Under the pieces are notes generated by a model. The model searched no databases and had not been told where the DNA came from. It saw nothing but the letters and a program-made list of their open reading frames with translations. A stretch of 64,000 nt of DNA from Bacillus sp. FJAT-22090 (GTDB taxonomy: Bacteria > Bacillota > Bacilli > Bacillales_A > Planococcaceae). Made by a program: the position numbers and the translations under genes. The DNA is taken from the NCBI RefSeq assembly GCF_001278755.1, contig NZ_CP012601.1, forward strand, positions 1,116,001 to 1,180,000, in the 5' to 3' direction. Positions 1-64,000 of this stretch are shown piece after piece (within the stretch, counting starts at the first letter, position 1; each line of letters begins with the position of its first letter).

Positions 1-40
1 GAGTGGTAGGATATAGAAAAAATGAATGGGGAATTATAAT

Positions 41-520
41 ATGGAAAATTTTAGCGGTGTTGAACTGAAGCATTTTTCAAGTGAGCATATGATAGTATTG
101 AACTCTTTTGTACTTACAGAAGAACAAAAACAATTTTCTGCATTACCAAACAAATTTGGGGAAGTTACAGAAGGACAGTATCGTATTGTTATTTTAAGTG
201 ATAAAACACCTGTTGGTTTCTTTCTTCTAAATTCAAATGAACGAGTTAAGAAATACTCCACTAATCTGAACGCTTTGTTATTAACTGCACTATCAATTAA
301 TAATACAGAGCAAAGAAAAGGCTACGCTAAACAAGGGATGTCATTACTGATTGAGTTTGTTAAATCTGAATTCCCTGAATGTGATGAAATTGTATTAGTA
401 GTAGATATAGATAATATTCCAGCTCAAAAACTATATTTAAAAGTAGGATTTGAAGATACAAATGAGAGACAAATAGGACGTATCGGCGAAGAAATTATCA
501 TGAGACTATCAATAAAATAA
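41..520 (+). CDS. GNAT family N-acetyltransferase
   Basis: Predicted acetyl-CoA-dependent N-acetyltransferase of about 159 residues. The acetyl-CoA loop is seen as RKGYAKQGM, preceded by a beta strand (LLLTALSINN), and the C-terminal part NIPAQKLYLKVGFE is the usual GNAT alpha4/beta6 signature. Substrate unknown. An ATG at 26 is in frame, but GGGGA at 28-32 sits about 8 nt before the ATG at 41, so 41 is preferred. It stands alone near the window edge and is followed by a 500-bp gap. Family call is firm, function is not. Confidence 0.85.
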   Translation: MENFSGVELKHFSSEHMIVLNSFVLTEEQKQFSALPNKFGEVTEGQYRIVILSDKTPVGFFLLNSNERVKKYSTNLNALLLTALSINNTEQRKGYAKQGMSLLIEFVKSEFPECDEIVLVVDIDNIPAQKLYLKVGFEDTNERQIGRIGEEIIMRLSIK

Positions 521-792
521 TGTATAAGACCATAACTAAAAATAACTGCATTTGAACCAAATTTATCCATTATACATATAGAAAAACGGTTAGCTAATTA
601 CCATAAATTTTAAATAAAGATTGATTAAAATGGATTCATTCGTTGTGATTTAGTCTGCATTATATGAGAATTAAAAGGTCATTAAATACTAGGTAATACT
701 TTCCTTTTAGAAACGTGTTCGCCAACTTAATTAATTGTGCATCCATCGTCCCCAAATAGTACAATTCTTTAAGGAAAAGATAAATGTTCTAA

Positions 793-880
793 TTCAACTA
801 ACGGGTGCGTTGATCCAAAAAGGATTAATGCACTATTTTTTGAAGTTCTTTTTGAGCTAACGCAGCAGTTTAGTTGAAGA
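793..880 (+). repeat. attC-like repeat, type E, complete
   Basis: Left arm TTCAACTAAC with GGGTGC, right site CTAACGCAGCAG followed by TTTAGTTGAAGA. The middle is an imperfect hairpin (GTGCGTTGATCC against GGATTAATGCAC) followed by T6. The rest of the 521-1022 gap shows nothing I can recognise. Confidence 0.8.
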
Positions 881-1022
881 ATCTTTATTAGCTCATATTC
901 AACAATCGGACCATTTTCTTGAATAAGAGAAGGGATTATTCGTAAGTAAATCGAAGTTAATCAGAAGATGTTATTTAGTTTAGCATCCGGACGTATATAC
1001 AACATTAAGGAGGAAATCGATT

Positions 1023-1439
1023 ATGAGCAATACACAGACATTAAGAGGACTCACCACAGTCAGTTTTTGGACGGATGATCTAGTAGCGGCAAAGAGGTGG
1101 TACGCTGAGCTATTGAGCATCGAACCATACTTCGAACGTCCAGGATATGCCGAGTTTCGCCTCGGCGACTACCAGCATGAGCTGGGCTTAATCGATAGCC
1201 GCTACGCGCCCGAGAGTTCAGCGACCGGACCGGCAGGTGCTGTAGTGTACTGGCACGTCGACGATGTAACAGCAATTTTCAAGAAGCTGCTGTCTATGGG
1301 AGCGAAAGAGTACGAGGCACCCAAAGAGCGCGGCGAGGGGTTCATCACTGCTTCCGTGGTCGATCCCTTTGGAAACATCCTAGGCATTATGTATAATCAG
1401 CACTATTTGGAGGTTCTGGGTTCGACCAGAAAAGGATGA
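1023..1439 (+). CDS. VOC family (glyoxalase/bleomycin resistance-like) protein
   Basis: Protein of 138 residues with the vicinal-oxygen-chelate fold pattern: beta-alpha-beta-beta-beta modules starting TTVSFWTDDLVAAKRWYAELL and ending VVDPFGNILGIMYN, a hallmark VOC C-terminus. Such proteins are metal-dependent lyases, dioxygenases or drug-binding proteins; the substrate cannot be told. A clear AGGAGG lies 10 nt before the ATG. Its base composition is about 55 percent GC by eye, with codons such as CTC, GCG and CGC, against roughly one third GC around it, so it was probably acquired from a GC-richer donor. Confidence 0.85.
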   Translation: MSNTQTLRGLTTVSFWTDDLVAAKRWYAELLSIEPYFERPGYAEFRLGDYQHELGLIDSRYAPESSATGPAGAVVYWHVDDVTAIFKKLLSMGAKEYEAPKERGEGFITASVVDPFGNILGIMYNQHYLEVLGSTRKG

Positions 1440-1628
1440 CCCTCAATGTCAGTTTTCAAAGTTCACCGCGGCTTGGCAAGTTGTACTGTGGTGAGTACCA
1501 ATTATCTGTGCAGCGGCAGCTGTTTCGATTTATGTTATGCTTACCCCAACGGTATTCAACTACTATTCTGGAGAAAAAAAGCACAAGAAATATGAAAAGT
1601 TGAAAAGGCTTAAGAGATAATATTAGTA

Positions 1629-1760
1629 AAAGACGGGTGCTTTAGTTAAACAAGACCATCAGTTTGATGGTCTATTTCTTTATCCAAAACATCAAGTAGA
1701 TCTAAGAAATCCATTGTGAAATGTTACACTTAAACTAACGCAGCAGGTTAGTTCAAGAAG
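1629..1760 (+). repeat. attC-like repeat, type A, left arm degenerate
   Basis: Keeps GGGTGC, TTTAGTTAAACAAG, the hairpin GACCATCA..TGATGGTC and the right site CTAACGCAGCAG plus GTTAGTTCAAGAAG. The outer-left arm is lost. The 1440-1628 stretch before it holds only a doubtful 49-codon frame at 1446-1595. Confidence 0.8.
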
Positions 1761-1817
1761 GAAAACAATTAAGTTGTGGAGAATACATAATAAAATAAAC
1801 TAAAAAAGGAAAGATTT

Positions 1818-2648
1818 ATGAGAATACTTATATTAGGAGCAACTGGCTTTTTGGGCTCGAATTTATTCCAACTGGCTACAGAGAACAAAAATCTAACAGT
1901 GTTTGGCACCTCACGTTTTCAACATGAGAACTCTAATATTATGCAAGTAGATGTTACAAACAAACAATCAATAAGAAGTGCCATTAGAAAAATAAATCCA
2001 GAAGTAGTTATATGGTCACTTATGAGTTCTGAAGAAGAAACCAAATTAATTAATTTAGGGCTCGAAAATTTATTATCAGAAATAGAGAGTGCAACAAAAC
2101 TTATATTTCTATCAACGGATGCGGTTTTTGTTGAAGGAATTGGTGGTTACAAAGAAACGGACCGAATTGGTACCTTGCCTAAAGAAGCAGCCCTAGCTGA
2201 TTATGTGAACGGTAAATATACTGGAGAAAACCTAATTCTCAATAAACATCCAAATCACGTGATTCTTCGTACTGGCCCACTATATGGTAATAATGGGGAT
2301 CAAGGTATTGAAAAACGAACCATACAAATAATCGAGAAAATAAAAGAGAATCAGTCATTTGATGCATGGACAAATGTGTATAAAACTTTTGTAAATGTTA
2401 ATGATTTATCAAGTATGATTATTGAATTGACTAATATAAAATTTAAAGGAATTTTGCATGCTGGACCCATACATAAAGAAAGCTACTATACGTTTTATAA
2501 AAAGAGATTGGAACAACTTGGATGGAATAATAGTCTTCTCCGCCCAACTATAAAATCTAAAGAAGATGCCCCTTATCTATCTCTTGATACGTCTCTAAAT
2601 ACACAAAAAGCTCACCAATTGCTTAAAACCAATTTTCGCACAGTTTGA
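1818..2648 (+). CDS. RmlD-like NAD(P)-dependent sugar-nucleotide reductase/epimerase family protein
   Basis: Extended short-chain dehydrogenase of 276 residues. The N-terminus MRILILGATGFLGSN is a Rossmann GxxGxxG nucleotide site; STDAVFV carries the active-site Thr region and YVNGK fits the catalytic YxxxK. The order matches the RmlD substrate-binding family (dTDP-4-dehydrorhamnose reductase relatives). It stands alone rather than in a rhamnose operon, so the true substrate is open. AGGAAAG precedes the ATG. AT-rich codon use matches the neighbourhood. Confidence 0.75.
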   Translation: MRILILGATGFLGSNLFQLATENKNLTVFGTSRFQHENSNIMQVDVTNKQSIRSAIRKINPEVVIWSLMSSEEETKLINLGLENLLSEIESATKLIFLSTDAVFVEGIGGYKETDRIGTLPKEAALADYVNGKYTGENLILNKHPNHVILRTGPLYGNNGDQGIEKRTIQIIEKIKENQSFDAWTNVYKTFVNVNDLSSMIIELTNIKFKGILHAGPIHKESYYTFYKKRLEQLGWNNSLLRPTIKSKEDAPYLSLDTSLNTQKAHQLLKTNFRTV

Positions 2649-2691
2649 CTAATTATTGATTTTTCTGAGATTGAAAGAACAAGGTGATTGT

Positions 2692-2724
2692 TATTCAACT
2701 AACATCGTGCTTTAGTAGAACAAG
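2692..2724 (+). repeat. attC-like repeat, left site only
   Basis: Left arm ATTCAACTAAC, altered spacer ATCGTGC and inner arm TTTAGTAGAACAAG. No right site is recognisable before the next gene. Confidence 0.55.
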
Positions 2725-2771
2725 GCTAGTCAGGACATAGCTCTTATTGTTAATGTGGAGGGGTGAAACAA

Positions 2772-3296
2772 ATGGATAACGGGTTTATTAAAATTAGAAA
2801 AGCAATTTTAAGCGATGCGGAAGGAATAGCTAAAGTACATGTCACCAGTTGGAAAACAACATATGCTAACATAGTTTCTGATGAATATTTAAGTAGTCTT
2901 TCGTATGAAAGCCGTGAAAAAATGTGGACCAACGCAATTCCGAATGGAGGTGTTTATGTAGCAGAAAGCCATCAGGGAATAATAGTAGGTTTTTCTAAAG
3001 GCGGTAAAGAAAGAAGCAGTAAATATAATGGGTACGATGGAGAGATATACGCTATCTATATCTTAAAAGAGTATCAAGGTAAAGGTATTGGAATAGCCCT
3101 TGTTAAACCAGTCATAGATGAAATTAAAGGAATGGGATTAAACTCTATGCTTGTTCTTGTCTTAAAAGATAATATTTCTCGTCTGTTTTATGAATCACTT
3201 GGAGGTAGAAAAATAGATACTGTTGAAGTGGAGATTGGAGGAAAGAAATTTTCCGAACTTGTATATGGTTGGGAAGATATTAGGAATATATTTTAA
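2772..3296 (+). CDS. GNAT family N-acetyltransferase
   Basis: Typical Bacillus GNAT of 174 residues. IRKAILSDAEGIAKVHVTSW opens the fold, AIYILKEYQGKGIG is the V-motif plus the Q/RxxGxG/A acetyl-CoA loop, and NISRLFYESLGG closes the domain. Substrate unknown. A GTG at 2763 is in frame but overlaps the GGAGGGG ribosome site at 2757-2763; the ATG at 2772 lies 8 nt after it and is the better start. It is a single-gene unit between repeats at 2692 and 3300. Confidence 0.87.
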   Translation: MDNGFIKIRKAILSDAEGIAKVHVTSWKTTYANIVSDEYLSSLSYESREKMWTNAIPNGGVYVAESHQGIIVGFSKGGKERSSKYNGYDGEIYAIYILKEYQGKGIGIALVKPVIDEIKGMGLNSMLVLVLKDNISRLFYESLGGRKIDTVEVEIGGKKFSELVYGWEDIRNIF

Positions 3297-3299
3297 TTA

Positions 3300-3419
3300 T
3301 TCTTCTTCAACTAACGGGTGCTTTAGTTTAACAAGCTAAGCCAAAAATCTTTGGTTCAGATTCGGTACATAATATGTATATCCTTTTTCATCTAACGAAT
3401 CAGGTTAGTAGAAGAAGGA
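3300..3419 (+). repeat. attC-like repeat, type B, complete
   Basis: Outer arms TTCTTCAACTAAC and GTTAGTAGAAGAAGGA pair with one mismatch. The middle differs from type A and shares its body with the copy at 3941. Confidence 0.8.
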
Positions 3420-3475
3420 TTTTTTACTTACAATTTGAATATATATTGGTAAAGACTATTGATGGAGGGCTCTTT

Positions 3476-3946
3476 ATGGCATTAGTTTCAATTTATACTA
3501 TTGGTAGGCTTTACCACCCTTATGATCACCCTGCCTCTCGTGAATTTTTTCAAGTTGGAAATGAAGTATATCGTCAGGCAAATAGATCAGGACTAATAGA
3601 GGCTTTTTCACCTGAGGGAGTCACTATCTCTGAAGAAACCATAAAGGGTAATGGATATCCCATTCTTACACTAACAGTATGGAGAGACCTTCAATCCTTA
3701 TATCGCTTTTCCTATTCAGGCAAGCATTTGCAAGCAGTACGAGATAGAAACAGATGGATTGAGACATATCCAGAAAAACATCTTTCATATGTAGTTTGGT
3801 GGACAGAAAAGGTAACGGATGTCTCTTGGGAGGAAGCATTCAAGAGATACAACTATTATATTCAGCATGGTTCCACACCTTTTGCATTTGATTTTAAGCA
3901 TACATTTGATGAAAAAGGGGAGACGTTCTTGATTAGAACCACTTAA
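3476..3946 (+). CDS. DUF3291-like protein
   Basis: 156 residues, rich in Trp, Tyr and His. LTVWRDLQSLYRFSYSGKH and YVVWWT followed by an EEAFKRYNYYIQHGSTPFAFDF tail resemble DUF3291, a small beta-barrel family without known activity. A longer frame begins inside the upstream repeat at 3374, but GGAGGG at 3464-3469 places the start at ATG 3476. The stop codon TAA lies inside the left arm of the next repeat, so the repeat boundary touches the coding end. Function unknown. Confidence 0.75.
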   Translation: MALVSIYTIGRLYHPYDHPASREFFQVGNEVYRQANRSGLIEAFSPEGVTISEETIKGNGYPILTLTVWRDLQSLYRFSYSGKHLQAVRDRNRWIETYPEKHLSYVVWWTEKVTDVSWEEAFKRYNYYIQHGSTPFAFDFKHTFDEKGETFLIRTT

Positions 3947-4057
3947 AGTAACGGTGTCCTTTAGTTTAACAAACTACGTTAACAATCTTTGTTTCACATC
4001 TGGAACATAATGCGTATTATCCTTGTTCAACTAACGAAGCAGGTTAGTTCAACAAGG
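3941..4057 (+). repeat. attC-like repeat, type B, complete
   Basis: Left arm CACTTAAAGTAAC contains the stop codon of the preceding gene. Right site CCTTGTTCAACTAAC, spacer GAAGCAG, arm GTTAGTTCAACAAGG; the two right arms pair 14 of 15. Confidence 0.8.
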
Positions 4058-4107
4058 TTTTTCATTTAAGTGGTAAAATATGTTTATAAGAAGGAGCTTT
4101 TTATAAA

Positions 4108-4392
4108 ATGATATTAGCAATTTTTATAATACTAGCACTTGCAATTGTTTGTTTATCTTTATACCTAACTACAAGGAATAAGAAAAATAGAATAATAACT
4201 GGAATTGTCTTGACATTATCGGTTTTAACGTATCCGTTATCTTTACCTTTGTTACATGAAACTAAAGTGCTTCAAGGATTAGAAGGAACAGCAACTTTAA
4301 TGCTTTTTTATTTTATAATATTGTTAGGTGGAATTATCACAATCATTGCAGGTCTTTTCACAAAAATGAAATTAAGTGAAAGTAATAAATAA
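4108..4392 (+). CDS. Small integral membrane protein
   Basis: 94 residues with three hydrophobic segments at roughly residues 2-20, 30-48 and 62-85, and basic loops (RNKKNR). No family recognised. AAGGAG at 4090-4096 precedes the ATG. The unit's own repeat (5851-5980) is now separated from it by the IS element inserted at 4412, so gene and repeat were probably neighbours before that insertion. Confidence 0.6.
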   Translation: MILAIFIILALAIVCLSLYLTTRNKKNRIITGIVLTLSVLTYPLSLPLLHETKVLQGLEGTATLMLFYFIILLGGIITIIAGLFTKMKLSESNK

Positions 4393-4459
4393 AACTCTTA
4401 GTAAACTGAACTGCCCCGTAAATGTTAGACACTAAACTAACATTTGCGGGGTGTTTTTT

Positions 4460-4981
4460 ATGGCTAGATTTACAGCCGAAGAAAAAATCAAAATGGTATT
4501 GCGTTATTTAGGAGGCAATGAAAGTTATCAGGAAATAGGAAGGGACTTAAAAGTCAGTAAAGTTGTGATGCGAGGATGGGTAAGACTTTATGAACATCAA
4601 GGTGCAGAGGCATTCTGTCAACCCTATACAACTTATACGCAACAGTTTAAACTAGATGTACTGAGTTATATGAACGAAATGGGTACATCCTCTCTTGAGA
4701 CGGCCGCAATTTTTAATATTTCGTCAGCTGGTCTGATTAGAAAGTGGCGAAGAGCGTTTGAAATTGGTGGAATCGATGCCCTAAAACCAAAGAAAAAGGG
4801 GCGTCCATCCATGAAAAAGGAAACCAAATCGAATGACAAAAAAACATCTCCAGTTGAAGGATCTATGGAAGCTCTACGAGCTGAAAATGAACGTTTGCGT
4901 ATGGAGAATGCCTACTTAAAAAAGTTGAACGCTTTAGTTCAGGAAAAGGAAAAATTACAAACAAAATCAAAGCGCAAGTAA
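4460..4981 (+). CDS. IS3-family transposase OrfA
   Basis: 173-residue DNA-binding subunit. It holds two helix-turn-helix units ([18 protein letters not shown] and [18 protein letters not shown] onward) and a C-terminal leucine-zipper stretch [19 protein letters not shown] that mediates oligomerisation in this family. GGGGTG lies just upstream of the ATG. The reading frame ends at 4981 while orfB is open in the -1 frame across this point, as expected for OrfAB made by programmed frameshifting. Confidence 0.88.
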
Positions 4982-5010
4982 TTTTTGAACTAAAGGCTGA
5001 ATTTGATGTC

Positions 5011-5820
5011 GTGGAATTAGTTAAAGTCGCAGACATTCCACGTAGTACTTATTATTACTGGGAAAAACGATTACAGCGTGAAGATAAATACGCGAAGGAA
5101 AAAGAAGCGATTGAAGCCATTTATCATGAACATAAAGGACGTTATGGCTATCGTCGCATCGCCAAAGAATTAAAGAAAATAAACATTTTTCATGATCCAA
5201 AGACGATCAACCGATTGATGAACGAAATGGGTTTAAAATGCGAAGTAAGGATAAAGAAGTATCGTTCTTATCGTGGAAAAGTCGGTAAAATCGCACCGAA
5301 TTTACTAAACCGTGATTTCCATGCAGGAAAGATAAATGAAAAATGGGTAACGGACGTAACGGAGTTTCATTTATTTGGTGAGAAACGTTATTTATCACCT
5401 GTTTTAGATTTATGTAATGGCGAAATCATTGCTTACAAGATAATGAACCGTCCAGTTTATCAACTTGTGGGTGATATGTTAGAAGAGGCGATCGGAAATT
5501 TAAATCCAGGAAATGAAGTCATTCTACATTCCGATCAAGGCTGGCATTATCAAATGAAGAAGTATCAGAAGACATTAGAGAAACACAATATAAAGCAAAG
5601 TATGTCCCGTAAGGGTAATTGTTTAGATAACGCAGTTATTGAGAACTTCTTTGGCTTATTAAAGTCTGAGCTTCTTTATCTACAAGAGTTTGAGAGTATG
5701 GAACATTTTGAACGTGAACTACATGAATATATCGAGTATTACAACCATAAACGAATGAAGGCAAAATTAAAAGACCTAAGTCCAGTAGAATACCGAACTC
5801 AGGTCTTAGAAGCTGCTTAA
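5011..5820 (+). CDS. IS3-family transposase OrfB (DDE integrase domain)
   Basis: 269 residues from GTG 5011, but the frame is open further upstream through orfA ([11 protein letters not shown]), consistent with -1 frameshift expression as OrfAB. An HTH_21 segment ([17 protein letters not shown]) precedes an rve integrase core with all three acids: [17 protein letters not shown] and [18 protein letters not shown]. The protein appears complete and could be active. Confidence 0.9.
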
Positions 5821-5850
5821 ACTATTTGTCTAACTTTATTGGGTCAGATC

Positions 5851-5980
5851 AAACTAACGGGTGCTTTAGTTAAACAAGACCATCATTTCGATGGTCTATT
5901 TTTATACCCAGAACATCAAGTATATTTCGGCAATCCGGTGTGAAATGTTACACTTAAAATAACGCAGCAGGTTAGTTAAA
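5851..5980 (+). repeat. attC-like repeat, type A, complete
   Basis: AAACTAACGGGTGC, inner arm TTTAGTTAAACAAG, hairpin GACCATCATTTCGATGGTC plus T5, right site CACTTAAAATAACGCAGCAG and GTTAGTTAAA. The outermost left bases are displaced by the IS end. Confidence 0.88.
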
Positions 5981-6062
5981 TACATTAGAACTTTACGCTG
6001 ATGACTAAGGTCTGACATATGAAGAAAGTCTGGCAGAAAAACAATATAAAGGAGGGAATACT

Positions 6063-6632
6063 ATGTCCAATAACGGAAACCAAAGAAGAATAATTTTAGA
6101 TTTAGCGGTTACTTTAGATGGATTTATTGAAGGGAAAAATGGGGAAGTTGACTGGTGCATCATGGACTCTGATATGGGGTTCATTAATTTCTTAAATCAG
6201 ATTGATACTATTTTATATGGAAGAAAAAGCTATGATTTATGGGGACAATACACTCCAGAGAATGAGGTTTCTAATACTGAAAAAGAAATTTGGAAATCAG
6301 TTCATAGTAAAGGGAAATATGTATTTTCTAGAACGCAAAAAAAGACTGATAATAAAGCAATATTTATAAATGATAATATTTTTGAAGAGGTAAATAAATT
6401 AAAGAATGGGCCAGGGAAAGACATCTGGCTGTATGGAGGAGCGAGTCTTATTACGACTTTTATAAATTTAGGGCTTATTGATGAATTTAGATTATCCGTT
6501 CATCCCGTAATTTTGGGAGAAGGAAACCCCTTATTCATTGACATAAAACAGAGGTTGAATCTAATACTGGTAAATACAAAAACGTTTTCCTCTGGAGTTG
6601 TTCAACTCTGCTATCATCGTAATGAGAAGTAA
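6063..6632 (+). CDS. Dihydrofolate reductase family protein (RibD C-terminal type)
   Basis: 189 residues of the DHFR/RibD reductase fold. LAVTLDGFIEGKNGEVDW, ILYGRKSYDLWG, and the NADP-site stretch DIWLYGGASLITTFINLGLIDEFRLSVHPVILGEG are characteristic. Members reduce pteridine- or flavin-like substrates with NADPH; this YyaP/YwjB-type branch is uncharacterised. AAAGGAGGG stands 8 nt before the ATG. Single-gene unit flanked by type A repeats. Confidence 0.85.
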   Translation: MSNNGNQRRIILDLAVTLDGFIEGKNGEVDWCIMDSDMGFINFLNQIDTILYGRKSYDLWGQYTPENEVSNTEKEIWKSVHSKGKYVFSRTQKKTDNKAIFINDNIFEEVNKLKNGPGKDIWLYGGASLITTFINLGLIDEFRLSVHPVILGEGNPLFIDIKQRLNLILVNTKTFSSGVVQLCYHRNEK

Positions 6633-6674
6633 TTATAAGCATATTATGCATAATTCAAGGAACCATTCTTGCAC

Positions 6675-6805
6675 AGTTAACGGGTGCTTTAGTTAAATAA
6701 GACCATCATTTCGATGGTCTTTTTTTATACTCAGAACATCAAGTAGATGTAGTCAATCCAGTGTGAAATGTTACACTTAAACTAACGCAGCAGTTTAGTT
6801 GAATT
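6675..6805 (+). repeat. attC-like repeat, type A, complete
   Basis: Hairpin GACCATCATTTCGATGGTC plus T7; right site CTTAAACTAACGCAGCAG then TTTAGTTGAATT. The left arm is degenerate. The rest of 6806-6995 shows nothing recognisable. Confidence 0.85.
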
Positions 6806-6995
6806 AGGATTAATTAAAAGAGATATTAAAATGAGATACAAACTTTAGAGTCCACTCAAGAAGAAGGATACTTTACGTAAGAAGTATCATCGTATCTTAA
6901 AAAAGTTGTAAATAGGAAGTATATAAATTAGGAAGCAGTAAAATAAAAATACTCCCTGTATTTCATATCTACACTTGTAAAAGCAGGTGATTCTG

Positions 6996-7412
6996 TTAAT
7001 TGTTTGTAGTGATTTCAATCTTTTTTATATGAATATCTTCCGTTCCGGCATCTAATGCAGTCCTGTAATATAAGCATTTATGCTCGATGACTTCCATTGT
7101 TTTTTTTAGTTCTTCCATTTGTGCTTCTACAATCGCTTTTCGTTCTAAAAACATGTTAGATCTTTGTTGCAATGTAGAATCCCCATCAGAACACCAATCA
7201 ATGAATTGTTTAATTTCCTTAATAGGCATTCCTGTGGCTTTTAAACATTCAATTATTTTTAAGGCGTCAATATCGGATTCTTTAAAAACTCTAATTCCGC
7301 TAGGTGTACGTTCTACAAAAGGCATAAGTCCCTCTTTGTCGTAGTAACGCAAGGTATATACTGTAAGATTCAGTTCGTTTGCAACTTCACTAATAGAATA
7401 GGTCTTCATCAT
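6996..7412 (-). CDS. adhR: MerR-family regulator, AdhR-like
   Basis: 138 residues: winged-helix DNA-binding domain (YSISEVANELNLTVYTLRYYDKEGL), a dimerisation coiled coil at about 78-118, no long effector domain. A Cys at about residue 55 (IIECLKATGMP) matches the position of the redox/aldehyde-sensing Cys of B. subtilis AdhR. It is divergent from adhA, and near-identical palindromes lie before both genes, so it probably controls itself and adhA in response to reactive aldehydes. GGAGATTA precedes the ATG pair. Confidence 0.82.
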   Translation of the reverse strand: MMKTYSISEVANELNLTVYTLRYYDKEGLMPFVERTPSGIRVFKESDIDALKIIECLKATGMPIKEIKQFIDWCSDGDSTLQQRSNMFLERKAIVEAQMEELKKTMEVIEHKCLYYRTALDAGTEDIHIKKIEITTNN

Positions 7413-7434
7413 TAATCTCCTTTTTATAGATAGA

Positions 7435-7452
7435 CTTCGAGTTAACTATAGG
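7435..7452 (-). promoter_or_regulatory. Probable AdhR operator in front of adhR
   Basis: CTTCGAGTTAACTATAGG shares the AGTTAACTATAGG core with the adhA operator at 7534-7551. It lies 23 bp before the regulator's start, suiting autoregulation. Confidence 0.65.
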
Positions 7453-7529
7453 TTATGTGGGCATCTTATCATGGTATATGCGGGATGTCAAAGACACCAT
7501 ATAGGGAAGTAGAAAATTATATTAATCAC

Positions 7530-7560
7530 TTGACCTAGAGTTAACTATAGGAATTAACAT
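7530..7560 (+). promoter_or_regulatory. adhA promoter with MerR-type operator
   Basis: TTGACC (7530-7535) and TAACAT (7555-7560) are 19 bp apart, the long spacing activated by MerR-family proteins. The spacer holds the near-perfect dyad CCTAGAGTTAACTATAGG at 7534-7551. Confidence 0.8.
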
Positions 7561-7683
7561 AGTGTTGCAAGGGAAATTGGGCTGGGAAAAATGAATGAAT
7601 AGAACATTATTATTCATTATGTATTAATAACCAGTACAAGCACATTCTCTTGGTTAATATAAAATTCGTAGGAGGTTTTACTT

Positions 7684-8724
7684 ATGATAACTGCTAAAGC
7701 GCGAGCTGTTGACGGTCCGGACAAACCCTTTAGAGCGGCTGAAATTCAACGACGTGATCTTGATTTGCATGATGTTCTGATCGAAATTAGATATGCAGGC
7801 ATATGCCATTCCGACATCCATACTGCTCATGGTGAATGGGGCCCAGTAAACTATCCACTCGTACCTGTACATGAGATTGCCGGAATCGTCACAGATATTG
7901 GTGCAGAGGTCACAAAGTACAAGGTTGGTGACCGGGTAGGGGTCGGATGTATGGTTGACTCCTGTGGTAAATGTGAGAACTGCAAAAAAGGAGAAGAACA
8001 ATACTGTCTCAAAGGAAATATCCAAACATACGCGGGTGTTGATAAATACGGTGAACCTACTCAAGGGGGATATTCTACACACATTGTTGTACAGGAAGAT
8101 TTTGTGCTCAGAATTCCTGATAGTATTAAACTAGACGCTGCAGCTCCATTACTTTGTGCAGGTATTACGACATATTCACCGCTAAATCACTGGGGGGCTG
8201 GTCCAGGTAAAAAAGTAGCGGTTGTTGGTTTGGGCGGTCTTGGCCATATGGCTGTTCAAATTGCACATGCTATGGGTGCAGAGGTCACTGTGCTTTCTCA
8301 GACAATGAAGAAAAAAGACGATGGTCTGAAATTAGGTGCTGACAGTTACTATGCAACAAGTGAGCCAGAAACATTCGAGAAACTTTCTGGAACCTTTGAC
8401 TTAATTATTAATACTGTTAGTGCAAAGATTAACTTGGATGCTTATTTAGGACTGCTAAATCTTGATGGCACGTTAGTAAACGTGGGTGCTCCTGCTGAAC
8501 CGTTGTCACTAAGCGTCATTAACTTAATCGGTCATCGTCGTTCCTTTGCTGGTTCGATGATCGGAGGAATCCGCGAGACTCAGGAAATGTTAGACTTCTG
8601 TGCAAAGCATAACATTATTCCTCAAATTGAGGTTATTTTGGCCGATCAAATCGACGACGCATACGAACGCGTATTAGCTTCCGATGTGAAGTATCGATTC
8701 GTTATTGACATTAGCACAATGTAA
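7684..8724 (+). CDS. adhA: Zinc-dependent NAD(P) alcohol dehydrogenase, AdhA-like
   Basis: 346-residue medium-chain dehydrogenase. Catalytic zinc ligands are seen in GICHSDIHT and PVHEIAG; the structural zinc is bound by the four Cys of [29 protein letters not shown] is the nucleotide site. The length is normal. In B. subtilis the orthologous pair removes formaldehyde or methylglyoxal under AdhR control; that role is inferred here from synteny and operators. TAGGAGG precedes the ATG. Confidence 0.88.
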
Positions 8725-8889
8725 TTTGCGTAAATTAATAATTTTTCTTTATACACGAGGATGTTCTAAAAGCATAATTTTGGGACATCCTTTTATATTA
8801 GTTGCTTCAAGGTTGGAATAAGTCAAAAGTTAACCAAGCATTTTTTAGTGTTAAATTGCTTTTGAAAATAAAGATAGGTGGTTTTAATA

Positions 8890-9471
8890 ATGGACATGAA
8901 AGATTTTATAGTTTTTTGTAAGAAAGGCAATCCAATTTCAGGAGAGGATAAGGAACTTCACGGTCTATTAACCAAGTGTAGTTATGAAGCCCAAAGGATT
9001 ACTATGAAATTGAATACATCATATCATTCCAAAGAAGAAATAGTGGAGATTTTTAGCGAACTGACATGTAACCAAATTGATTCCTCTTTTATGTGTTTCC
9101 CTCCATTTTATACAGACTTCGGTAAAAATATCACGATTGGAAAAAACGTCTTTTTTAATACAGGGTGTTCATTCCAAGATAGAGGTGGAATTAGTATTGG
9201 AAATGGATCAATGTTAGGTATGAATGTCACGATTGCTACACTTAATCATGGGTTATCATTAGAAACAAGAAACACAACATATCCCTCACCAGTTATAATT
9301 GGCGAAAATGTATGGATTGGTTCAAACGCAACAATTCTACCGGGTGTTACAATAGGGGACAATTCTGTTGTGGCTGCAGGAGCAGTGGTTACTAAGGATG
9401 TTCCAGAAAATGTGGTTGTTGCAGGAGTACCTGCGAAAGTATTAAAAGAAATTAATAAAGGTGATAACTAA
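8890..9471 (+). CDS. Maltose/galactoside O-acetyltransferase-like hexapeptide protein
   Basis: 193 residues of left-handed beta-helix. Hexapeptide repeats run from [19 protein letters not shown] to [17 protein letters not shown], with the catalytic His region [10 protein letters not shown] and the closing [15 protein letters not shown] typical of LacA/Maa/NodL enzymes that acetylate sugar hydroxyls with acetyl-CoA. A GTG at 8878 is in frame, but TAGGTGG at 8874-8880 is better spaced for the ATG at 8890. Sugar substrate unknown. Confidence 0.85.
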
Positions 9472-9550
9472 ATTTAGTTTTTAGTATTTTTGATTAATAA
9501 AATCTGTTTCAAATAATGTTCCTTAAGAAGTTACGTCAGGGGTAACTCTT

Positions 9551-9641
9551 TTTGAACTAACAGGTGCTATAGTTAAAGAACATGGGTTGCTTAGGCAACT
9601 CTTTTTCTTATTGAACTAACGAAGCAGTTTAGTTTAACAAG
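9551..9641 (+). repeat. attC-like repeat, type C, complete
   Basis: Left site TTTGAACTAACAGGTGC; middle hairpin GTTGCTTAGGCAAC followed by CTCTTTTTC; right site TTATTGAACTAACGAAGCAG with arm TTTAGTTTAACAAG. Confidence 0.85.
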
Positions 9642-9690
9642 CAAATGGAAAATTAATTTAAAAATGGAACCTCGATTCGTTTCAAACGTA

Positions 9691-9718
9691 TTCAAGTAAA
9701 GAAGTAGGTTAGTTTAAG
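9691..9718 (+). repeat. attC-like repeat, right site only
   Basis: TTCAAGTAAAGAAGTAGG followed by TTAGTTTAAG, 50 bp after a complete copy, with no gene between. It may be the remnant of a unit that lost its gene. Confidence 0.6.
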
Positions 9719-9766
9719 AGTGTTGTATAACTTGTGATCAACTATCGGTGCAGTTAGGGGCAATGT

Positions 9767-10114
9767 ATGAAAACATTTAAAAAAATAATTGAATTCCTAA
9801 ACAGAATGAAAGAAATCGATTTATGGGGAGATAAAATGGAAGATCTATCCTATAAAGAAGAAGAATACATACACAGAGTTTCAACTCAAAATCCCTATGG
9901 GCTTATAGGATTGATTTTGGGTGGAATTGCATTCACTTTCGGACCGCAATACGGCTTTATTCCCGTTATTACTGTTATCTTTTGCATAGTGACCCTATTT
10001 ACTTTTGATAAAGAAAAAGAAGATAATCCTTGGCCTTTCTACTTGGGGATATTACTTTCATTAATCGGCTTTTGTATGTTTATTATCGGAGCGACACACC
10101 AGTTAATTCTCTAA
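9767..10114 (+). CDS. Membrane protein of unknown function
   Basis: 115 residues: a polar N-terminal 45 residues rich in Glu/Lys, then three hydrophobic segments at about 47-62, 63-80 and 90-113. No family recognised. ATG 9767 follows AGGGGC by 7 nt; an alternative ATG at 9836 follows GGGGAG by 5 nt and would give a 92-residue protein starting MEDLSYKEEE. Both are plausible. Single-gene unit. Confidence 0.6.
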   Translation: MKTFKKIIEFLNRMKEIDLWGDKMEDLSYKEEEYIHRVSTQNPYGLIGLILGGIAFTFGPQYGFIPVITVIFCIVTLFTFDKEKEDNPWPFYLGILLSLIGFCMFIIGATHQLIL

Positions 10115-10170
10115 TTATGCAGCGATAATTTATTCCTGAATCTGGCGAAATTGTGGAATAAGCTTCACTT

Positions 10171-10311
10171 TTCTTATTCAACTAACGGGTGCTTTAAGTT
10201 AAACAAGACCATTATAGTGATGGTCTATTTTTATGTCCAAATCATCAGGTAGATTTCAGCTATCCATTGTGAAATGTTACACTTAAACTAAAGAAGCAGA
10301 TTAGTTAAAGA
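10171..10311 (+). repeat. attC-like repeat, type A, complete
   Basis: TTATTCAACTAACGGGTGC; the hairpin arms changed together (GACCATTATAGTGATGGTC); right site CTTAAACTAAAGAAGCAG and ATTAGTTAAAG. Confidence 0.87.
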
Positions 10312-10366
10312 ATTAAATTATATCTTATAAGTAGAACTCAATTAATATAGAAGAGGGGTGATTATA

Positions 10367-10963
10367 ATGATTATTTGGTTAAATGGAGCATTTGGTTCTG
10401 GAAAAACACAGACTTCATACGAATTAGAAAGAAGGATTCCTAATTCCCTTGTCTATGATCCAGAAAATATTGGTTTTTTTATTAAAAGGAATATACCCAA
10501 AGAAATTAGTAAAGGTGATTTCCAAGATTATAGTATCTGGCGAGAGTTAAATTACACTACTTTAAAATACATAGATAGTGAATATGACGGTATTATCATT
10601 GTTCCGATGACCTTAGTAAATCCACAGTATTTTGAGGAAATTGTAGGGAAATTAAGAGATGATGGAGTGATAGTCAATCATTTTGTACTTTGGGCTTCTA
10701 AAGAAACATTACAAAAGAGGTTGCGAAGTAGGGGTGAGAGAAAAAATTCATGGGGTGAAAAACAAATAGATAGATGTATTCAAGGGTTATCAAATGATAT
10801 ATTTAAAAATCGAATAGAAACTGATAAATTGACAGTTGAAAGTGTAGTGGAAACAATTGCATCTATGTTAGACATTCATTTACTCGATGACAAGAGAAAT
10901 AAATTCAAGAAAAGATTGGACAGAATTAAAATACAAATAAAACAGATAAGATTTATAAATTAA
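10367..10963 (+). CDS. tmrB: TmrB-like ATP-binding tunicamycin resistance protein
   Basis: 198 residues. MIIWLNGAFGSGKTQTSYEL contains the Walker A P-loop, and the whole length follows B. subtilis TmrB as I remember it (VYDPENIGF, IIIVPMTLVNPQYFEEI, KNSWGEKQIDRCIQGLS). TmrB binds ATP and tunicamycin and confers resistance to that glycosylation/wall-teichoic inhibitor. GTG 10358 is in frame, but AGAGGGGTG at 10352-10360 and the homologue's N-terminus favour ATG 10367. It is a single-gene unit, a plausible resistance cassette. Confidence 0.88.
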   Translation: MIIWLNGAFGSGKTQTSYELERRIPNSLVYDPENIGFFIKRNIPKEISKGDFQDYSIWRELNYTTLKYIDSEYDGIIIVPMTLVNPQYFEEIVGKLRDDGVIVNHFVLWASKETLQKRLRSRGERKNSWGEKQIDRCIQGLSNDIFKNRIETDKLTVESVVETIASMLDIHLLDDKRNKFKKRLDRIKIQIKQIRFIN

Positions 10964-10972
10964 ATAGGTTAC

Positions 10973-11111
10973 TCTCTTCAACTAACGGGTGCTTGAGTTA
11001 ATCATGACCATCATTTCGATGGTCTATTTTTCATCCGAAAACTCAAGTAGATCTCAGAAATCCATTGTGAAATGTTACACTTAAACTAACGGGGCAGTTT
11101 AGTTAAACAAG
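10973..11111 (+). repeat. attC-like repeat, type A, complete
   Basis: CTCTTCAACTAACGGGTGC and GACCATCATTTCGATGGTC plus T5; right site CTTAAACTAACGGGGCAG then TTTAGTTAAACAAG. It keeps + orientation although the next gene is on the minus strand. 11112-11276 otherwise shows only sequence shared with 13804-13860. Confidence 0.88.
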
Positions 11112-11276
11112 AATTATCGATATTCCATTCTTTTTTATGTCGCATTTGAATTGTGCAGTAAATTAATAAGTTGAAATACCGTATTTTAAGGAAAGAAAAC
11201 TATTAATTTTTCTAAATTAAATAGCCACTCTAAGTTGGCTTTTAAGAATTAATTCACTTTATAATAATTATATATT

Positions 11277-11810
11277 TTATATAACTTTTTTCCCTAACCA
11301 ATGAGCAAATAAAACCAGAGGAATTATAAGAAAACCAAAAGGTAGACTTATAATAATAATCTTCCACGTTATGACTTCATTTACTAACAAAGCTTTATAT
11401 AACACTAAACTGTATGGAAGAATGATTATTAACGACGTTATCGCTCCTGGAGTTATGGAACGGAAAAATATTGCTTGTCCAATATGGGTAAATGCATGGA
11501 TGAAAAAAGTTAATGTTACTGCTGTAAAAAGATAGATATTAGCAAATGCTCCGTGAGTTAAGTATTGGTTGGCCATAATTGTAGAAATGCTAACAAATAA
11601 AAATATAATTAATACTGCAAAAGCAAATTGTGCAGTGGACATGGAAAATTGTTTAACTACTCGATCGGCTAATTTTTTGGGTAATCTTTTGTAAACTTCG
11701 TGTCTATTCTTATTTAGCCAATTTTCTACCATAATAATTTCTTCGAAGTCATGAAAAATAAATAAAATAGGAAACAACCAAATAAGAGTTTGAACATTCC
11801 ATAGATCCAT
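11277..11810 (-). CDS. HXXEE domain-containing membrane protein
   Basis: 177 residues. FHDFEEI near the N-terminus is the defining HxxEE motif, followed by about four membrane segments and a conserved HAFTHIGQA in the middle. The family is uncharacterised, possibly metal-binding in the membrane. An in-frame ATG at 11831 has no ribosome site, whereas AGAGGTAG precedes ATG 11810. The 3' end and flank (11204-11406) are duplicated at 13804-14005. Confidence 0.8.
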   Translation of the reverse strand: MDLWNVQTLIWLFPILFIFHDFEEIIMVENWLNKNRHEVYKRLPKKLADRVVKQFSMSTAQFAFAVLIIFLFVSISTIMANQYLTHGAFANIYLFTAVTLTFFIHAFTHIGQAIFFRSITPGAITSLIIILPYSLVLYKALLVNEVITWKIIIISLPFGFLIIPLVLFAHWLGKKVI

Positions 11811-11923
11811 ACTTCTACCTCTTTCATTCATATTTAGACTTAGTTTAAAATATGCTATTTTATAGCTATTATACCAATCTTTAATAATGTTGTTATATAT
11901 TAAAAGTGCAATTGAAAAAGCTA

Positions 11924-12064
11924 CTTCTTCAACTAGCGGGTGCTTTAGTGAAACAAGACCATCGTTTCGATGGTCTATTTTTATATCTAGATTATCAAGT
12001 AGAATTCGACGGTCCAGTGTGAAATGCTACACTTAAACTAACGTAACAGGATAGTTGAAAAAGG
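11924..12064 (+). repeat. attC-like repeat, type A, complete
   Basis: CTTCTTCAACTAGCGGGTGC; hairpin GACCATCGTTTCGATGGTC; right site CTTAAACTAACGTAACAG with arm ATAGTTGAAAAAGG. Confidence 0.85.
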
Positions 12065-12133
12065 AAATTATGGTTAATAAGGAGAATTAATAACAATCTA
12101 ATTTTCTACTCTCTAGAATAAGGAGTGCTTAAG

Positions 12134-12283
12134 ATAATTAAAATTAAATTATTCCTAAAACAAGATTATCTATTTGAGAAAATATTAGAAACTATAGCAA
12201 CTAATTCAAACATATATCAGGATATCGCAATATATGAAGGTAAAAAAGACGCAGGCGATAATTTTAAAGTTAAAGCTAATTAA
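12134..12283 (+). CDS. Possible small protein without a standard start codon
   Basis: A 49-codon frame fills the unit between repeats at 11924 and 12301: IIKIKLFLKQDYLFEKILE onward to DNFKVKAN and stop. AAGGAG at 12120-12125 lies 8 nt before an ATA codon at 12134 and overlaps a GTG at 12125 in the same frame. Either ATA is used, or an ATG was lost. It resembles no family I know. The coding call rests on position and the ribosome site only. Confidence 0.35.
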   Translation: MIKIKLFLKQDYLFEKILETIATNSNIYQDIAIYEGKKDAGDNFKVKAN

Positions 12284-12300
12284 TGATTTTATTGCTCTAC

Positions 12301-12350
12301 CTTATTCAACTAACGGTTGCTTTAGTTAAATAAGACCATCATTAGGTATT
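12301..12350 (+). repeat. attC-like repeat, type A, truncated
   Basis: Left site CTTATTCAACTAACGGTTGC and the first part of the hairpin (GACCATCATTAGG) remain. The right half is missing before the next gene. Confidence 0.75.
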
Positions 12351-12414
12351 GTTTTTTTATGTAGAAAAGTTAAATAAAATAATCTGAAATAGATGTATTC
12401 GAGGGGGGGTAAGT

Positions 12415-12915
12415 ATGAAAAAATTAAGTTTGTTATTCGTATGTTTATTTTTTCTATTATTAACAGCCTGTAATAATGAAGAACCTTTAATAGAAATTGA
12501 AGTAAAAGTTTCTTCAATCAGTGATGATGAATACAGTAAAGTTGGTGCCACTAAAGATTTAATTGAACCAAAGCAAGAAGATTTTAAGGTACTTGAGTAT
12601 ACATTTAATATGAAACACACAGATGCTGTGACTAATCGACAAATTGAGAGTTTTGAAGATTGGAGAAAAACGCTAAATAGCATAGATGAAATTGACCGTT
12701 ATTGGTATGGAAGTGCTTCATCACAAGATAACGCATCTGAAAACTTTGCGGAATATCAATATAAACTTGTTTATTACGCAAAAGGATTATCTGAAGAGGA
12801 TATTAAGAAAGCGTTTAGTGATGCAAAGCTTACAGTTTCGTGGACTGACAATAATAATGAACAAGAAGAAAAACAATACAAAATAGCGGATTTAATAGAG
12901 TTTAATAACGATTAA
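12415..12915 (+). CDS. Lipoprotein of unknown function
   Basis: 166 residues. A signal peptide MKKLSLLFVCLFFLLLTAC ends in the lipobox LTAC, so the mature protein should be lipid-anchored at Cys19 on the outer face of the membrane. The remainder is acidic (EEDIKKAFSDAKLTVSWTDN). No domain recognised. GAGGGGGGG precedes the ATG. Single-gene unit. Confidence 0.75.
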   Translation: MKKLSLLFVCLFFLLLTACNNEEPLIEIEVKVSSISDDEYSKVGATKDLIEPKQEDFKVLEYTFNMKHTDAVTNRQIESFEDWRKTLNSIDEIDRYWYGSASSQDNASENFAEYQYKLVYYAKGLSEEDIKKAFSDAKLTVSWTDNNNEQEEKQYKIADLIEFNND

Positions 12916-12921
12916 GAAGGT

Positions 12922-13019
12922 CTTATTCTACTAATGGGTGCTTTAGCTGAAGAACACGAGTTGCTTTAGACAGCTCATTTTTTAATATTGAACTAACGCA
13001 GCAGGTTAGTATAACTAGC
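12922..13019 (+). repeat. attC-like repeat, type C, complete
   Basis: TCTTATTCTACTAATGGGTGC, hairpin around GAGTTGCTTTAGACAGCTC, T6, then TTGAACTAACGCAGCAGG and TTAGTATAACTAG. Confidence 0.82.
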
Positions 13020-13107
13020 AGGTATTATTAAAGGGAGGTCGAATAATATAATTTAATGAGTTATTCAAGTAAATGCTAAGTGTTTAAAAGAGAAAGAGGT
13101 GTTGAAC

Positions 13108-13674
13108 GTGAAAAAAGTAAAAGAAAAAAATGAATTTTTGGAATGGGCAAAAGCAATAGGAATTGCTATTTTATTTGCATGTGGTATTCGATTTTTCCTA
13201 TTTACACCTATTGTAGTTGACGGTGCTTCTATGATGCCCACATTTGAGAATGGTGACAGAATAGTAGTGGATAAAATCGGACCAAAATTGATGGAGTATG
13301 AAAGATTTGATGTGATTGTATTTGAAGCAAAAGAAGATACTAATTATATCAAACGTATTATTGGTATTCCTGGTGACCGCATCGCTTATGAAAACGATGA
13401 ACTTTTTATTAATGGTGAGAGGTACGAAGAACACTACTTAGAGGAATATAAAAAAGCTTTGATAGACAATGGTACACTTACAGGAGACTTTACATTAGAA
13501 GAATATTTAGGTGAATTAACTGTGCCAGATGGATACTTTTTTGTACTAGGAGATAATCGTCGTAACAGCACAGATAGCAGAGATCCGAGTGTTGGATTTG
13601 TTTCGAAGGATAAAATATTGGGTACCGCAAAAATTGTATTTTTACCTCTAGATAATTTAAAGATAATAAAATGA
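13108..13674 (+). CDS. Signal peptidase I (SipS type)
   Basis: 188 residues. One N-terminal membrane anchor (about residues 13-32), then the S26 boxes: DGASMMPTF with the nucleophile Ser, YIKRIIGIPGD with the general-base Lys, and FVLGDNRRNSTDSRDPSVGFV. It cleaves Sec signal peptides outside the membrane. In-frame GTG 13099 and TTG 13102 overlap the AAAGAGG ribosome site, so GTG 13108 is preferred. It is one of probably several type I peptidases in the genome. Confidence 0.9.
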   Translation: MKKVKEKNEFLEWAKAIGIAILFACGIRFFLFTPIVVDGASMMPTFENGDRIVVDKIGPKLMEYERFDVIVFEAKEDTNYIKRIIGIPGDRIAYENDELFINGERYEEHYLEEYKKALIDNGTLTGDFTLEEYLGELTVPDGYFFVLGDNRRNSTDSRDPSVGFVSKDKILGTAKIVFLPLDNLKIIK

Positions 13675-13711
13675 TAAAGTGAATTGTAAATGAAATAAGT
13701 TAATTGATGTT

Positions 13712-13803
13712 CCTGTTCAACTAACGGGTGCTTTAGTGAAAAAAGACCATCATTTTGATGGTCTATTTTTACCCCCTAAACAAAAAGTAGATTTTGGCGA
13801 TCA
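13712..13803 (+). repeat. attC-like repeat, type A, right end missing
   Basis: CCTGTTCAACTAACGGGTGC and hairpin GACCATCATTTTGATGGTC are intact. It breaks off after the AAAAAGTAGATT segment, exactly where the duplicated HXXEE flank begins. Confidence 0.82.
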
Positions 13804-14005
13804 AATTTTTCTAAATTTAAAAACCATCTAAGGTGACTTTTAAAACTTAATTCAATTTATAATAATTATATATTTTATATAACTTTTTTCCCTAACCAAT
13901 GAGCAAATAAAACAAGAGGAATTATAAGAAAACCAAAAGGTAGACTTATAATTATAATCTTCCACGTTATGACTTCATTTCCTAACAAAGCTTTATATAA
14001 CACTT
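13804..14005 (-). pseudogene. HXXEE gene fragment (duplicate of 11204-11406)
   Basis: About 202 bp nearly identical to the 3' end and downstream flank of the gene at 11277. It encodes only the last 43 or so residues on the minus strand (through the LPFGFLIIPLVLFAHWLGKK region) and has no start. It is joined to a truncated repeat on the left and to a different gene fragment on the right. Confidence 0.85.
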
Positions 14006-14008
14006 AAT

Positions 14009-14116
14009 GGTTCGTGGTGGGTACTGGGAGCAATTATGGAAGAGACAGTAGGATGGTTAATCATTATCGTAATTCCATATATCCCTAAATTTTGTTTTAA
14101 ATTTCGATTCAATTAA
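14009..14116 (+). pseudogene. C-terminal fragment of a membrane protein
   Basis: A 35-codon open end without start: GSWWVLGAIMEETVGWLI, a hydrophobic stretch and a basic tail KFCFKFRFN before TAA. It begins at the junction with the HXXEE fragment, so it is the tail of a gene whose front was replaced. Family not recognised. Confidence 0.5.
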
Positions 14117-14166
14117 ATCTAAGAAAGAGATTTATCTGGTATTAAGTCGAATTTTATAGTTATGAA

Positions 14167-15621
14167 TCATGGAACAATTTCAAAAACAGTACCTTTGTTA
14201 AAATCAGTCACATTCATAGAGCCATAAACCCCTAAATATAGTCTAGTTTGATCCAGATTTGTTCCTAAGCTAACATAATAAGCTGATTGAGACCCAAAAT
14301 TATAATCGGTTTGAATAACACTAAAATCATTTGGTTTACCATCTGTTCTTAGCCTAGTATAAGCTAAAACCCCTGTAACCGGTGGTTGAGATCCTTCATC
14401 CCGGGCAAAATCGGTAAACACAACGCTGCCCGTTAAATCGGGTATCCCATTCCCCGAATAGGCTTGAACTCCTGTAAGTGCAGTTCCTCCAAACTTATCG
14501 GGTCGGGGATCTTTATGAAAATAACTAGTTAAAGGCTGAAGACGTATGAATGAATTTTTTACTGTATCATTGTAATAAGCAATTGTTTTTTCTTCCAAAG
14601 TCGGATTTGCAGAGCAGCCCCTTATAATCGAAGTAGGAAAAGCACCTTCCCATCCTCGCCAGCCAAAGTTAATAAATCCTTCTTGGTCAGATTCAGATTT
14701 CATTAAAGAAGCTTGAATAAGTTGAGTAACCGGTATTGGTTTATAATGAACGAATGAAAAAATCGACTCTACTAAATCCTGTCCGACATTTCCCACATAT
14801 TTGATATACTGATTATAAAACCTTTGAAATGAAATACCAGGTATATTACGAACCCCTTTGGCAATTACCGTTAGAGTTTCCTGAATAGGTGCGGGAAGTT
14901 CATTAAAACGTGTGACTACGGGTGGATTAGCGATAAATGTATTATTAGCTACATCAATTTCAATTATTTTACCGGCGATTTCCATATCATCCTGGCTTAA
15001 ATTAAATGGATCATAGCCTGATCCACCATCTCCGGTTGTTAATACAAGTTTTCCTGTTTCAGGTGAAAAGTTTAAGCTATTGACACCATTATGATTGAAA
15101 AATGGTCTTCTTAAATTAAGTAATGCCCGCCGTTTTTGAGGTTGACCATTCGATTGTAAAATCCATTCCTCAACTGTATCAATATGATCAAATTGAGTTT
15201 CTCTATTAATCCACTTTAGGTTTAAGGTTCTGGGGTCACACGGATTAGGCTGAAAAAATTCAGGAAGACCATCTTGGCCTCGTCCTGCAGCTTCTGAATT
15301 AGGAAGAGCACCTGGACCTTGTGTGCCAGCTACAGAATAATGAAGATAAAACAGACCGTTATAATGAAATTCGGGATGAAACGCTAGCCCTATCAATCCT
15401 CGTTCATCATATCCACCACCAGAAACACCTAGTTTTATGATCCGCGGGCGAATATCTAAAAAAGTCCTTATAACTCCGTTTCCAATGTAAAAGATCTCTC
15501 CTACCTGGGTTGCAATAAATAATCTTTCAATTGAGTCACCCGGAAGTATTGCTGTTTTTAAAACAGTGGGTAAATTTATATTACTTACAATGGGTCGTAA
15601 ACTAACCTTAACTTTTAACAA
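14167..15621 (-). CDS. PQQ-dependent sugar dehydrogenase-like (GSDH) beta-propeller protein
   Basis: 484 residues of the glucose/sorbosone dehydrogenase fold. RGLIGLAFHPEFHYNGLFYLHYS, NHNGVNSLNFSPETGKLVLTTGDGG and GFINFGWRGWEGAFP are typical of soluble aldose sugar dehydrogenases. No signal peptide is seen, unusual because PQQ enzymes normally act outside the cytoplasm, so the cofactor use is uncertain. Codon use is somewhat GC-richer than neighbours. It lies opposite to the repeats' direction. The 15622-15942 upstream gap shows no gene. Confidence 0.78.
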   Translation of the reverse strand: MLKVKVSLRPIVSNINLPTVLKTAILPGDSIERLFIATQVGEIFYIGNGVIRTFLDIRPRIIKLGVSGGGYDERGLIGLAFHPEFHYNGLFYLHYSVAGTQGPGALPNSEAAGRGQDGLPEFFQPNPCDPRTLNLKWINRETQFDHIDTVEEWILQSNGQPQKRRALLNLRRPFFNHNGVNSLNFSPETGKLVLTTGDGGSGYDPFNLSQDDMEIAGKIIEIDVANNTFIANPPVVTRFNELPAPIQETLTVIAKGVRNIPGISFQRFYNQYIKYVGNVGQDLVESIFSFVHYKPIPVTQLIQASLMKSESDQEGFINFGWRGWEGAFPTSIIRGCSANPTLEEKTIAYYNDTVKNSFIRLQPLTSYFHKDPRPDKFGGTALTGVQAYSGNGIPDLTGSVVFTDFARDEGSQPPVTGVLAYTRLRTDGKPNDFSVIQTDYNFGSQSAYYVSLGTNLDQTRLYLGVYGSMNVTDFNKGTVFEIVP

Positions 15622-15942
15622 CTAACTTTACGCTCCTTCTTATTGTTTTTTTATAAGAATATGATAAGAACTGTTCTATTATTAAATTAGGGCCGGGAAA
15701 TTTTGGGAATATACTTAATAATATAAACATATATAGAACAATCTCTTCGTTGTCTTCTATCATTAAATTGTATGGATTTCGTCTTAACTAAAACCTGTAA
15801 CCAGTATTGAGGAATTGAGGACTTGTATTTAATTGAAATGATAACTGTTTACTCTGAGTTACCACTCGAAATATGAAAGATTTTCTTGTGCCGAAAAGGA
15901 TAAAGCTTATGTGTTTTAAGAAGAGAAGGAGGAACTCATGAA

Positions 15943-16503
15943 TTGTTTAGCGTTTTATCAAATGAATCATACAAGCTCCACCATTATTTTAAAACGTATT
16001 CTTATTCTAAAAAGCTTGTATTAGCCGCCATTTTTTCAGCACTTGCAGCTATCCTGCAGTCAACTGGAAACTTCCTACCAGGGATTGGTTATTTAATCAG
16101 TCCTTTTGCCACTCTCCCTATCTTGATTTGTACTATTATATCTATTCCCTTTGGACTTCAAAGTTACATTTTAACGTTTTTTTTACTGACTCTGATTCAA
16201 CCTGGTGAATCTTTTGTTTTCCCGTTTACAACAGGGATAGTAGGTTTAGGAATTGGAATAGCACTTCTTATTTTAAAAAGGCGAATTTACATCGTAGTTT
16301 TTACGTCTGTATTATTAATGGCTGGAATTTGTTTTCTTCTATATATAGTCCAATTCCCTGTTTTAGGACCAATCGCCAGTACATCTTCTTCATTGAAGGT
16401 TATGGGGTTTATTTATATTTTTTCTTTTGCATATAGCTGGTTATGGGTTGAATTAAGTAAGTTTATCTTCAAGAAATGGTATAAATTGATGGTGGAAAAA
16501 TAA
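15943..16503 (+). CDS. Multi-pass membrane protein, possibly ECF S-component-like
   Basis: 186 residues with five to six hydrophobic segments. The opening KLVLAAIFSALAAILQSTGNFLPG and the run of Gly/Pro-rich membrane loops resemble substrate-binding subunits of ECF vitamin transporters, but I cannot name a family. The frame starts at TTG 15943, 10 nt after AAGGAGG. An ATG at 15938 with better spacing lies in another frame and stops after 28 codons, hinting at a lost base near the start. Confidence 0.5.
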   Translation: MFSVLSNESYKLHHYFKTYSYSKKLVLAAIFSALAAILQSTGNFLPGIGYLISPFATLPILICTIISIPFGLQSYILTFFLLTLIQPGESFVFPFTTGIVGLGIGIALLILKRRIYIVVFTSVLLMAGICFLLYIVQFPVLGPIASTSSSLKVMGFIYIFSFAYSWLWVELSKFIFKKWYKLMVEK

Positions 16504-16635
16504 GTAAGAAGATTGGGCGCATTGTTAGGATAAGAAATGCGCTCTAACTTTGTAAGGTTCATATAGTTTGATAAGATGTTAGTCACAAACGGATTTCATG
16601 TAAAAGCATACTCATATTAGGTTGCTTTTCACTAT

Positions 16636-16738
16636 TCTGTTAACGGCAGCGATTGTTTAACAAGCGTCTCTTATCATATTAAACTAATTGGTGAACAAGG
16701 CCATCATTTCGATGGTCTATTTTTACGTCCAAAGAATG
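16636..16738 (+). repeat. attC-like repeat fragments, right site then type A left part
   Basis: 16636-16664 resembles a right site (GTTAAC, GGCAGC, TTGTTTAACAAG). 16678-16738 is a type A piece with AAACTAAT, the hairpin CCATCATTTCGATGG and T5. The rest of 16504-16961 is unassigned. Confidence 0.6.
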
Positions 16739-16961
16739 GATGGCTAATGTGGCAGCATTCCTGTTTGAAAGATGCTCCGGGACTTGAAAGAAAAAGATCG
16801 TCTAGTATGTTGCTGATTTTATTGATTCCAATAACTTTTTCGGGAACTGCAAAATAGGAGTGGAATTCTAAAAAGAATGAAGCTTGAAGGTGAAATGTGT
16901 CTAGAAAAACTAAAGAACGGGTAAAGAATACATAGTTGAAGCAAATAGGAGGTAATTTCTA

Positions 16962-17399
16962 ATGAAGAATCATGTTGTTGGCGTATACGAAAATGAACAA
17001 CAAGCGGCTGAAGTTGTTGAAGATTTAAAAGAGAAAGGCTATACAACTGAGGAAATTTCAGTTATTGCTAAAAATACAAATGAACTATCTGAAATCACGC
17101 AGGAAGTAAAACCCTCCACTAAGGATGGAGCCTTTGCTGGAGCTGTAACTGGAGGAGCAATTGGTATAGCGGGCGTGATAGCAGGTTTATCCACTGTATT
17201 AATTCCCGGATTTGGCGCTGTGTTGGCTGCAGGTCCAATAATTACAACAATTGGAGGAGCAGTCGTAGGGGCCAACTCTGGCGCTGGCGGATTAAAACAT
17301 GCTCTGATGGAAATTGGAGTCCCAGATGATGAAGCTGAACGCTATTCTAATGACGCTCAAGATGGTAAAATTCTGGTATTTCTTCATCCCAAACAGTGA
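16962..17399 (+). CDS. General stress protein 17M-like (YflT domain) protein
   Basis: 145 residues. The N-terminal half MKNHVVGVYENEQQAAEVVEDLKEKGYTTEEISVIAK is the YflT/17M domain; the middle is a long Gly/Ala-rich hydrophobic stretch (about 55-105) that probably inserts in or contacts membrane; the end resembles the second half of heat-induced YflT relatives. B. subtilis YflT is under SigB. A GGGTAA at 16919 could be a SigB -10, but I find no good -35. TAGGAGG precedes the ATG. Confidence 0.78.
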   Translation: MKNHVVGVYENEQQAAEVVEDLKEKGYTTEEISVIAKNTNELSEITQEVKPSTKDGAFAGAVTGGAIGIAGVIAGLSTVLIPGFGAVLAAGPIITTIGGAVVGANSGAGGLKHALMEIGVPDDEAERYSNDAQDGKILVFLHPKQ

Positions 17400-17577
17400 G
17401 GACGTATTGGGTGGTTAGATGTTTGCATAAATATCACGCAGTGATTTTAGCTAAAAGTCGCTAAATCACTTGATGTAATAGTTTACCTCGGGAATTAACT
17501 CATGATGGACTACAACGTGAGTTTCCAGTTCTTAAGATGTGTGTTCGATTCCTTCCTAGTGTATACGAAAAAGAGTG

Positions 17578-17625
17578 AGTTCCTATGTTTGTATGAGTTT
17601 TGTACAAACATAGGAACTTTTTTTG
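17578..17625 (+). terminator. Strong intrinsic terminator
   Basis: Perfect 16-bp stem AGTTCCTATGTTTGTA / TACAAACATAGGAACT followed by T7. It stands 180 bp after the stress-protein gene. A second hairpin at 17441-17474 (AGTGATTTTAGC / GCTAAATCACT) has no T-run. Confidence 0.88.
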
Positions 17626-17696
17626 TTTGGTTGCTTTAGCAACAAATAAAATTATGAAGATGATTAGAAAAAATAGAGAAAAATGTCATAAAAATA

Positions 17697-17782
17697 TGTT
17701 GGTGCTTTAGTTAAATATTACGGGGTTACTTAGAGAGCCATTTTTTCTTATTGAACTAACGAAGCAGGTTAGTTCATATTAG
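17697..17782 (+). repeat. attC-like repeat, type C
   Basis: GGTGCTTTAGTTAAATA, weak hairpin GGGTTACTTAGAGAGCC, T6, then TTATTGAACTAACGAAGCAG and GTTAGTTCATATTAG. The outer-left arm is lost. Confidence 0.78.
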
Positions 17783-17831
17783 TTGAAGAATAATGAGATA
17801 ATGAATTTAATTTAATTGTGGAGATGATATA

Positions 17832-18284
17832 GTGTTTAAATATAATGTATGTTTCTTGAAAAGTAATGACCGAATCTTAATGCTGAATCGTGAAAAGCCA
17901 CCAATTATGGGTGTGTGGAACGGGGTTGGCGGTAAATATGAAGCAGGAGAAACAGCTGATGAGGGTGCAATACGTGAAGTATTTGAGGAAACAGGTATCA
18001 AAGTAAACGAATATTACTCTAAAGGTGTAATTACATGGGATAAAAATGACGGGGAAAAAGATGGGTTACATGTGTACTTGTTTGAAGTAGATGCGACATT
18101 AGGGAATGAATCCATACAAAAAACAAGAGAAGGGATTCTCGATTGGAAACAAATAGATTGGATAATTAACCCTAATAACTTAGGGATTGCTAAAATGGTA
18201 TTACAGTACTTGCCTGTACTATTAGAAAAAGAGAATGATTATTTATTCGAGTACAAGGACGGTATAGTTAAGCTTATAGTTTAA
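17832..18284 (+). CDS. NUDIX hydrolase (MutT/8-oxo-dGTP diphosphatase-like)
   Basis: 150 residues with a full NUDIX box, GGKYEAGETADEGAIREVFEETGI, which fits Gx5Ex7REUxEExGU. NREKPPIMGVWNGVGGKYE is typical of the 8-oxo-dGTP diphosphatase branch. It hydrolyses nucleoside diphosphate derivatives; exact substrate unknown. GTG start with GGAG 9 nt upstream. Single-gene unit between repeats. Confidence 0.87.
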   Translation: MFKYNVCFLKSNDRILMLNREKPPIMGVWNGVGGKYEAGETADEGAIREVFEETGIKVNEYYSKGVITWDKNDGEKDGLHVYLFEVDATLGNESIQKTREGILDWKQIDWIINPNNLGIAKMVLQYLPVLLEKENDYLFEYKDGIVKLIV

Positions 18285-18325
18285 GAAGTATTATAGAAAT
18301 TTGTTTATTGCCTCTAAAAGATAGT

Positions 18326-18360
18326 TATTGTTTAACTGACGGGTGCTTTACTTGATTATG
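18326..18360 (+). repeat. attC-like repeat, left site only
   Basis: TTGTTTAACTGACGGGTGC followed by TTTACTTG. The right site is absent and the next gene starts at once. Confidence 0.65.
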
Positions 18361-18383
18361 TAGACGATAGGAGTAAAGAATTG

Positions 18384-18854
18384 ATGAAAATAAGAATAGC
18401 CACGTCAAACGATCGGCAACAAGTGGTAAATGTATTAAATAAGGCAACGTTGGCTTTACAAAAAAAGGGGATTTGCCAGTGGGATTATCCATGGGATGTA
18501 AATAAAATTGTTAGCGAAATTAAGAATAATTATGCGTATGTATTATTCTTAGATGAGGAAATAGTTGGTACTTTTTGTATAAAGGAGATAGATAGTTTAA
18601 GTGAATTAACAATTGTTCCAAAAAGTAATTATTTGTTTCAAATTGCCCTTCTACCAGAATACCAAGGTAATAATTATGGATCAGAAATAACGGACTTTGC
18701 CCGTTCTTTCACAATTGAGGGAAATAAGACGATTTATTTAGACTGTTGGGCTGGAAATGAAAAGTTAAAAGGTTACTATTTGAATAATGGGTTCGAGTAT
18801 CGAGATGATTTTCCCGAAGAAGATTATTTCATTAGCATTTTTAAATACAACTAA
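18384..18854 (+). CDS. GNAT family N-acetyltransferase
   Basis: 156 residues. MKIRIATSNDRQQVVNVLNKA opens the fold; FQIALLPEYQGNNYGSEI is the beta4/acetyl-CoA loop, with the loop variant QGNNYG; LKGYYLNNGFEYRDDF closes it. Substrate unknown. TTG 18381 is also in frame, but TAGGAG at 18369-18374 is 9 nt from ATG 18384. Confidence 0.84.
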   Translation: MKIRIATSNDRQQVVNVLNKATLALQKKGICQWDYPWDVNKIVSEIKNNYAYVLFLDEEIVGTFCIKEIDSLSELTIVPKSNYLFQIALLPEYQGNNYGSEITDFARSFTIEGNKTIYLDCWAGNEKLKGYYLNNGFEYRDDFPEEDYFISIFKYN

Positions 18855-18860
18855 TTACAA

Positions 18861-18899
18861 TCCTTATTGTACAAACGGGTTAGGCTAGTTTAATAAGGA
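18861..18899 (+). repeat. attC-like repeat, right site only
   Basis: Arms TCCTTATT and AATAAGGA pair perfectly around ACAAACGGGTTAGGCTAG. The GCAG spacer is altered. Confidence 0.6.
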
Positions 18900-18948
18900 A
18901 TTCTACTGACTAGGAATAAAGAGTGTTAATCAATATTGGGGGATACTT

Positions 18949-19428
18949 ATGCGTAGTTTTATTATCATTTTGTTAAGTTTTGGACTGTTATTAACTGGTT
19001 GCTCAAATGGAGCAAGTGTTACAGAAGTCAGAGCTTATATGGCAGAAGATATACCTTTTGAAGATGGAACAGGTAGAGTAACTATTGTATATGAGGAAAT
19101 AATTGATGACAGTACGATTGATGACGGAATTATTGATGTAATTGTATTAGCAAAAGGATTAAAACCAACTGCAAACTATGAAATTTCGCTTGGAGGAGAT
19201 AATAATGGAGGAGTTGTTTTTGGTCCTGAAGAAAATGTAGAGATACGATTTGGAACTATGGTTGGTGGAACTTTATTTCAGCCTAATGAGCAAGGAGAAC
19301 TATATGTTTCAATGAAGAATCCATTAAGAATTATAGATGGTAAAGAAGTGCGAGTTATTGTCTCAGAAAATGGCAAAGAAGTTTTAAGAACTCAACCTTT
19401 TATAGTGTCGAAAAAAACTCCGCAATAA
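18949..19428 (+). CDS. Lipoprotein of unknown function
   Basis: 159 residues. Signal peptide MRSFIIILLSFGLLLTGC with lipobox LTGC. The mature part is beta-rich and acidic, with repeated strands such as VTIVYEEIIDDS, IDVIVLAKGLKPTANYEISL and LRIIDGKEVRVIVSENGKEV, suggesting an immunoglobulin-like domain. Function unknown. A GGGGG stretch lies before the ATG. Confidence 0.75.
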   Translation: MRSFIIILLSFGLLLTGCSNGASVTEVRAYMAEDIPFEDGTGRVTIVYEEIIDDSTIDDGIIDVIVLAKGLKPTANYEISLGGDNNGGVVFGPEENVEIRFGTMVGGTLFQPNEQGELYVSMKNPLRIIDGKEVRVIVSENGKEVLRTQPFIVSKKTPQ

Positions 19429-19462
19429 AAGAAAGATCAATAGCGTTGAAACCTTGTGAAAT

Positions 19463-19500
19463 TCTTATTGAACTTACGAAGCAGTGATTTAATTAGTTAT
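19463..19500 (+). repeat. attC-like repeat, right site only
   Basis: TTCTTATTGAACTTACGAAGCAG then GATTTAATTAG. It is followed by a short remnant frame (19512-19589, EESLQGVIALHEEFF onward) that has no upstream start signal. Confidence 0.6.
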
Positions 19501-19637
19501 ACCAATTTTCAATGGAAGAGTCACTACAAGGAGTTATTGCATTACACGAAGAATTCTTTATTTATATATGTGATATTGAAGAGTGGTAACAAAGTCTCCT
19601 TATTATGCTAATTGTGCGTTTCTACAATCGTGTGAAC

Positions 19638-19676
19638 TTTTTATTGAAGTAACGAAGAAGCTGGTTTATGAAGGAA
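19638..19676 (+). repeat. attC-like repeat, right site only, diverged
   Basis: TTTTTATTGAAGTAACGAAGAAG and GGTTTATGAAGGAAG. Together with the copy at 19463 it brackets a decayed unit of about 140 bp. Confidence 0.5.
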
Positions 19677-19794
19677 GATATTAACGAAAGCAGGATGGGA
19701 AGATAATACTCAAAGAATACTTTTCATCATGAAGAATATATATATATATAAAATAGGAACCTAGATAATTACTTTCTGGTGAAGGGAGATTTTC

Positions 19795-20307
19795 ATGAGT
19801 AATTTAGTAAATGACAATCTGTATGAAGTGAGAAATAACTTAGTAAACGAGATTACTTCATTAAATTATTCTCAATTTAATGGTAGGCTTGGTATGAATA
19901 TGTGGAGTATAGCACAAATTTGTCATCACTTAGTTTTAGTGGAACAGGCAACAATAAAGGCAATTGCATGGGGGTTAAAAAAGGTTGAAAATACTCAAAC
20001 AGAACGTAAAAACGTTCGTCTTATGTTGGATCGAACGAAAAAGTTTAAAGCTCCCGAAATAGTTGAACCAGATGAAGAACCATTTGAAGTTCAGTCAATC
20101 ATTGAAATATTAAACGATTCGAGAAAAAAATTACTGACTTTCCTTAGTACAATAGAGGATAAACCGATATTGGAGGAAAAATCATTTAAGCATCCTGCTT
20201 TAGGTGAATTACCACTTGACCAATGGATTGAACAGATATATTTACATGAACAACGACACATAGAACAAATAAAAGAAATAAGATTACTTTTAGATACGAG
20301 GCACTAA
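19795..20307 (+). CDS. DinB-family protein
   Basis: 170 residues, all-helical four-helix bundle pattern. Putative metal-binding His residues sit in MWSIAQICHHLVLVE (about residue 43) and LHEQRHIEQIKEI near the C-terminus, the DinB/YfiT triad layout. Members are metal-dependent thiol transferases or of unknown role; some are induced by DNA damage. GAAGGGAG precedes the ATG. Confidence 0.82.
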   Translation: MSNLVNDNLYEVRNNLVNEITSLNYSQFNGRLGMNMWSIAQICHHLVLVEQATIKAIAWGLKKVENTQTERKNVRLMLDRTKKFKAPEIVEPDEEPFEVQSIIEILNDSRKKLLTFLSTIEDKPILEEKSFKHPALGELPLDQWIEQIYLHEQRHIEQIKEIRLLLDTRH

Positions 20308-20384
20308 ACATATGATTATCAACAGATTCCTGTTTAAGTAAAGGGGAAAAAGAATTTAACTATGTGAATTAATATTTTTATATT

Positions 20385-20527
20385 ATCGGGTGCTTTACTT
20401 CTAGAAGGGGTAGGGCCTTTTTTCATTTTCAACTTCCTCATCATATTGAGCTAACGGGTGCTTTACTTCATTAAAGAATAAAGCCTTTTTTCTTATTGAA
20501 ATAAAGCAGCAGATAAGTTGAACAAGG
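20385..20527 (+). repeat. Two tandem attC-like repeats, type D
   Basis: First copy 20385-20437 has CGGGTGC, hairpin with GGGGTAGGGCC and T6. Second copy 20443-20527 has GAGCTAACGGGTGC, GCTTTACT..AATAAAGCC, T6, then TTATTGAAATAAAGCAGCAG and ATAAGTTGAACAAGG. No gene lies between them. Confidence 0.78.
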
Positions 20528-20586
20528 AGGTATATTTGGCAGCTCGGCGAAATAGTAAAGAAAGTTTAATCGTAGTGGGGTAGAAT

Positions 20587-20778
20587 ATGTCAAAGTATAT
20601 TAGTATATTTTTCTTAACAATAATGGTTAGTATAATATTTTTTTTTCTATTTGTTGGTGTGTTTGATGGCGGTGATTATGCTGAAACAGCAATTTATACA
20701 TTTGGTACAATAATAATTTTACTCCTATCATTTTTGATTTCACTCATGTACTATTTAATAAATTTATTAAATAATTAA
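20587..20778 (+). CDS. Small membrane protein
   Basis: 63 residues that are almost entirely two hydrophobic segments (about 5-25 and 33-57) joined by a short acidic loop FDGGDYAETA. No family recognised. The weak ribosome signal GTGGGG lies about 6 nt before the ATG. Confidence 0.55.
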   Translation: MSKYISIFFLTIMVSIIFFFLFVGVFDGGDYAETAIYTFGTIIILLLSFLISLMYYLINLLNN

Positions 20779-20782
20779 TTTT

Positions 20783-20832
20783 AGCTCAACGATTATACAC
20801 TAAAGGGGACTTAGGTGTAAAATCGTTGAGCT
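20783..20832. other. Long hairpin
   Basis: AGCTCAACGATT and AATCGTTGAGCT form a perfect 12-bp outer stem, continued by an imperfect inner stem. It directly precedes a type C right half and could end transcription of the small gene before it. Confidence 0.6.
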
Positions 20833-20840
20833 GCCTACGC

Positions 20841-20888
20841 TGCTCTTTTTCTTATTGAACTAACGAAGCAGGTTTAGTCTAATAATGA
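20841..20888 (+). repeat. attC-like repeat, type C right half
   Basis: TGCTCTTTTTCTTATTGAAC, TAACGAAGCAGG and TTTAGTCTAATAATG. A startless open frame follows (about 20898-20995, HPKRYGELILNRTQITT onward), probably a gene remnant. Confidence 0.7.
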
Positions 20889-21024
20889 GTTAAAGAATAT
20901 ACCACCCTAAACGTTATGGGGAACTTATATTAAATAGAACACAAATAACAACTTTAGCAGAAAGTTTAGGAGAGATTGTGAGAGTTAGTAATTAAAGTAA
21001 CTTTTTACAATCAAAAATCCAAAC

Positions 21025-21052
21025 AAAAAAAGGAGCAGCAACTACTCCTTTT
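21025..21052 (-). terminator. Intrinsic terminator of glpQ
   Basis: AAAAGGAG / CTCCTTTT stem with a nine-base loop. On the minus strand the stem is followed by a T-run, so it ends the phosphodiesterase gene. Confidence 0.82.
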
Positions 21053-21074
21053 CTAAAACCATTTTACAGGAATA

Positions 21075-21905
21075 TTAGTTTCTAGGATCTACATAATCCG
21101 GATAATCAGAAATGATTGCGTCAACTCCCATTTCGAATAAGAAGTCTGCAGCTTCTTGACTGCGTACTGTCCATGAACCAATTTGCATTCCTTGAGAGTG
21201 AACTTGATTCACTAATTCTTCTGTCACAATTCCATAACTTGGGTTAAACCAATCCGCATATGTTGAAAATTCTTGTAAAGCTTCCAATGTTGTATCTGCA
21301 CGGTTAGAAGTTAATACACCGACTGGAACTTTAGGAAGTAGCTGGTCCACTCTTTTCACAGATTCAAAGTTAAAAGATTGAATAATGATTTTTTCATTTT
21401 GTGGTTTATCGAGATTTCGTTCTTTTAATACTTCTGCTACTTGTTCTTCAATACCAGGGTAAAGCTCTGGAGCCTTTAATTCTATTAAAATTCCAATTTT
21501 TCCATGGTAGCGATCAAGAATCTCTTCAAATGTTGGGATTGGTTCTCCTGCAAATTGTTCCCCTTTCCAACTACCTGCATCAAGACTTCTAAGCTGTTCA
21601 AATGTTAAATCTCCTACTTTTCCCGTTCCATCTGTTGTACGATCCACTGTTGTATCATGAATCAATACTAATTCACCATCTTTACTTCTTTGAACATCGA
21701 TTTCAATATAATCGGCTTTCATATCAACTGCTAGATCAAAAGCAGCAATCGTATTTTCAGGAGCGTAACCTGTTGCACCACGGTGTGCTACATTTTCAAC
21801 TTGTTTTCTATCACCTACTGTTTGTTCTACTGCAAACGCCTGACTTAATGGGCTGAATAATAACGATAATGCCACTCCTGTACCTATTAATAATTTTTTG
21901 CTCAT
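21075..21905 (-). CDS. glpQ: Secreted glycerophosphodiester phosphodiesterase
   Basis: 276 residues. A signal peptide (KKLLIGTGVALSLLFSPLSQAFA) is followed by the GDPD catalytic core: HRGATGYAPENTIAAF, YIEIDVQRSKDGELVLIHD with metal-binding acids, and DAIISDYPDYV at the end. It releases glycerol-3-phosphate from glycerophosphodiesters or teichoic acid outside the cell. An in-frame ATG three codons upstream (21914) is possible; GGAG spacing favours 21905. It is on the minus strand with its own terminator. Confidence 0.87.
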   Translation of the reverse strand: MSKKLLIGTGVALSLLFSPLSQAFAVEQTVGDRKQVENVAHRGATGYAPENTIAAFDLAVDMKADYIEIDVQRSKDGELVLIHDTTVDRTTDGTGKVGDLTFEQLRSLDAGSWKGEQFAGEPIPTFEEILDRYHGKIGILIELKAPELYPGIEEQVAEVLKERNLDKPQNEKIIIQSFNFESVKRVDQLLPKVPVGVLTSNRADTTLEALQEFSTYADWFNPSYGIVTEELVNQVHSQGMQIGSWTVRSQEAADFLFEMGVDAIISDYPDYVDPRN

Positions 21906-22220
21906 TTTCTCCATCTCCTATCTAAAATATCTTTCAAATTTATTTTAGAAAATGGATGTTAAACTAATATGTAGATATATTTATAGATTAATGAAGTTTG
22001 TGTTAACGAAATTTGACCTTTTTCCTTACGTTTTTTTACAAATCTACTAGAGGAATCAGTAGAATAAGTGTACTACATTGCCACATTTTACCAAAACACT
22101 GACTTAACTCTTGGATTTTAAGCTATTGACGCATTCTCCAAATAAGAAAATAGATAAAATACCTAAATAAGGAGAAAAATTTTATAAGGTATCAATTGAG
22201 TATTATCCTATAAAACACTT

Positions 22221-22250
22221 TGGAAACAATTTCAATATCTAATTCGTTTA
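22221..22250 (+). promoter_or_regulatory. ECF-type promoter candidate for amj
   Basis: TGGAAAC and CGTTTA are separated by 17 bp, close to the SigM/SigW pattern (GAAAC-N17-CGTnTA). It lies about 70 bp before the amj start. B. subtilis amj is known to be SigM-dependent. The rest of the 21915-22320 gap shows no gene. Confidence 0.6.
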
Positions 22251-22320
22251 TATAAAGTAAATGGGACATATAGACAAGATATAGGGATACTATTTCAAAC
22301 AAATAAAAGTGAGGTAGGTA

Positions 22321-23142
22321 TTGTCTTTGGAATTTTTCACAACGCAATTAGCAATGATTGCATTATTTATCTTAATAATTCATTCAATCGAAACCTTAGC
22401 ATATTCAGTCCGTTTATCAGGGGCAAGAGTGAAATTATTAGCATCGGCACTTTCTCTATTTAATGTGATGGTAATGGTTTCAAGGCTTGCGAATATGATG
22501 CAACAACCTTTTACAGGAAGTTTGATTGATAATGCACCAAAAGAAAATGCATTAGAATTTGTCGAGAGTCAGTATCGAATTCTAATTGGTTCTGCAACAT
22601 TAGGTACGATAATCGGTTTACTATTGTTACCAACATTTATTGCTGTTTTTTCGAGGGCAATCATTCATTTAGCAGAAGAACGAGGTTCGATTCCAGCGTT
22701 ATTGAAAAAAGGATTTACAATAGCATATTTTAGACGTGCAAAAAAGCATATACATCTACCTAGATATGCATATTTAAAAGATATGAGCTGGCGTGATATA
22801 CCGATTAAATTATTTTGTATTAATATTTTGATTACAGCAATTTATACAATTGGAGTTTTATCTGCACTATATGCAGCATTGCTTGCACCTGAACGCGCAA
22901 CAACTGCTGTTATGGCATCGGGTTTAATTAATGGTGTAGCTACAATCTTACTAATTGTCTTTATTGACCCCAAAATTTCAATCCTAGCGGATGATGTAAT
23001 CAACCAAAAAGGGAACTATGTTACTTTAAAAAGTGCCTCTATTATGATGGTAACATCAAGATTGTTAGGAACACTTTTAGCACAGGTATTATTCATTCCT
23101 GGTGCAAAGTATATTGCTTGGTTAACGCAGTTTCTTATGTAG
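22321..23142 (+). CDS. amj: Lipid II flippase Amj
   Basis: 273-residue polytopic membrane protein. IIHSIETLAYSVRLSGARVKLLASALSLFNVMVMVSRLANMMQQPFTG is the family's hallmark N-terminus; about six membrane segments follow. In B. subtilis Amj is the alternative to MurJ that moves lipid II across the membrane and is induced by envelope stress. The start is TTG 22321 or, with better spacing from GAGGTAGG, TTG 22327. A complete essential-type envelope gene inside the array is notable. Confidence 0.87.
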   Translation: MSLEFFTTQLAMIALFILIIHSIETLAYSVRLSGARVKLLASALSLFNVMVMVSRLANMMQQPFTGSLIDNAPKENALEFVESQYRILIGSATLGTIIGLLLLPTFIAVFSRAIIHLAEERGSIPALLKKGFTIAYFRRAKKHIHLPRYAYLKDMSWRDIPIKLFCINILITAIYTIGVLSALYAALLAPERATTAVMASGLINGVATILLIVFIDPKISILADDVINQKGNYVTLKSASIMMVTSRLLGTLLAQVLFIPGAKYIAWLTQFLM

Positions 23143-23200
23143 TTAATAAAATTACATGTAATATTACCGGAGATAATTAAAATAAGTTATAAAATAATGT

Positions 23201-23290
23201 ACTTAGACTAATGGGTGCACTATTTGAATAAGTTCATGCCATAAAAAGTGCTATTTTCTGGAAATAACGGGTCAGGATAGTTGAAATAAC
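23201..23290 (+). repeat. attC-like repeat, diverged
   Basis: TTAGACTAATGGGTGC on the left; right site GAAATAACGGGTCAGG with ATAGTTGAAATAAC. The middle hairpin (GTGCACTATTT against AAAAAGTGC) differs from the other types. Confidence 0.65.
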
Positions 23291-23350
23291 ACAACACAAC
23301 ACAATAAATATGATGCTTCAATCAAAGATCTTATGTAAGGAGGTGCTCAA

Positions 23351-23688
23351 TTGAAAAAAATATTATTAGGTTTAGTTGTTATACTAGTAATGTTTTTTTA
23401 TATTTTTATCAGTCGCCTCTTATTAGTACAGGTGAAGCAATAAACAATGCAGAAAAATATTTGCTTAATCCCCCAGTAGAGTGGAAAAACTCAATTTCCT
23501 TTGATGGTTTAGAAGAACTTCCACCTGAGAATATTAGTGTGCAGCTCATACAAAGGCAAGGGTTTTGGAACGAATTAACTAATAGAATGCAATGGGAAGT
23601 AACAATAAAATATACAGGGAAAGAATCAACTGTTGTAATAGACGCCTACAATGGTGAATTTATGGATTTATTAGGACCATTAAATTAA
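23351..23688 (+). pseudogene. Small exported or membrane-anchored protein gene, frameshifted at a T-run
   Basis: AAGGAGG precedes TTG 23351. The first frame encodes a signal/anchor MKKILLGLVVILVMFFYIF and ends after 32 codons. The second frame, open from about 23413, encodes SPLISTGEAINNAEKYLL onward to GEFMDLLGPLN at 23688. One additional T in the T7 run at 23393-23399 would join them. The mature part looks like a small PepSY-type domain but I cannot be sure. Frameshift, phase switch or sequencing error are all possible. Confidence 0.7.
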
Positions 23689-23700
23689 ATACATTACTCC

Positions 23701-23736
23701 TTTTTCAACTAACATGGCAGTTTAGTTCAATTAGCA
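23701..23736 (+). repeat. attC-like repeat, right site only
   Basis: TTTTTCAACTAACATGGCAG with arm TTTAGTTCAATTAG. It immediately follows the frameshifted gene. Confidence 0.65.
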
Positions 23737-23814
23737 GGAATTATGGATTGTAAAATCGAAACAGTAATTCATATAAGAAATTAGACTAAAAGACTTAGTG
23801 AAAGGAGTTGGCTT

Positions 23815-24316
23815 ATGAAAAAAAAAAACTTACATGTTTAGTATCCTTGCCATGGCACTTCTTATTGGAATATCAATTTTTACCTCAGTGTTAGGAAACA
23901 ATAATAAATCTCTAACAAAAGCTGAAGAAAAAACTGTTATAGAAAATAATAGCTTTCTGAATGAATTGAATAAGATTAACGTTACATTGGAAGAGGAGTC
24001 TCCAAAAAATTATTCTTTTAATAATATGAAATTGAACAACGGAGATCTTTTCTTATTAAAAAGCGAAAATAAGGGCTTGGCTTTAAAAAAAGGAGATAAT
24101 GTTGAGATAGACCTATCCATCATCCCAGATGGAACAAGTGCTACTGGAGTTGGTTACATATTGAATGGTAATTATACGGAGATTTTTTCTGCTTCCGTTA
24201 CTGATCAGCTGATGACAGACTTTTATGTAGAAGAGGATGGGGAATATATAATTTGTATAATCGGTTTTAACGCAAACTTTATAACAATATCTGATGGTGC
24301 TATTTTAGTTGATTAG
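23815..24316 (+). pseudogene. Secreted protein gene, frameshifted in an A11 tract after the start
   Basis: AAAGGAG precedes ATG 23815, which is followed by eleven A. In this frame translation stops after eight codons. With ten A the protein would start MKKKTYMFSILAMALLIG, a normal signal peptide, and continue in the 160-residue frame seen from 23834 to 24316. The mature part contains a beta-rich domain (GDNVEIDLSIIPDG, GEYIICIIGFNANFITIS). ATG 23834 lacks a ribosome site. This could be a phase-variable ON/OFF tract, true decay or a read error. Confidence 0.72.
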
Positions 24317-24331
24317 ATTTGAATGATGTAT

Positions 24332-24389
24332 TCTTACAAACGCGTGTCTTTTTTTCTTATTGAACAAACACAGCAGGTTAGTTGAGATG
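24332..24389 (+). repeat. attC-like repeat, type C, left part eroded
   Basis: CTTACAAACGCGTGTC and T7, then CTTATTGAACAAACACAGCAGG and TTAGTTGAGATGG. Confidence 0.7.
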
Positions 24390-24412
24390 GATTATTATTT
24401 TTTGGGGGGTTG

Positions 24413-24613
24413 ATGATAGTTTTGAAGCACGATATATTGAAAGCATTCTTCATATTATGGGGGCTTATATTATTTATTGAGCTACTCTGGTTTGGATTAT
24501 TGACTAATAGAACTCATTCAACTTCAGAAGTAATATTTGCTGTCACTGTGATTGCTGTAAGCAGTGTATTTGGTTCGGTTGGAATGTATTTATTTAAAAG
24601 CTCGAGGGAATAA
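24413..24613 (+). CDS. Small membrane protein
   Basis: 66 residues with two hydrophobic segments at about 8-28 and 38-58, short basic ends. No family recognised. A run of six G (24404-24409) stands just before TTG 24410 and ATG 24413, both in frame; ATG is chosen. Single-gene unit. Confidence 0.55.
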   Translation: MIVLKHDILKAFFILWGLILFIELLWFGLLTNRTHSTSEVIFAVTVIAVSSVFGSVGMYLFKSSRE

Positions 24614-24619
24614 AATCTA

Positions 24620-24712
24620 ATTCAACCACCGGATGCTTTAGTTGAAAATCAAAGAGCGGTATTAGACTGCTCTTTTCTTATTGAACTAAAGGGGCAGGTT
24701 AGTTCAATAAGA
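24620..24712 (+). repeat. attC-like repeat, type C, complete
   Basis: ATTCAACCACCGGATGC, TTTAGTTGAAAA, hairpin AGAGCGGTATTAGACTGCTCT plus T4, then the perfect right-site arms CTTATTGAACTAA and TTAGTTCAATAAG around AGGGGCAGG. Confidence 0.85.
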
Positions 24713-24801
24713 AATGTTATAATAGACGCTACTAAAAGTCGTTAAAATGGTCAATAAAAAGAATAAAAGAATTTAAAATCTCCTTCAAAGTAGGTGTCTA
24801 A

Positions 24802-25419
24802 ATGAGTAAACAATGGTTAGAGTGGGCAAAAAGAATTCAGGCTTTGTCCCAGTCCGGATTGGCCTTTTCTAAAGATATTTATGATATCGAGCGTTATGAA
24901 GAATTACGTAAAATTAGTATAGAAATTATGGCAGAACATACTGAACTTGATATGGATAAAGTAAGGGATTTATTTACAAATGAAACTGGTTACCAAACTC
25001 CAAAAGTTGATGTTCGAGGTGTTGTTTTTAAAAATAATCAGATCTTAATGGTAAAAGAAAATATTGATGATAAATGGGCTTTACCAGGTGGATTTTGCGA
25101 TATAGGGCTATCACCCTCTGAGAATGTTGTGAAGGAAATAAAAGAGGAATCTGGTTTTGATGTTATACCAATTAGATTAATTGCTTTATTGGATAAAAAT
25201 AAACACTCTCATCCTCCAGAAGCTTATCATTATTATAAGATATTTATAATGTGTGAACTTATTGGAGGGAAACCTACTCTAGGTACGGAGACGAATAATA
25301 TTAATTTTTTTTCGGAACACAATTTACCGCAGCTTTCTACTAATAGGAATACTGAATCACAAATTAAAACCCTCTTCGAATTTTTGAGGAACCCTGAAAA
25401 AGAAACGATATTTGATTGA
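24802..25419 (+). CDS. NUDIX hydrolase with NUDIX_N domain (ADP-ribose pyrophosphatase-like)
   Basis: 205 residues. The first about 60 residues (QWLEWAKRIQALSQSGLAFSK, YDIERYEEL) form the NUDIX_N domain; the catalytic box is GGFCDIGLSPSENVVKEIKEESGF, in which the usual REU is KEI. LLDKNKHSHPPEAYHYYKIFI is typical of the YjhB/ADP-ribose branch. It probably cleaves nucleoside-diphosphate sugars. AGTAGGTG precedes the ATG. Single-gene unit. Confidence 0.85.
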   Translation: MSKQWLEWAKRIQALSQSGLAFSKDIYDIERYEELRKISIEIMAEHTELDMDKVRDLFTNETGYQTPKVDVRGVVFKNNQILMVKENIDDKWALPGGFCDIGLSPSENVVKEIKEESGFDVIPIRLIALLDKNKHSHPPEAYHYYKIFIMCELIGGKPTLGTETNNINFFSEHNLPQLSTNRNTESQIKTLFEFLRNPEKETIFD

Positions 25420-25645
25420 CACTAAAGATATTTTGTTTAGAATCTGTTATTTAAAGTGTGGATTCATAGTGTAGCTTTGTAAAAAAGAGTGATTATTTAT
25501 TATAAAGTTTTTTCATTTATAAAAAGATTGATAATGTGTTTTAACGTTTGATTAAAATCATCTAACCTCTAAGGTTTCTTAGAGATAAGAATTATTTTTT
25601 ATTGGATATTTATGTTATATCAATATAAAGATTGTGAAGAAATGT

Positions 25646-25783
25646 ACTTAAAGTAACGGGTACTTTAGTTGAACAAGACCATCAATTCGATGGTCTATTT
25701 TTACGTCCAAAAAATCAAGTAGTTTTCGGCGATCTATTGTTAAAAGTTACCCTTAAACTAACGTAGAAGTTTAGTTTAACAAG
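25646..25783 (+). repeat. attC-like repeat, type A, complete
   Basis: ACTTAAAGTAACGGGTAC, hairpin GACCATCAATTCGATGGTC plus T5, right site CTTAAACTAACGTAGAAG with TTTAGTTTAACAAG. The 25420-25645 stretch before it shows no gene. Confidence 0.85.
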
Positions 25784-25844
25784 TTTTTATTTATATGGTA
25801 AAATAATACAAAGAATACTCAGAAATGAGAGAGGTGATAAGTAT

Positions 25845-25946
25845 ATGTCATCTATAATTGCATTCTGTACTATATTTATAATAATTGTTTTTTTTGCTAT
25901 GGCAAAAACGATAAAGGATAGTCAAAGTAATGATAGAGATAAATAA
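25845..25946 (+). CDS. Very small membrane protein (33 residues)
   Basis: MSSIIAFCTIFIIIVFFAMA is a single membrane segment, followed by a charged tail KTIKDSQSNDRDK. GAGAGGTG lies 8 nt before the ATG, and the frame exactly fills the unit between repeats at 25646 and 25968. No homologue recognised. The ribosome site and membrane-segment-plus-tail design support a real gene. Confidence 0.6.
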   Translation: MSSIIAFCTIFIIIVFFAMAKTIKDSQSNDRDK

Positions 25947-25967
25947 TAATTTTTTCTAGGATCTCAA

Positions 25968-26001
25968 TTACTTCACTAACGGGGCAGTTAAGTTTAATAA
26001 G
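25968..26001 (+). repeat. attC-like repeat, right site only
   Basis: ACTTCACTAACGGGGCAG and TTAAGTTTAATAAG. Confidence 0.65.
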
Positions 26002-26117
26002 AACGGCTAGATGAAGGGTTATTAGTGGATCTTTCAAAAGAACGGTTTGTATTAAGGGGAATTATTGAAAATGATTGGAAGATGTGCATAAATACGCATC
26101 AGGATTTATGACCTTTT

Positions 26118-26154
26118 TGTTGAACTTATTCAACGGGGTAGTTTAGTTGAACAA
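26118..26154 (+). repeat. attC-like repeat, right site only
   Basis: TTGTTGAACTTATTCAACGG with GGTAG and TTTAGTTGAACAAC. The 26002-26117 segment before it holds no recognisable gene, so this unit may be empty. Confidence 0.6.
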
Positions 26155-26198
26155 CTACATTGGATTAGCTAATCAATTTGAAGTAAAAAGTAAAGGTG

Positions 26199-26363
26199 GT
26201 GATTATTATAGAATCCTTAGGAGTTATTCTATTTTTATGGATTTTTTTATGGTCAATTACAAAAACGTTAGAAAAATTAACAGATAAAATTTTAGAGAAA
26301 CAAGATAAGCAGTTTAAATTATTAGAAGAAATAAAATCGAAATTAGATGATAAATTTGAATAG
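26199..26363 (+). CDS. Small membrane protein with coiled-coil tail
   Basis: About 51-54 residues: membrane segment SLGVILFLWIFLWSI then a heptad-like charged helix KTLEKLTDKILEKQDKQF and KLLEEIKSKL. The ribosome-site match AAAGGTGGTGA (26192-26202) is ideally placed for an ATA codon at 26208; the only standard in-frame start, GTG 26199, lies inside it. Other units here use the same leader with ATG, so the start codon may have mutated. The layout recalls small phage holin-like proteins, without proof. Confidence 0.5.
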   Translation: MIIIESLGVILFLWIFLWSITKTLEKLTDKILEKQDKQFKLLEEIKSKLDDKFE

Positions 26364-26401
26364 AAGATTGTGTTTCATAAAAGGCATAATAATGTTTTCC
26401 T

Positions 26402-26482
26402 AATATAACTAACGGGAGCTTTATTTCAAGAAGGAGTAAAGCCTTTTTTATTCTTCAACTAAAGCAAGGTTAGTTGAAGAAG
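26402..26482 (+). repeat. attC-like repeat, type D, complete
   Basis: ATAACTAACGGGAGC, hairpin GCTTTATTTC..GAGTAAAGC, T6, then perfect right-site arms TTCTTCAACTAA and TTAGTTGAAGAA around AGCAAGG. Confidence 0.83.
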
Positions 26483-26556
26483 TATTGTTTAGATGCGTGT
26501 TGAAATAGATATTATATAGAAATAATTCAATCTTAGAATTTGGGAGAGGGGGAGTT

Positions 26557-26961
26557 ATGTTGAGAAATATACTTACTTTATTACTTACAATATTGCTTTT
26601 AACAGCTTGTTATTCTAATCAAGAAACTATTAAAGCTACTGGTGAAGGGGACTTATGGAAAGTACATTACATATACGAAGTAACTGAGGAGGAACTCTAT
26701 AAGAGAGGAGGTATTGAATATACAGGAGATGAAGAACTTCTTTATGTCACTTATTCGTTAGTTACTGACGAAGGCGAACGTAGCGGGGAAAGAAAACCTC
26801 AAGAAAATCAAACCGCTATAGATTTTGGGGCGAGCTCAAGTAATAATCCTCCAAGAGTTATAGATGACGCAATTATATCGTTAAATCATGCTTATATAGA
26901 AATTAAATGGCGGACTAATACAGGCGAATATGAAGAAAAAATTAACTTGAAAGTTAACTAA
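26557..26961 (+). CDS. Lipoprotein of unknown function
   Basis: 134 residues. Signal peptide MLRNILTLLLTILLLTAC ends in lipobox LTAC. Mature part begins TGEGDLWKVHYIYEVTEEE and ends with AYIEIKWRTNTGEYEEKINL. The same pattern (GEGE/D-W near the start, DFG in the middle, V-W near the end) is found in the frameshifted gene at 27840, so the two are paralogues. GGGAGAGGGGGAG precedes the ATG. Confidence 0.75.
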   Translation: MLRNILTLLLTILLLTACYSNQETIKATGEGDLWKVHYIYEVTEEELYKRGGIEYTGDEELLYVTYSLVTDEGERSGERKPQENQTAIDFGASSSNNPPRVIDDAIISLNHAYIEIKWRTNTGEYEEKINLKVN

Positions 26962-27010
26962 TTTTGAGTGGATATTAATCAAACTTTATTTTTAAAGCAA
27001 TATCTAAAAT

Positions 27011-27047
27011 GCCTTATTCAACTTAAGAGGCAGTTTAATTAAATAGG
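27011..27047 (+). repeat. attC-like repeat, right site only
   Basis: GCCTTATTCAACTTAAGAGG, CAG and TTTAATTAAATAGG. It keeps + orientation next to a minus-strand gene. Confidence 0.6.
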
Positions 27048-27098
27048 AGAAAGTGAGTTTTTTTTACACTTCACACATATTGTGAATCAAACATAAAA

Positions 27099-27121
27099 GG
27101 GCAATCAAAATTAGATTGCCC
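27099..27121 (-). terminator. Intrinsic terminator of the DUF3231 gene
   Basis: GGGCAATC / GATTGCCC with a seven-base loop; on the minus strand the stem is followed by TTTTA. Confidence 0.8.
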
Positions 27122-27130
27122 AAAGAATTA

Positions 27131-27661
27131 TTATTCTTTATCTGGAAAGTTTAAGTGTAGTGGTGGAGGTATAAGCCAGCCTTTATCTTTATTTAATCGT
27201 AATAGCTTTGCTCCTAATTGGGCTTTGCTTAAATGGAATTGGCCATACATTAAAGCAATATCTTCTCTAATACACTGACCCATTGCCTGACTGCATGCGA
27301 CTAAACCTGTGGCACAATCCATTGAGAGTGCAGCACTTATTTCAGGATCATTAAATCTTGCACCAGCAGGAATGTCTTCTAGTCTTGCAACTGGCCGTTC
27401 AGGTGGTGCAGGTGGTAGTCCAATTCCATTAATTTTTAGTATTACTTCAACTTGTTTATTTTCGTCTTTCATACATTGAATCGATTCTTCAATAATCTTT
27501 ACTAAATCTTTATCACCAGTGTGATTAGCAAAGGTCTGATATGCAGCGATTAAACCGTTGTTTGTAGCTAGATTTGTCCATAAAGCAAATACTTCACCGT
27601 AATGTAACGGTTCGTCTTTTGGATTACCGCTTAGAACTCCCATTATTGCACTCCCTATCAT
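27131..27661 (-). CDS. DUF3231 family protein
   Basis: 176 residues, helical. GEVFALWTNLATNNGLIAAYQTFANHTGDKDL, GIGLPPAPPERP and EISAALSMDCATGLVACSQAMGQ are characteristic of DUF3231, a ferritin-like family common in spore formers and often repeated twice in one protein; this is a single-domain form. Function unknown, possibly coat- or stress-linked. It has its own terminator and lies against the array's direction. Confidence 0.8.
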   Translation of the reverse strand: MIGSAIMGVLSGNPKDEPLHYGEVFALWTNLATNNGLIAAYQTFANHTGDKDLVKIIEESIQCMKDENKQVEVILKINGIGLPPAPPERPVARLEDIPAGARFNDPEISAALSMDCATGLVACSQAMGQCIREDIALMYGQFHLSKAQLGAKLLRLNKDKGWLIPPPLHLNFPDKE

Positions 27662-27839
27662 TCATAATAATTTTTCATTCCAAAATATTATGTGTGTAAA
27701 TTAGAAAAGTATTCATATAGGGTTTAGAATCAATACTTAAATCACAGTTCGACCAAAATGTTTCTAAAACAAAAAATACCTTTTGCATGAGTTAAAAAGT
27801 ATTAGAGAAATTTTTGATAAAACCAGTTGATAATGGGAA

Positions 27840-28236
27840 GTGATTTCTGTCAAAAAGTTTATTTTAGCAACTTTATTTTTGGTAATCCTATTATTGTTTG
27901 CATGCCAGAGATATAAGAACGATTTAGTTTTTGTTGGCGAGGGTGAAAATTGGTCATCCAAATTATCTGTTAATCAAACTAACGGAGACGAAACATATCA
28001 AATCCAGATTTACTACAAAGGATATAGCAAACAGGATATTGAAACTTTTACTTACTATGTTGAAGCAAGGAGTAACGGAGTAATAGATTTTGGTGAGAAT
28101 AATGCTTCTTTAAATAAAGAGGGCAAGTATCAAAAAGATTAACCGATTTCTAATAGCCCATCTACAAGAAGATGAGTTAGTAATAAAAGTAGAATGGAAT
28201 GGAATAAGCGAAGATTTTACCTTAATAAATGAATGA
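27840..28236 (+). pseudogene. Frameshifted lipoprotein gene, paralogue of the gene at 26557
   Basis: The frame from GTG 27840 has a signal peptide ending LFAC and runs to a TAA at 28140. Another frame then continues INRFLIAHLQEDELVIKVEW onward to ISEDFTLINE and TGA at 28234. Joined at CAAAAAGATT (about 28130-28139), the pair aligns with the 26557 protein through its DFG and V-W ending. One surplus base explains the break. The start is also weak: GTG or ATT 27843, no good ribosome site. Confidence 0.72.
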
Positions 28237-28238
28237 TT

Positions 28239-28328
28239 TATTACTAACGTGGTGCTTTAGATAAACAAGACCATCATTTGATAGTCTATTTTTCCGTGCT
28301 CCATTAAGTAGTTGTGTAAAAGTGTAAT
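28239..28328 (+). repeat. attC-like repeat, type A, right end missing
   Basis: TTACTAACGTGGTGC, TTTAGATAAACAAG, hairpin GACCATCATTTGATAGTC plus T5. The end is replaced by unrelated sequence. Confidence 0.75.
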
Positions 28329-28454
28329 GAAAGAAAAATAAATTCTTGGGGAATGGCAGGAGTGTTAAATTTTAAGTATAGAAAAAAGCAAAAGGGTAGT
28401 TAGAAAGAAGACTAAAAAAGTCCAACAGTTATGTTGAACTTATTATACTTGTTA

Positions 28455-28814
28455 CTAATTTTCAAATTGGAGGTATTCTAAAACATTTCCGAAGGGGTCT
28501 CTAAAACTAATATATTTTCCCGGAGGACAATTAGTTGGTTCATCTATAATAAAATTTACTTCTTTCTCTTTTAAGAATTTAACTTTTTCATAAATATCTT
28601 CAGTTCGCAATCCTAATACAACTCCAGAAATATCTTGATTAGAGGTTGCATTATCTTTCTCTTCTAAAACAAGTGGTAACTCTTCATGTACTAGTGATAC
28701 AATCTTCGGACCATACTGTTTGTTTAATTCAAAACCTAAAGTATTAGTATAAAAGTCAATTGCTTTGATTAAATTTGGCACGTAAATGCTTATAACACAA
28801 ACTTGATTTTTCAT
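28455..28814 (-). CDS. VOC family (glyoxalase-like) protein
   Basis: 119 residues. VCVISIYVPNLIKAIDFYTNTLGFEL opens and CPPGKYISFRDPFGNVLEYLQFE closes the paired beta-alpha-beta-beta-beta modules. Glu in the last strand could be a metal ligand. Substrate unknown. GGAGGA stands before the ATG on the minus strand. Single-gene unit. Confidence 0.83.
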   Translation of the reverse strand: MKNQVCVISIYVPNLIKAIDFYTNTLGFELNKQYGPKIVSLVHEELPLVLEEKDNATSNQDISGVVLGLRTEDIYEKVKFLKEKEVNFIIDEPTNCPPGKYISFRDPFGNVLEYLQFEN

Positions 28815-28894
28815 ATTAGTCCTCCTATTTTCGGTATTATTAGCTATATTCTACACTATTAATAATTATCTTTTTTTAAAATAACATTTTCACT

Positions 28895-28935
28895 TTGTTT
28901 TTCATTAAACTAACGGATCAGGTTAATACAAGAAA
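28895..28935 (+). repeat. attC-like repeat, right site only
   Basis: TTTTTCATTAAACTAACGG, ATCAGG and TTAATACAAGAAAA. Confidence 0.6.
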
Positions 28936-29031
28936 AAAATTTGAATATTAATTCGAAAAATGTTGAATTTTGTATTCGAAATATGTATTGTTTAAATTAA
29001 GTCGACTAATAATCTTATGGGGGGTACTTAA

Positions 29032-30066
29032 TTGAAGTATGTAAATTTAGATGAACCTGAATCAGTGTCAATAATAGTAGAAACATCTCCTGTTTGGGAA
29101 ACTATCCTTGGGATTGCTGGTTACACCCATGGTCAAATAAGGCACACTTTTGATTTAGATCAAAGGTGGGAGTCATCAACTATGCCAAATACACTTAAAG
29201 AATCATTAAAGGAAATCCAAAAGACTAATTTCTGGTACAGCTTAATCTTGTTGCAAGACAATTATTCAGCACAAACGATAGAGGAATTTTCTAACAAGAT
29301 GTTAAATATGGATAGAAGAGAGTTTTATGGAACACTACTGCCCTATAAAGACCGTAAGAGTGAAATTATTCGAAAGGAACTGATTAATAAGATAGATCAA
29401 GGCGGCAACTTTAAGGAATATGCGTCCTATTTTAAGGGTCACGATTATTTAGAAGGATATGTTCTTAATCTTGAACGGTATTCGCAAAGTGAACTTATTG
29501 AGAATTTTATTAACGTACTGAACGAATGGTTTGATTGGATATCGAAGTTTGACGAGTGGACAAAGTGGAATCGAGCAATAGAGTTTGAAGGGAAACAATA
29601 TCATTCTATAGATAAAACAAAACCAATTGAGGCCATTGAAATGATTACCGGCGGAGTTGAATATTTTCCTGAACCATCAGTTTGGATGGTAAAGCTTATT
29701 CCTCAAGTGTCCTATCGTCCCTGGACTTTAACGGTACGAACACCTGAGACTAAGTTATTTTTTTATCCCTTGAGGGAAGAGTATTTTTTGGAACCAGGCA
29801 TTCCTCCTATGGAATTGATTCGTGGACATAAAGCATTAGGTGATGAAGTACGACTGAAGATACTTTACCAATTGACGAAAGGTGCATCTTCTTTACAAGA
29901 TTTAAGTATACAATTCAATGTTTCTAAGACAACCATTCACCATCAGCTTTCCTTATTGAAAGCAGCCAAATTTGTTCAAGTAAACAAAGGAATTTACACA
30001 ATCAATAAAACTCATATTAATGCTTTCCCTGGTCATCTTAGTAAATTTCTTGGTGAAAATCAATGA
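29032..30066 (+). CDS. ArsR-type transcriptional regulator with large N-terminal domain
   Basis: 344 residues. Roughly the first 245 residues form a DUF5937-like domain of unknown ligand; the C-terminal 90 (HKALGDEVRLKILYQLTKG, DLSIQFNVSKTTIHHQLSLLKAA) are a winged helix of the ArsR family. TTG start after GGGGGG. It overlaps the following MFS gene by ATGA (30063-30066), so regulator and transporter are translationally coupled and the regulator probably controls this efflux pump. Confidence 0.83.
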   Translation: MKYVNLDEPESVSIIVETSPVWETILGIAGYTHGQIRHTFDLDQRWESSTMPNTLKESLKEIQKTNFWYSLILLQDNYSAQTIEEFSNKMLNMDRREFYGTLLPYKDRKSEIIRKELINKIDQGGNFKEYASYFKGHDYLEGYVLNLERYSQSELIENFINVLNEWFDWISKFDEWTKWNRAIEFEGKQYHSIDKTKPIEAIEMITGGVEYFPEPSVWMVKLIPQVSYRPWTLTVRTPETKLFFYPLREEYFLEPGIPPMELIRGHKALGDEVRLKILYQLTKGASSLQDLSIQFNVSKTTIHHQLSLLKAAKFVQVNKGIYTINKTHINAFPGHLSKFLGENQ

Positions 30067-31280
30067 GAAAACTTTCAAAATCTTTCCAAGCACTTTGGGT
30101 TGGTCAAATTGTATCTGAATTTGGTGGTGCTGCAGGCGGGATTATAAATGGGTTACTCCTGTATGAACTTACGGGCTCCAAAGAATGGATGGCAACTATT
30201 TGGTTGATATATTTTATTCCATCTCTTCTATTGCAAAGTATAAGTGCACCTTTCTTGAATCATGTTGTGAAAGAAAAAATGCTTCGAAATATTCAGTTGG
30301 TACGAGCTGGAGCATACTTAATTCCTCTTGCGGGGTATCTGATTGGATCAGAAATTGGAATAATGATTGGATTGGTTTTGCTCCAATGTGTGTTGGGTTT
30401 GATGCAACCGATATACGCAAGCCTTTCCTTTTCTTTAATTCCTGAAATATGTAAGGAAGATGAACTTGTTGAAGCAAACGGTTTGTTGGACACTACACTA
30501 AGACTTATGAGTATTATCGCTCCAGGAATTACATCTTTATTACTTTTGATTATTCCGATGCAATATATCTATTTAGTGTCTTCTATCATGTTTTTGATAA
30601 GTTTTATCTCACTTTCCAGAATGCCTGTTATGAGTATTAATAAAATGGCAACATGGTCAAAAAAGTTTTGGTGGGAAGAACTAAAAGAGGGATACAGAGT
30701 TTTCTTTAGTTTTCCCCTTCTGCTTAGACTAACTGTACTCTCATCAACAGTTCAGTTTGCTGTAGGAGCTACGATGGTTTTAAGCTTACCCTTTATACAA
30801 GGGGAACTTGGTGGCCAACCATGGCAATATGCAATATTTAAAGGTGCTTTTCCTGTGGGTTATGTTTTAGGTACGGTACTACTTTTAAAAATACCCAAAA
30901 CTCCATCGGTTATGTACCTAGGATTACTTGGTGGAGGATTATCGTTTATTCTTTTATTCTTTGTACAAACAATTCAATTCGCTTGGTTATGTGAATTAAT
31001 GGGAGGGCTATTATTTCCTCTTTTTAATGCACAAAGTGCCGCCATTTTCCAACAAGAAGCTCCTCGTAATCGTTTAACTCAACTAAGTGCTGTTCGTCTT
31101 TTTATATTTAGAGTATCTATGCCTGTTGGGATATTATTTGCTTCATCAGCTTTTTTCGATATTAGCACTCGGAGCATGTACCTCATTATCGGTTTATCAA
31201 TTGTACTTCCTGCCATGTTCTTCTTAATTAGTTCAGTTAACCACTTAAATAAATTTTTTATTGGTGTAAAGGAGAAATAA
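30063..31280 (+). CDS. MFS transporter
   Basis: 405 residues with about 11-12 membrane segments, MFS_3/EntS-like. LWVGQIVSEFGGAAGGIINGLLLYELTG is a typical opening and GLMQPIYASLSFSLIPEICKEDELVEANGLLDT the motif region between helices 4 and 5. It probably exports a drug or siderophore-like compound by proton antiport. It is second in a two-gene operon with the ArsR-type regulator, an arrangement common for macrolide-type exporters in Bacillus. Confidence 0.85.
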   Translation: MRKLSKSFQALWVGQIVSEFGGAAGGIINGLLLYELTGSKEWMATIWLIYFIPSLLLQSISAPFLNHVVKEKMLRNIQLVRAGAYLIPLAGYLIGSEIGIMIGLVLLQCVLGLMQPIYASLSFSLIPEICKEDELVEANGLLDTTLRLMSIIAPGITSLLLLIIPMQYIYLVSSIMFLISFISLSRMPVMSINKMATWSKKFWWEELKEGYRVFFSFPLLLRLTVLSSTVQFAVGATMVLSLPFIQGELGGQPWQYAIFKGAFPVGYVLGTVLLLKIPKTPSVMYLGLLGGGLSFILLFFVQTIQFAWLCELMGGLLFPLFNAQSAAIFQQEAPRNRLTQLSAVRLFIFRVSMPVGILFASSAFFDISTRSMYLIIGLSIVLPAMFFLISSVNHLNKFFIGVKEK

Positions 31281-31336
31281 CAATCAGTTTCTATTAAAAG
31301 AGCGTTCTTAGTGTTTTACCCTCTTTTTGTTGAACC

Positions 31337-31369
31337 TTTTGAACTAACGGGCAGTTTAGTTCAATAAGC
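31337..31369 (+). repeat. attC-like repeat, right site only
   Basis: CTTTTGAACTAACGGGCAG and TTTAGTTCAATAAG. Confidence 0.7.
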
Positions 31370-31378
31370 AGGAGTTTT

Positions 31379-31489
31379 TGAAAAGATGAAGAAGCATTTG
31401 CTATATGGGGAAATATAGCTAAAAACTATTCTCATGAGGAGTGGTTTAATAGAAGAACATCAGTACAAAAACAAGTTGGAGAAGCATGA
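31379..31489 (+). pseudogene. C-terminal gene fragment
   Basis: Open frame without start directly after a repeat: DEEAFAIWGNIAKNYSHEEW, then a basic end and TGA. It is the tail of a lost gene. Family unknown. Confidence 0.4.
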
Positions 31490-31545
31490 GAAACATTTAT
31501 ACAATATGTGTTGATTATAATATACAAAAATCAGGAGGTAATTAT

Positions 31546-31953
31546 ATGGGAAAATCTATAAATTACACGATAGAACCCCCTAATAACTTTGAGCAATTAC
31601 TAACCTTATATGAATCTTTAGGATGGAATTCACTTAAATTAACAAGTAATTATTTGGAGCGAATGTGCAATCAAAGTTGGTATGCGATTTACGCATTTGA
31701 TGAAAAACAATTAGTCGGTATGGGACGTGTTATTTCAGACGGTGTAATAACTGGATTAGTTTGTGGATTGTGTGTTCTACCAAGCTATCAGTCAGAAGGA
31801 ATCGGCAAGGAAATGGTGAATCGAATAATTCAACATTGTGAGCAAAATCGGGTAATTCCTCAATTAATGTGTGTGGAAAGTTTAGAACCATATTATGAAA
31901 CTTTTGGGTTTAGGAAATTCACTATCGGGATGTCAAAAAATATAAATAGATAG
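31546..31953 (+). CDS. GNAT family N-acetyltransferase
   Basis: 135 residues. GLVCGLCVLPSYQSEGIGKEMVNRIIQHC contains the acetyl-CoA loop (QSEGIG), and MCVESLEPYYETFGFRKF closes the fold. AGGAGG at 31532-31537 fixes the start at ATG 31546 although the frame is open to 31486. Small single-domain members acetylate amines; substrate unknown. Confidence 0.85.
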   Translation: MGKSINYTIEPPNNFEQLLTLYESLGWNSLKLTSNYLERMCNQSWYAIYAFDEKQLVGMGRVISDGVITGLVCGLCVLPSYQSEGIGKEMVNRIIQHCEQNRVIPQLMCVESLEPYYETFGFRKFTIGMSKNINR

Positions 31954-31970
31954 ATTTAATTTGATTTCTT

Positions 31971-32060
31971 GATTTAACTAAAGGATGTTTAAGTTAATGA
32001 TCATGGGTTGCTTAGGCAGCTCTTTTTTCTTATTGAACTAAAGAGGCAGTTTAGTTAAAA
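31971..32060 (+). repeat. attC-like repeat, type C, complete
   Basis: GATTTAACTAAAGGATG, hairpin GGTTGCTTAGGCAGC, T6, right site TTATTGAACTAAAGAGGCAG with TTTAGTTAAAAGGAG. The 32061-32283 stretch after it holds only a doubtful 45-codon frame. Confidence 0.83.
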
Positions 32061-32283
32061 GGAGTATTTTGAAATGTTATTGAATAAGTTAATAAATGTA
32101 AAAAATATTAGGTTTGTTGTTTTAAAGGGTGTTGTGAATTACAACTTGAAAAGAAGATTGGAACCCTACGTTCTATTCAAAACATGCTTCAAATCTATTA
32201 GTAATTTCTGATGAAGAGATAAGTAACTATTTACGTTTTTTCATAAACTGAACAGAATCAGCAATAAAAAAGGGGATATAAAA

Positions 32284-33207
32284 ATGAGTTTACAAATTTA
32301 TAGCAAAAAACGTTCTATACAAAGTTATCTTTTTGAAAAATATCTAACTTTGCGAAATACAAAAAAGGGTTTTTCCACTATTGAACATACCTCGCAGTTC
32401 GTAAAACAAAGGGGAACTGAAAATATTAAGCCATATGTTATAGGGAATGTTAAATTTTCCACCGATATTAAGGAGCAAGTAATTGAGGACATAAAGGTTT
32501 TTACATTAAATGACCAAAAATCTTTGAAACAAAAAGTAATTCTCTATATACATGGAGGTGCCTGGACTAATCAACCTTTAATTTTTCACTGGAGGTTCAT
32601 GGATAAAATGGCTCAATCATTAAATGCAAAAATTATTGCTCCTATTTACCCTAAAGTACCTAATTTTAATTATCAGCACACCTACCCAAAACTCTTAAAC
32701 CTATATAAAGAAATCCTTGGAACAGTTGAAAGTCCTATACAACTGACCATCATGGGGGATTCGGCAGGAGGAAATATATCACTTGGTTTGGCACATCTCT
32801 TAAAGACGAATAATATACCTCAACCAAAAGATATCATTTTGTTATCTGCATGTGTTGATATGGGGCTTGATAACCCTCTAATACCTGAATATGAAAAAAA
32901 GGACCCAATGTTGGCTATTGGAGGAATGGAAGTGATTACAAAGATTTGGGCAGCTGATAAGAACATAGATGACCCATTAATTAGTCCAATCTATGGTAAC
33001 TTTAAAGGACTTGGGAAAATCACTCACTTTATTGGAACACACGAAGGTTTATATCCAGATGCTATGAAACTTGATGAAAAACTAACAGAGCAAGGAATTG
33101 AAATCAATACATTTGTATATCCAAAAATGAATCATGTGTTTGTTGTAATGCCAATCCCTGAAGCTAAAGATGCTCAACAAAAAATTATTGAGATCATTAA
33201 TAACTAA
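32284..33207 (+). CDS. Alpha/beta hydrolase, HSL-type esterase
   Basis: 307 residues. ILYIHGGAWTNQ is the oxyanion HGG motif, IMGDSAGGNIS the nucleophile elbow, D in NIDDPLISPIYG and H in YPKMNHVF complete the triad. This is the alpha/beta-hydrolase-3 (hormone-sensitive lipase) family acting on short acyl esters. No signal peptide, so cytoplasmic. GGGG lies about 8 nt before the ATG. Single-gene unit. Confidence 0.86.
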   Translation: MSLQIYSKKRSIQSYLFEKYLTLRNTKKGFSTIEHTSQFVKQRGTENIKPYVIGNVKFSTDIKEQVIEDIKVFTLNDQKSLKQKVILYIHGGAWTNQPLIFHWRFMDKMAQSLNAKIIAPIYPKVPNFNYQHTYPKLLNLYKEILGTVESPIQLTIMGDSAGGNISLGLAHLLKTNNIPQPKDIILLSACVDMGLDNPLIPEYEKKDPMLAIGGMEVITKIWAADKNIDDPLISPIYGNFKGLGKITHFIGTHEGLYPDAMKLDEKLTEQGIEINTFVYPKMNHVFVVMPIPEAKDAQQKIIEIINN

Positions 33208-33305
33208 TTGAGGTCTTTCAACTGCAAATTATTAGAGACCTAGAGCGTCATTTAGGCAGCATTTTTGTCATTAAATGCTCAGGTTATAAGATTTTGAAGG
33301 TTTGC

Positions 33306-33325
33306 ATTTAAACTAACGGGTGCAA
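33306..33325 (+). repeat. attC-like repeat, left site remnant
   Basis: ATTTAAACTAACGGGTGC in a 430-bp stretch (33208-33641) without genes. The stretch also shows a decayed type C-like segment near 33228-33290. Confidence 0.5.
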
Positions 33326-33580
33326 AAAGTATGACACGGAGAACCCAGTATCATTACTAACACTGACTACCTTATGAATTAATCGAACGAGAGAAATCGC
33401 AATTGTCGCGAGGGGCACTTGGCAGAATTCCTTTATCACCTTTTCTTTTTAAAATCCCATAGAAGTACCATTAAGGAATTACCCTCGGTTAAGCTGTTAA
33501 AAGGACCAATTAATTAAAATGATCCTTTTATTTGCCTCTAAACTAAAACTAGTAAATTTATACAATATTTTATACTGTTT

Positions 33581-33610
33581 TGAAAACGGATTGCAGTTGT
33601 GAATCGTCTA
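33581..33610 (+). promoter_or_regulatory. ECF-type promoter candidate
   Basis: TGAAAAC and CGTCTA are 17 bp apart, about 32 bp before the sigma-factor remnant. It fits autoregulation by an ECF sigma factor. Confidence 0.6.
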
Positions 33611-33641
33611 ATAGTCAAAGAGAATCAGAGGGGAATAAGGG

Positions 33642-33921
33642 ATGGATCGTGTTTTGGCGGAACAAGAATTGCGTCTGGTCTTATCTATAAAGACCTATTT
33701 AACAAAGAACACTATAAATAAATGCATGGATTATATAAAAAGCTGGCGCTATCGAAGTTATCATCTACCGATACTTTGAGGAGTTATCTATTGTAGAAAT
33801 TGCCCAGATGTTATCGATATCTTCCAACACAGTAAAGACCAGACTAAAGAAATCTCGTGCACTGTTAAAAGAACAATTGAAACATAAGCAATGGGAGGAG
33901 CTTCTAAATGAAGGGAATTAA
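33642..33921 (+). pseudogene. ECF sigma factor gene, broken
   Basis: A frame from ATG 33642 runs 45 codons and stops at TGA. Another frame then encodes a sigma region 4 ending: AIEVIIYRYFEELSIVEIAQ, MLSISSNTVKTRLKKSRALL and stop at 33921. Region 2, needed for -10 recognition, is missing or unrecognisable. The remnant still overlaps the partner gene by several bases, as in an intact sigma/anti-sigma operon. Confidence 0.78.
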
Positions 33922-35236
33922 GCGTCAGCTGAACGCTATATTGAGTGATACATCCAAAAGGGGTAATCGTGTACAAGAAGGAGTAAATTTGAAATTGGGA
34001 AAACAACATCAAAACATACAAGTAGTAGGCTGGCGATATTATGCAACGATCACTGCTTTTATAAGTCTAATAGCATTTTGTATCTATTTAATTCCATTCG
34101 GTAATGTTGTAGATAATGTAAGCATGACAGAACTGGAACCTCCATTAACTGTACCCGCAATAGAAGATGTCGATGAAAAACTAGCTTTAGAAAAGGGAGA
34201 TTATTACGAGATATTAAGACAATATTTCTTTCCTGATGGATCGAAGGCAACATTTTTAGGTGGATTTGAAAATGGTGGCGTCAAAATAGAAACAACTTGG
34301 TTAGATGATCATTATGTTCGACAAAATATCATTAATGATGGAGGAAATGTAGAACGTATTTATCGTTTAAAGGATAACCATATAGAAATAGTTTATGAGG
34401 AAATGGCAGATGGAGTACCCCGAATCCAATGGACTATTGAAAAACTAAATAAACTTCCCGTGAAGGAAATTTTATTCGAAGCTCCTTTTGAAGTAGGCAA
34501 TCAATATGGAGATTGGTCTGTAATCGAAACCTCCGGTGAAGTAACAACAACCTATGGTAGTTTTTCGGATGTTCTGATTTTAGAATGTGCAGACAACGAG
34601 AATAATAGATGGATGAGGAGATACTATGTACGAGGTTTTGGTGAGGTGAAATGGGAGTTTGCAGAGCTTAATAAGGGGACTGGAGAATACGAAGTTATTT
34701 TGAATACTGATTTGTCGACAATAACCCCCTCAGTACTAGAAGAAAAGTCTATGTCACTTTTTGAAAGTGATGTAGAAACTAATTATGAACCTAATTCACA
34801 TTCTGAATGGAAAAAATCTCCTGAAGGTTTAAAGCAAGCAACAATTGCCGGTCGAGGAGAATTAGCAGAGGAAGAAGGGGAAGCAGTTCTAGTTATTGAA
34901 AACTTTAATACAAATGAATCCGTCATTTACAAACTCAAAGATAATATTGATGGTCAATACACTCCTAAGTATGTGGAATGGATAGATGAAAACCGACTTT
35001 TTGTGATAGTTGGATTTGCACACGGCACTGTAACAAGAGGTGGTCAACTGTATGAGATGAACATAAAAGAGTATACGACGGTTCCAGTACTTGAAGACTT
35101 GAAAGAAAACGAAGAAATTATGGATATCAAGGGCAATGGGGAAGGTAAATTCACCTATCGAAAACATGTTTATGACGATGAATATTACAGTGAAGGTCAT
35201 ATAGAGGAAGAGACAATTACAGTTCCTTACAATTAA
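33908..35236 (+). CDS. DUF4652 protein, probable anti-sigma-type partner
   Basis: 442 residues. About 45 N-terminal residues are cytoplasmic and basic, a membrane segment follows (YYATITAFISLIAFCIYLIPFG), and the rest is extracellular. The last 150 residues (IDGQYTPKYVEWIDENRLFVIVGFAHGTVTRGGQLYEM) match DUF4652. GGGAGGAG precedes the ATG inside the sigma remnant. With the sigma factor broken, its regulatory role here may be lost. Confidence 0.72.
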   Translation: MKGIKRQLNAILSDTSKRGNRVQEGVNLKLGKQHQNIQVVGWRYYATITAFISLIAFCIYLIPFGNVVDNVSMTELEPPLTVPAIEDVDEKLALEKGDYYEILRQYFFPDGSKATFLGGFENGGVKIETTWLDDHYVRQNIINDGGNVERIYRLKDNHIEIVYEEMADGVPRIQWTIEKLNKLPVKEILFEAPFEVGNQYGDWSVIETSGEVTTTYGSFSDVLILECADNENNRWMRRYYVRGFGEVKWEFAELNKGTGEYEVILNTDLSTITPSVLEEKSMSLFESDVETNYEPNSHSEWKKSPEGLKQATIAGRGELAEEEGEAVLVIENFNTNESVIYKLKDNIDGQYTPKYVEWIDENRLFVIVGFAHGTVTRGGQLYEMNIKEYTTVPVLEDLKENEEIMDIKGNGEGKFTYRKHVYDDEYYSEGHIEEETITVPYN

Positions 35237-35333
35237 TTAGTTAGTTTTTAGATATACTAAAAAGTTAGTCAACTTGACACTCATAATTTCATATTTGCGT
35301 TTAGGTATTAAATATAAGAGGGTGGGATATTAG

Positions 35334-35456
35334 ATGAGTGAGAAATTATATAATTTAATTAAAGCAGTTTGTTTAATAGTCATTGCATTCGCTAGTGTAA
35401 TAATATCTATGCAACTTACGCACATCGGATATTTGCTAAAAGCTATTGGACATTAA
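35334..35456 (+). CDS. Very small membrane protein (40 residues)
   Basis: MSEKLYNLIKAVCLIVIAFASVIISMQLTHIGYLLKAIGH contains one membrane segment. GAGGGTGGGAT lies before the ATG and a right-site repeat follows the stop by 12 bp. No homologue recognised. Confidence 0.55.
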   Translation: MSEKLYNLIKAVCLIVIAFASVIISMQLTHIGYLLKAIGH

Positions 35457-35467
35457 AAGACTATCAT

Positions 35468-35500
35468 AAGAACAAATAGGGCAGGTTAGTTCAATAAGAA
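35468..35500 (+). repeat. attC-like repeat, right site only
   Basis: AAGAACAAATAGGGCAGG and TTAGTTCAATAAGAA. Confidence 0.65.
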
Positions 35501-35538
35501 ACGTGTTAAAAATAAAAAAACATACAAGGTGCTTATAA

Positions 35539-35590
35539 ATTTAACTAGTGTGTTGATCTAATGAGGATTAATGCACTTTTTTATTGAATT
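35539..35590 (+). repeat. attC-like repeat, type E left half
   Basis: TTTAACTAGTGTGTTGATC, hairpin partner GGATTAATGCAC, T6. It shares the middle of the copy at 793; the right site is missing. Confidence 0.68.
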
Positions 35591-35724
35591 CCAATTTATA
35601 TAATTGCACAACTACAATTATTTGACTTTCACATGTAAATATTGCATGATCCGGTTCCTTTATCACGCAACCATGCAATTGCATATGCTTGACGAGCAAC
35701 CGTAGAGTTGCTTATTCTCGATAT

Positions 35725-36023
35725 ATGAATTGGGACAACGAATCTATATTCAAAGCACTTGGCGACTCGACTCGACGGCTAATATTAGACGAACTTTCCG
35801 AACGCAACGAGCAGACGTTGTATGAACTTACGGTACGTCTTATTACGAAGCACGACCTTTCCATTTCTCGACAGGCGATAGCTAAACATCTTTCTGTATT
35901 GGAAGATGCAGGGCTCGTAAAATCAAAACGAAAGGGTAATATCGAGTACTTATTTTCAACAACGAACCACTTAAAAATTTGCTGAAAGGATGGATAGAGT
36001 TATTTTATTTAAAATATTTCTGA
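35725..36023 (+). pseudogene. ArsR-family regulator, C-terminus frameshifted
   Basis: Start at ATG 35725 (NWDNESIFKALGDSTRRLIL), then winged helix SISRQAIAKHLSVLEDAGLV. The frame stops at 35985 after YLFSTTNHLKIC. The expected ending, NEPLKNLLKGWIELFYLKYF, is present in another frame up to TGA 36021-36023. A one-base change near 35957-35966 separates them. The DNA-binding core is intact, so the shortened protein might still work. It pairs with the VOC gene behind it. Confidence 0.7.
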
Positions 36024-36105
36024 AGAATGTATGGTTTTTTCTGCTTGTTGCCAGATTGTGAGCAGAGTCCCATACGTCGCAACTATCAAAGGAGGCAAAA
36101 ACATT

Positions 36106-36489
36106 ATGAAAATCATTGTTACCAGTATATTCGTAGAAGACCAAGATAAGGCACTAGCATTTTATTCAGAAACACTGGGATTTGTAAAAAAGCATGACGT
36201 TCCCACAGGAGAATTTAGGTGGATAACGCTTGTTTCTACCGAAGATCAAAAAGGTACCGAGCTTTTACTTGAACCGAATAACCATCCAGCCGCAAAAGAG
36301 TATCAAAAGAAGTTATTCGCTGAGGGCATCCCAGTAACAATGTTTGGGGTTGCAGATATTCACGCAGAGTACAAACGATTAATGGAAAGAGGCGTGAAGT
36401 TTACTATGGAGCCGACAAAAATGGGCGAATTCACAATAGCTGTCTTTGACGATACATGCGGCAACCTTATTCAGATAATTCAGCAGTAA
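36106..36489 (+). CDS. VOC family protein
   Basis: 127 residues. MKIIVTSIFVEDQDKALAFYSETLGFV and KMGEFTIAVFDDTCGNLIQIIQ are the two ends of a glyoxalase-type fold. GGAGG fixes the start at ATG 36106, although the frame is open from 36031. The ArsR-VOC pair is common in Bacillus and is thought to be co-regulated; the substrate is unknown. Confidence 0.84.
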   Translation: MKIIVTSIFVEDQDKALAFYSETLGFVKKHDVPTGEFRWITLVSTEDQKGTELLLEPNNHPAAKEYQKKLFAEGIPVTMFGVADIHAEYKRLMERGVKFTMEPTKMGEFTIAVFDDTCGNLIQIIQQ

Positions 36490-36581
36490 CTTTATGACGA
36501 AATAATCTATATTCTGAACGACTTTATTGGTAAGTTTTAAGTACGGTGATGTTTTTTATCAAAATTAAACATTTTTATGCT

Positions 36582-36606
36582 AACCCTGTCCTAATTGGAC
36601 GGGGTT
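36582..36606 (+). terminator. Hairpin, possible weak terminator
   Basis: AACCCTGTCC / GGACGGGGTT with a five-base loop after the VOC gene. No T-run, so termination is uncertain. Confidence 0.45.
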
Positions 36607-36783
36607 ATACATGTTTAAAGTTTAAAAATAAATGACAATGTTATCATACTACAATAGAAATGTAACATTGTGAATCACTTCACTTAAATTAGGGACATGC
36701 ATAGTTTTTGTCGAGATTGTATAACTAATATACAAAATATAATATGTTAAAATTTGTTACAGAATTTGTTTGGAGGAATTATT

Positions 36784-37073
36784 TTGACAGTAGAAAAAAG
36801 TTTAAGGGTTTGTGAAAAGGGACATAAGTATTACAAAAGTAGTGAATGTCCAAGTTGCCCAACCAGTGATAAAGAGAATAAGCCTAAAAGTGCTTCCTTT
36901 CGAAACTTAGTTCACCTGCAAGAAATGCATTGGTTCACGAAGGGATTGACACTTTGCAAGAACTATCCAATTACACTGAAAAAGAAATTTTAAAAATTCA
37001 TGGTATTGGACCAGCTTCCTTACCTATTATGAGAACTTCATTAGAAGGAGAAGGGTTATCATTTAAAGAATAA
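36784..37073 (+). pseudogene. RpoA C-terminal-domain-like protein gene, frameshifted
   Basis: TTG 36784 follows GGAGGAAT. The first frame encodes a zinc-ribbon-like start (RVCEKGHKYYKSSECPSCPT) and drifts off after SASF. The next frame gives SSPARNALVHEGIDTLQELS, YTEKEILKIHGIGPASLP and GLSFKE to TAA 37071-37073, a helix-hairpin-helix resembling the RNA polymerase alpha C-terminal domain. A single base change near 36900 separates the halves. Confidence 0.7.
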
Positions 37074-37099
37074 ATAATTTAAAATACTTGACGTACTTT

Positions 37100-37130
37100 A
37101 CTTAACAAACGGGTGCTTCAGTTGAACAAC
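37100..37130 (+). repeat. attC-like repeat, left site only
   Basis: CTTAACAAACGGGTGC and TTCAGTTGAACAAC, followed after 24 bp by a terminator hairpin. Confidence 0.65.
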
Positions 37131-37154
37131 AAAAATAAAAGTAATCTTAACTTA

Positions 37155-37185
37155 GGCTGGATCCAATATGGGTCCAGTCTTTTTG
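37155..37185 (+). terminator. Intrinsic terminator
   Basis: GGCTGGATCC / GGGTCCAGTC stem (two wobble pairs) and a T5 run. It insulates the ABC operon from upstream transcription. Confidence 0.75.
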
Positions 37186-37254
37186 TTTCAATAGTTCTTC
37201 ATCCTCTTTTCTACCAAGGATTCATAAAAGAAGTAAATAAAAATAAAAATGGGT

Positions 37255-37290
37255 TTGACACAATCAACTACTTTGTAATACTATATAGTA
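37255..37290 (+). promoter_or_regulatory. Promoter and palindromic operator of the PadR operon
   Basis: TTGACA (37255-37260), 18 bp, TACTAT. The -10 lies inside the perfect palindrome TACTATATAGTA (37279-37290), a likely PadR autorepression site. Confidence 0.68.
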
Positions 37291-37327
37291 GTACTCAGTA
37301 TTACTAAGTAGATTGTTAGGAGGATAT

Positions 37328-37657
37328 ATGAAGGATTTAACTGAAATGCTTAAAGGTGTTCTTGAAGGAGTGGTGCTTCAAAAGATTCATGCTGGAGAAA
37401 CCTATGGCTATGAAATAACAAAGTACCTAAATGATTTGGGTTTTGAGGATATTGTGGAAGGAACTGTCTATACCATTCTTGTTCGAATTGAGAAAAAAGG
37501 GCTCGTAGAGATTGAGAAGAAGAAATCTGAACTTGGACCTGCGAGGAAATTCTACAAGCTAAATGCTAAAGGGGAGGAAGAATTAAAGGAGTTTTGGCAA
37601 CGTTGGATATTCTTAGAGGAAAAAATGAATGAAATAAAGGAGCAAAGAAATGTTTAA
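37328..37657 (+). CDS. PadR-family transcriptional regulator
   Basis: 109 residues. Winged helix LKGVLEGVVLQKIHAGETYGYEITKYLNDLG and VEGTVYTILVRIEKKGLVEIE are standard PadR. AGGAGG at 37319-37324 sets the start at ATG 37328. It leads a four-gene operon with DUF1048, ABC ATPase and permease, and overlaps the next gene by 8 bp. It probably represses the operon until the pump's substrate is present. Confidence 0.87.
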   Translation: MKDLTEMLKGVLEGVVLQKIHAGETYGYEITKYLNDLGFEDIVEGTVYTILVRIEKKGLVEIEKKKSELGPARKFYKLNAKGEEELKEFWQRWIFLEEKMNEIKEQRNV

Positions 37658-37964
37658 GAAGATGATCCAAGAAAAACGAGAATTTCGTGCATACCAAAAA
37701 AGAGTAAATGAATTACCGGAAGAATACAGAAAAGCAATGAAAGCTATTGAAAGTTATATGTGGAATTTTGCAAAGGGAGGAAGCATGCTAGAGCTTTTAC
37801 GCAATATTTTAGAGATGTTCGAGAACAGTGCTACGGATGGATTAAGTGTGCGAGATGTAGTCGGAAATGATATCGCTGAATTTGCGGACTCCTTATTAGC
37901 AGAATTTCCAGAAGAAACATGGATGGACAAAATGAGAAAAAAATTAAGGGATTCTATGAAATAA
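37650..37964 (+). CDS. DUF1048 family protein
   Basis: 104 residues, helical: FRAYQKRVNELPEEYRKAMKAIESYMWNF is characteristic. DUF1048 genes habitually sit between a PadR regulator and an ABC exporter, with unknown role. The start overlaps the padR stop. Confidence 0.83.
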   Translation: MFKKMIQEKREFRAYQKRVNELPEEYRKAMKAIESYMWNFAKGGSMLELLRNILEMFENSATDGLSVRDVVGNDIAEFADSLLAEFPEETWMDKMRKKLRDSMK

Positions 37965-37977
37965 AGGAGAGATAGTC

Positions 37978-38895
37978 ATGAGCACAATCGTCCTAGAAAT
38001 CAAAAATACTAAAAAGAGTTTTAAAGGGAATGAAGTTTTAAGAGATGTCAATATTACGGTTAAAGCTGGCTCGATTTATGCCTTATTAGGGGCAAATGGA
38101 GCCGGGAAAAGCACCCTATTAAAAATTGTTACAGGACTATTAAATAGTGATGGTGGAAAGGTAACAATTAAAGATATTGATGTTGCTGACAATCCGGTGG
38201 CAGCACAAAAGTTATTTAGTTTTAGTTCGCAAAATACCACTGTTGACGGTGTGCTTACTGGATATGAAAATCTTCACCTAATTGCAAAATTGCGACATAA
38301 GCTCAATCCGAAAAAGGTTGCCGAGGGTCTGTTAGATAAATTTGATCTGACAGAAGCGAAAGATAAAGCTGTCTCTACTTATTCAGGAGGAATGCGTCGA
38401 CGTCTTGACTTAGCCATGAGTTTAGTTGGGGATCCAGAAATCATTTTTCTGGATGAACCTACTACTGGATTGGACCTGAAAAGCAGGCAGGAGCTTTGGA
38501 ATACGATTAAAGAAATGAAGTCCCAAGGGAAAACCATTTTATTAACGACGCAATATTTAGAGGAAGCAGACTATTTAGCTGACCAAATCGGTTTTTTACG
38601 TGAAGGTGAAATTGTTGCCGATGGCACTCCAGATGAAATGAAACGTTTGGCAGGAGCAGATAAATTACTTCTTGTATTTAATAATCTTCAAGATACTGAA
38701 AGGGCTTTAAAACTTTTGGTATCTTATTCTCCTATCAAAAGGGCAGATTGTGAGATTTCCATAGATTTAGATGAAGAAATCAAAACGACCTTGAACGTAT
38801 TGAATACCCTAACAACTGAAAAAATTGAACTCAAGATGTTCAAAATGATTACTCCAACTCTTGATGATGTATTTATGACACTTACGAAAGGATGA
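37978..38895 (+). CDS. ABC transporter ATP-binding protein (DrrA/CcmA-type)
   Basis: 305 residues. Walker A GANGAGKSTLLK, signature YSGGMRRRLDLAMSLVGDP, Walker B IIFLDEPTTGLD, and an extra C-terminal domain of about 85 residues as in drug exporters of the daunorubicin type. AAGGAGAG precedes the ATG. It overlaps the permease start, so the two form one exporter. Confidence 0.9.
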   Translation: MSTIVLEIKNTKKSFKGNEVLRDVNITVKAGSIYALLGANGAGKSTLLKIVTGLLNSDGGKVTIKDIDVADNPVAAQKLFSFSSQNTTVDGVLTGYENLHLIAKLRHKLNPKKVAEGLLDKFDLTEAKDKAVSTYSGGMRRRLDLAMSLVGDPEIIFLDEPTTGLDLKSRQELWNTIKEMKSQGKTILLTTQYLEEADYLADQIGFLREGEIVADGTPDEMKRLAGADKLLLVFNNLQDTERALKLLVSYSPIKRADCEISIDLDEEIKTTLNVLNTLTTEKIELKMFKMITPTLDDVFMTLTKG

Positions 38896-39668
38896 AAATT
38901 ATGAATGTTTTTCAAAATTTAAGTGACACATTAACGCTTGCAAATCGGATCATTAAACATAATATACGTAGTGTCGACACGCTTATTACCGTTGTTGCGA
39001 TGCCTGTTATGATGTTATTGGGTATGGTTTTTATATTTGGTGGAGCCATCCAAATTCCAGGCGTAACCGAGGATGAGTATATTAACTATATCCTTCCTGG
39101 AATCCTATTAATGACGATTTCCACTGGTTCTGCTTACACTTCGTTACGAATTAATTTGGATAAAACATCAGGGATGTTCGATCGGTTTAAGTCAATGCCT
39201 ATCGCAAAGTCATCCGTATTAGGTGGTCAGGTGGTTGCGTCAGTTATCTTTATGATAGTTTCAATTCTAGTTGTTTTGATAGTAGGATTTATAGCTGGAT
39301 TTAGAAGTGATGCAACATTTTTAGAATGGTTACTTGTAGCGTTGTTGATTGTTCTTTTTTCTCTTGCATTAACATGGATTTCAGTTCCTTTTGGTTTAGC
39401 TGCGGGAAGTATAGAAGGAGCTAGTTCTTTTTCTTATATCTTATTGATGCTACTGTTTGTCAGCTCTGCTTTTGTTCCTGTCGAAGGAATGCCAAAGGTA
39501 GTTCGAATATTTGCGGAAAATCAACCAATGACACCGATTATTCAGACCATTAGAAATCTATTAGACTCGCAGGCTGTTGGGAATGATCTTTGGCTGTCGT
39601 TCGGTTGGATGGTGTTAATAATATTGATTTCATATATTTTTGGATTGAAGGTTTATGGAAGAGTCTAA
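38892..39668 (+). CDS. ABC-2 type permease
   Basis: 258 residues with six membrane segments. DKTSGMFDRFKSMPIAKSSVLGGQ and the late FVPVEGMPKVVRIFAENQPMTPIIQTIRNLL are typical of DrrB-like ABC-2 permeases. Start at ATG 38892 (overlapping the ATPase stop) or ATG 38901. The 464-bp gap after it (39669-40132) shows no gene and no clear repeat. Confidence 0.86.
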   Translation: MKIMNVFQNLSDTLTLANRIIKHNIRSVDTLITVVAMPVMMLLGMVFIFGGAIQIPGVTEDEYINYILPGILLMTISTGSAYTSLRINLDKTSGMFDRFKSMPIAKSSVLGGQVVASVIFMIVSILVVLIVGFIAGFRSDATFLEWLLVALLIVLFSLALTWISVPFGLAAGSIEGASSFSYILLMLLFVSSAFVPVEGMPKVVRIFAENQPMTPIIQTIRNLLDSQAVGNDLWLSFGWMVLIILISYIFGLKVYGRV

Positions 39669-40132
39669 AGAGTCATTGCTGCAAATTAGTCGTTACTATT
39701 ATAAATATTTAGTATCGAAACAGCAAAAAAGATAGTGGAAATAATAAAAGTGATCTAACCGGCTTTAGTTCTATTTTCCATAGGGCTAGGGCCGTTTAAT
39801 AGTTTTTGAAACCTATCATGATTATAGGAATGTATATTCATTTGTCGCTAAAGAAAGGTCTTCAAATGTTTTGTAATTATGTATATCATTCTACCATTCG
39901 TTGAATAAATAGGAGCTGAACAAAGTTGAACAGTTCCATTGGGTAAGATGATTATAACTACAAGCCTTGTTCATGTATTGTGGGTAGGGTTTTTATTATT
40001 TGAATGAAACTTCGTTGAAAGATCCTCCACAGAAAATAACAAAATAAATTCCATATTCAATGATAAATTACCTTAACCATTTCGTAATCTTTTCATAATC
40101 TATAGATATCAATAAGAAAGGAGGGGGAATAA

Positions 40133-40252
40133 ATGTCTGGATATGGTGGAGGCCAATACGGCGGATACAGTAATAGCGGATCTAACTTCGCTTTAATTGT
40201 AGTGTTGTTTATTCTACTTATTATTGTGGGAGCTACCTTTATTAGATACTAA
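40133..40252 (+). CDS. YjcZ-family tiny membrane protein (sporulation-associated family)
   Basis: 39 residues: MSGYGGGQYGGYSNSGSNF then ALIVVLFILLIIVGATFI and a short end RY. Gly/Tyr-rich head plus one membrane segment is the YjcZ/CotX-small family pattern, often found in several copies in spore formers. AGGAGGGGG precedes the ATG. Too short for routine gene callers. Confidence 0.85.
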   Translation: MSGYGGGQYGGYSNSGSNFALIVVLFILLIIVGATFIRY

Positions 40253-40428
40253 ACAATTAAGATGTTGATTATTTAAAATAATCAAGCGTTTCAGCTTTGA
40301 AAACTTCTCTATTCCTTTGTGAAAATTTCACGGTTTATAGAGGGATGAATAATTGGTAGGTAAAACAATATCGATAATCTCCCATTTTGTATTTTCTCTT
40401 CAAAAAATCGACCTGCTCTGAAGTGAAG

Positions 40429-40740
40429 TGACCCCTAAAAGTTAGACACGGGTATTTCATTAGTCAGCTTGGTAAAAATGAGTTCGGTATTGCACCGGAC
40501 TCATTTTTAATTTTGCCTTCATCCGTTTCGTGTTGTAATACATAATATACTTTTCTAATTCGATTTTAAAATGCTCCACACTTTCAAACAACTCTAAATA
40601 GAGGAATTCCGATTTCATAATGCCGAAGAATTTCTCCATCACAGAGTTGTCGTAACAGTTTCCTTTACAAGACATATTTTGTACAATACCCCTACATTCT
40701 AATGCGTGACGATATAGCTTCATTTGATAATGCCAGCATC
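40429..40740 (-). mobile_element. IS3-family remnant (orfB end and one terminal repeat)
   Basis: The terminal repeat TGACCCCTAAAAGTTAGACA (40429-40448) and the last 95 or so residues of OrfB remain on the minus strand, from GWHYQ through NCYDNSVMEKFFGIMKSE (last catalytic Glu) to the stop at 40460. Everything upstream is deleted. It is related to, but diverged from, the intact IS at 4412. Confidence 0.85.
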
Positions 40741-40931
40741 AATTCTTTCCTATGTAAGAAACTACGATTAGATAGAGCCTAACATAAGGCCCTTAATTTC
40801 TTTAGGAAGAATATTAATGAAGATTATAAAGTGAGGGTAAAAAAGAATGAGTAATCACTAGTACCCCTTTATGAATTTAAAGTTGTAGTAGAAGAGTATT
40901 TAAATGCAGCATTGTCATATCGATTAACCGT

Positions 40932-40992
40932 ATTGAGCTGTTTATACAGCTCTTTTTCTTATTCAACTAAAGCAGCAGGTTAGTTCAATAAA
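40932..40992 (+). repeat. attC-like repeat, type C without left site
   Basis: GAGCTGTTTATACAGCTC hairpin, T5, then CTTATTCAACTAAAGCAGCAG and GTTAGTTCAATAAAG. A decayed startless frame (about 40858-40930) runs into it. Confidence 0.78.
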
Positions 40993-41141
40993 GACTTGAA
41001 ACAATCGTTCATATCAAACGTCTAACTCAGTTAAAGAAGGTAATTGGATATTTATGTTTAAAATATAATAGAAATAGCGAATGGATCTACTTAAATTACG
41101 TAGCAGGATAGGAAAGTAATTCAAAAAAAGGGGGAGAGAGA

Positions 41142-41330
41142 ATGGATTTATTACTTTGGGTAACTGTTGGTTTCATCATAATCGGATTTGTTGTTCTCGT
41201 TTTTATCAAAAGAAATATGGAAAGTAAGAAAAGTTCAACTACCGAATCCATAGTTTGGTGGATAGTGGGAACCACAGCTTGGGGGGTAGCGAGTATTTTT
41301 CTAATTGGTTGTTGGTTTAGTAAAATTTAG
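41142..41330 (+). CDS. Small membrane protein
   Basis: 62 residues with two membrane segments (about 4-23 and 38-58) and a basic/Ser-rich loop KRNMESKKSSTTES. GGGGGAGAG precedes the ATG. No family recognised. Single-gene unit. Confidence 0.6.
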   Translation: MDLLLWVTVGFIIIGFVVLVFIKRNMESKKSSTTESIVWWIVGTTAWGVASIFLIGCWFSKI

Positions 41331-41376
41331 GAGTTTTTGGAAATGGTTTAGAGGGAAGTAGTTCATTTTGAAATGT

Positions 41377-41505
41377 ACTTAAACAAACGGGTGCTTTAGT
41401 TAAAGAAGAAAATTATTATATGTTCTAATTTTATGATAAATATCAAGTATATTTCGATGAACATATGTGAAATGTACACTTAAACTAACGCTGCAGGTTA
41501 GTTAA
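41377..41505 (+). repeat. attC-like repeat, type A, diverged middle
   Basis: ACTTAAACAAACGGGTGC, TTTAGTTAAAGAAG; the GACCATC hairpin is lost while the following AAATATCAAGTATATTTCG and GTGAAATGT parts remain. Right site CTTAAACTAACGCTGCAG with GTTAGTTAATAACG. Confidence 0.78.
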
Positions 41506-41604
41506 TAACGAATGGATGTTATACTTTAAAGGAATTATTAAAATTCGAAGTTCAGCTATTTAATTAAAGTCTAAGAATATATTAGTGAGGTATTCAAAAT
41601 AATG

Positions 41605-42342
41605 ATGAAACTAGTACCCCCTAAGCCTTTTTTCTATAAAGGCGGAGAGAAAGCCGTTTTACTATTACATTCGTTTACAAGCAATACGAATGATATGAAA
41701 AAGTTAGCGAAGTATTTGCAAGAGAACAATTATTCTTGCTATGCACCATTATACAGTGGGCATGGTTTAACAGCTGAAGAACTTCTCACATATAGACCGT
41801 CAGATTGGTGGCAAGATGTACTAAACGGTTACCAGTTGTTGAAGGATGAAGGTTTTGAAAAAATAGCTGTGATTGGTCTTTCTCTTGGTGGTGTGTTTGC
41901 ATTAAAAGTTGGTCAAGAGTTGGAGATAAATGGTGTTGTGACAATGTCAGTGCCAATACATCGGGAAGCTACTTTTCTACAAAAGCGTGTCTTTCATTAT
42001 GCAAAAGGATATAAACAACTTGAAGGGAAAAATGAAGAACAAATAAATTTAGAAATGATACATCTTCAAAATATGCCTATCGATTCATTAAATGAATTCC
42101 AACAGGTAATTGATCTAACGATGAATAAATTAGCACTATTAAACTCGCCAATTCGTATATTATATGGTGAATTAGATGAACCATTGTATAAAGAGAGTGC
42201 AGAGGTAATTTTTCAAAGCGTTGCGACGAATCTAAAAACAATGAAGGGGTATCCGAACTCTAAACATTTAATGACATTAGGAACGGACATTAACGACGTG
42301 AACAAAGATATTCTTTCTTTCTTAAATGATTTATCTTGGTAG
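41605..42342 (+). CDS. Carboxylesterase (Est30-like)
   Basis: 245 residues. VLLLHSFTSNTNDMKKLAKYL, the nucleophile motif GLSLGG, an acid in YGELDEPLYK and His in NSKHLMTL give the triad. The closest pattern is the Geobacillus Est30 thermostable carboxylesterase, which has this small cap. Cytoplasmic. Two ATG codons in tandem (41602, 41605). GTGAGGT lies upstream. Single-gene unit. Confidence 0.85.
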   Translation: MKLVPPKPFFYKGGEKAVLLLHSFTSNTNDMKKLAKYLQENNYSCYAPLYSGHGLTAEELLTYRPSDWWQDVLNGYQLLKDEGFEKIAVIGLSLGGVFALKVGQELEINGVVTMSVPIHREATFLQKRVFHYAKGYKQLEGKNEEQINLEMIHLQNMPIDSLNEFQQVIDLTMNKLALLNSPIRILYGELDEPLYKESAEVIFQSVATNLKTMKGYPNSKHLMTLGTDINDVNKDILSFLNDLSW

Positions 42343-42352
42343 TTTTAATGAA

Positions 42353-42430
42353 TCTTCAACTAACAGTAGTTTTACTTCAAGAAGGAGTATTGCTGTTTCC
42401 TTATTCAACTAACGGTATTTAGAATAAGTG
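42353..42430 (+). repeat. attC-like repeat, type D
   Basis: TCTTCAACTAACAGTAG, hairpin TTTACTTC..GGAGTATTGC, then TTATTCAACTAACGG. The right outer arm is eroded to TTTAGAATAAG. Confidence 0.72.
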
Positions 42431-42542
42431 GTTCTTGTATAAAAGCACCTTATTTTCTTCTACAATTGAACCCAATTGTGGAGCAACACAGATAGAAAAG
42501 AATCAAACTTTTTAATATAACCGGAACTTAAATCTGTTAGAT

Positions 42543-42587
42543 AAGTATCCATTTTGATCAATCTTTTATCAAAATGGATACTTTTTA
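42543..42587 (+). terminator. Strong intrinsic terminator
   Basis: AAGTATCCATTTTGAT / ATCAAAATGGATACTT, 16-bp perfect stem, T5 run. No gene lies directly upstream; the repeat at 42353 does. Confidence 0.85.
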
Positions 42588-42616
42588 TTTATCGTAAAAT
42601 ATTGGTTGGTATTTTT

Positions 42617-42639
42617 GATAAAACTTTATAGGGTCAGAT
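42617..42639 (+). other. IS right-end-like sequence without an element
   Basis: TAAAACTTTATAGGGTCAGATC resembles the right end of the IS at 5831-5850 (TAACTTTATTGGGTCAGATC). It may be a scar or solo end. The 42343-42833 gap otherwise holds repeats and a terminator only. Confidence 0.35.
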
Positions 42640-42700
42640 CACGATAGTTTTTTATAGAGGCGATTTTTTGGATATTATATCAAGAAGAAAGTGAAAAAAA

Positions 42701-42737
42701 TCACTTAAACTAACGGGGCAAGTTAGTGAAAGAAGAA
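42701..42737 (+). repeat. attC-like repeat, right site only
   Basis: CACTTAAACTAACGGGGCAAG and TTAGTGAAAGAAG. Confidence 0.68.
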
Positions 42738-42833
42738 TATTGAATCTTAAAAAAATGTTCTAAGAAAATAGAGGATTAATTCATTATTTTATTGAAGTAT
42801 AAATAGAAAGAATAGAAACACCTAGGAGGGATA

Positions 42834-43352
42834 ATGATTTTTAATAAGGTGATAGAAGAACAACACGGTCAAGGGGATATTAAGGTTAAATACAGAGAAG
42901 CTATAAGAGCTATTATATTTCATAAAAATAAAATCCTTTTAGTTCATTCGAATAAAGGGGATTATAAATTTCCTGGCGGCGGGGTTGAAGGTAATGAAAG
43001 CCATTCGGAGTGTCTCATTCGTGAAGTGGCAGAAGAAACTGGGTATATTAACTGTATAATTAAAGACAAGCTGGGGTCAGTTATTGAAAGGAAATTAGAC
43101 GAATATGACAATAACGCTTTATTCCAAATGACTTCACACTATTATCTTTGTGAATTAATAAACGATAAAAGAATTGCTCAACAATTGGATGAATATGAGT
43201 CCGCACAGGGGTTTAGACCAGAATGGGTTTCCCTTCATGATGCAATTGAGCAAAATGAAAAAATTATTAATAGCTTTGATATTGAAAAGAACGGTTGGGT
43301 AAAACGTGAAATCTTTGTTTTAAAGAAACTCAAAAATATATTAAGCTTATAG
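42834..43352 (+). CDS. NUDIX hydrolase
   Basis: 172 residues. The box GGGVEGNESHSECLIREVAEETGY fits Gx5Ex7REUxEExGU. RAIIFHKNKILLVHSNKGDYKFPGGG precedes it, and a C-terminal segment of about 60 residues follows. Substrate unknown. CTAGGAGGG lies before the ATG. Single-gene unit. Confidence 0.86.
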   Translation: MIFNKVIEEQHGQGDIKVKYREAIRAIIFHKNKILLVHSNKGDYKFPGGGVEGNESHSECLIREVAEETGYINCIIKDKLGSVIERKLDEYDNNALFQMTSHYYLCELINDKRIAQQLDEYESAQGFRPEWVSLHDAIEQNEKIINSFDIEKNGWVKREIFVLKKLKNILSL

Positions 43353-43396
43353 ATTTCAGAAACAGTGAAGCGAATATTCTGTATAAGATCGCTTAA

Positions 43397-43478
43397 TGTG
43401 CTAAGGGGTGCTTTACTTCCAGAAGGAGTAAAGCCTTTTTTATTCTTCAACTGAATGGGCAGGTTAGTTCAATCAAGA
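43397..43478 (+). repeat. attC-like repeat, type D, complete
   Basis: GTGCTAAGGGGTGC, hairpin GCTTTACTTCC / GGAGTAAAGC, T6, then TTCTTCAACTGAATGGGCAG with GTTAGTTCAATCAAG. Confidence 0.83.
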
Positions 43479-43513
43479 AACTCAATTTAAATATTGTCTT
43501 GAGGAGGGATTTT

Positions 43514-43936
43514 ATGAACATAAGAAAAGTTGGATTATATACAATGTGCCTATTGTTATTGTGGTTGGTCGGTTGTTCATCTTCCCCTGATGAAAGTGGC
43601 AGTTATAAAATAGCAGAAATAAATGAAGATATTCCTGTTCCAGCAAATGCGGAATCAAGTAAAGCACAATTTGATAATCCTAATATTAAAAAAAGCGAAA
43701 AATATAGTTTTGAGAATTTTGGAGGAGAACAAGGACTTTATCCACCAAATGAATATTTTGAAGAAATTAAAAATTGGGGCTGGGAAGAGTTGGAAAAAGA
43801 ACAAATGGGGCACGTCCACTTTTTTACAAAAGGAGATACTATTATCTCTATTGTTATTAAAGAGGATTATTTTTATTTGGTTGAAATGAAGGAAGACTTC
43901 AAGTTTAGTCACTTAAACAGCCCTTTTTCTTATTGA
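43514..43936 (+). CDS. Lipoprotein whose C-terminus runs into a repeat
   Basis: 140 residues. Signal peptide MNIRKVGLYTMCLLLLWLVGC with lipobox LVGC. The mature part has a W-rich segment EIKNWGWEELEKEQMGHVHFF. The last residues and the stop (PFSY, TGA 43934-43936) lie inside the type C repeat, so the original ending was replaced or the gene has adopted the repeat's stop. GAGGAGGG sets the start at 43514. Confidence 0.75.
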   Translation: MNIRKVGLYTMCLLLLWLVGCSSSPDESGSYKIAEINEDIPVPANAESSKAQFDNPNIKKSEKYSFENFGGEQGLYPPNEYFEEIKNWGWEELEKEQMGHVHFFTKGDTIISIVIKEDYFYLVEMKEDFKFSHLNSPFSY

Positions 43937-43966
43937 GCTAACGGGGCAGGTTAGTGGAATAAGAAG
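43920..43966 (+). repeat. attC-like repeat, type C right half
   Basis: GCCCTTTTTCTTATTGAGC, TAACGGGGCAGG and TTAGTGGAATAAG. Overlaps the 3' end of the preceding CDS. Confidence 0.8.
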
Positions 43967-44118
43967 GTTTATGTGTGGATGGTGTTGAATAAGTTAATAT
44001 ATGTAAATTTTCGAACAAATAGAAGGCGTTTTAAGGCATACTTTACTTAAAGTTGGACTAACGAGTTATACGATTTGATAATGAAAAATTACGAGTAGTT
44101 AAAACTGGGAGGGTGTCT

Positions 44119-44856
44119 GTGAGCTATTTTTATACGATAATCATAATCTCTATAATGATTATGAGTGGATGTTCTAATAACGGGTCTGGGTATGATTTAA
44201 AACAAGAAAATGAACAATTAAAGCAAGAAAATGCAAAGTTATCAGTAGTTAAAGAGGGATTAGAATTAGATTTGAAAATAGCTAGCTTGGAAGCATCTAG
44301 AAAAAAAGAACAATTAACTAGTGAAATAACTTCATTAAAGAACGACAATGAAAAACAAAAAGAAATAATTAATCGTTATCAGAATGTACTAGGATTCTCC
44401 AGATCGGGTAATCGTACCATCGCCGATGCTTTGAGTATCTTTTCTCCTGATCAAGTAAAAACGGGTAACCAAATCGCCGATCTAATCGTTTCAGATGTAA
44501 AGAGTGAGTCAATTAATGACGCAACAGGTTACTCTATAAATTTCACTGGTGAATTTAAAGTCAAAGGCTCCATCATACATGATGTGAGTGGTGAAAGAGA
44601 GTATTCCTTTATAGTCAAAGAGAATTTAGAGACCATGCCACACACATTATGGCAATTTGAAAAAGGAAGTATCTTTTTTGAAATTACAAACAATGAAGAT
44701 TTAAGAAAATCATTGGGCGATAAATTAGAGACTTTACCTGAGGATGGTCAACTAGAAATAGTTGGGGTTTTTAAAAATTATTCTTATAATGAAGTTCCTG
44801 AATCGGACTCTCTGCCGAGTAATGCTGAATTTGTACGATTAATATCAGAGAACTAA
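44119..44856 (+). CDS. Lipoprotein with coiled coil
   Basis: 245 residues. Lipobox IMSGC after a short hydrophobic segment; then a coiled coil at about 25-90 (LKQENEQLKQENAKLSVVKE, EQLTSEITSLKNDNEKQKE), then a globular domain of about 150 residues. Function unknown. GGGAGGGTG suits GTG 44119; GTG 44113 is also in frame. Confidence 0.72.
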   Translation: MSYFYTIIIISIMIMSGCSNNGSGYDLKQENEQLKQENAKLSVVKEGLELDLKIASLEASRKKEQLTSEITSLKNDNEKQKEIINRYQNVLGFSRSGNRTIADALSIFSPDQVKTGNQIADLIVSDVKSESINDATGYSINFTGEFKVKGSIIHDVSGEREYSFIVKENLETMPHTLWQFEKGSIFFEITNNEDLRKSLGDKLETLPEDGQLEIVGVFKNYSYNEVPESDSLPSNAEFVRLISEN

Positions 44857-44879
44857 TCTTTGAGTTGATGATAGGTTTT

Positions 44880-44938
44880 TTCTTCTTAAACTAACGAGGT
44901 GCTTTCGTTAAAAAACATAGGAAGCAGTTTAGTGGTAG
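44880..44938 (+). repeat. attC-like repeat, short form
   Basis: TTCTTCTTAAACTAACGAGG, TGC, TTTCGTTAAAAAACA and a right arm GGAAGCAG with TTTAGTGGTAG. The middle is nearly absent, as if left and right sites were fused. Confidence 0.65.
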
Positions 44939-45120
44939 CTTATTTATTATTCGATGGGTAATTAATATGTCTTTAGGTGTGTATGATGGATCAATTTAAA
45001 TAATAAAGCAAATGCGAATAAAAAAAGTTATCTGGAATAGAAAGTACGAACTAGTGGGTAAGAAGGAACACAATATGTGTTGGAACTTTTTTATAAAACA
45101 GAATATTAATTAAAAAATTA

Positions 45121-45168
45121 AAAGAAGCCATTTTGAATATACTTCTTTCAAAATGGCTTCTTTTTGTA
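45121..45168. terminator. Bidirectional terminator
   Basis: AAAAGAAGCCATTTTGA / TCAAAATGGCTTCTTTTT with A-run before and T-run after. It serves the minus-strand SET gene and possibly plus-strand transcripts. Confidence 0.85.
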
Positions 45169-45221
45169 TTTAAAATTTGTAGAAATTCGGAAGGTAAATC
45201 GTCAAGAATGGCTATGTCTTT

Positions 45222-45599
45222 TTATTCCTGATCAAACCACAGTTGTTCTTTGTCATCAACGTCGCCATTATAGTTGATTAGAACTTCTTCTCCTGCTTTA
45301 ATATCTGCATAAGCATAGAAATCAAATGTGTGATTTTCAAAATTAATCTCATATGTTGCATTAGGTTCATAAGAATGGTTAAACAGCATTCCATAACCTA
45401 AAAGGATAGCAGATTTATTTGTCCCATACTCAAAAGCGTAATCCGCGAGTAAGGTTTGTTCAATGAATTGATGCTGCTCGTTTGGATATGAAATAACAGG
45501 TGCTTCATGTAATAACATTCCTTTTTTTATATCACATGTAGCAAATACTCCTCTGTTGAATTCTCCATCACTTATTGGAGATGTTTTTACCTCGATCAT
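45222..45599 (-). CDS. SET domain protein
   Basis: 125 residues. RGVFATCDIKKGMLLHEAPVI, MLFNHSYEPNATYEI and AYADIKAGEEVLINYNGD are SET-domain motifs, the latter two forming the S-adenosylmethionine/lysine site. It is a minimal SET domain, likely a protein lysine methyltransferase; bacterial targets are unknown. AGGAG fixes the start at 45599. Confidence 0.8.
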   Translation of the reverse strand: MIEVKTSPISDGEFNRGVFATCDIKKGMLLHEAPVISYPNEQHQFIEQTLLADYAFEYGTNKSAILLGYGMLFNHSYEPNATYEINFENHTFDFYAYADIKAGEEVLINYNGDVDDKEQLWFDQE

Positions 45600-45697
45600 A
45601 TTTGTTCTCCTACTCACTTTTAAAATTTACTTTCTAACTTTAACATTAATTTGTTCTTTGTACCTCTTTTTTTGTTTTTTCAACGCCTTTATTGGAG

Positions 45698-45736
45698 AAC
45701 TTATTCAACTTACTGGGCAGATTTATGAAAGAAGAA
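45698..45736 (+). repeat. attC-like repeat, right site only
   Basis: ACTTATTCAACTTACTGGGCAG and ATTTATGAAAGAAG, in + orientation between two minus-strand genes. Confidence 0.62.
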
Positions 45737-45785
45737 TGAGAAGTAGGAGCTATAATCCACTTGATCTTCTATATATGATAAAATA

Positions 45786-46238
45786 TCATATTTTTACAGG
45801 TACACATATTTCGCAATAAGAGCTATTGATCATCTCAGCCGTGTATCTTTCCAAAATAGGTTTGTTTTCAATTTCGTATTCATTATTATTTGTTAGAGTA
45901 TGAAAAATATCGGTATATGCTTTTTGAATTTCGTCTGCTGTATGTTTCACTTCGTAAATAAGGTATTTTCCACCAGAAAGTTCACCTTCACAAATTGAAT
46001 CATCTAGTTGATAATCCTTTGAAATCACAATACAAGCATCAAATCTACAGTCTTCCGGAACAGTTGTTTCAGGGTTATCTTGCGGAATTGCAAGAAGAAT
46101 TGCAGTCTCAAGAAGATTTTTCTCCGTTGCCCATTTTTTTAACTTCTCCATTACTTCCATATTTGCAGGACCGTATTGACCAATTCGTCGCATATAAGCG
46201 ATGCGATAGTTGGGAAGTGTTTCTACTTTTAACTTCAT
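45786..46238 (-). CDS. GyrI-like small-molecule-binding domain protein
   Basis: 150 residues of the AraC effector-binding (GyrI/SHS2) fold without a DNA-binding domain: KVETLPNYRIAYMRRIGQYG, FDACIVISKDYQ, LSGGKYLIYEVKHTADEIQKAY and PILERY. Stand-alone members bind or hydrolyse toxic small molecules. The frame extends to 46295, but AAAGG before ATG 46238 suits the domain start. Confidence 0.78.
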   Translation of the reverse strand: MKLKVETLPNYRIAYMRRIGQYGPANMEVMEKLKKWATEKNLLETAILLAIPQDNPETTVPEDCRFDACIVISKDYQLDDSICEGELSGGKYLIYEVKHTADEIQKAYTDIFHTLTNNNEYEIENKPILERYTAEMINSSYCEICVPVKI

Positions 46239-46526
46239 AAGTTCTTTCAACCTTTCTACATTTATTTTTTGTTTGCTACATATCGAATGTAGCATGCTTA
46301 AAAAATATATACATATTACTTCTTTAAGATTTTTGGATATATTTTAAAATAATAATTTCATTCTTCAACTATAACTTGTACATGGAGGTATGTTATATAT
46401 CGTGTCTAAAATTAAGGAGATGTTTACAAATCAATAAAAAAATAATTAGTATCAATAATTATTTATTGTAAAACGATAAAAGCTATGATAAAATCAAAAT
46501 GAAAATAAATAAGTGAGGTGCTTTTT

Positions 46527-47009
46527 ATGAAAAGTGGATCAACACTCTTTTTAAAGATAGCTGTTATTCTTATGGGTATACCTATTCTAGCTCTATGCAT
46601 ATTTTTGGTACCTGAGATAGCAAATTTTGCAGCAGAATTGTATCCAGATATAGCTCATTTGAAATATCTTGTTTTTATCGATTTGTATGCAGCTGCAATA
46701 CCCTTTTACTTTGCTCTGTATCAAGCTTTTAAACTTTTAAGCTATATTGACAAGAATAAAGCTTTCTCGGAATTATCTGTAAGAGCTCTAAAGAATATAA
46801 AATACTGTGCAATTGCAATCAGTACTATATTTGCAGTAGGCATGCCACTCTTCTATCTCGTGGCTGAGAGAGACGACGCTCCAGGAATCATACTAATTGG
46901 AATGGTCATAATTTTTGCTTCAATTGTTATTGCAGTCTTTGCTACCGTTCTCCAATGGCTATTACAAGAAGCTATTTATATAAAATCTGAAAATGATTTA
47001 ACAGTCTGA
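46527..47009 (+). CDS. DUF2975 membrane protein
   Basis: 160 residues with four membrane segments (about 8-26, 49-68, 95-113, 124-150). The loop KLLSYIDKNKAFSELSVRALKNIKYCAI is the DUF2975 signature. GAGGTG gives start ATG 46527. DUF2975 genes are almost always followed by a small XRE regulator, as here. Function unknown. Confidence 0.82.
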   Translation: MKSGSTLFLKIAVILMGIPILALCIFLVPEIANFAAELYPDIAHLKYLVFIDLYAAAIPFYFALYQAFKLLSYIDKNKAFSELSVRALKNIKYCAIAISTIFAVGMPLFYLVAERDDAPGIILIGMVIIFASIVIAVFATVLQWLLQEAIYIKSENDLTV

Positions 47010-47019
47010 GGTGAATAAC

Positions 47020-47241
47020 ATGCCAATTATAATCAATATTGATGTGATGCTGGCCAAAAGGAAAATGAGCGTAACAGAACTTTCAGAGAGGGTTGGAATA
47101 ACAATGGCTAACCTTTCTATATTGAAAAATGGAAAGGCAAAAGCGATTCGATTATCAACTTTAGAGGCAATATGTAAGGCTTTAGAATGTCAGCCTGGAG
47201 ATCTTTTGGAATACCTTGGTGAGGAAGACGCTCAAGAATAA
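47020..47241 (+). CDS. XRE-family regulator (YozG-like)
   Basis: 73 residues: one HTH_XRE domain, MLAKRKMSVTELSERVGITMANLSILKNGKAKAIRLSTLEAICKALECQPGDLLEY. TGAGGTG gives start ATG 47020. Coupled to the DUF2975 gene 10 bp upstream; probably autoregulates the pair. Confidence 0.87.
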   Translation: MPIIINIDVMLAKRKMSVTELSERVGITMANLSILKNGKAKAIRLSTLEAICKALECQPGDLLEYLGEEDAQE

Positions 47242-47253
47242 TACAGTAATTTA

Positions 47254-47315
47254 TACATTGAGGATGAGTTGCTTCGGCAACTCTTTTTCTACTAATGGAG
47301 GGTTTAGTCCAATCC
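47254..47315 (+). repeat. attC-like repeat, type C, eroded
   Basis: Hairpin GAGTTGCTTCGGCAACTC plus T5 is perfect, followed by ACTAATGGAGG and TTTAGTCCAATCC. Left site absent. Confidence 0.65.
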
Positions 47316-47403
47316 ATTCATTAAATTCATGCATGATCCTAAATTTCTAATAATGTGGCATTGAATTTTGCTATTAGCATTAGCACCTCTTTTTGTCATA
47401 TGT

Positions 47404-47430
47404 AAAGCGTACATTTAAATGTACGCTTTT
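47404..47430. terminator. Bidirectional terminator
   Basis: AAAGCGTACATTT / AAATGTACGCTTT, perfect palindrome ahead of the minus-strand coat genes' 3' end. Confidence 0.75.
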
Positions 47431-47439
47431 GGGTATTTT

Positions 47440-47733
47440 TTACAACTGGTCATCTGGATGCAGGTTATTTTGCATAAGTTCCTGTACATTGCCAACCTGC
47501 TCCGTAGAAGCAAGCTCGGTCTTATACCAGCCATTCTTACTCAAGATCTCAAAAAGCTGATAATGGTTTGAGCTCGCATTTTCAAAACATTGTTCATAAA
47601 TTTCCCGTAGCTGCTGATGTGCAGTCTCTAACATGGTATTGCTGATGCTTCGGCAGCGTCCTTTCTCCAGTTCTAGACAAAGCTGAAGTATTTCACGGTC
47701 TGTTAAACCGCGTTCCGCAATATTATTTGGCAT
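47440..47733 (-). CDS. CotF-family spore coat protein
   Basis: 97 residues. LTDREILQLCLELEKGRCRSISNTMLETAHQQLREIYEQC and QLFEILSKNGWYKTELAS are typical of the coat F domain, a helical ferritin-like coat component. Second gene of a two-gene minus-strand operon. Confidence 0.83.
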   Translation of the reverse strand: MPNNIAERGLTDREILQLCLELEKGRCRSISNTMLETAHQQLREIYEQCFENASSNHYQLFEILSKNGWYKTELASTEQVGNVQELMQNNLHPDDQL

Positions 47734-47753
47734 TTGAACCCCACCTTTTGCAG

Positions 47754-47957
47754 TTATTGAATATTGTTAGTTCGGTTAAAATATTGGGAAAGGTCGGCAA
47801 TTTTTAACTGGTGTTTTTCTGCCATCTCCTCCAGTGTTTTACTTAGCTCTTGGTCTTTGCATTGTGTTGCACACCAGTTCATCGTTTTTGCGATTATCAC
47901 TTCTGAACGGATTTCATCTTCAATAAATGCCAATTCTTTCATTGTTAGGACGGTCAT
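47754..47957 (-). CDS. Small CotF-associated spore coat-like protein
   Basis: 67 residues: KELAFIEDEIRSEVIIAKTMNWCATQCKDQELSKTLEEMAEKH, a short helical hairpin often encoded next to CotF genes. It lies 20 bp before the CotF gene, so both are probably transcribed together in the mother cell. Confidence 0.7.
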   Translation of the reverse strand: MTVLTMKELAFIEDEIRSEVIIAKTMNWCATQCKDQELSKTLEEMAEKHQLKIADLSQYFNRTNNIQ

Positions 47958-48137
47958 CTTGTTTCATCTCCCAAACACAATAATGTAAAGTTAGTATTGT
48001 TTGTATGGAGCTATTTTATCCTTTATTAGAATATCTTTTGATTAACTCGTTTATAAATTTGTTTTAATTAATTGTGAAATTGGTACAAACCGAAACATTT
48101 CAACAGTACTTATTACATGTAACTAGTTTTTAATTGT

Positions 48138-48362
48138 TTAATCTTTCCCATTGATTTTAATAGCTGGAGTGTTACTGTGCATGTATGTTAAGAGTACTTC
48201 CTCATGGCTATCATCATAGAAATCTTCTTGGATGGCAATGTTCACCTCAGTTGTAGAGCTAGCTCCCTTTTTGGGGGTAATTTTATTGTCCTTATTCTTT
48301 ATTTCATCTAAGTCAATATTTGCTTCAGCTGTTTCCATCTTTAAAAACTCATCTTTTTTCAT
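48138..48362 (-). CDS. Hypothetical protein
   Basis: 74 residues, hydrophilic and acidic in the first half (KMETAEANIDLDEIKNKDN), with KINGKD at the end. No domain recognised. AAGGGGTG stands 6 nt before the ATG on the minus strand, which supports it. Confidence 0.5.
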   Translation of the reverse strand: MKKDEFLKMETAEANIDLDEIKNKDNKITPKKGASSTTEVNIAIQEDFYDDSHEEVLLTYMHSNTPAIKINGKD

Positions 48363-48462
48363 TTTTTCACCCCTTAATTACTTAATAGCATGTAACAAAA
48401 ACGGATAATAATTCGATGTGTACCTTAATTTTTACATTACTAATCAACTGTTGTGTAGAAAT

Positions 48463-48498
48463 GCACTTAAATTAACGGGAGATTTAGTTGATTTAGAG
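48463..48498 (+). repeat. attC-like repeat, left site only
   Basis: GCACTTAAATTAACGGGAG and ATTTAGTTGATTTAG. Confidence 0.55.
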
Positions 48499-48552
48499 TG
48501 TACTTATATAAAAGGATTATAATAAGCAAATGTATGTTGATACTTGTTTTTA

Positions 48553-48583
48553 TTGCAAACTATTTCCATCTGATACTCGTCTA
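48553..48583 (+). promoter_or_regulatory. ECF-type promoter candidate
   Basis: TTGCAAAC and CGTCTA with a 17-bp gap, about 24 bp before the sigma start. The -10 is identical to that at 33605. Confidence 0.62.
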
Positions 48584-48606
48584 ATCATTGTAAAGGAGGG
48601 AAATAT

Positions 48607-49137
48607 GTGAATGATGTATCACTATCAATAGAATCTATACATACCCCAATTGATGACATGATGCTCTATGGTCAAGATTTATTGCAGCTAGTGTATACCT
48701 ACGTAAAGGACAAGGCACTCGCACAGGATTTAACACAGGAAATCTTTGTGAAATGCTACGAGGCATATCCCACATATAAAGGGAAATCCACGCTGAAAAC
48801 ATGGATGTGACGGATTGCTATTAATCATTGCAAAGACTACTTAAAGAGCTGGTATAACAAGAATATTCTTGTGACGGTGGATGTTGGGGTCGACATGCAG
48901 GCAAGCAGTAATGTGGAACAACAGGTTATTCAGCAAGACGAGCAAGAAAGACTCGCGAAAATGGTGATGGAATTACCCATCATGTATCGTGAAGTGATTT
49001 ATTTATTTTACTTTGAAAGTTATACGAGCAAGGAAATAGCATGCATGTTATCGATTAATGAAAATACGGTCAAAACAAGAATCCGTAAAACGAAGCAATT
49101 TTTAAAAGAGCAGTTGGAGGTGAGTGAGTGGATTTAA
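48607..49137 (+). pseudogene. ECF sigma factor gene with internal stop
   Basis: From GTG 48607 region 2 is present (DLLQLVYTYVKDKALAQDLTQEIFVKCYEAY, GKSTLKTWM) and is interrupted by TGA at 48808-48810. The same frame continues RIAINHCKDYLKSWYNK and a complete region 4 (LPIMYREVIYLFYFESYTSKEIA) to 49137. One base change would restore the gene. AAAGGAGGG precedes the start. First gene of an operon with a PadR-like and a SEDS gene. Confidence 0.83.
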
Positions 49138-49517
49138 AGAATTTAAAACAGGCGATGCAAAAGCATACATTCCAAGAAGTGCAATTTGGTGAAAGTGAAC
49201 AGAAAGCTGTTCATAAAAAAATTCAACAGCTCGTTTCTGTCGAGGACATAAAATGTGCATTACTTGGACTCACGGAAACCGAAAAGTCAGGATTCGAGCT
49301 GGTAGAATTACTGCATATGCGTGGTGAGCAAGCCATTTTTCAAAATGAAGGGTTATTGTACCGATGCTTACATGAATTAGAAAGTGCCGAACTCATTAAT
49401 GGCTTTTGGAAGAATGGCGAGAAGGTATATATCCTTACGAGAAAAGGACAAAAGCAGCTCGCACTGACGGATAAACCAATCGGAGGTGTTAAATGGAACG
49501 CTTTATTCAGCAAGTAA
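49128..49517 (+). CDS. PadR-like winged-helix protein
   Basis: 129 residues. A PadR-type domain follows a 35-residue charged start: VEDIKCALLGLTETEKSGFELVELLHMRG, GLLYRCLHELESAELINGFW and KVYILTRKGQKQLA. GTG start overlapping the sigma gene by 10 bp; its end overlaps the SEDS gene by 25 bp. It replaces an anti-sigma factor in position and may regulate the operon. Confidence 0.75.
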   Translation: MDLKNLKQAMQKHTFQEVQFGESEQKAVHKKIQQLVSVEDIKCALLGLTETEKSGFELVELLHMRGEQAIFQNEGLLYRCLHELESAELINGFWKNGEKVYILTRKGQKQLALTDKPIGGVKWNALFSK

Positions 49518-50711
49518 CAAAGCTTATTCGATCCAAAGAGGCTAAAGCTAATGTGGCGGAGGAATTAACGCAACATTTAACACTAGCGCAAAAAAAACAT
49601 ATGGAGCGTGGGCTTTCTAAAGAGGAAGCGATGATAAAAGCGATTCAAGACATGGGAAGTCCTATCGCTCTTGGTGAATCAATGAATAAAATTCATAAGC
49701 CTAAATTAGATTGGGTGCTCATTGCTGCATTTTGTGTATTATTATTATGTGGCTTTTTACCACTTGAAGTACAAGCGTATCCAAAAAAGGTTTTTACCAT
49801 TCTTCTTGGTGTAGGATTAGTCGTTGTTCTTTACCAATATGATTACCGAAAAATCGCAAAGCATTCAAAATGGTTTTTTGTAGCGTCTATCTTGTTGTTG
49901 CTATTACTTGTGTATTTCCCAACGTATCATCTAAATGGCAAGCCAGAGCTGAAATTAGGTGCTTTTAGTATAGATAGTTTATGGACGTTACCGATACTTG
50001 TCATCGGCTGGGCTGGCCACTTTGCGGAAAAACGTTCATTATTCGGTGGGTTCACCGTATTTGCTTTCATTTCTCTATTATTTATGTTGCAACCACATTT
50101 AATCGCATTTATATTACATACAATAATGTTCATAATCATTTTCTTATGTAGTAAGCACACAATCAAAACGAAAATGATCACAATAGTGACAAGTGCTATA
50201 GTAGGTGGTACGTTCATTGCATTTATGTTAGTAAATGCTAAGGAATATCAGTTAGCGAGGATTTATGGGTTTATCAATCCGAACAATTATGCAGAGGGCT
50301 TTGGCTATCTCTATATACGTCTGCAGCATTTAAACAGTGAGGCGAAATGGTTTGGTGCTATTCCATTTGAAGGAATACCAGAATTACAAACAGATTTTGT
50401 TTTTGCTGGGATTATTCGTTCTTACGGGTTTGGACCAGCTTTATTCATCGCTGTTTTATTATTCGTCTGTATCATTCGTTTACTCGTGATGATTCAAAAG
50501 ATTCGTGATCCATTTGGTCGCTTTTTACTAACTGGCAATGTGACTCTATTTGCCACACAAGTTGTCGTGAATATTGGCATGACTATCGGTATTTTGCCAA
50601 TTATGGCGATGTCATCCCTTTATTAGTTATGGCTTAATGCCAACCATTATTGCGGCAATGATGATTGGATTCGGACTTAGTGTGTGGCGTCGTAAATCAT
50701 ATGTCATATAA
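49493..50711 (+). pseudogene. FtsW/RodA/SpoVE (SEDS) family gene, C-terminus frameshifted
   Basis: A 70-residue permease-prefix domain (EELTQHLTLAQKKHMERGLSKEEAMIKAIQDMGSP) precedes about ten membrane segments of a SEDS glycosyltransferase. The frame stops at 50626 after MAMSSLY. The expected C-terminus, SYGLMPTIIAAMMIGFGLSV to the stop at 50709-50711, lies in another frame. The break falls in the conserved SLPFISYG-type motif. Loss of the last helix probably inactivates it. Confidence 0.8.
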
Positions 50712-50844
50712 AATAATGCTTTGGTTAAATAGTTTGAAAGCTGTTGAAAATAAGTACTTTCAGAAGAGAAAAGATGGTGTGAAATTGAACTTTCATTCCA
50801 TCTTTTATTGTTTCTTGTATCAATTGAGAATTTGAATTTTTTAT

Positions 50845-50878
50845 TTTATGAACTAAAGAGGCAGGTTAGTTTAATAAC
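50845..50878 (+). repeat. attC-like repeat, right site only
   Basis: ATTTTATGAACTAAAGAGG, CAGG and TTAGTTTAATAAC. Confidence 0.65.
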
Positions 50879-50907
50879 TGTATAGAATTATTAATGTAGG
50901 TGACGCA

Positions 50908-51129
50908 ATGTTTAGAAGTGATTGTGATATAAAGTTTAAAAATTCTATATTGAGGTTATCAAAGAGTTATTGTCGATTTGGGTGGGATGGTGATTTCACA
51001 TGTCATTATTTTTTTAGTGGCTTAAACAACAATAATTTATGTACTTTTAAAGCTTATGATAATGAATTATTGGTTGGAAGTTTGAATTTCATTCAAATTC
51101 TCCAAAAACCAAAAGAGCACTATTGTTGA
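50908..51129 (+). CDS. Hypothetical protein
   Basis: 73 residues, rich in aromatic residues and Cys (YCRFGWDGDFTCHYFF). No family recognised. TAGGTGA lies about 7 nt before the ATG. It ends within the extended frame of the deaminase gene, 45 bp before that gene's ribosome-supported start. Confidence 0.4.
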   Translation: MFRSDCDIKFKNSILRLSKSYCRFGWDGDFTCHYFFSGLNNNNLCTFKAYDNELLVGSLNFIQILQKPKEHYC

Positions 51130-51173
51130 AGAATAAAAATTACACAAATCCAATTGTTGAGGTAGGGAAATTT

Positions 51174-51680
51174 ATGAATACTGATAAAGATAGACTTTTT
51201 TTAGAAATGGCGTTGGAAGAGGCAGAGCAAGCATTAATGGAAAATACATACCCAGTAGGCGCAGTAATTGTTGATGAAAACTTTAACTTAATTTCAAGAG
51301 GACGAAATAGAGTACATCCAGCAAAAGATGCAACTGCCCACGCGGAAATTGATGCTATAAGAAATGCAGGACAAGCAATATTTAACGCAAAAATAAAAAG
51401 AGAGAAATTCACCATATACACTTCGTTAGAGCCTTGTCCTATGTGTACGGGTGGGATTTTATTTGCAAATATAAAAAGAGTAGTTTGGATACTAAATGAC
51501 GACTTAGGATTTGGTGGCTATAGAAAAATAAAAGAATCTAAGGTCTGCGATGAAAGGTTTAGTGTAGTAGAAATGATTGAACAACCATATGAAGACTTAA
51601 AGTATAGGCAAAAAGAGCTTATGATTGAATGGGCAGTTAATCCAAATAATGTTATAAACTTACGAAATGCATTAAAATAG
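51174..51680 (+). CDS. Nucleoside deaminase (guanine deaminase/tRNA-adenosine deaminase-like)
   Basis: 168 residues. Zinc site: HAEIDAIRNA (His ligand and proton-shuttle Glu) and PCPMCTGGILFANI (two Cys ligands). The order and length match the dCMP/CMP deaminase superfamily, most like guanine deaminase or TadA relatives. The frame is open from 51123, but GAGGTAGGGA sets the start at ATG 51174. Confidence 0.85.
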   Translation: MNTDKDRLFLEMALEEAEQALMENTYPVGAVIVDENFNLISRGRNRVHPAKDATAHAEIDAIRNAGQAIFNAKIKREKFTIYTSLEPCPMCTGGILFANIKRVVWILNDDLGFGGYRKIKESKVCDERFSVVEMIEQPYEDLKYRQKELMIEWAVNPNNVINLRNALK

Positions 51681-51685
51681 AAAAA

Positions 51686-51720
51686 ACTTACTCAACTATT
51701 TGCGCAGGTTTGTGAAATAA
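51686..51720 (+). repeat. attC-like repeat, right site, degenerate
   Basis: AACTTACTCAACTATTTGCG, CAGG and TTTGTGAAATAAAC. Confidence 0.45.
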
Positions 51721-51825
51721 ACTAGGAATGAATTTTATAAAGCTATAAAACTTGTAACAGTTAATATGCATCGAATAGCTAACAGGAAAATAACATAAAT
51801 TAAATAGACTTGAGGTGGTATTTTA

Positions 51826-52275
51826 GTGAACCAACACAAAATAATAATTACTCATTATACACCCAAATACGCTAAGCAGACAGTGGATATGTGGCGAGAT
51901 AGTAAGGAACAGGCTGTTAATCAGAAAGAAATTCACAGCTTTGAAAATCACGTGTATTTTTTAAATCATATATTATCCGAACAGTATCAAGTAGATGTAG
52001 CGATAATTGATGAAGAAGTAGTTGGAATGATTGCCTATAATGAAAGAGCAATAAGCCAACTATATATTCACATAGATTATCAAGGAATCGGCATAGGTCA
52101 TACATTACTAGATCGAGTAAAAGCACAATCAAGTGGAAGATTAACATTATACACATTTGAAGTAAATGTAAATGCACAACGATTTTATGAAAAACATGGA
52201 TTTGAAATCATAGGTAGAGGACACGAAAATGAAGAAAATTTACCAGATATTCAATATGAATGGATATCCAAATAA
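51826..52275 (+). CDS. GNAT family N-acetyltransferase
   Basis: 149 residues. ISQLYIHIDYQGIGIGHTLLDRVK is the core strand and acetyl-CoA loop, and EVNVNAQRFYEKHGFEIIGRG closes the domain. GTG start after GAGGTGG. Substrate unknown. The only gene of its stretch before another GNAT. Confidence 0.87.
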   Translation: MNQHKIIITHYTPKYAKQTVDMWRDSKEQAVNQKEIHSFENHVYFLNHILSEQYQVDVAIIDEEVVGMIAYNERAISQLYIHIDYQGIGIGHTLLDRVKAQSSGRLTLYTFEVNVNAQRFYEKHGFEIIGRGHENEENLPDIQYEWISK

Positions 52276-52326
52276 ATGGTGTAATTGGGTGCTTAATGAA
52301 TTTTAGGAGAGGGGGGAAGATAGGGG

Positions 52327-52905
52327 ATGGAAATGAACGATTTATTTACAATAGACTGTGGTGAAATATTTCTGAGAGAGTTTAGAATTGAAGATGTAGA
52401 AAGCATTTATGAAATTACCACACAACCCGAAGTTTATGAATTTTTGCCTGAATGGCGTTCAACAAGGGAACAACGATTGAACTGGGTTTCAAATTATGAA
52501 ATACCATCTAATAAGGAGTTTTTTTTAGCTGTACCTAATATAGGTAGTCAATATTATTTGAAATTGGGAATTGTTTTAAAAGAAACTGGCGAATTTATAG
52601 GTTTCTGCAATACAGGTATTAAAGAAGAACTAAAAGAACCAAACCGAGAAATTGCTTATGCTATTTCAAAACATTACAGAAATCGTGGATACATAACGAA
52701 AGCAGTAAAAGGATTGATTACATATTTGTTTGAGAATACAGATGTAGAACAACTTAATACAGTTGTTCTGCCTCGCAATGTAAGCTCAAGTAAAGTTAGT
52801 CAAAAATGCGGTTTTCGTTTTAATGGAGATATTGAAATTGAAGACCAAACGCATTATCATTACACTCTTACCAAAGAAGACTGGAAAAATATAAATAGTC
52901 ACTAA
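52327..52905 (+). CDS. GNAT family N-acetyltransferase (RimJ/RimL type)
   Basis: 192 residues. LREFRIEDVESIYEITTQPEVYEFLPEW, REIAYAISKHYRNRGYITKAVKGLI and VLPRNVSSSKVSQKCGFRF are the Acetyltransf_3 pattern shared with ribosomal-protein acetyltransferases. GAGGGGGGAAGATAGGGG lies before the ATG; ATG 52333 is an alternative. No recognisable repeat separates it from the preceding GNAT. A terminator follows. Confidence 0.87.
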   Translation: MEMNDLFTIDCGEIFLREFRIEDVESIYEITTQPEVYEFLPEWRSTREQRLNWVSNYEIPSNKEFFLAVPNIGSQYYLKLGIVLKETGEFIGFCNTGIKEELKEPNREIAYAISKHYRNRGYITKAVKGLITYLFENTDVEQLNTVVLPRNVSSSKVSQKCGFRFNGDIEIEDQTHYHYTLTKEDWKNINSH

Positions 52906-52920
52906 GTTAATATAACGAGT

Positions 52921-52948
52921 AAAGCCAACATTAAGTTGGCTTTTTTGT
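52921..52948 (+). terminator. Intrinsic terminator
   Basis: AAAGCCAAC / GTTGGCTTT, five-base loop, T6; ends the acetyltransferase gene. Confidence 0.87.
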
Positions 52949-53025
52949 TTACATATGGAATATAATGTGTATCAATTTCTCAAACTCATTTACGAAGTTT
53001 TATTAGAGGTTATTTAAAGATACAA

Positions 53026-53859
53026 TTAATTCTCTATCTTATCGACTTTTATCATAATTTTGGTGACGAAATGTTCTTTATGATTTTTTACGACTGTATC
53101 ATAAATGTACTCTTCAAAAATATAATCTCCTAAGGTTAAATTTAAAGCTTCCATCTCTGAAAAAAGTAGCTTATATGTTTTATGTATTGTTTTCTCATCC
53201 CCAATATGATATCCAATGAGAAAATCACCCTTAACAGTTCGAAAATAAGGATGTCCTTCCTGTGGATTTGGTTGTTCAATATATAAATAGCTATAATTAG
53301 TAAATTCTCCCTTTAATACATGCTCTCGTTTCGTTATACTGCCTATTGGATATCCTGTATCCAGATGTGATTCGTTCAATTCATTAATAAAATCTGAAAA
53401 AACCTCTACAAATTCTTCATCAGTTATATTTTCAATATTTCTGCTTATATAAAGTGTTACATCAGGTAATTGTTCAAGTGTAATTTGATGAAAATCTATG
53501 TGTTCTGCTTCTTCCATTAATGCGATTTTTGCCTCGATAATTTTTTCCTTCGTCTCAATCTCCTGACGCTTTTTTACTATCTCTTCCTTTTTTTGATACA
53601 TTAAGGATAAAAAACTTTCAGGTGTTTTATTTTGCGTGTAATGTTGAATTTCAATTAGCGACATACCAAGATCCTTTAATAAATCAATAACAAAGAATAG
53701 TTCTAATTGGCGAATTGAATAATATCGATATCCTTTTTCACTTTTCAATACCGGAGAAAAAAGACCGATTTGATCGTAATAAAAGAGTGTCTGTTTGTTT
53801 ACTTTACAAAGCTTTGCAAATTCACCTGTAGTTAAATATTTTCCATTCTTTTTATTCAT
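53026..53859 (-). CDS. MerR-family multidrug-binding regulator (BmrR-like)
   Basis: 277 residues. MerR winged helix (YLTTGEFAKLCKVNKQTLFYYDQIGLFSPV), a linking coiled coil at about 78-115, and a C-terminal GyrI-like effector domain (ISRNIENITDEEFVEVFSDF onward). This layout is that of BmrR, which binds cationic drugs and activates an efflux pump. It is divergent from the MFS gene across a shared promoter with a 19-bp spacer. Confidence 0.85.
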   Translation of the reverse strand: MNKKNGKYLTTGEFAKLCKVNKQTLFYYDQIGLFSPVLKSEKGYRYYSIRQLELFFVIDLLKDLGMSLIEIQHYTQNKTPESFLSLMYQKKEEIVKKRQEIETKEKIIEAKIALMEEAEHIDFHQITLEQLPDVTLYISRNIENITDEEFVEVFSDFINELNESHLDTGYPIGSITKREHVLKGEFTNYSYLYIEQPNPQEGHPYFRTVKGDFLIGYHIGDEKTIHKTYKLLFSEMEALNLTLGDYIFEEYIYDTVVKNHKEHFVTKIMIKVDKIEN

Positions 53860-53876
53860 TTTTTACAACACCACCC

Positions 53877-53907
53877 TTGACTATATAGCTACTATATACA
53901 CTAGGAT
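53877..53907 (+). promoter_or_regulatory. MerR-type promoter/operator of the MFS gene
   Basis: TTGACT and TAGGAT are 19 bp apart; the spacer holds the dyad TATAGCTACTATA with 7-bp arms TATATAG / CTATATA. The spacing predicts activation by the divergent regulator. Confidence 0.8.
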
Positions 53908-53977
53908 AAAAATTGTAAACAAATGAAACCATACAAGTTAGTTTACAGCAATTAGTATGTTAAGGAGAATATAGAAA

Positions 53978-55153
53978 ATGAAAACACATAAAGTCACCTT
54001 AGGATTATTATTAATGAATTTATTTATCGCCTTTTTGGGAATTGGTTTAGTAATTCCAGTCTTACCTACACTGATGAATGAATTAGGCATAACTGGAACA
54101 ACAATTGGTTATTTAACAGCGGCGTTTGCAATTGCTCAATTGATTGTTTCACCATTTGCAGGGAAAGCAGTAGATAAATTGGGTAGGAAAATTATGATTG
54201 TAATTGGTTTGTTTATTTTCGGCATCTCCGAATTTTTATTCGGTCTCGGTAAAGAAATCGAAGTGTTATTTATTTCTCGTATTTTAGGTGGTATTGGTGC
54301 TGCATTTATAATGCCAGCTGTTACGGCTTTTATTGCTGATATTACAAATTTGGATACTCGCCCAAAGGCACTCGGTTATATGTCAGCTGCAATTAGTACA
54401 GGATTTATTATTGGCCCAGGTATTGGTGGATTTTTGGCGGAATTTGGAACACGGATACCGTTCTTCTTTGCAGGAGCACTTGGTACAATTGCTGCTATAC
54501 TCTCTATAATTTTATTATCTGAGCCAAATCGTACAAAAGAAAGTAATGATCAAGTATTAGAAGGTAAGAAGGGCTTCAAACGTATAATTGCACCAAAATA
54601 TTTCTTAGCGTTTATTTTAATTTTTATTGCCTCTTTTGGATTAGCAGCTTTTGAATCATTCTTTAGTTTATTTGTGGACCACAAATTTCAATTTAAACCA
54701 TCGGATATCGCAATTGTTATCACAGGTGGTGCAATTTTTGGTGCAGCATCTCAAGTCATATTATTTGATAGACTAACAAGAATTTGGGGAGAAATTAAAC
54801 TGATTCGTTACAGCTTAATATTATCAGCCTTACTTGTCTTTTTAATGACTGTAGTTCATTCCTATTTTTCCATTTTACTTGTTACATTTATTGTTTTCGT
54901 AGGATTCGATTTATTTAGACCAGCTGTTACTTCATATCTTTCGAATATCGCAGGGAATGAACAAGGTTTCGTTGGTGGAATGAACTCTATGTTTACAAGT
55001 TTAGCGAACATTTGTGGTCCAATTTTAGGGGGGATGTTATTTGATATAAATATTAACTATCCTTACTATTTTGCGACTGTAATACTAGCTCTCGGGATAG
55101 TTCTAACATTGTTCTGGAAAAGTGCAAATGATTTCAAAAGAAGGGGAAATTGA
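53978..55153 (+). CDS. Multidrug efflux MFS transporter (Bmr/Blt/NorA-like)
   Basis: 391 residues, 12 membrane segments. FIAFLGIGLVIPVLPTLMNELG, motif A GKAVDKLGRKIMIVIG, and motif C region AISTGFIIGPGIGGFLAEFG are those of DHA1 drug:proton antiporters. With the BmrR-like regulator next door it should export cationic or hydrophobic drugs. TAAGGAGA precedes the ATG. Confidence 0.88.
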   Translation: MKTHKVTLGLLLMNLFIAFLGIGLVIPVLPTLMNELGITGTTIGYLTAAFAIAQLIVSPFAGKAVDKLGRKIMIVIGLFIFGISEFLFGLGKEIEVLFISRILGGIGAAFIMPAVTAFIADITNLDTRPKALGYMSAAISTGFIIGPGIGGFLAEFGTRIPFFFAGALGTIAAILSIILLSEPNRTKESNDQVLEGKKGFKRIIAPKYFLAFILIFIASFGLAAFESFFSLFVDHKFQFKPSDIAIVITGGAIFGAASQVILFDRLTRIWGEIKLIRYSLILSALLVFLMTVVHSYFSILLVTFIVFVGFDLFRPAVTSYLSNIAGNEQGFVGGMNSMFTSLANICGPILGGMLFDININYPYYFATVILALGIVLTLFWKSANDFKRRGN

Positions 55154-55231
55154 TATCCTCGATTTAGAGAAAAAGGTAATTTAAATTCAGAAGCAGCAAA
55201 TTATGGAATCCAATAGATTAATAAATACGCA

Positions 55232-55356
55232 GATTACTAACGTTGTGTTGATCCAAGAAGGGAAAGCCTCTATTTGTGTTGAACTTATAGAACTAATAGA
55301 CAGGTTAGTTCAACAATATCGTTATTGAACTAACGACGTCGGTTTGTCCAATAAGC
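55232..55356 (+). repeat. attC-like repeat, type E with two right sites
   Basis: ATTACTAACGTTGTG, hairpin with TTGATCC; a first right site AGAACTAATAGACAGG / TTAGTTCAACAAT, then a second TTATTGAACTAACGACG / TTTGTCCAATAAG. No gene lies between the two. After it, 55400-55465 has a decayed signal-peptide-like frame. Confidence 0.72.
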
Positions 55357-55599
55357 ATGCATTACCAATTGAATGATTTAAAAGAGAGGATTAATAAACA
55401 TTAGAAAGTTAAAACTATTACTTACGTTTTTTGCAGTCTCAGTTTTGTATAGAAATCGCTATTGATGATTCATACGACTTTAGAAATGAGTAAGGAACGG
55501 TAACGTAATGCCGTTGGAGTAATAACTGAACAATTAATACAGGAGAATTCTTTTGTTGTGTAGAAAATAACCATAAGATTCTTTTTTGGAGGTAAGAAT

Positions 55600-56043
55600 A
55601 TGTTTATCGTAAATGTTGAAGGTGCAATATACAAAAATGAAAAATGGCTCTTAATAAAACGTAGCGAAAAAGAAGAACACGCAGGAGGTTCACTATCTCT
55701 TGTTGGTGGTAAGGTAGAAAACGAAGGAAACTCAACAGATGTTTTAGAAAGAACACTTAAAAGGGAAATTGCTGAAGAAATTGGAGTAGAGGTTTCAAAT
55801 CTTAGATATGTTAATAGTTCTTCCTTTGTTACAGACGCGGGAATAAGTGTTGTAGATATCGTCTTTCTATGTGACCACGAATCTGGAGAAGCCTTTGCTA
55901 AGAGTCCTGATGAAGTTGACAGTGTTTTTTGGATGACAACCAAGCAAATTCTTGAGAATTCAACTATACCTATTTATTTAAAGGAAAATATAAAACTTGC
56001 GGATAAATTAGTAAGCACTAATGAAAAAACAGTTGTATTGTAG
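55600..56043 (+). CDS. NUDIX hydrolase
   Basis: 147 residues. The box is GGKVENEGNSTDVLERTLKREIAEEIGV; it has about six more residues than usual between the first Glu and REU, a variant spacing. SVVDIVFLCDHESGEAFAKSPDEVDSVFWM is typical of the MutT core. Substrate unknown. GGAGGTA stands 7 nt before the ATG. Single-gene unit. Confidence 0.84.
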   Translation: MFIVNVEGAIYKNEKWLLIKRSEKEEHAGGSLSLVGGKVENEGNSTDVLERTLKREIAEEIGVEVSNLRYVNSSSFVTDAGISVVDIVFLCDHESGEAFAKSPDEVDSVFWMTTKQILENSTIPIYLKENIKLADKLVSTNEKTVVL

Positions 56044-56051
56044 TTGGCATT

Positions 56052-56110
56052 CTCTTATTCAACTAGCGGGAGCTTTACTTCAAAAGGAGTAAGGCCTTTG
56101 TTATTGAGCT
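56052..56110 (+). repeat. attC-like repeat, type D, fused to a type A copy
   Basis: CTCTTATTCAACTAGCGGGAGC, hairpin GCTTTACTTC..GGAGTAAGGC. Its right site TTATTGAGCTAACGGGTGC doubles as the left site of the next copy. Confidence 0.78.
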
Positions 56111-56239
56111 AACGGGTGCTTTAGTTAAACAAGACCATCATAAGATGGTCTATTTTTACGTTCAAAATAACAAGTAAATCTCGGTGTTTCATTGTGAAAT
56201 GTTACACTTAAACTAACGCAGCAGGTTAGTGAAAGAGGA
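56101..56239 (+). repeat. attC-like repeat, type A, complete
   Basis: GAGCTAACGGGTGC, TTTAGTTAAACAAG, hairpin GACCATCATAAGATGGTC, right site CTTAAACTAACGCAGCAG with GTTAGTGAAAGAGG. Confidence 0.88.
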
Positions 56240-56327
56240 AATAAAAAACGAGAATAGAATATAAACATTGAGGATTAGGAGTCTTATCAATTAATAAACA
56301 TTAAATTATTTTAGGGGAGTCAGTGAC

Positions 56328-56894
56328 ATTAATATTAATCAAAATGTAAAAACGTCGGGTGCTTACGTTTTATATCGGGGGCTGCTTATTTTTCAGGTTG
56401 GTCCTACAGAAGAGGCAGATAACCTTGGAGTAGTTAGACTTGGTGGGCATAAAGAATTTGAAGAAACCGCATTAGAGACAGCTAGGCGTGAAGTTTTTGA
56501 AGAGGCTTCAATGAAAATAACTCCAATAAATTCTCCAATAACTTATCATATGAGTGAGTGGGGAAATAAGCCTTCCATAATAGGGTTAGGCGAGGAAATA
56601 GCTCCAATTTTAGTTAAAGGAAATGAGCAGGAATCTTTATCAATAATGTATCTTTCCTACTCTGAAAATGAACCAAATCCCTCTTCAGAAACTAATGGGC
56701 TTCTACTACTAACTCCAGAAGATGTTCATTTTATCTGTAATAATAAAATTACTTTAAATGATTTTATTAAACAAAATGGAAAAGTGATATTAAAAGGAAA
56801 TATAAATAGAGATTTATTTTTAATACCTTTTCCTCAACTATTATTTCTTTCAAAATTGTTAAAAGAACATCCAGATTTATTCATTATAAAATAA
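56328..56894 (+). CDS. NUDIX hydrolase, apparent ATT start
   Basis: About 188 residues. The frame is open well before the first ATG (56511), and that upstream part holds the NUDIX core: GAYVLYRGLLIFQVG and the box GGHKEFEETALETARREVFEEASM, in which the last Gly is Ser. AGGGGAG at 56313-56319 is 8 nt before ATT 56328; no ATG, GTG or TTG suits this frame. So it uses ATT, lost its start, or carries a frameshift near GTG 56323. A gene call from ATG 56511 would miss the catalytic box. Confidence 0.62.
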   Translation: MNINQNVKTSGAYVLYRGLLIFQVGPTEEADNLGVVRLGGHKEFEETALETARREVFEEASMKITPINSPITYHMSEWGNKPSIIGLGEEIAPILVKGNEQESLSIMYLSYSENEPNPSSETNGLLLLTPEDVHFICNNKITLNDFIKQNGKVILKGNINRDLFLIPFPQLLFLSKLLKEHPDLFIIK

Positions 56895-56925
56895 AATCAA
56901 TTAAATGAGGATGTTTGTGAAACTA

Positions 56926-57018
56926 ACACTTAAACTAACGGGTGCTTTAGTTGAGGATAGTGGATTGTTTAGGCAACTCTTTTTCTTTTGGACTACCTGG
57001 GTAAGTTAGTTGAATAAT
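56926..57018 (+). repeat. attC-like repeat, type C, complete
   Basis: CACTTAAACTAACGGGTGC, TTTAGTTGAGGAT, hairpin GTGGATTGTTTAGGCAAC with CTCTTTTTC, right site GGACTACCTGGGTAAG with TTAGTTGAATAAT. Confidence 0.82.
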
Positions 57019-57058
57019 TATGATAAAATAGGTAGTAAAAAAAGTTGGTGATTATTCT

Positions 57059-57367
57059 ATGAATTGGAATTGGAATGAGACCTCAATTAACCTCCCTTAT
57101 ACTTTTGATAACTTAAAGGAATTGTTAAATAACATTTGTAAAAGAGAAAATAAGTTCTCACAATACGAGTTTGCAAAGTGGTGTGATAACCTTACAATGG
57201 CTTTTGAAGACGATGAGCATGATGCTGATGATTTGAATGATAAAGATGAATTAGCATTATGTGTTGCACGAGATATAGAATGTCAATGGGATTTATATTT
57301 AATCAATACATATTCAGATAAAGTATTGCAAACATTAGACTTATCTCAAGTTGCCTTGCCACAATAA
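57059..57367 (+). CDS. Hypothetical acidic protein
   Basis: 102 residues, strongly acidic in the middle (FEDDEHDADDLNDKDELALC) with a Trp/Asn-rich start MNWNWNETSINLPYTFDNL. The composition recalls immunity or inhibitor proteins, but I recognise no family. TTGGTGATTATT precedes the ATG, the same leader type as the unit at 26199. Single-gene unit. Confidence 0.6.
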   Translation: MNWNWNETSINLPYTFDNLKELLNNICKRENKFSQYEFAKWCDNLTMAFEDDEHDADDLNDKDELALCVARDIECQWDLYLINTYSDKVLQTLDLSQVALPQ

Positions 57368-57421
57368 TGGCTTCTTAAATGGTTTGAGGAATTGAATAGT
57401 TTATAAGCTGATAAGTTACCA

Positions 57422-57456
57422 ATCTTGTTCAACTAACAGTTGCCTAGTTAAAGATG
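57422..57456 (+). repeat. attC-like repeat, left site only
   Basis: ATCTTGTTCAACTAACAG, TTGC, CTAGTTAAAGATGAG, followed at once by an unrelated strong terminator. Confidence 0.65.
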
Positions 57457-57458
57457 AG

Positions 57459-57497
57459 AAAAAAGATCGTTCACATTTAATGAACGATCTTTTTTAT
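57459..57497 (+). terminator. Intrinsic terminator
   Basis: AAAAAAGATCGTTCA / TGAACGATCTTTTTT with a short loop. The A-run on the left makes it potentially bidirectional. Confidence 0.87.
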
Positions 57498-57545
57498 GAA
57501 TTCAACCTATCGATTTCAACTTTTTTTGAAAATTTTTCAAGAACT

Positions 57546-57574
57546 TGAAATTATTTAACTATATAACTCGTTAT
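57546..57574 (+). promoter_or_regulatory. ECF-type promoter candidate
   Basis: TGAAAT and CGTTAT with 17 bp between, about 57 bp before the intact ECF sigma gene. The -35 lacks the usual AAC, so support is moderate. Confidence 0.5.
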
Positions 57575-57630
57575 TAGTGAAGAGAGAAAGAAACGAGATA
57601 TGCGCATAATCGTTTTACAAGGAGGTTCAT

Positions 57631-58197
57631 ATGGAAGAAGAGCTGCAGTGGATTCAAGAAGTATTAACTGGCAACAAGCAGGCTTATACTCACATTATAA
57701 ATAAATACAAAAACTTGCTATATGCGACTATTTTACGGATGACCAAAAATCCGCAAATTGCTCAAGACTTGGTTCAAGAATCATTTATTAAAGTATATCA
57801 CCAGCTTGGGAAGTATGATAATAAGGGTTCTTTTTCGAGTTGGATTTACCGGGTGACTATAAACCATTGTATGGATGAGTTCAGAAAGAAAAGCTACCAA
57901 ATGAAACAAGTAGAAATAGACGAAGAAAGAGTTGTAGATTCTATTCATCCAGAAGTTATTTTATTGAAAAAGGAAAAAAGTAGACAGTTAGAACGATTGA
58001 TCTCAACTCTTCCAGAGGATGAAAGAATGATTATTCTATTACGATATGTAAATGAATTAAGCTATGAAGAAATAAGTGAACTGGTTGAAGTACCACTTTC
58101 AGGGGTTCGTAATAAACTTCATCGAGCAAAGAAAAAAATGAGAGAAACGGTAAATCGGGAAGGAGGCTATTTTTATGAACTGTCCGAAGGTAGATAA
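57631..58197 (+). CDS. ECF RNA polymerase sigma factor
   Basis: 188 residues, complete. Region 2: YKNLLYATILRMTKNPQIAQDLVQESFIKVYHQL and GSFSSWIYRVTINHCMDEFRKK; region 4: LISTLPEDERMIILLRYVNELSYEEISELVEVPLSGVRNKLHRAKKKM. It resembles the SigM/SigW/SigV group. AAGGAGG precedes the ATG. It overlaps its anti-sigma gene by 23 bp. It is the only undamaged one of three ECF sigma loci here. Confidence 0.88.
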   Translation: MEEELQWIQEVLTGNKQAYTHIINKYKNLLYATILRMTKNPQIAQDLVQESFIKVYHQLGKYDNKGSFSSWIYRVTINHCMDEFRKKSYQMKQVEIDEERVVDSIHPEVILLKKEKSRQLERLISTLPEDERMIILLRYVNELSYEEISELVEVPLSGVRNKLHRAKKKMRETVNREGGYFYELSEGR

Positions 58198-59752
58198 ACT
58201 TTCCCAGTACGCTGATAACCTACTAACACAACAAGAACATTCTCAAATACTTACACATATAAACACTTGTGATACATGTACAAGTATTGTTCAACTCTTT
58301 AAAGAGGAACAACAATTTTTAAAAGAAAATTTACAATCACCAACATTACCGGATGATTTTGCATCACTTGTTCTGGAACAACTGGAACCATACAAACAGA
58401 AAGATGTACGAAGAAAAAAACAAATCTGGAATCGTATATTTCTATTAGCAGCTAGCATTGTGTTAGCTTTAGGTTTGACTGCTACATTAAGCCCTAGCTT
58501 TGCTCAGTTTATAGAAGGCATGTTTAGTACAAAACAGGTAGATGAAGGACTAAAGATGGCATCAGATGAAGGGTTGAGCGAAAGGGTTAATTTGGAAGTA
58601 TCAGATCAGGATCTTATATTTAAAGTAGAAGATATAATTGTAGATTCATCACGAGTGGCATTATCTTTACAAGTTATTAATGAAGATGGTGTAGCAGAGA
58701 GACCAAACATAAATGAATCAAATAAAGGTAACCGAATTTCAGTTAATGGTTACAATGGTGAGTACACCTACTCCATGGGTTACAGAATGGATAGAGGGTT
58801 AGATTATAATTCTTTTCAAGTGTTTATTAGTGATGAACCTGGATTAGAAAAAGTAACTATCAATTTTCATCTTGTCGAGTTAAACGGCAAACAGGGAAAA
58901 TGGGAGTTAGAGATACCAGTTGAATTAACAAATAACAGTGATAAAACTAAAAATGTAATTCTAAATAATGCTACCCACAATATTAATGGAGTAGCAATTA
59001 ATCTAAAGGAAATACAGTACGCTCCCACTTCAAATACATTGTTGTATGAAACTTCTTATGAATCATCAGAGCAAGTAAAAGTGGAGGATAATTTTCAATC
59101 ATTAAAAGAACAGTTTGGATTTGACGTAACTGAGTTCAATACTTTTGGAACATCTATAAAATATCATATAGAAAATGAAGAAAAGGAAGTTATTCTGAAA
59201 TTTTCACCTTTTAATCAGGAGGAAGCAATGGACGAAAAACTAATCATTAGTTCTGCACGAGGAAAAGGAAAATTAGGTCATACAGCTTGGAAGGAAGCTT
59301 TTGTACCAGATAAAATTGACAGTAAACTCACTTTTGTATTGGATGGTGTCTATAAAGTAGTTCCCACTGATTTTTCTGTTAAGTTCAATCCAAATAAAAT
59401 AAAGGAAAATCCTGTTTCATTTAAATATATGGGAAATGGAGTAACAATAAAAAACGCAGAATTACAGAGTGCAGCTAATACAAGTGAACCGACTTTTTTT
59501 GAAATTGAAATGGAGGTGAATAAAGAAAGCAAAGCAGCGGAACTTGGTATATGGGTGTTGAGGGACGATACTGGAAAATCTTTTAGAATTGACAATGAAA
59601 CTACAACAAAGGGAAAAGAAAGTAACATGCGATCCATCTATTTCAAAACTAATGGTTTAGATGAAATCCCAGAGGAAATGTCTTTACATTTGCTTACTGC
59701 AACTAGCTATTATGAGCTAGAGGAAAAATGGAGAGTTCCGTTATATGAATAA
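58175..59752 (+). CDS. Anti-sigma factor with DUF4179/DUF5643-like extracellular part
   Basis: 525 residues. The cytoplasmic zinc-binding anti-sigma motif is HINTCDTC (HxxxCxxC) in the first 40 residues, a membrane segment lies at about 88-110 (IFLLAASIVLALGLTATL), and about 410 residues are extracellular, beta-rich. FSTKQVDEGLKMASDEGL after the membrane is typical of DUF4179. It should hold the sigma factor inactive until an envelope signal arrives. Confidence 0.85.
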   Translation: MNCPKVDKLSQYADNLLTQQEHSQILTHINTCDTCTSIVQLFKEEQQFLKENLQSPTLPDDFASLVLEQLEPYKQKDVRRKKQIWNRIFLLAASIVLALGLTATLSPSFAQFIEGMFSTKQVDEGLKMASDEGLSERVNLEVSDQDLIFKVEDIIVDSSRVALSLQVINEDGVAERPNINESNKGNRISVNGYNGEYTYSMGYRMDRGLDYNSFQVFISDEPGLEKVTINFHLVELNGKQGKWELEIPVELTNNSDKTKNVILNNATHNINGVAINLKEIQYAPTSNTLLYETSYESSEQVKVEDNFQSLKEQFGFDVTEFNTFGTSIKYHIENEEKEVILKFSPFNQEEAMDEKLIISSARGKGKLGHTAWKEAFVPDKIDSKLTFVLDGVYKVVPTDFSVKFNPNKIKENPVSFKYMGNGVTIKNAELQSAANTSEPTFFEIEMEVNKESKAAELGIWVLRDDTGKSFRIDNETTTKGKESNMRSIYFKTNGLDEIPEEMSLHLLTATSYYELEEKWRVPLYE

Positions 59753-59867
59753 AATAATAAGCCTATAGGATAGAAAATAAAGAAGAAAGTGTCTTCGTCA
59801 ACAAATTTTGTATAAAGTGGTCGCTTTTTTATATGCGTGATTGCAAACAATAATGACTACAATTTTC

Positions 59868-59953
59868 TACAATTAACAGGGCACTTTAGTTTAAAGTCAT
59901 CGGGGTTGCTTAGGCAACTCTTTTTCTTATTGAACGGAAATATAAGTAATAAG
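59868..59953 (+). repeat. attC-like repeat, type C
   Basis: ACAATTAACAGGGCAC, TTTAGTTTAAAG, hairpin GGGTTGCTTAGGCAACTC plus T5, then TTATTGAACGG; the right spacer is lost (ATATAAGTAATAAG). Confidence 0.73.
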
Positions 59954-60000
59954 AAATAATAAATGAAGTACATTATTTAACAAAATTGTTAAGGTGAAAA

Positions 60001-60156
60001 ATGAAGAATAATAAAAATAAATCAAATGTTGGATATACAATATTTAAGTCAACGGGAGTATGTCACGAATTTCCTCAAGCTAATTTAGTAAAACAACAAG
60101 TGATTGGTAACGTACTTTTTATCGAAAAAACATATATGACAGTTATAGTTGAGTAA
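60001..60156 (+). CDS. Small hypothetical protein (51 residues)
   Basis: MKNNKNKSNVGYTIFKSTGV, CHEFPQANLVKQQVIG, NVLFIEKTYMTVIVE. AAGGTGA precedes the ATG. No homologue recognised. It is the only frame in the unit after the repeat at 59868. The following 60157-60643 stretch holds nothing firm; a good ribosome site at 60317-60323 leads to a 4-codon frame, probably a dead gene start. Confidence 0.45.
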   Translation: MKNNKNKSNVGYTIFKSTGVCHEFPQANLVKQQVIGNVLFIEKTYMTVIVE

Positions 60157-60643
60157 AAACTGAAAGTGTAAATGTCCAAGGAAGTATTGATAAAGAATCG
60201 CTGATTTTGCGTTTCATGGATGGCTAACAGGAAATCTTTACAAATTCTTATTAATTCACTGTTTTATTAAACTGTATAATTAACGTGTTATTCAAGCTCT
60301 ATACAAATGTAACAGGAGGGGAATCTATGTATAAAAATTAAAATTTACTTTAAAAAAGACAGATTACAAGGCTTATTAAAAAACTACATATAAAAGGAAA
60401 ATTATAATTATGCAAAAATAAACAATTTGTATCGTTAAAATGTTAGTAATCACCATATTAATGCTAATGACAAACATTAGGTCAATTGTTATTGGGTCAG
60501 TTACTAAATATGTGATGTAACAATCGATGTGCTTGAATAATAAAATAATAGATTGACTTTTTGTCATCTTCCTTATGTACAAATTAAAAGGAGAATGTAG
60601 TTCTGAAAGTAAATTTTGAGGGATTAATATAATTATGAATAAT

Positions 60644-60705
60644 ATTCTTTGACTAATAGGAGCTTTAACCCGATGAGGAATAATGCTCTTTTTTGTTGAA
60701 AAGGA
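60644..60705 (+). repeat. attC-like repeat, type E left half; last copy in the window
   Basis: TATTCTTTGACTAATAGGAGC, hairpin AGCTTTAACCC..GGAATAATGCT, T6 and TTGTTGAAAAGG. The right site is missing. Confidence 0.65.
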
Positions 60706-60828
60706 CAATTATTTGGGAAATATTTTCAACCTTAAGATGCATAAAATCTCGGTCTTGAGATGTACTATAATTTTTTAATTATCTGTTAGATTTATATTAT
60801 GAAAGAAAACCTAATACGGAGGTGACTT

Positions 60829-63135
60829 ATGTATAACAGAATAATAGGCAATGACATTTTAAAGAGCAAAGCGATAACGTTGACTACAATGATATTTGTT
60901 GCTGCTGCGGCTATGCTTGTTTCGCTCGCGGCGATACTCGTCGTCAATCTTTCGGGCTCGCTAGATACACTTATGAAAAATGCTAAGACTCCTCATTTTA
61001 TGCAGATGCATTCGGGTGAAATTGATACTGAGCGGCTTGCATCATTCGCTGAGCAAAATAGCAATGTCGATGATTATCAGGTGGTTGAATTTCTCAACAT
61101 AGACAGTACGCAAATTATATTGGGCGATAATTCACTTGCGAATAGTGTTCAGGATAACGGCTTAAGCATACAAAACGAAAAATTCGATTATCTTCTTGAT
61201 CTTAATAGTAACATCATCAACGTTTCCGACGGTGAAATTTATGTTCCAATCAGTTATATGAGGGACAAAACCACAAAGGTAGGTGACAAAGCGGTAATAA
61301 GCGGGAAGGAATTTACCATTGCGGGATTTCTCCGTGATTCCACTATGAATTCCTCGCTCTCCGCGTCAAAGCGATTTCTTGTAAGCATCAATGATTTCGC
61401 GGAAATTAAAGACCTTGGAAGTATCGAGTATCTGATTGAGTTTAGATTAAAGGATTTCTCGGCGATAAGTGAATTTGAAACAGCTTATGCTTCCGCTGGA
61501 CTTGAAGCGAACGGACCAACAGTTACATATACGCTTTTCAAAACGATGAACGCCATTTCAGACGGGATGATGATTGCGGTTATCCTTCTTGTAAGCGCAC
61601 TTGTCGTTGCCATCGCATTTATGAGCATTCGTTTTACGCTCCTAGCAAAAATTGAAGATGACTACCGTGAAATTGGTGTTATGAAAGCAATTGGGCTTCA
61701 TCTTTCCGACATAAAGAAGATATATCTTGCAAAATATGCAGCTATTGCGGCGGCAGGTAGTATTCTTGGTTTTGTTCTTTCGCTTATGTTTCAAGGCATT
61801 CTTCTTGAAAATATACGGCTTTTTATGGGCGAAAGCGAAAATTCTTCTTTTGCAATAGTTTTAGGAATCATTGGAATACTAGTTGTATTTCTTGCAATTG
61901 TTGCTTATGTAAATGGAGTGCTGAAACGTTTTAAGAAAATCTCCGTTTCAGAAGCTATACGCTTTGGTACTTCCCAGGAAAAAAAGGCTGGCGCTAAGCG
62001 TTTTTCCTTAAATAAAAACAGACTGTTTAGTACGAATATTTTTCTCGGAATCAAGGATGTCTTCGCAAGAAAAAGACTTTACGTCACAATGCTTGTAGTA
62101 CTGGTGATTTCAGCATTTATAATTATTGTTCCACAAAACCTTTACAACACGATTTCTGAAAAAAGCTTCATTCAATATATGGGAATTGGAAACTACGATC
62201 TGCGCATACAGACCAATATAACTGACAAAAGCGATGAAATTGTGAAGACAATCGACAGCGACAGTACCGTTTCGAAATATGCTGTTATGACAACTAAGAC
62301 ATTCAAAGTAAAAACGAGTAACGGGTCAGAGGAAAATATAAAAGTTGAACTTGGTGACCATTCGGTATTTCCTATAGAGTATTCTGAGGGCAGAGCTCCT
62401 GTTGCAGAAAACGAAATCTCTCTTTCGTCTATAAACGCCGATGATCTGGGCAAAAAGGTCGGCGAGGTCATGACGCTGGTGATTGAAGGGAAGGAGAAAA
62501 ATCTCACGGTAAGCGGAATATATTCGGATGTCACCAACGGCGGCAAAACCGCAAAGGCTGTATTCACCGACAATTCGGCGAGCGTCATGTGGACCATCGT
62601 CTGTGTTGAACTTTCTGATAAATCTCTTGTCGAAAGCAAGGTTTTAGGATATTCGGACAAATTCGATTTTGCAAAGACTTCCGACATTGATGAATTTGTT
62701 TCTCAGACCCTAGGCTCGACAATAAGTTCCGTTAAAATGGCTTCCTACGCAGCAATTGCCGTTGCACTGATTATTACAGTACTAGTTACACTGTTGTTCA
62801 TGAAAATGCTTATTGCAAAGGACAGATATTCCATTGCTGTCATGAAAGCGCTCAGTTTTACAAACTCGGACATTAAGACACAGTATGTTTCTCGTTCCGT
62901 TTTCGTTCTGATTGTCGGAATTATTCTGGGTACGCTTCTCGCGAACACTCTCGGAGAGGTCCTTGCCGGCGCGCTTATTGCTTCGTTTGGAGCGTCAACA
63001 TTTAATTTTACAGTTAATCCGCTTACAGCGTATTTGCTAAGTCCGCTGATGATGATAGTCGCGGTGCTTATCGCTACAGTGTTGGGAACATCAGGTGCGG
63101 GGCAAATAAAAATTTCTGACAATATAAAGGAGTAG
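60829..63135 (+). CDS. FtsX-like ABC transporter permease
   Basis: 768 residues: an N-terminal membrane segment, a periplasmic-type domain of about 210 residues, three membrane segments (about 245-380), then a repeat of the same plan ending with three more. LLAKIEDDYREIGVMKAIGLHLSDIKKIYLAKY is the FtsX core in the first half and DRYSIAVMKALSFTNSDIKTQYVSRSVF in the second. It pairs with the ATPase 4 bp downstream. GC content and codons (GCG, CGC, CTC) are clearly higher than in the array, suggesting transfer, perhaps from clostridia. Confidence 0.85.
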   Translation: MYNRIIGNDILKSKAITLTTMIFVAAAAMLVSLAAILVVNLSGSLDTLMKNAKTPHFMQMHSGEIDTERLASFAEQNSNVDDYQVVEFLNIDSTQIILGDNSLANSVQDNGLSIQNEKFDYLLDLNSNIINVSDGEIYVPISYMRDKTTKVGDKAVISGKEFTIAGFLRDSTMNSSLSASKRFLVSINDFAEIKDLGSIEYLIEFRLKDFSAISEFETAYASAGLEANGPTVTYTLFKTMNAISDGMMIAVILLVSALVVAIAFMSIRFTLLAKIEDDYREIGVMKAIGLHLSDIKKIYLAKYAAIAAAGSILGFVLSLMFQGILLENIRLFMGESENSSFAIVLGIIGILVVFLAIVAYVNGVLKRFKKISVSEAIRFGTSQEKKAGAKRFSLNKNRLFSTNIFLGIKDVFARKRLYVTMLVVLVISAFIIIVPQNLYNTISEKSFIQYMGIGNYDLRIQTNITDKSDEIVKTIDSDSTVSKYAVMTTKTFKVKTSNGSEENIKVELGDHSVFPIEYSEGRAPVAENEISLSSINADDLGKKVGEVMTLVIEGKEKNLTVSGIYSDVTNGGKTAKAVFTDNSASVMWTIVCVELSDKSLVESKVLGYSDKFDFAKTSDIDEFVSQTLGSTISSVKMASYAAIAVALIITVLVTLLFMKMLIAKDRYSIAVMKALSFTNSDIKTQYVSRSVFVLIVGIILGTLLANTLGEVLAGALIASFGASTFNFTVNPLTAYLLSPLMMIVAVLIATVLGTSGAGQIKISDNIKE

Positions 63136-63139
63136 GCAT

Positions 63140-63898
63140 ATGAATAAGATTATTATCGGTGATCACATTGTGAAATCTTTTGGCGTGGACGATGAACAGC
63201 GAAATGTTCTCGACGGAGTGTCCGTTGATATAAATGAGGGTGAATTCGTTGCAGTTATGGGTCCTTCGGGATCGGGAAAATCTACACTGATGTTTGCTTT
63301 GAGTGGAATGGACAGCGTAGACGGCGGAAAGGTCGTTTTTGATGGCATGGATCTTACGGAGGTCGGGGAGAAAGAGCTTTCAGAAATACGCAGAATAAAA
63401 ATGGGATTTATATTTCAGCAGCCTACTATGCTGAAAAATCTAAATATACTCGATAACATTATTCTTCCGTCAATGCGAAACAACAGAAAAAACGCACCAA
63501 AAATATCTGAGAAGGCAAGAATGCTAATGCAAAGGGTAGGCATTGGAGATCTTGAAAAGCGCGATATTACACAGGTTTCGGGAGGTCAGCTTCAGCGTGC
63601 AGGAATATGCCGAGCGCTTATGAACAATCCGAAAATCATCTTCGGTGACGAACCTACTGGCGCTCTCAACTCTAAATCTTCGGAGGAGATTATGGACATA
63701 TTTTCCGAAATCAACTCGGACGGAACCGCGCTTATGCTTGTAACTCATGACGCAAAAGTTGCAGCTCGGACAGATCGTATTATGTTTATGCGTGACGGAA
63801 AAATCGTGAGCGAGTTGAAGCTTCCGAAGTTTGACGGGAAGGAAATTGAAAATAGAGTTGATGAAGTTACAGTTAAAATGAGAGAAGTAGGAATATGA
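63140..63898 (+). CDS. ABC transporter ATP-binding protein (MacB/LolD/BceA-like)
   Basis: 252 residues. Walker A GPSGSGKSTLMFALSGMD, signature VSGGQLQRAGICRALMNNP, Walker B IIFGDEPTGALNS and switch His in LVTHDAK. This subgroup partners with FtsX-like permeases in peptide-antibiotic resistance or export. It follows the permease by 4 bp, permease first, the reverse of the Bce order. Same raised GC as the permease. The last 100 bases of the window hold nothing recognisable. Confidence 0.9.
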   Translation: MNKIIIGDHIVKSFGVDDEQRNVLDGVSVDINEGEFVAVMGPSGSGKSTLMFALSGMDSVDGGKVVFDGMDLTEVGEKELSEIRRIKMGFIFQQPTMLKNLNILDNIILPSMRNNRKNAPKISEKARMLMQRVGIGDLEKRDITQVSGGQLQRAGICRALMNNPKIIFGDEPTGALNSKSSEEIMDIFSEINSDGTALMLVTHDAKVAARTDRIMFMRDGKIVSELKLPKFDGKEIENRVDEVTVKMREVGI

Positions 63899-64000
63899 TT
63901 TAATTTCTTCAAGAAAAGAAAAGAAAAAAAACAACAATTAAGTATACCCTGCTCCATCGTTAAAAAAGAGGAGAGCGTACATTAATAAGTCTATGGATTT

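Follow-up and report, generated by a model that had tools for sequence, protein, structure and literature searches.

We report that the 64,000-nucleotide stretch analysed here (the window) belongs to a long array built on two types of short core site, L and R, whose units are probably shuffled separately by a dedicated Xer-like recombinase acting in the core spacers, as judged from sequence comparison. The window is the decaying, worn, distal end of this array, which extends over ~350 kb in one orientation on a Psychrobacillus chromosome.

Repeat cores and extent of the array

Each repeat consists of two direct core sites, L and R (20-21 bp each), flanking a short predicted terminator, and each core has a 6-7 bp spacer between two inverted arms. 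The consensus was AACTAAC-GGGTGC-TTTAGTT for the L core and AACTAAM-GNNGCAG-NTTAGTT for the R core. A weight-matrix scan (threshold of 10 bits or more) recovered 71 core half-sites in the window, spanning 796 to 59891: 29 L and 40 R on the forward strand and 2 R on the reverse strand. The earlier note had counted nearly 60 repeat copies; the repeats stand, but the count becomes 71 half-sites and only 19 complete L-R repeats (71-127 bp) by the scan. The features of the window are as follows, with cores and repeats taken from the weight-matrix scan.

796..59891, +, distal part of the cassette array: 69 L/R cores on +, 2 R-like on -
796..875, +, complete repeat L-terminator-R
1023..1439, +, gene unit, glyoxalase/VOC-fold protein
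1628..1753, +, complete repeat, 125-bp class, L core degenerate
1818..2648, +, gene unit, RmlD-like NAD-dependent epimerase/reductase
2763..3296, +, gene unit, GNAT acetyltransferase
3309..3410, +, complete repeat
3374..3946, +, gene unit, DUF3291 protein; listed ORF start overlaps the preceding repeat
3946..4049, +, complete repeat beyond the 19; L core degenerate, labelled R by the scan
5852..5977, +, complete repeat, 125-bp class; folding gives outer stem, spacer bulges and inner stem
6063..6632, +, gene unit, RibD C-terminal/dihydrofolate-reductase-like protein
6675..6800, +, complete repeat, 125-bp class
8878..9471, +, gene unit, hexapeptide-repeat acyltransferase
9555..9634, +, complete repeat
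9694..9714, +, lone R core
10180..10306, +, complete repeat
10358..10963, +, gene unit, AAA P-loop kinase-like protein
10980..11104, +, complete repeat
11931..12056, +, complete repeat
12308..12327, +, lone L core
12929..13011, +, complete repeat
13099..13674, +, gene unit, signal peptidase S26-like protein
13719..13738, +, lone L core
17754..17774, +, lone R core
17832..18284, +, gene unit, NUDIX hydrolase
18334..18353, +, lone L core
18381..18854, +, gene unit, GNAT acetyltransferase
20449..20519, +, complete repeat, 70-bp class
22321..23142, +, gene unit, Amj (alternate to MurJ) family protein
23206..23282, +, complete repeat
24624..24704, +, complete repeat
24802..25419, +, gene unit, NUDIX hydrolase
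25651..25776, +, complete repeat
26407..26426, +, lone L core
31976..32056, +, complete repeat
37104..37123, +, lone L core
40965..40985, +, lone R core
41382..41503, +, complete repeat
41602..42342, +, gene unit, alpha/beta hydrolase
42834..43352, +, gene unit, NUDIX hydrolase
43399..43469, +, complete repeat, 70-bp class
50851..50871, +, lone R core
56107..56231, +, complete repeat, 125-bp class; folding z -3.1 (bottom strand), -4.0 (top strand)
56933..57011, +, complete repeat, R core degenerate

In an initial set of 20 regions, these matrices gave 636 L and 1067 R matches at the same threshold (both strands, overlaps still included), against only 3 L and 1 R in the reversed-sequence control. 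Across the whole genome, the left-half pattern was found 160 times forward and 67 times reverse, and the right-half pattern 216 and 59 times, respectively (0/0 in both controls). The repeats are real and far exceed chance. Both core orientations are present genome-wide, with a single orientation within each array. When 55 regions (2.31 Mb) were pooled, we recovered 1072 R and 900 L cores; consecutive cores on the same strand were mostly R-L (686) or L-R (666), followed by R-R (311) and L-L (160).

Gene units and predicted-terminator units

Along the array, gene units (R to L) alternate with predicted-terminator units (L to R). In the pooled regions, 604 R-to-L units had an ORF of 180 nt or more, and in 533 of these the longest ORF ran in the array direction; 58 further R-to-L units had no ORF of that length. 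The gene content is accessory, including GNAT, NUDIX and VOC proteins. Terminator-like loops were called by a crude detector in 496 of 541 cases, compared with 122 after shuffling and 178 on the reverse strand. The units had earlier been described as lacking an obvious promoter, in agreement with a crude sigma-A promoter score that was no better than the shuffled level over their first 120 nt.

The same terminator lay beside homologous genes with a different upstream flank in 6 out of 34 pairs (6.7% at random). Genes and terminators reshuffle almost independently, with a weak gene-loop link still present.

Unit turnover and exchange points

Homologous gene units often run from R core to L core with differing neighbours. 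Among 87 gene-unit pairs with at least 90% identity, the R core was reached in 69, the L core in 55 and both in 45, so that 42 pairs fell short of the cores at one or both ends. The right neighbour belonged to the same family in 2 out of 924 homologous unit pairs, and in 1 out of 214 when units had at most two homologues. In this species-level comparison gene units differed between genomes, with breakpoints in the predicted core, which bears out the unit-level rearrangement anticipated from the window alone.

Exchange fell within the spacer of both cores: the sequence to its left followed the left unit and the sequence to its right followed the right unit (57 and 49 pairs for gene units, 61 and 62 pairs for terminator units). 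Low-variance core columns were noisy in this analysis, and a few contradicted the pattern. The NN positions of the R spacer agreed with the left unit in 5 of 39 pairs (7.1 expected) and with the right unit in 16 of 57 (10.5 expected); in 16 L-R units whose length matched that of the recombinase (14 were recombinase units by their ends), agreement with the left unit was 0.16 against a background of 0.18. This decoupling of NN from its neighbours could partly be due to fast local change rather than exchange. Homology ended within 25 nt of the R cut point in 12% (left) and 19% (right) of cases, compared with 3.2% at random, so most homology ends have other causes or are unplaced.

We found one clean and one probable single-unit insertion. 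In the clean case, at the recombinase-proximal R core, the order was recombinase, R core and unit B at one locus (G001), and recombinase, R core, unit X, an L-loop-R piece and then unit B at another (G006).

RecA-mediated homologous recombination between dispersed repeats might also have reordered the genes, with the recombinase being incidental, and the repeats are indeed numerous and alike. This is very unlikely, however, as exchange is limited to the 6-7 bp spacer between non-homologous flanks and affects both cores, and the arrays co-occur tightly with one recombinase family across genera.

The Xer-like recombinase

A tyrosine recombinase accompanying the array, which the earlier note had proposed to look for, was found outside the window: this genome carries three copies of an Xer-like recombinase gene, two of them full length. 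The protein has 281 aa, its closest sequences are XerA-like and XerD chains, and it has the R-K-H-R-H-Y catalytic residues and the fold of Xer-type tyrosine recombinases. Residues R140, K164, H230, H256 and Y265 were invariant in 26 aligned recombinases, while R233 was kept in 25 and replaced in one.

The gene is nested between L and R, in both gene orientations, on one plasmid and in relatives that span many Bacillales genera; related systems were recovered on a plasmid and in genomes labelled with 19 Bacillales genus names. By eye, an R-type core was located upstream of the gene in 17 out of 17 inspected loci (degenerate in the one from this genome) and an L-type core behind its stop codon in 14 out of 17. 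The three copies of this genome have only worn core remnants beside them, and none has intact flanking cores. We scored 42 recombinase loci (41 of 78 named loci and one plasmid): cores were present at 39 of them, and 330 of the 335 cores near the recombinase genes shared one orientation per locus (null, 1).

Out of 121 genomes, 21 had both recombinase and repeats, 3 only the recombinase, 6 only the repeats and 91 neither (Fisher p 3e-15), with ten or more repeats counted as positive and recombinases called at E below 1e-90, broken copies included. The earlier note's reading would have been undermined by scattered repeats, stable units and a missing recombinase; instead, arrays are clustered and single-oriented, units vary between species and the recombinase co-occurs.

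The L-R pieces could alternatively be MITE-like terminator elements, moved by the recombinase and inserted singly behind unrelated genes. The ends that bound the short loops also bound the recombinase gene, which thereby resembles an autonomous copy surrounded by non-autonomous ones, but MITEs insert independently and in either orientation, with empty sites, whereas one orientation holds throughout the 350 kb and at each locus. Moreover, many gene units themselves end at cores, with varying loops, and move with their core ends without the loop, which makes this reading highly improbable.

Since 6 of the 27 array genomes had no close recombinase, host Xer proteins are also candidate actors. XerC/XerD might act on dif-like cores, as in pdif modules, with the nested gene as a passenger; the inverted-arm layout of the cores, with its 6-7 bp spacer, and the worn cores beside the recombinase copies of this genome would fit. 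We give this very little chance, because many genera keep the nested gene between cores, in both gene orientations and with its catalytic residues conserved, and arrays are missing from most of the 121 genomes despite Xer proteins being, to our knowledge, near-universal.

Comparison with integrons and other systems

The window had been read as a possible integron-like cassette array. The array of mobile units with a tyrosine recombinase held up, whereas membership in the integron family did not. As in integrons, a tyrosine recombinase is found beside a long, single-orientation array of mostly single-gene units with turnover and accessory content, and the candidate insertion site adjoins the recombinase (the 17 R-type cores, worn here, and the one insertion described above). 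Group II introns lie inside cores, as they do in attC sites according to PMC7923331. The 1L-2L-variable-2R-1R plan and size of the repeats, and bottom-strand folding of five repeats (four z below -1.5, one -0.7), also speak for a true but distant integron, with an IntI-type integrase, a folded attC-like bottom strand and one strand cut at a fixed right-core point.

Such an integron is nevertheless unlikely. The recombinase scored 91.9 bits against the 265-bit cut-off of TIGR02249 and does not qualify as an integron integrase. The right core, previously placed close to the attC box, matched strict GTTRRRY in only 7 of 887 R cores, the first base of the box being G in 50% and T in 44%. Pairing of the outer arms and of the inner arms is possible, as had been noticed, but no covariation was found between the halves of the 1L:1R and 2L:2R arm pairs. 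Exchange also takes place in the left half-site, and the R-spacer NN follows neither the left nor the right unit, which speaks against one fixed cut. Equating the repeat with attC does not hold either: an attC is tied to its own gene cassette, whereas the loop here, a predicted terminator unit, is largely uncoupled from the gene it follows. Further differences from integrons are that the recombinase is Xer-like, shorter and nested within a site, and that two core types are both exchanged. Overall, the system seems to work like an integron but fails on the integrase, the attC consensus and the tie of the site to its gene.

Genomes with arrays but without the recombinase resemble CALINs. According to PMC9024848, integrons are extremely rare in Firmicutes, where IntegronFinder 2.0 gave one complete integron (Limnochorda pilosa) and a few CALINs.

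In pdif (Xer) modules of Acinetobacter plasmids, genes are likewise flanked by two-arm Xer-type cores with a short spacer. Their sites alternate in orientation, which the cores near our recombinase genes do not, and the present system differs by its dedicated recombinase, its direct sites, which number in the hundreds in a single chromosomal array, and its terminator units. The tyrosine integrases of Tn916/Tn1549 and CTnDOT share an overlap (coupling) sequence that need not match, but move one conjugative element rather than arrays of gene units. Archaeal XerA and bacterial XerD differ in that they resolve chromosome dimers at a single dif site.

Proposed mechanism and implications

We propose that DNA is exchanged inside the core spacers by the Xer-like recombinase, whose gene sits between L and R in relatives, with L recombining mainly with L and R mainly with R, so that gene units and terminator units would be gained, lost and shuffled separately. 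Exchange would follow the two-strand core-site mode across an overlap of 6-7 bp, and a mid-overlap mismatch would be tolerated, because the R-spacer NN follows neither neighbour. Excised circles would re-insert preferentially beside the recombinase gene, and the terminator units may insulate each gene.

Searches of an open-licence library returned no description of such a system. On balance, we lean towards a gene-capture system of Bacillales with an origin independent of integrons, in which the recombinase is itself a terminator-type cassette, gene and terminator cassettes alternate via two non-interchangeable core types, and an exchangeable terminator is automatically placed behind each captured gene. 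If so, it would be a gene-capture system comparable to integrons but differently built. With hundreds of sites in one genome, and its presence in many Bacillales genera and on a plasmid, it would represent a large and so far overlooked channel for gene exchange among Gram-positive bacteria. A second, differently built cassette system would also test what integrons need, namely whether a special integrase or a folded site is required or arrays of short cores suffice, and the two-core design could serve ordered gene assembly.

Repeat structure and array layout

The complete repeat comprises two cores, L on the left (AACTAAC-GGGTGC-TTTAGTT) and R on the right (AACTAAM-GNNGCAG-NTTAGTT), both with arms that extend further, and between them a hairpin plus a T-run; loops were terminator-like in 496 of 541 cases by a crude detector, against 122 after shuffling and 178 on the reverse strand. 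Each single core, L or R, is an inverted arm pair flanking a 6–7 bp spacer, and the L and R of one repeat are direct repeats. The earlier note had described attC-like paired arms: outer and inner arms are able to pair, because all arms are alike, but in 540 repeats they paired no better within repeats (5.38 of 7 outer, 5.27 of 7 inner) than with halves redealt (5.39 and 5.25, respectively). In 2.31 Mb of sequence (55 regions, drawn from named loci, relatives and this genome itself), R-to-L units were gene-sized (median 622 bp) and L-to-R units short (median 40 bp), with the alternation broken by 311 R-R and 160 L-L segments; L cores alone and R cores alone were also present.

The window spans bases 1,116,001–1,180,000 of the genome, a single contig of 4,210,291 bp. 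This genome carries the following arrays, and further, smaller ones elsewhere.

Arrays in the genome of the window
About 836–1192 kb, plus strand: large array (224 R and 191 L cores on plus; 8 R and 3 L on minus)
1240–1284 kb, minus strand: minus array (39 R and 34 L cores on minus; 1 R on plus)

The large array is worn at its end, where the window lies: the mean plus-strand core score was 40.8 bits for the 20-kb bin at 1040 kb and had dropped to 26.5 bits at 1160 and 1180 kb. A near-coreless stretch (1,002–1,039 kb) lies in the middle of this array, starting near a truncated recombinase copy. An IS3-like insertion sequence was also found at 4393–5822 of the window, immediately ahead of the L core at 5852; its ORFs span 4451–4981 and 5011–5820, the first scoring 55.9 bits against NF033516 (cut-off 160).

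The recombinase gene and its flanking cores

We detected 19 phage-integrase matches in the genome, 15 of them above cut-off. Three of the 19 form a separate family, the Xer-like recombinase.

Recombinase copies
959,214–960,098, minus strand: 294 aa
1,001,877–1,002,617, minus strand: truncated
1,283,001–1,283,885, plus strand: 294 aa, at the end of the minus array

The earlier note had proposed looking for a tyrosine recombinase gene at an array end, where the last of these copies lies. At 17 loci (relatives and this genome), the gene lay inside a repeat or repeat remnant, with an R-type core upstream of its start in all 17 (by eye) and a hairpin-bearing L core 3' of its stop in 14; sequence beyond the recombinase-bearing repeat varied between these loci. 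The flanking cores of this genome are worn: the 959-kb copy has an L-like remnant and an R-like one with shortened spacer alongside, just an L-like remnant stands next to the 1002-kb copy and just an R-like one next to the 1283-kb copy, and no remnant beside the three copies passed as a core by score. Loci L045 and L057 had no L core 3' of the gene; near-identical other sequence (GGATTAACGCAAAAACGA...) was there instead. A further, different short repeat, AAACGACGCTTTGG, was seen by eye near unit ends, on the 5' side of the recombinase in locus L130 and at 2590–2650 kb in genome G048.

One family of group II introns, whose 5' end reads GTGCGGCCGAGCCTAGG or similar, was present in array regions of relatives, e.g. 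in genomes G015 (1854357) and G010 (1964066 and 1999927) and in G006a. All 10 places were inside cores (8 R and 2 L), two bases right of the spacer and in array orientation. Of five introns with a located 3' end, four measured 534–729 nt and the fifth 1.94 kb, with a 442-aa ORF containing an RT-type motif. None of this family was found in the window.

Distribution

Cores were recovered with the same matrices in 39 of 42 recombinase loci (41 of the 78 named loci plus Sporosarcina psychrophila plasmid pSP10-266k), under 19 genus labels, and 330 of 335 cores shared the orientation of their locus (null 1). At the threshold used, 15 of the 42 had cores within range both 5' and 3' of the gene, and 14 of these 15 had one L and one R. 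No cores were found in three loci at 62–63% identity (Pseudalkalibacillus, the second Sporosarcina limicola copy and Bacillus RAR_GA_16). The gene ran opposite to the array in relatives with best-segment identity of at least 70%, and in array direction in eight loci among those at 49–65% (L146, L147, L148, L150, L158, L166, L180 and L184; Peribacillus, Robertmurraya, Heyndrickxia, Cytobacillus, Bacillus and Sporosarcina globispora); two loci at 58% and 47% retained the gene-against-array orientation.

Among 121 genomes, 21 had the recombinase (E below 1e-90, broken copies counted) together with at least 10 R cores, 3 the recombinase only, 6 cores only and 91 neither. In a sample of 398 genomes spread over the class, 42 had at least one L-core match, single matches being near control level (control match in about ten genomes), and six of the 42 had four or more. 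Four stretches of three IMG/VR viral contigs (L231–L234) contained R cores, and three of the four stretches an L core too; phages may carry units.

Movement of gene units

Gene units were compared among 13 Psychrobacillus genomes plus others, which are separate species and not strains of one. We obtained 174 homologous pairs, 87 with identity of at least 90%: 69 of the 87 had an R-core start, 55 an L-core end and 45 both. In 49 flank-judgeable pairs at 85% or more, both flanks differed in 27, the upstream alone in 6, the downstream alone in 11 and neither in 2, with 3 between thresholds. Among 49 near-full pairs with identity of at least 90%, six linked units under different genus labels (90–96% identity), suggestive of transfer. 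Homologous unit pairs rarely shared the right-neighbour family: 2 of 924 did, and 1 of 214 for units with at most two homologues. Taking all homology ends together, though, no more than 12–19% were placed within 25 nt of an R cut point (random 3.2%). The earlier note had proposed checking for unit gain or loss with breakpoints at GTTAGTT, and one such insertion was seen between two genomes: unit B directly follows the recombinase's R core in genome G001, and in G006 unit X with its L-loop-R lies between that core and unit B, both junctions being GCAG|GTTAGTT.

Exchange within the core spacers

We compared cores column by column in pairs that agreed in one adjoining unit and differed in the other, columns with low variance being noisy. 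In the R core, informative columns as far as 6 tracked the left unit, and from column 14 on they tracked the right unit; L-core columns up to 5 tracked the gene at left (gene units, here and right of R: at most two pairs per family) and variable columns from 17 the loop at right (L-R units, here and left of R: 75–95 nt loop class, non-independent pairs). Because left columns track the left unit and right columns the right one, exchange is placed inside the 6–7 bp spacers of both cores. The R-core NN (columns 8–9) tracked neither unit: it was equal in 5 of 39 pairs with the left unit the same (7.1 expected) and in 16 of 57 with the right unit the same (10.5 expected), and gave 0.16 vs a background of 0.18 for 16 recombinase-length L-R units, of which 14 are recombinase units as judged from their ends. 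Integrons exchange one strand on a folded attC (PMC3053210). A single fixed cut as in attC would make NN track one side, yet it tracks neither; two-strand exchange followed by random resolution of the mismatched overlap would fit better.

Comparison with integrons

The 60 window proteins included 6 Acetyltransf_1, 4 NUDIX and 3 glyoxalase-fold matches, a spectrum of accessory content familiar from integron cassettes. Besides integrons, pdif modules are the other nearest known kind, and we found no described system of alternating gene and terminator cassettes in searches of an open-licence literature library. For Firmicutes, the IntegronFinder 2.0 paper gives one complete integron, in Limnochorda pilosa, plus a few CALIN (PMC9024848), and a review lists them among integron-bearing phyla (PMC8618304). 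The earlier note had read the repeats in the window as a possible integron-like cassette array with attC-like sites. By recombinase model, by core consensus and by linkage of gene to site, the system is no member of the IntI integron family; its function is integron-like.
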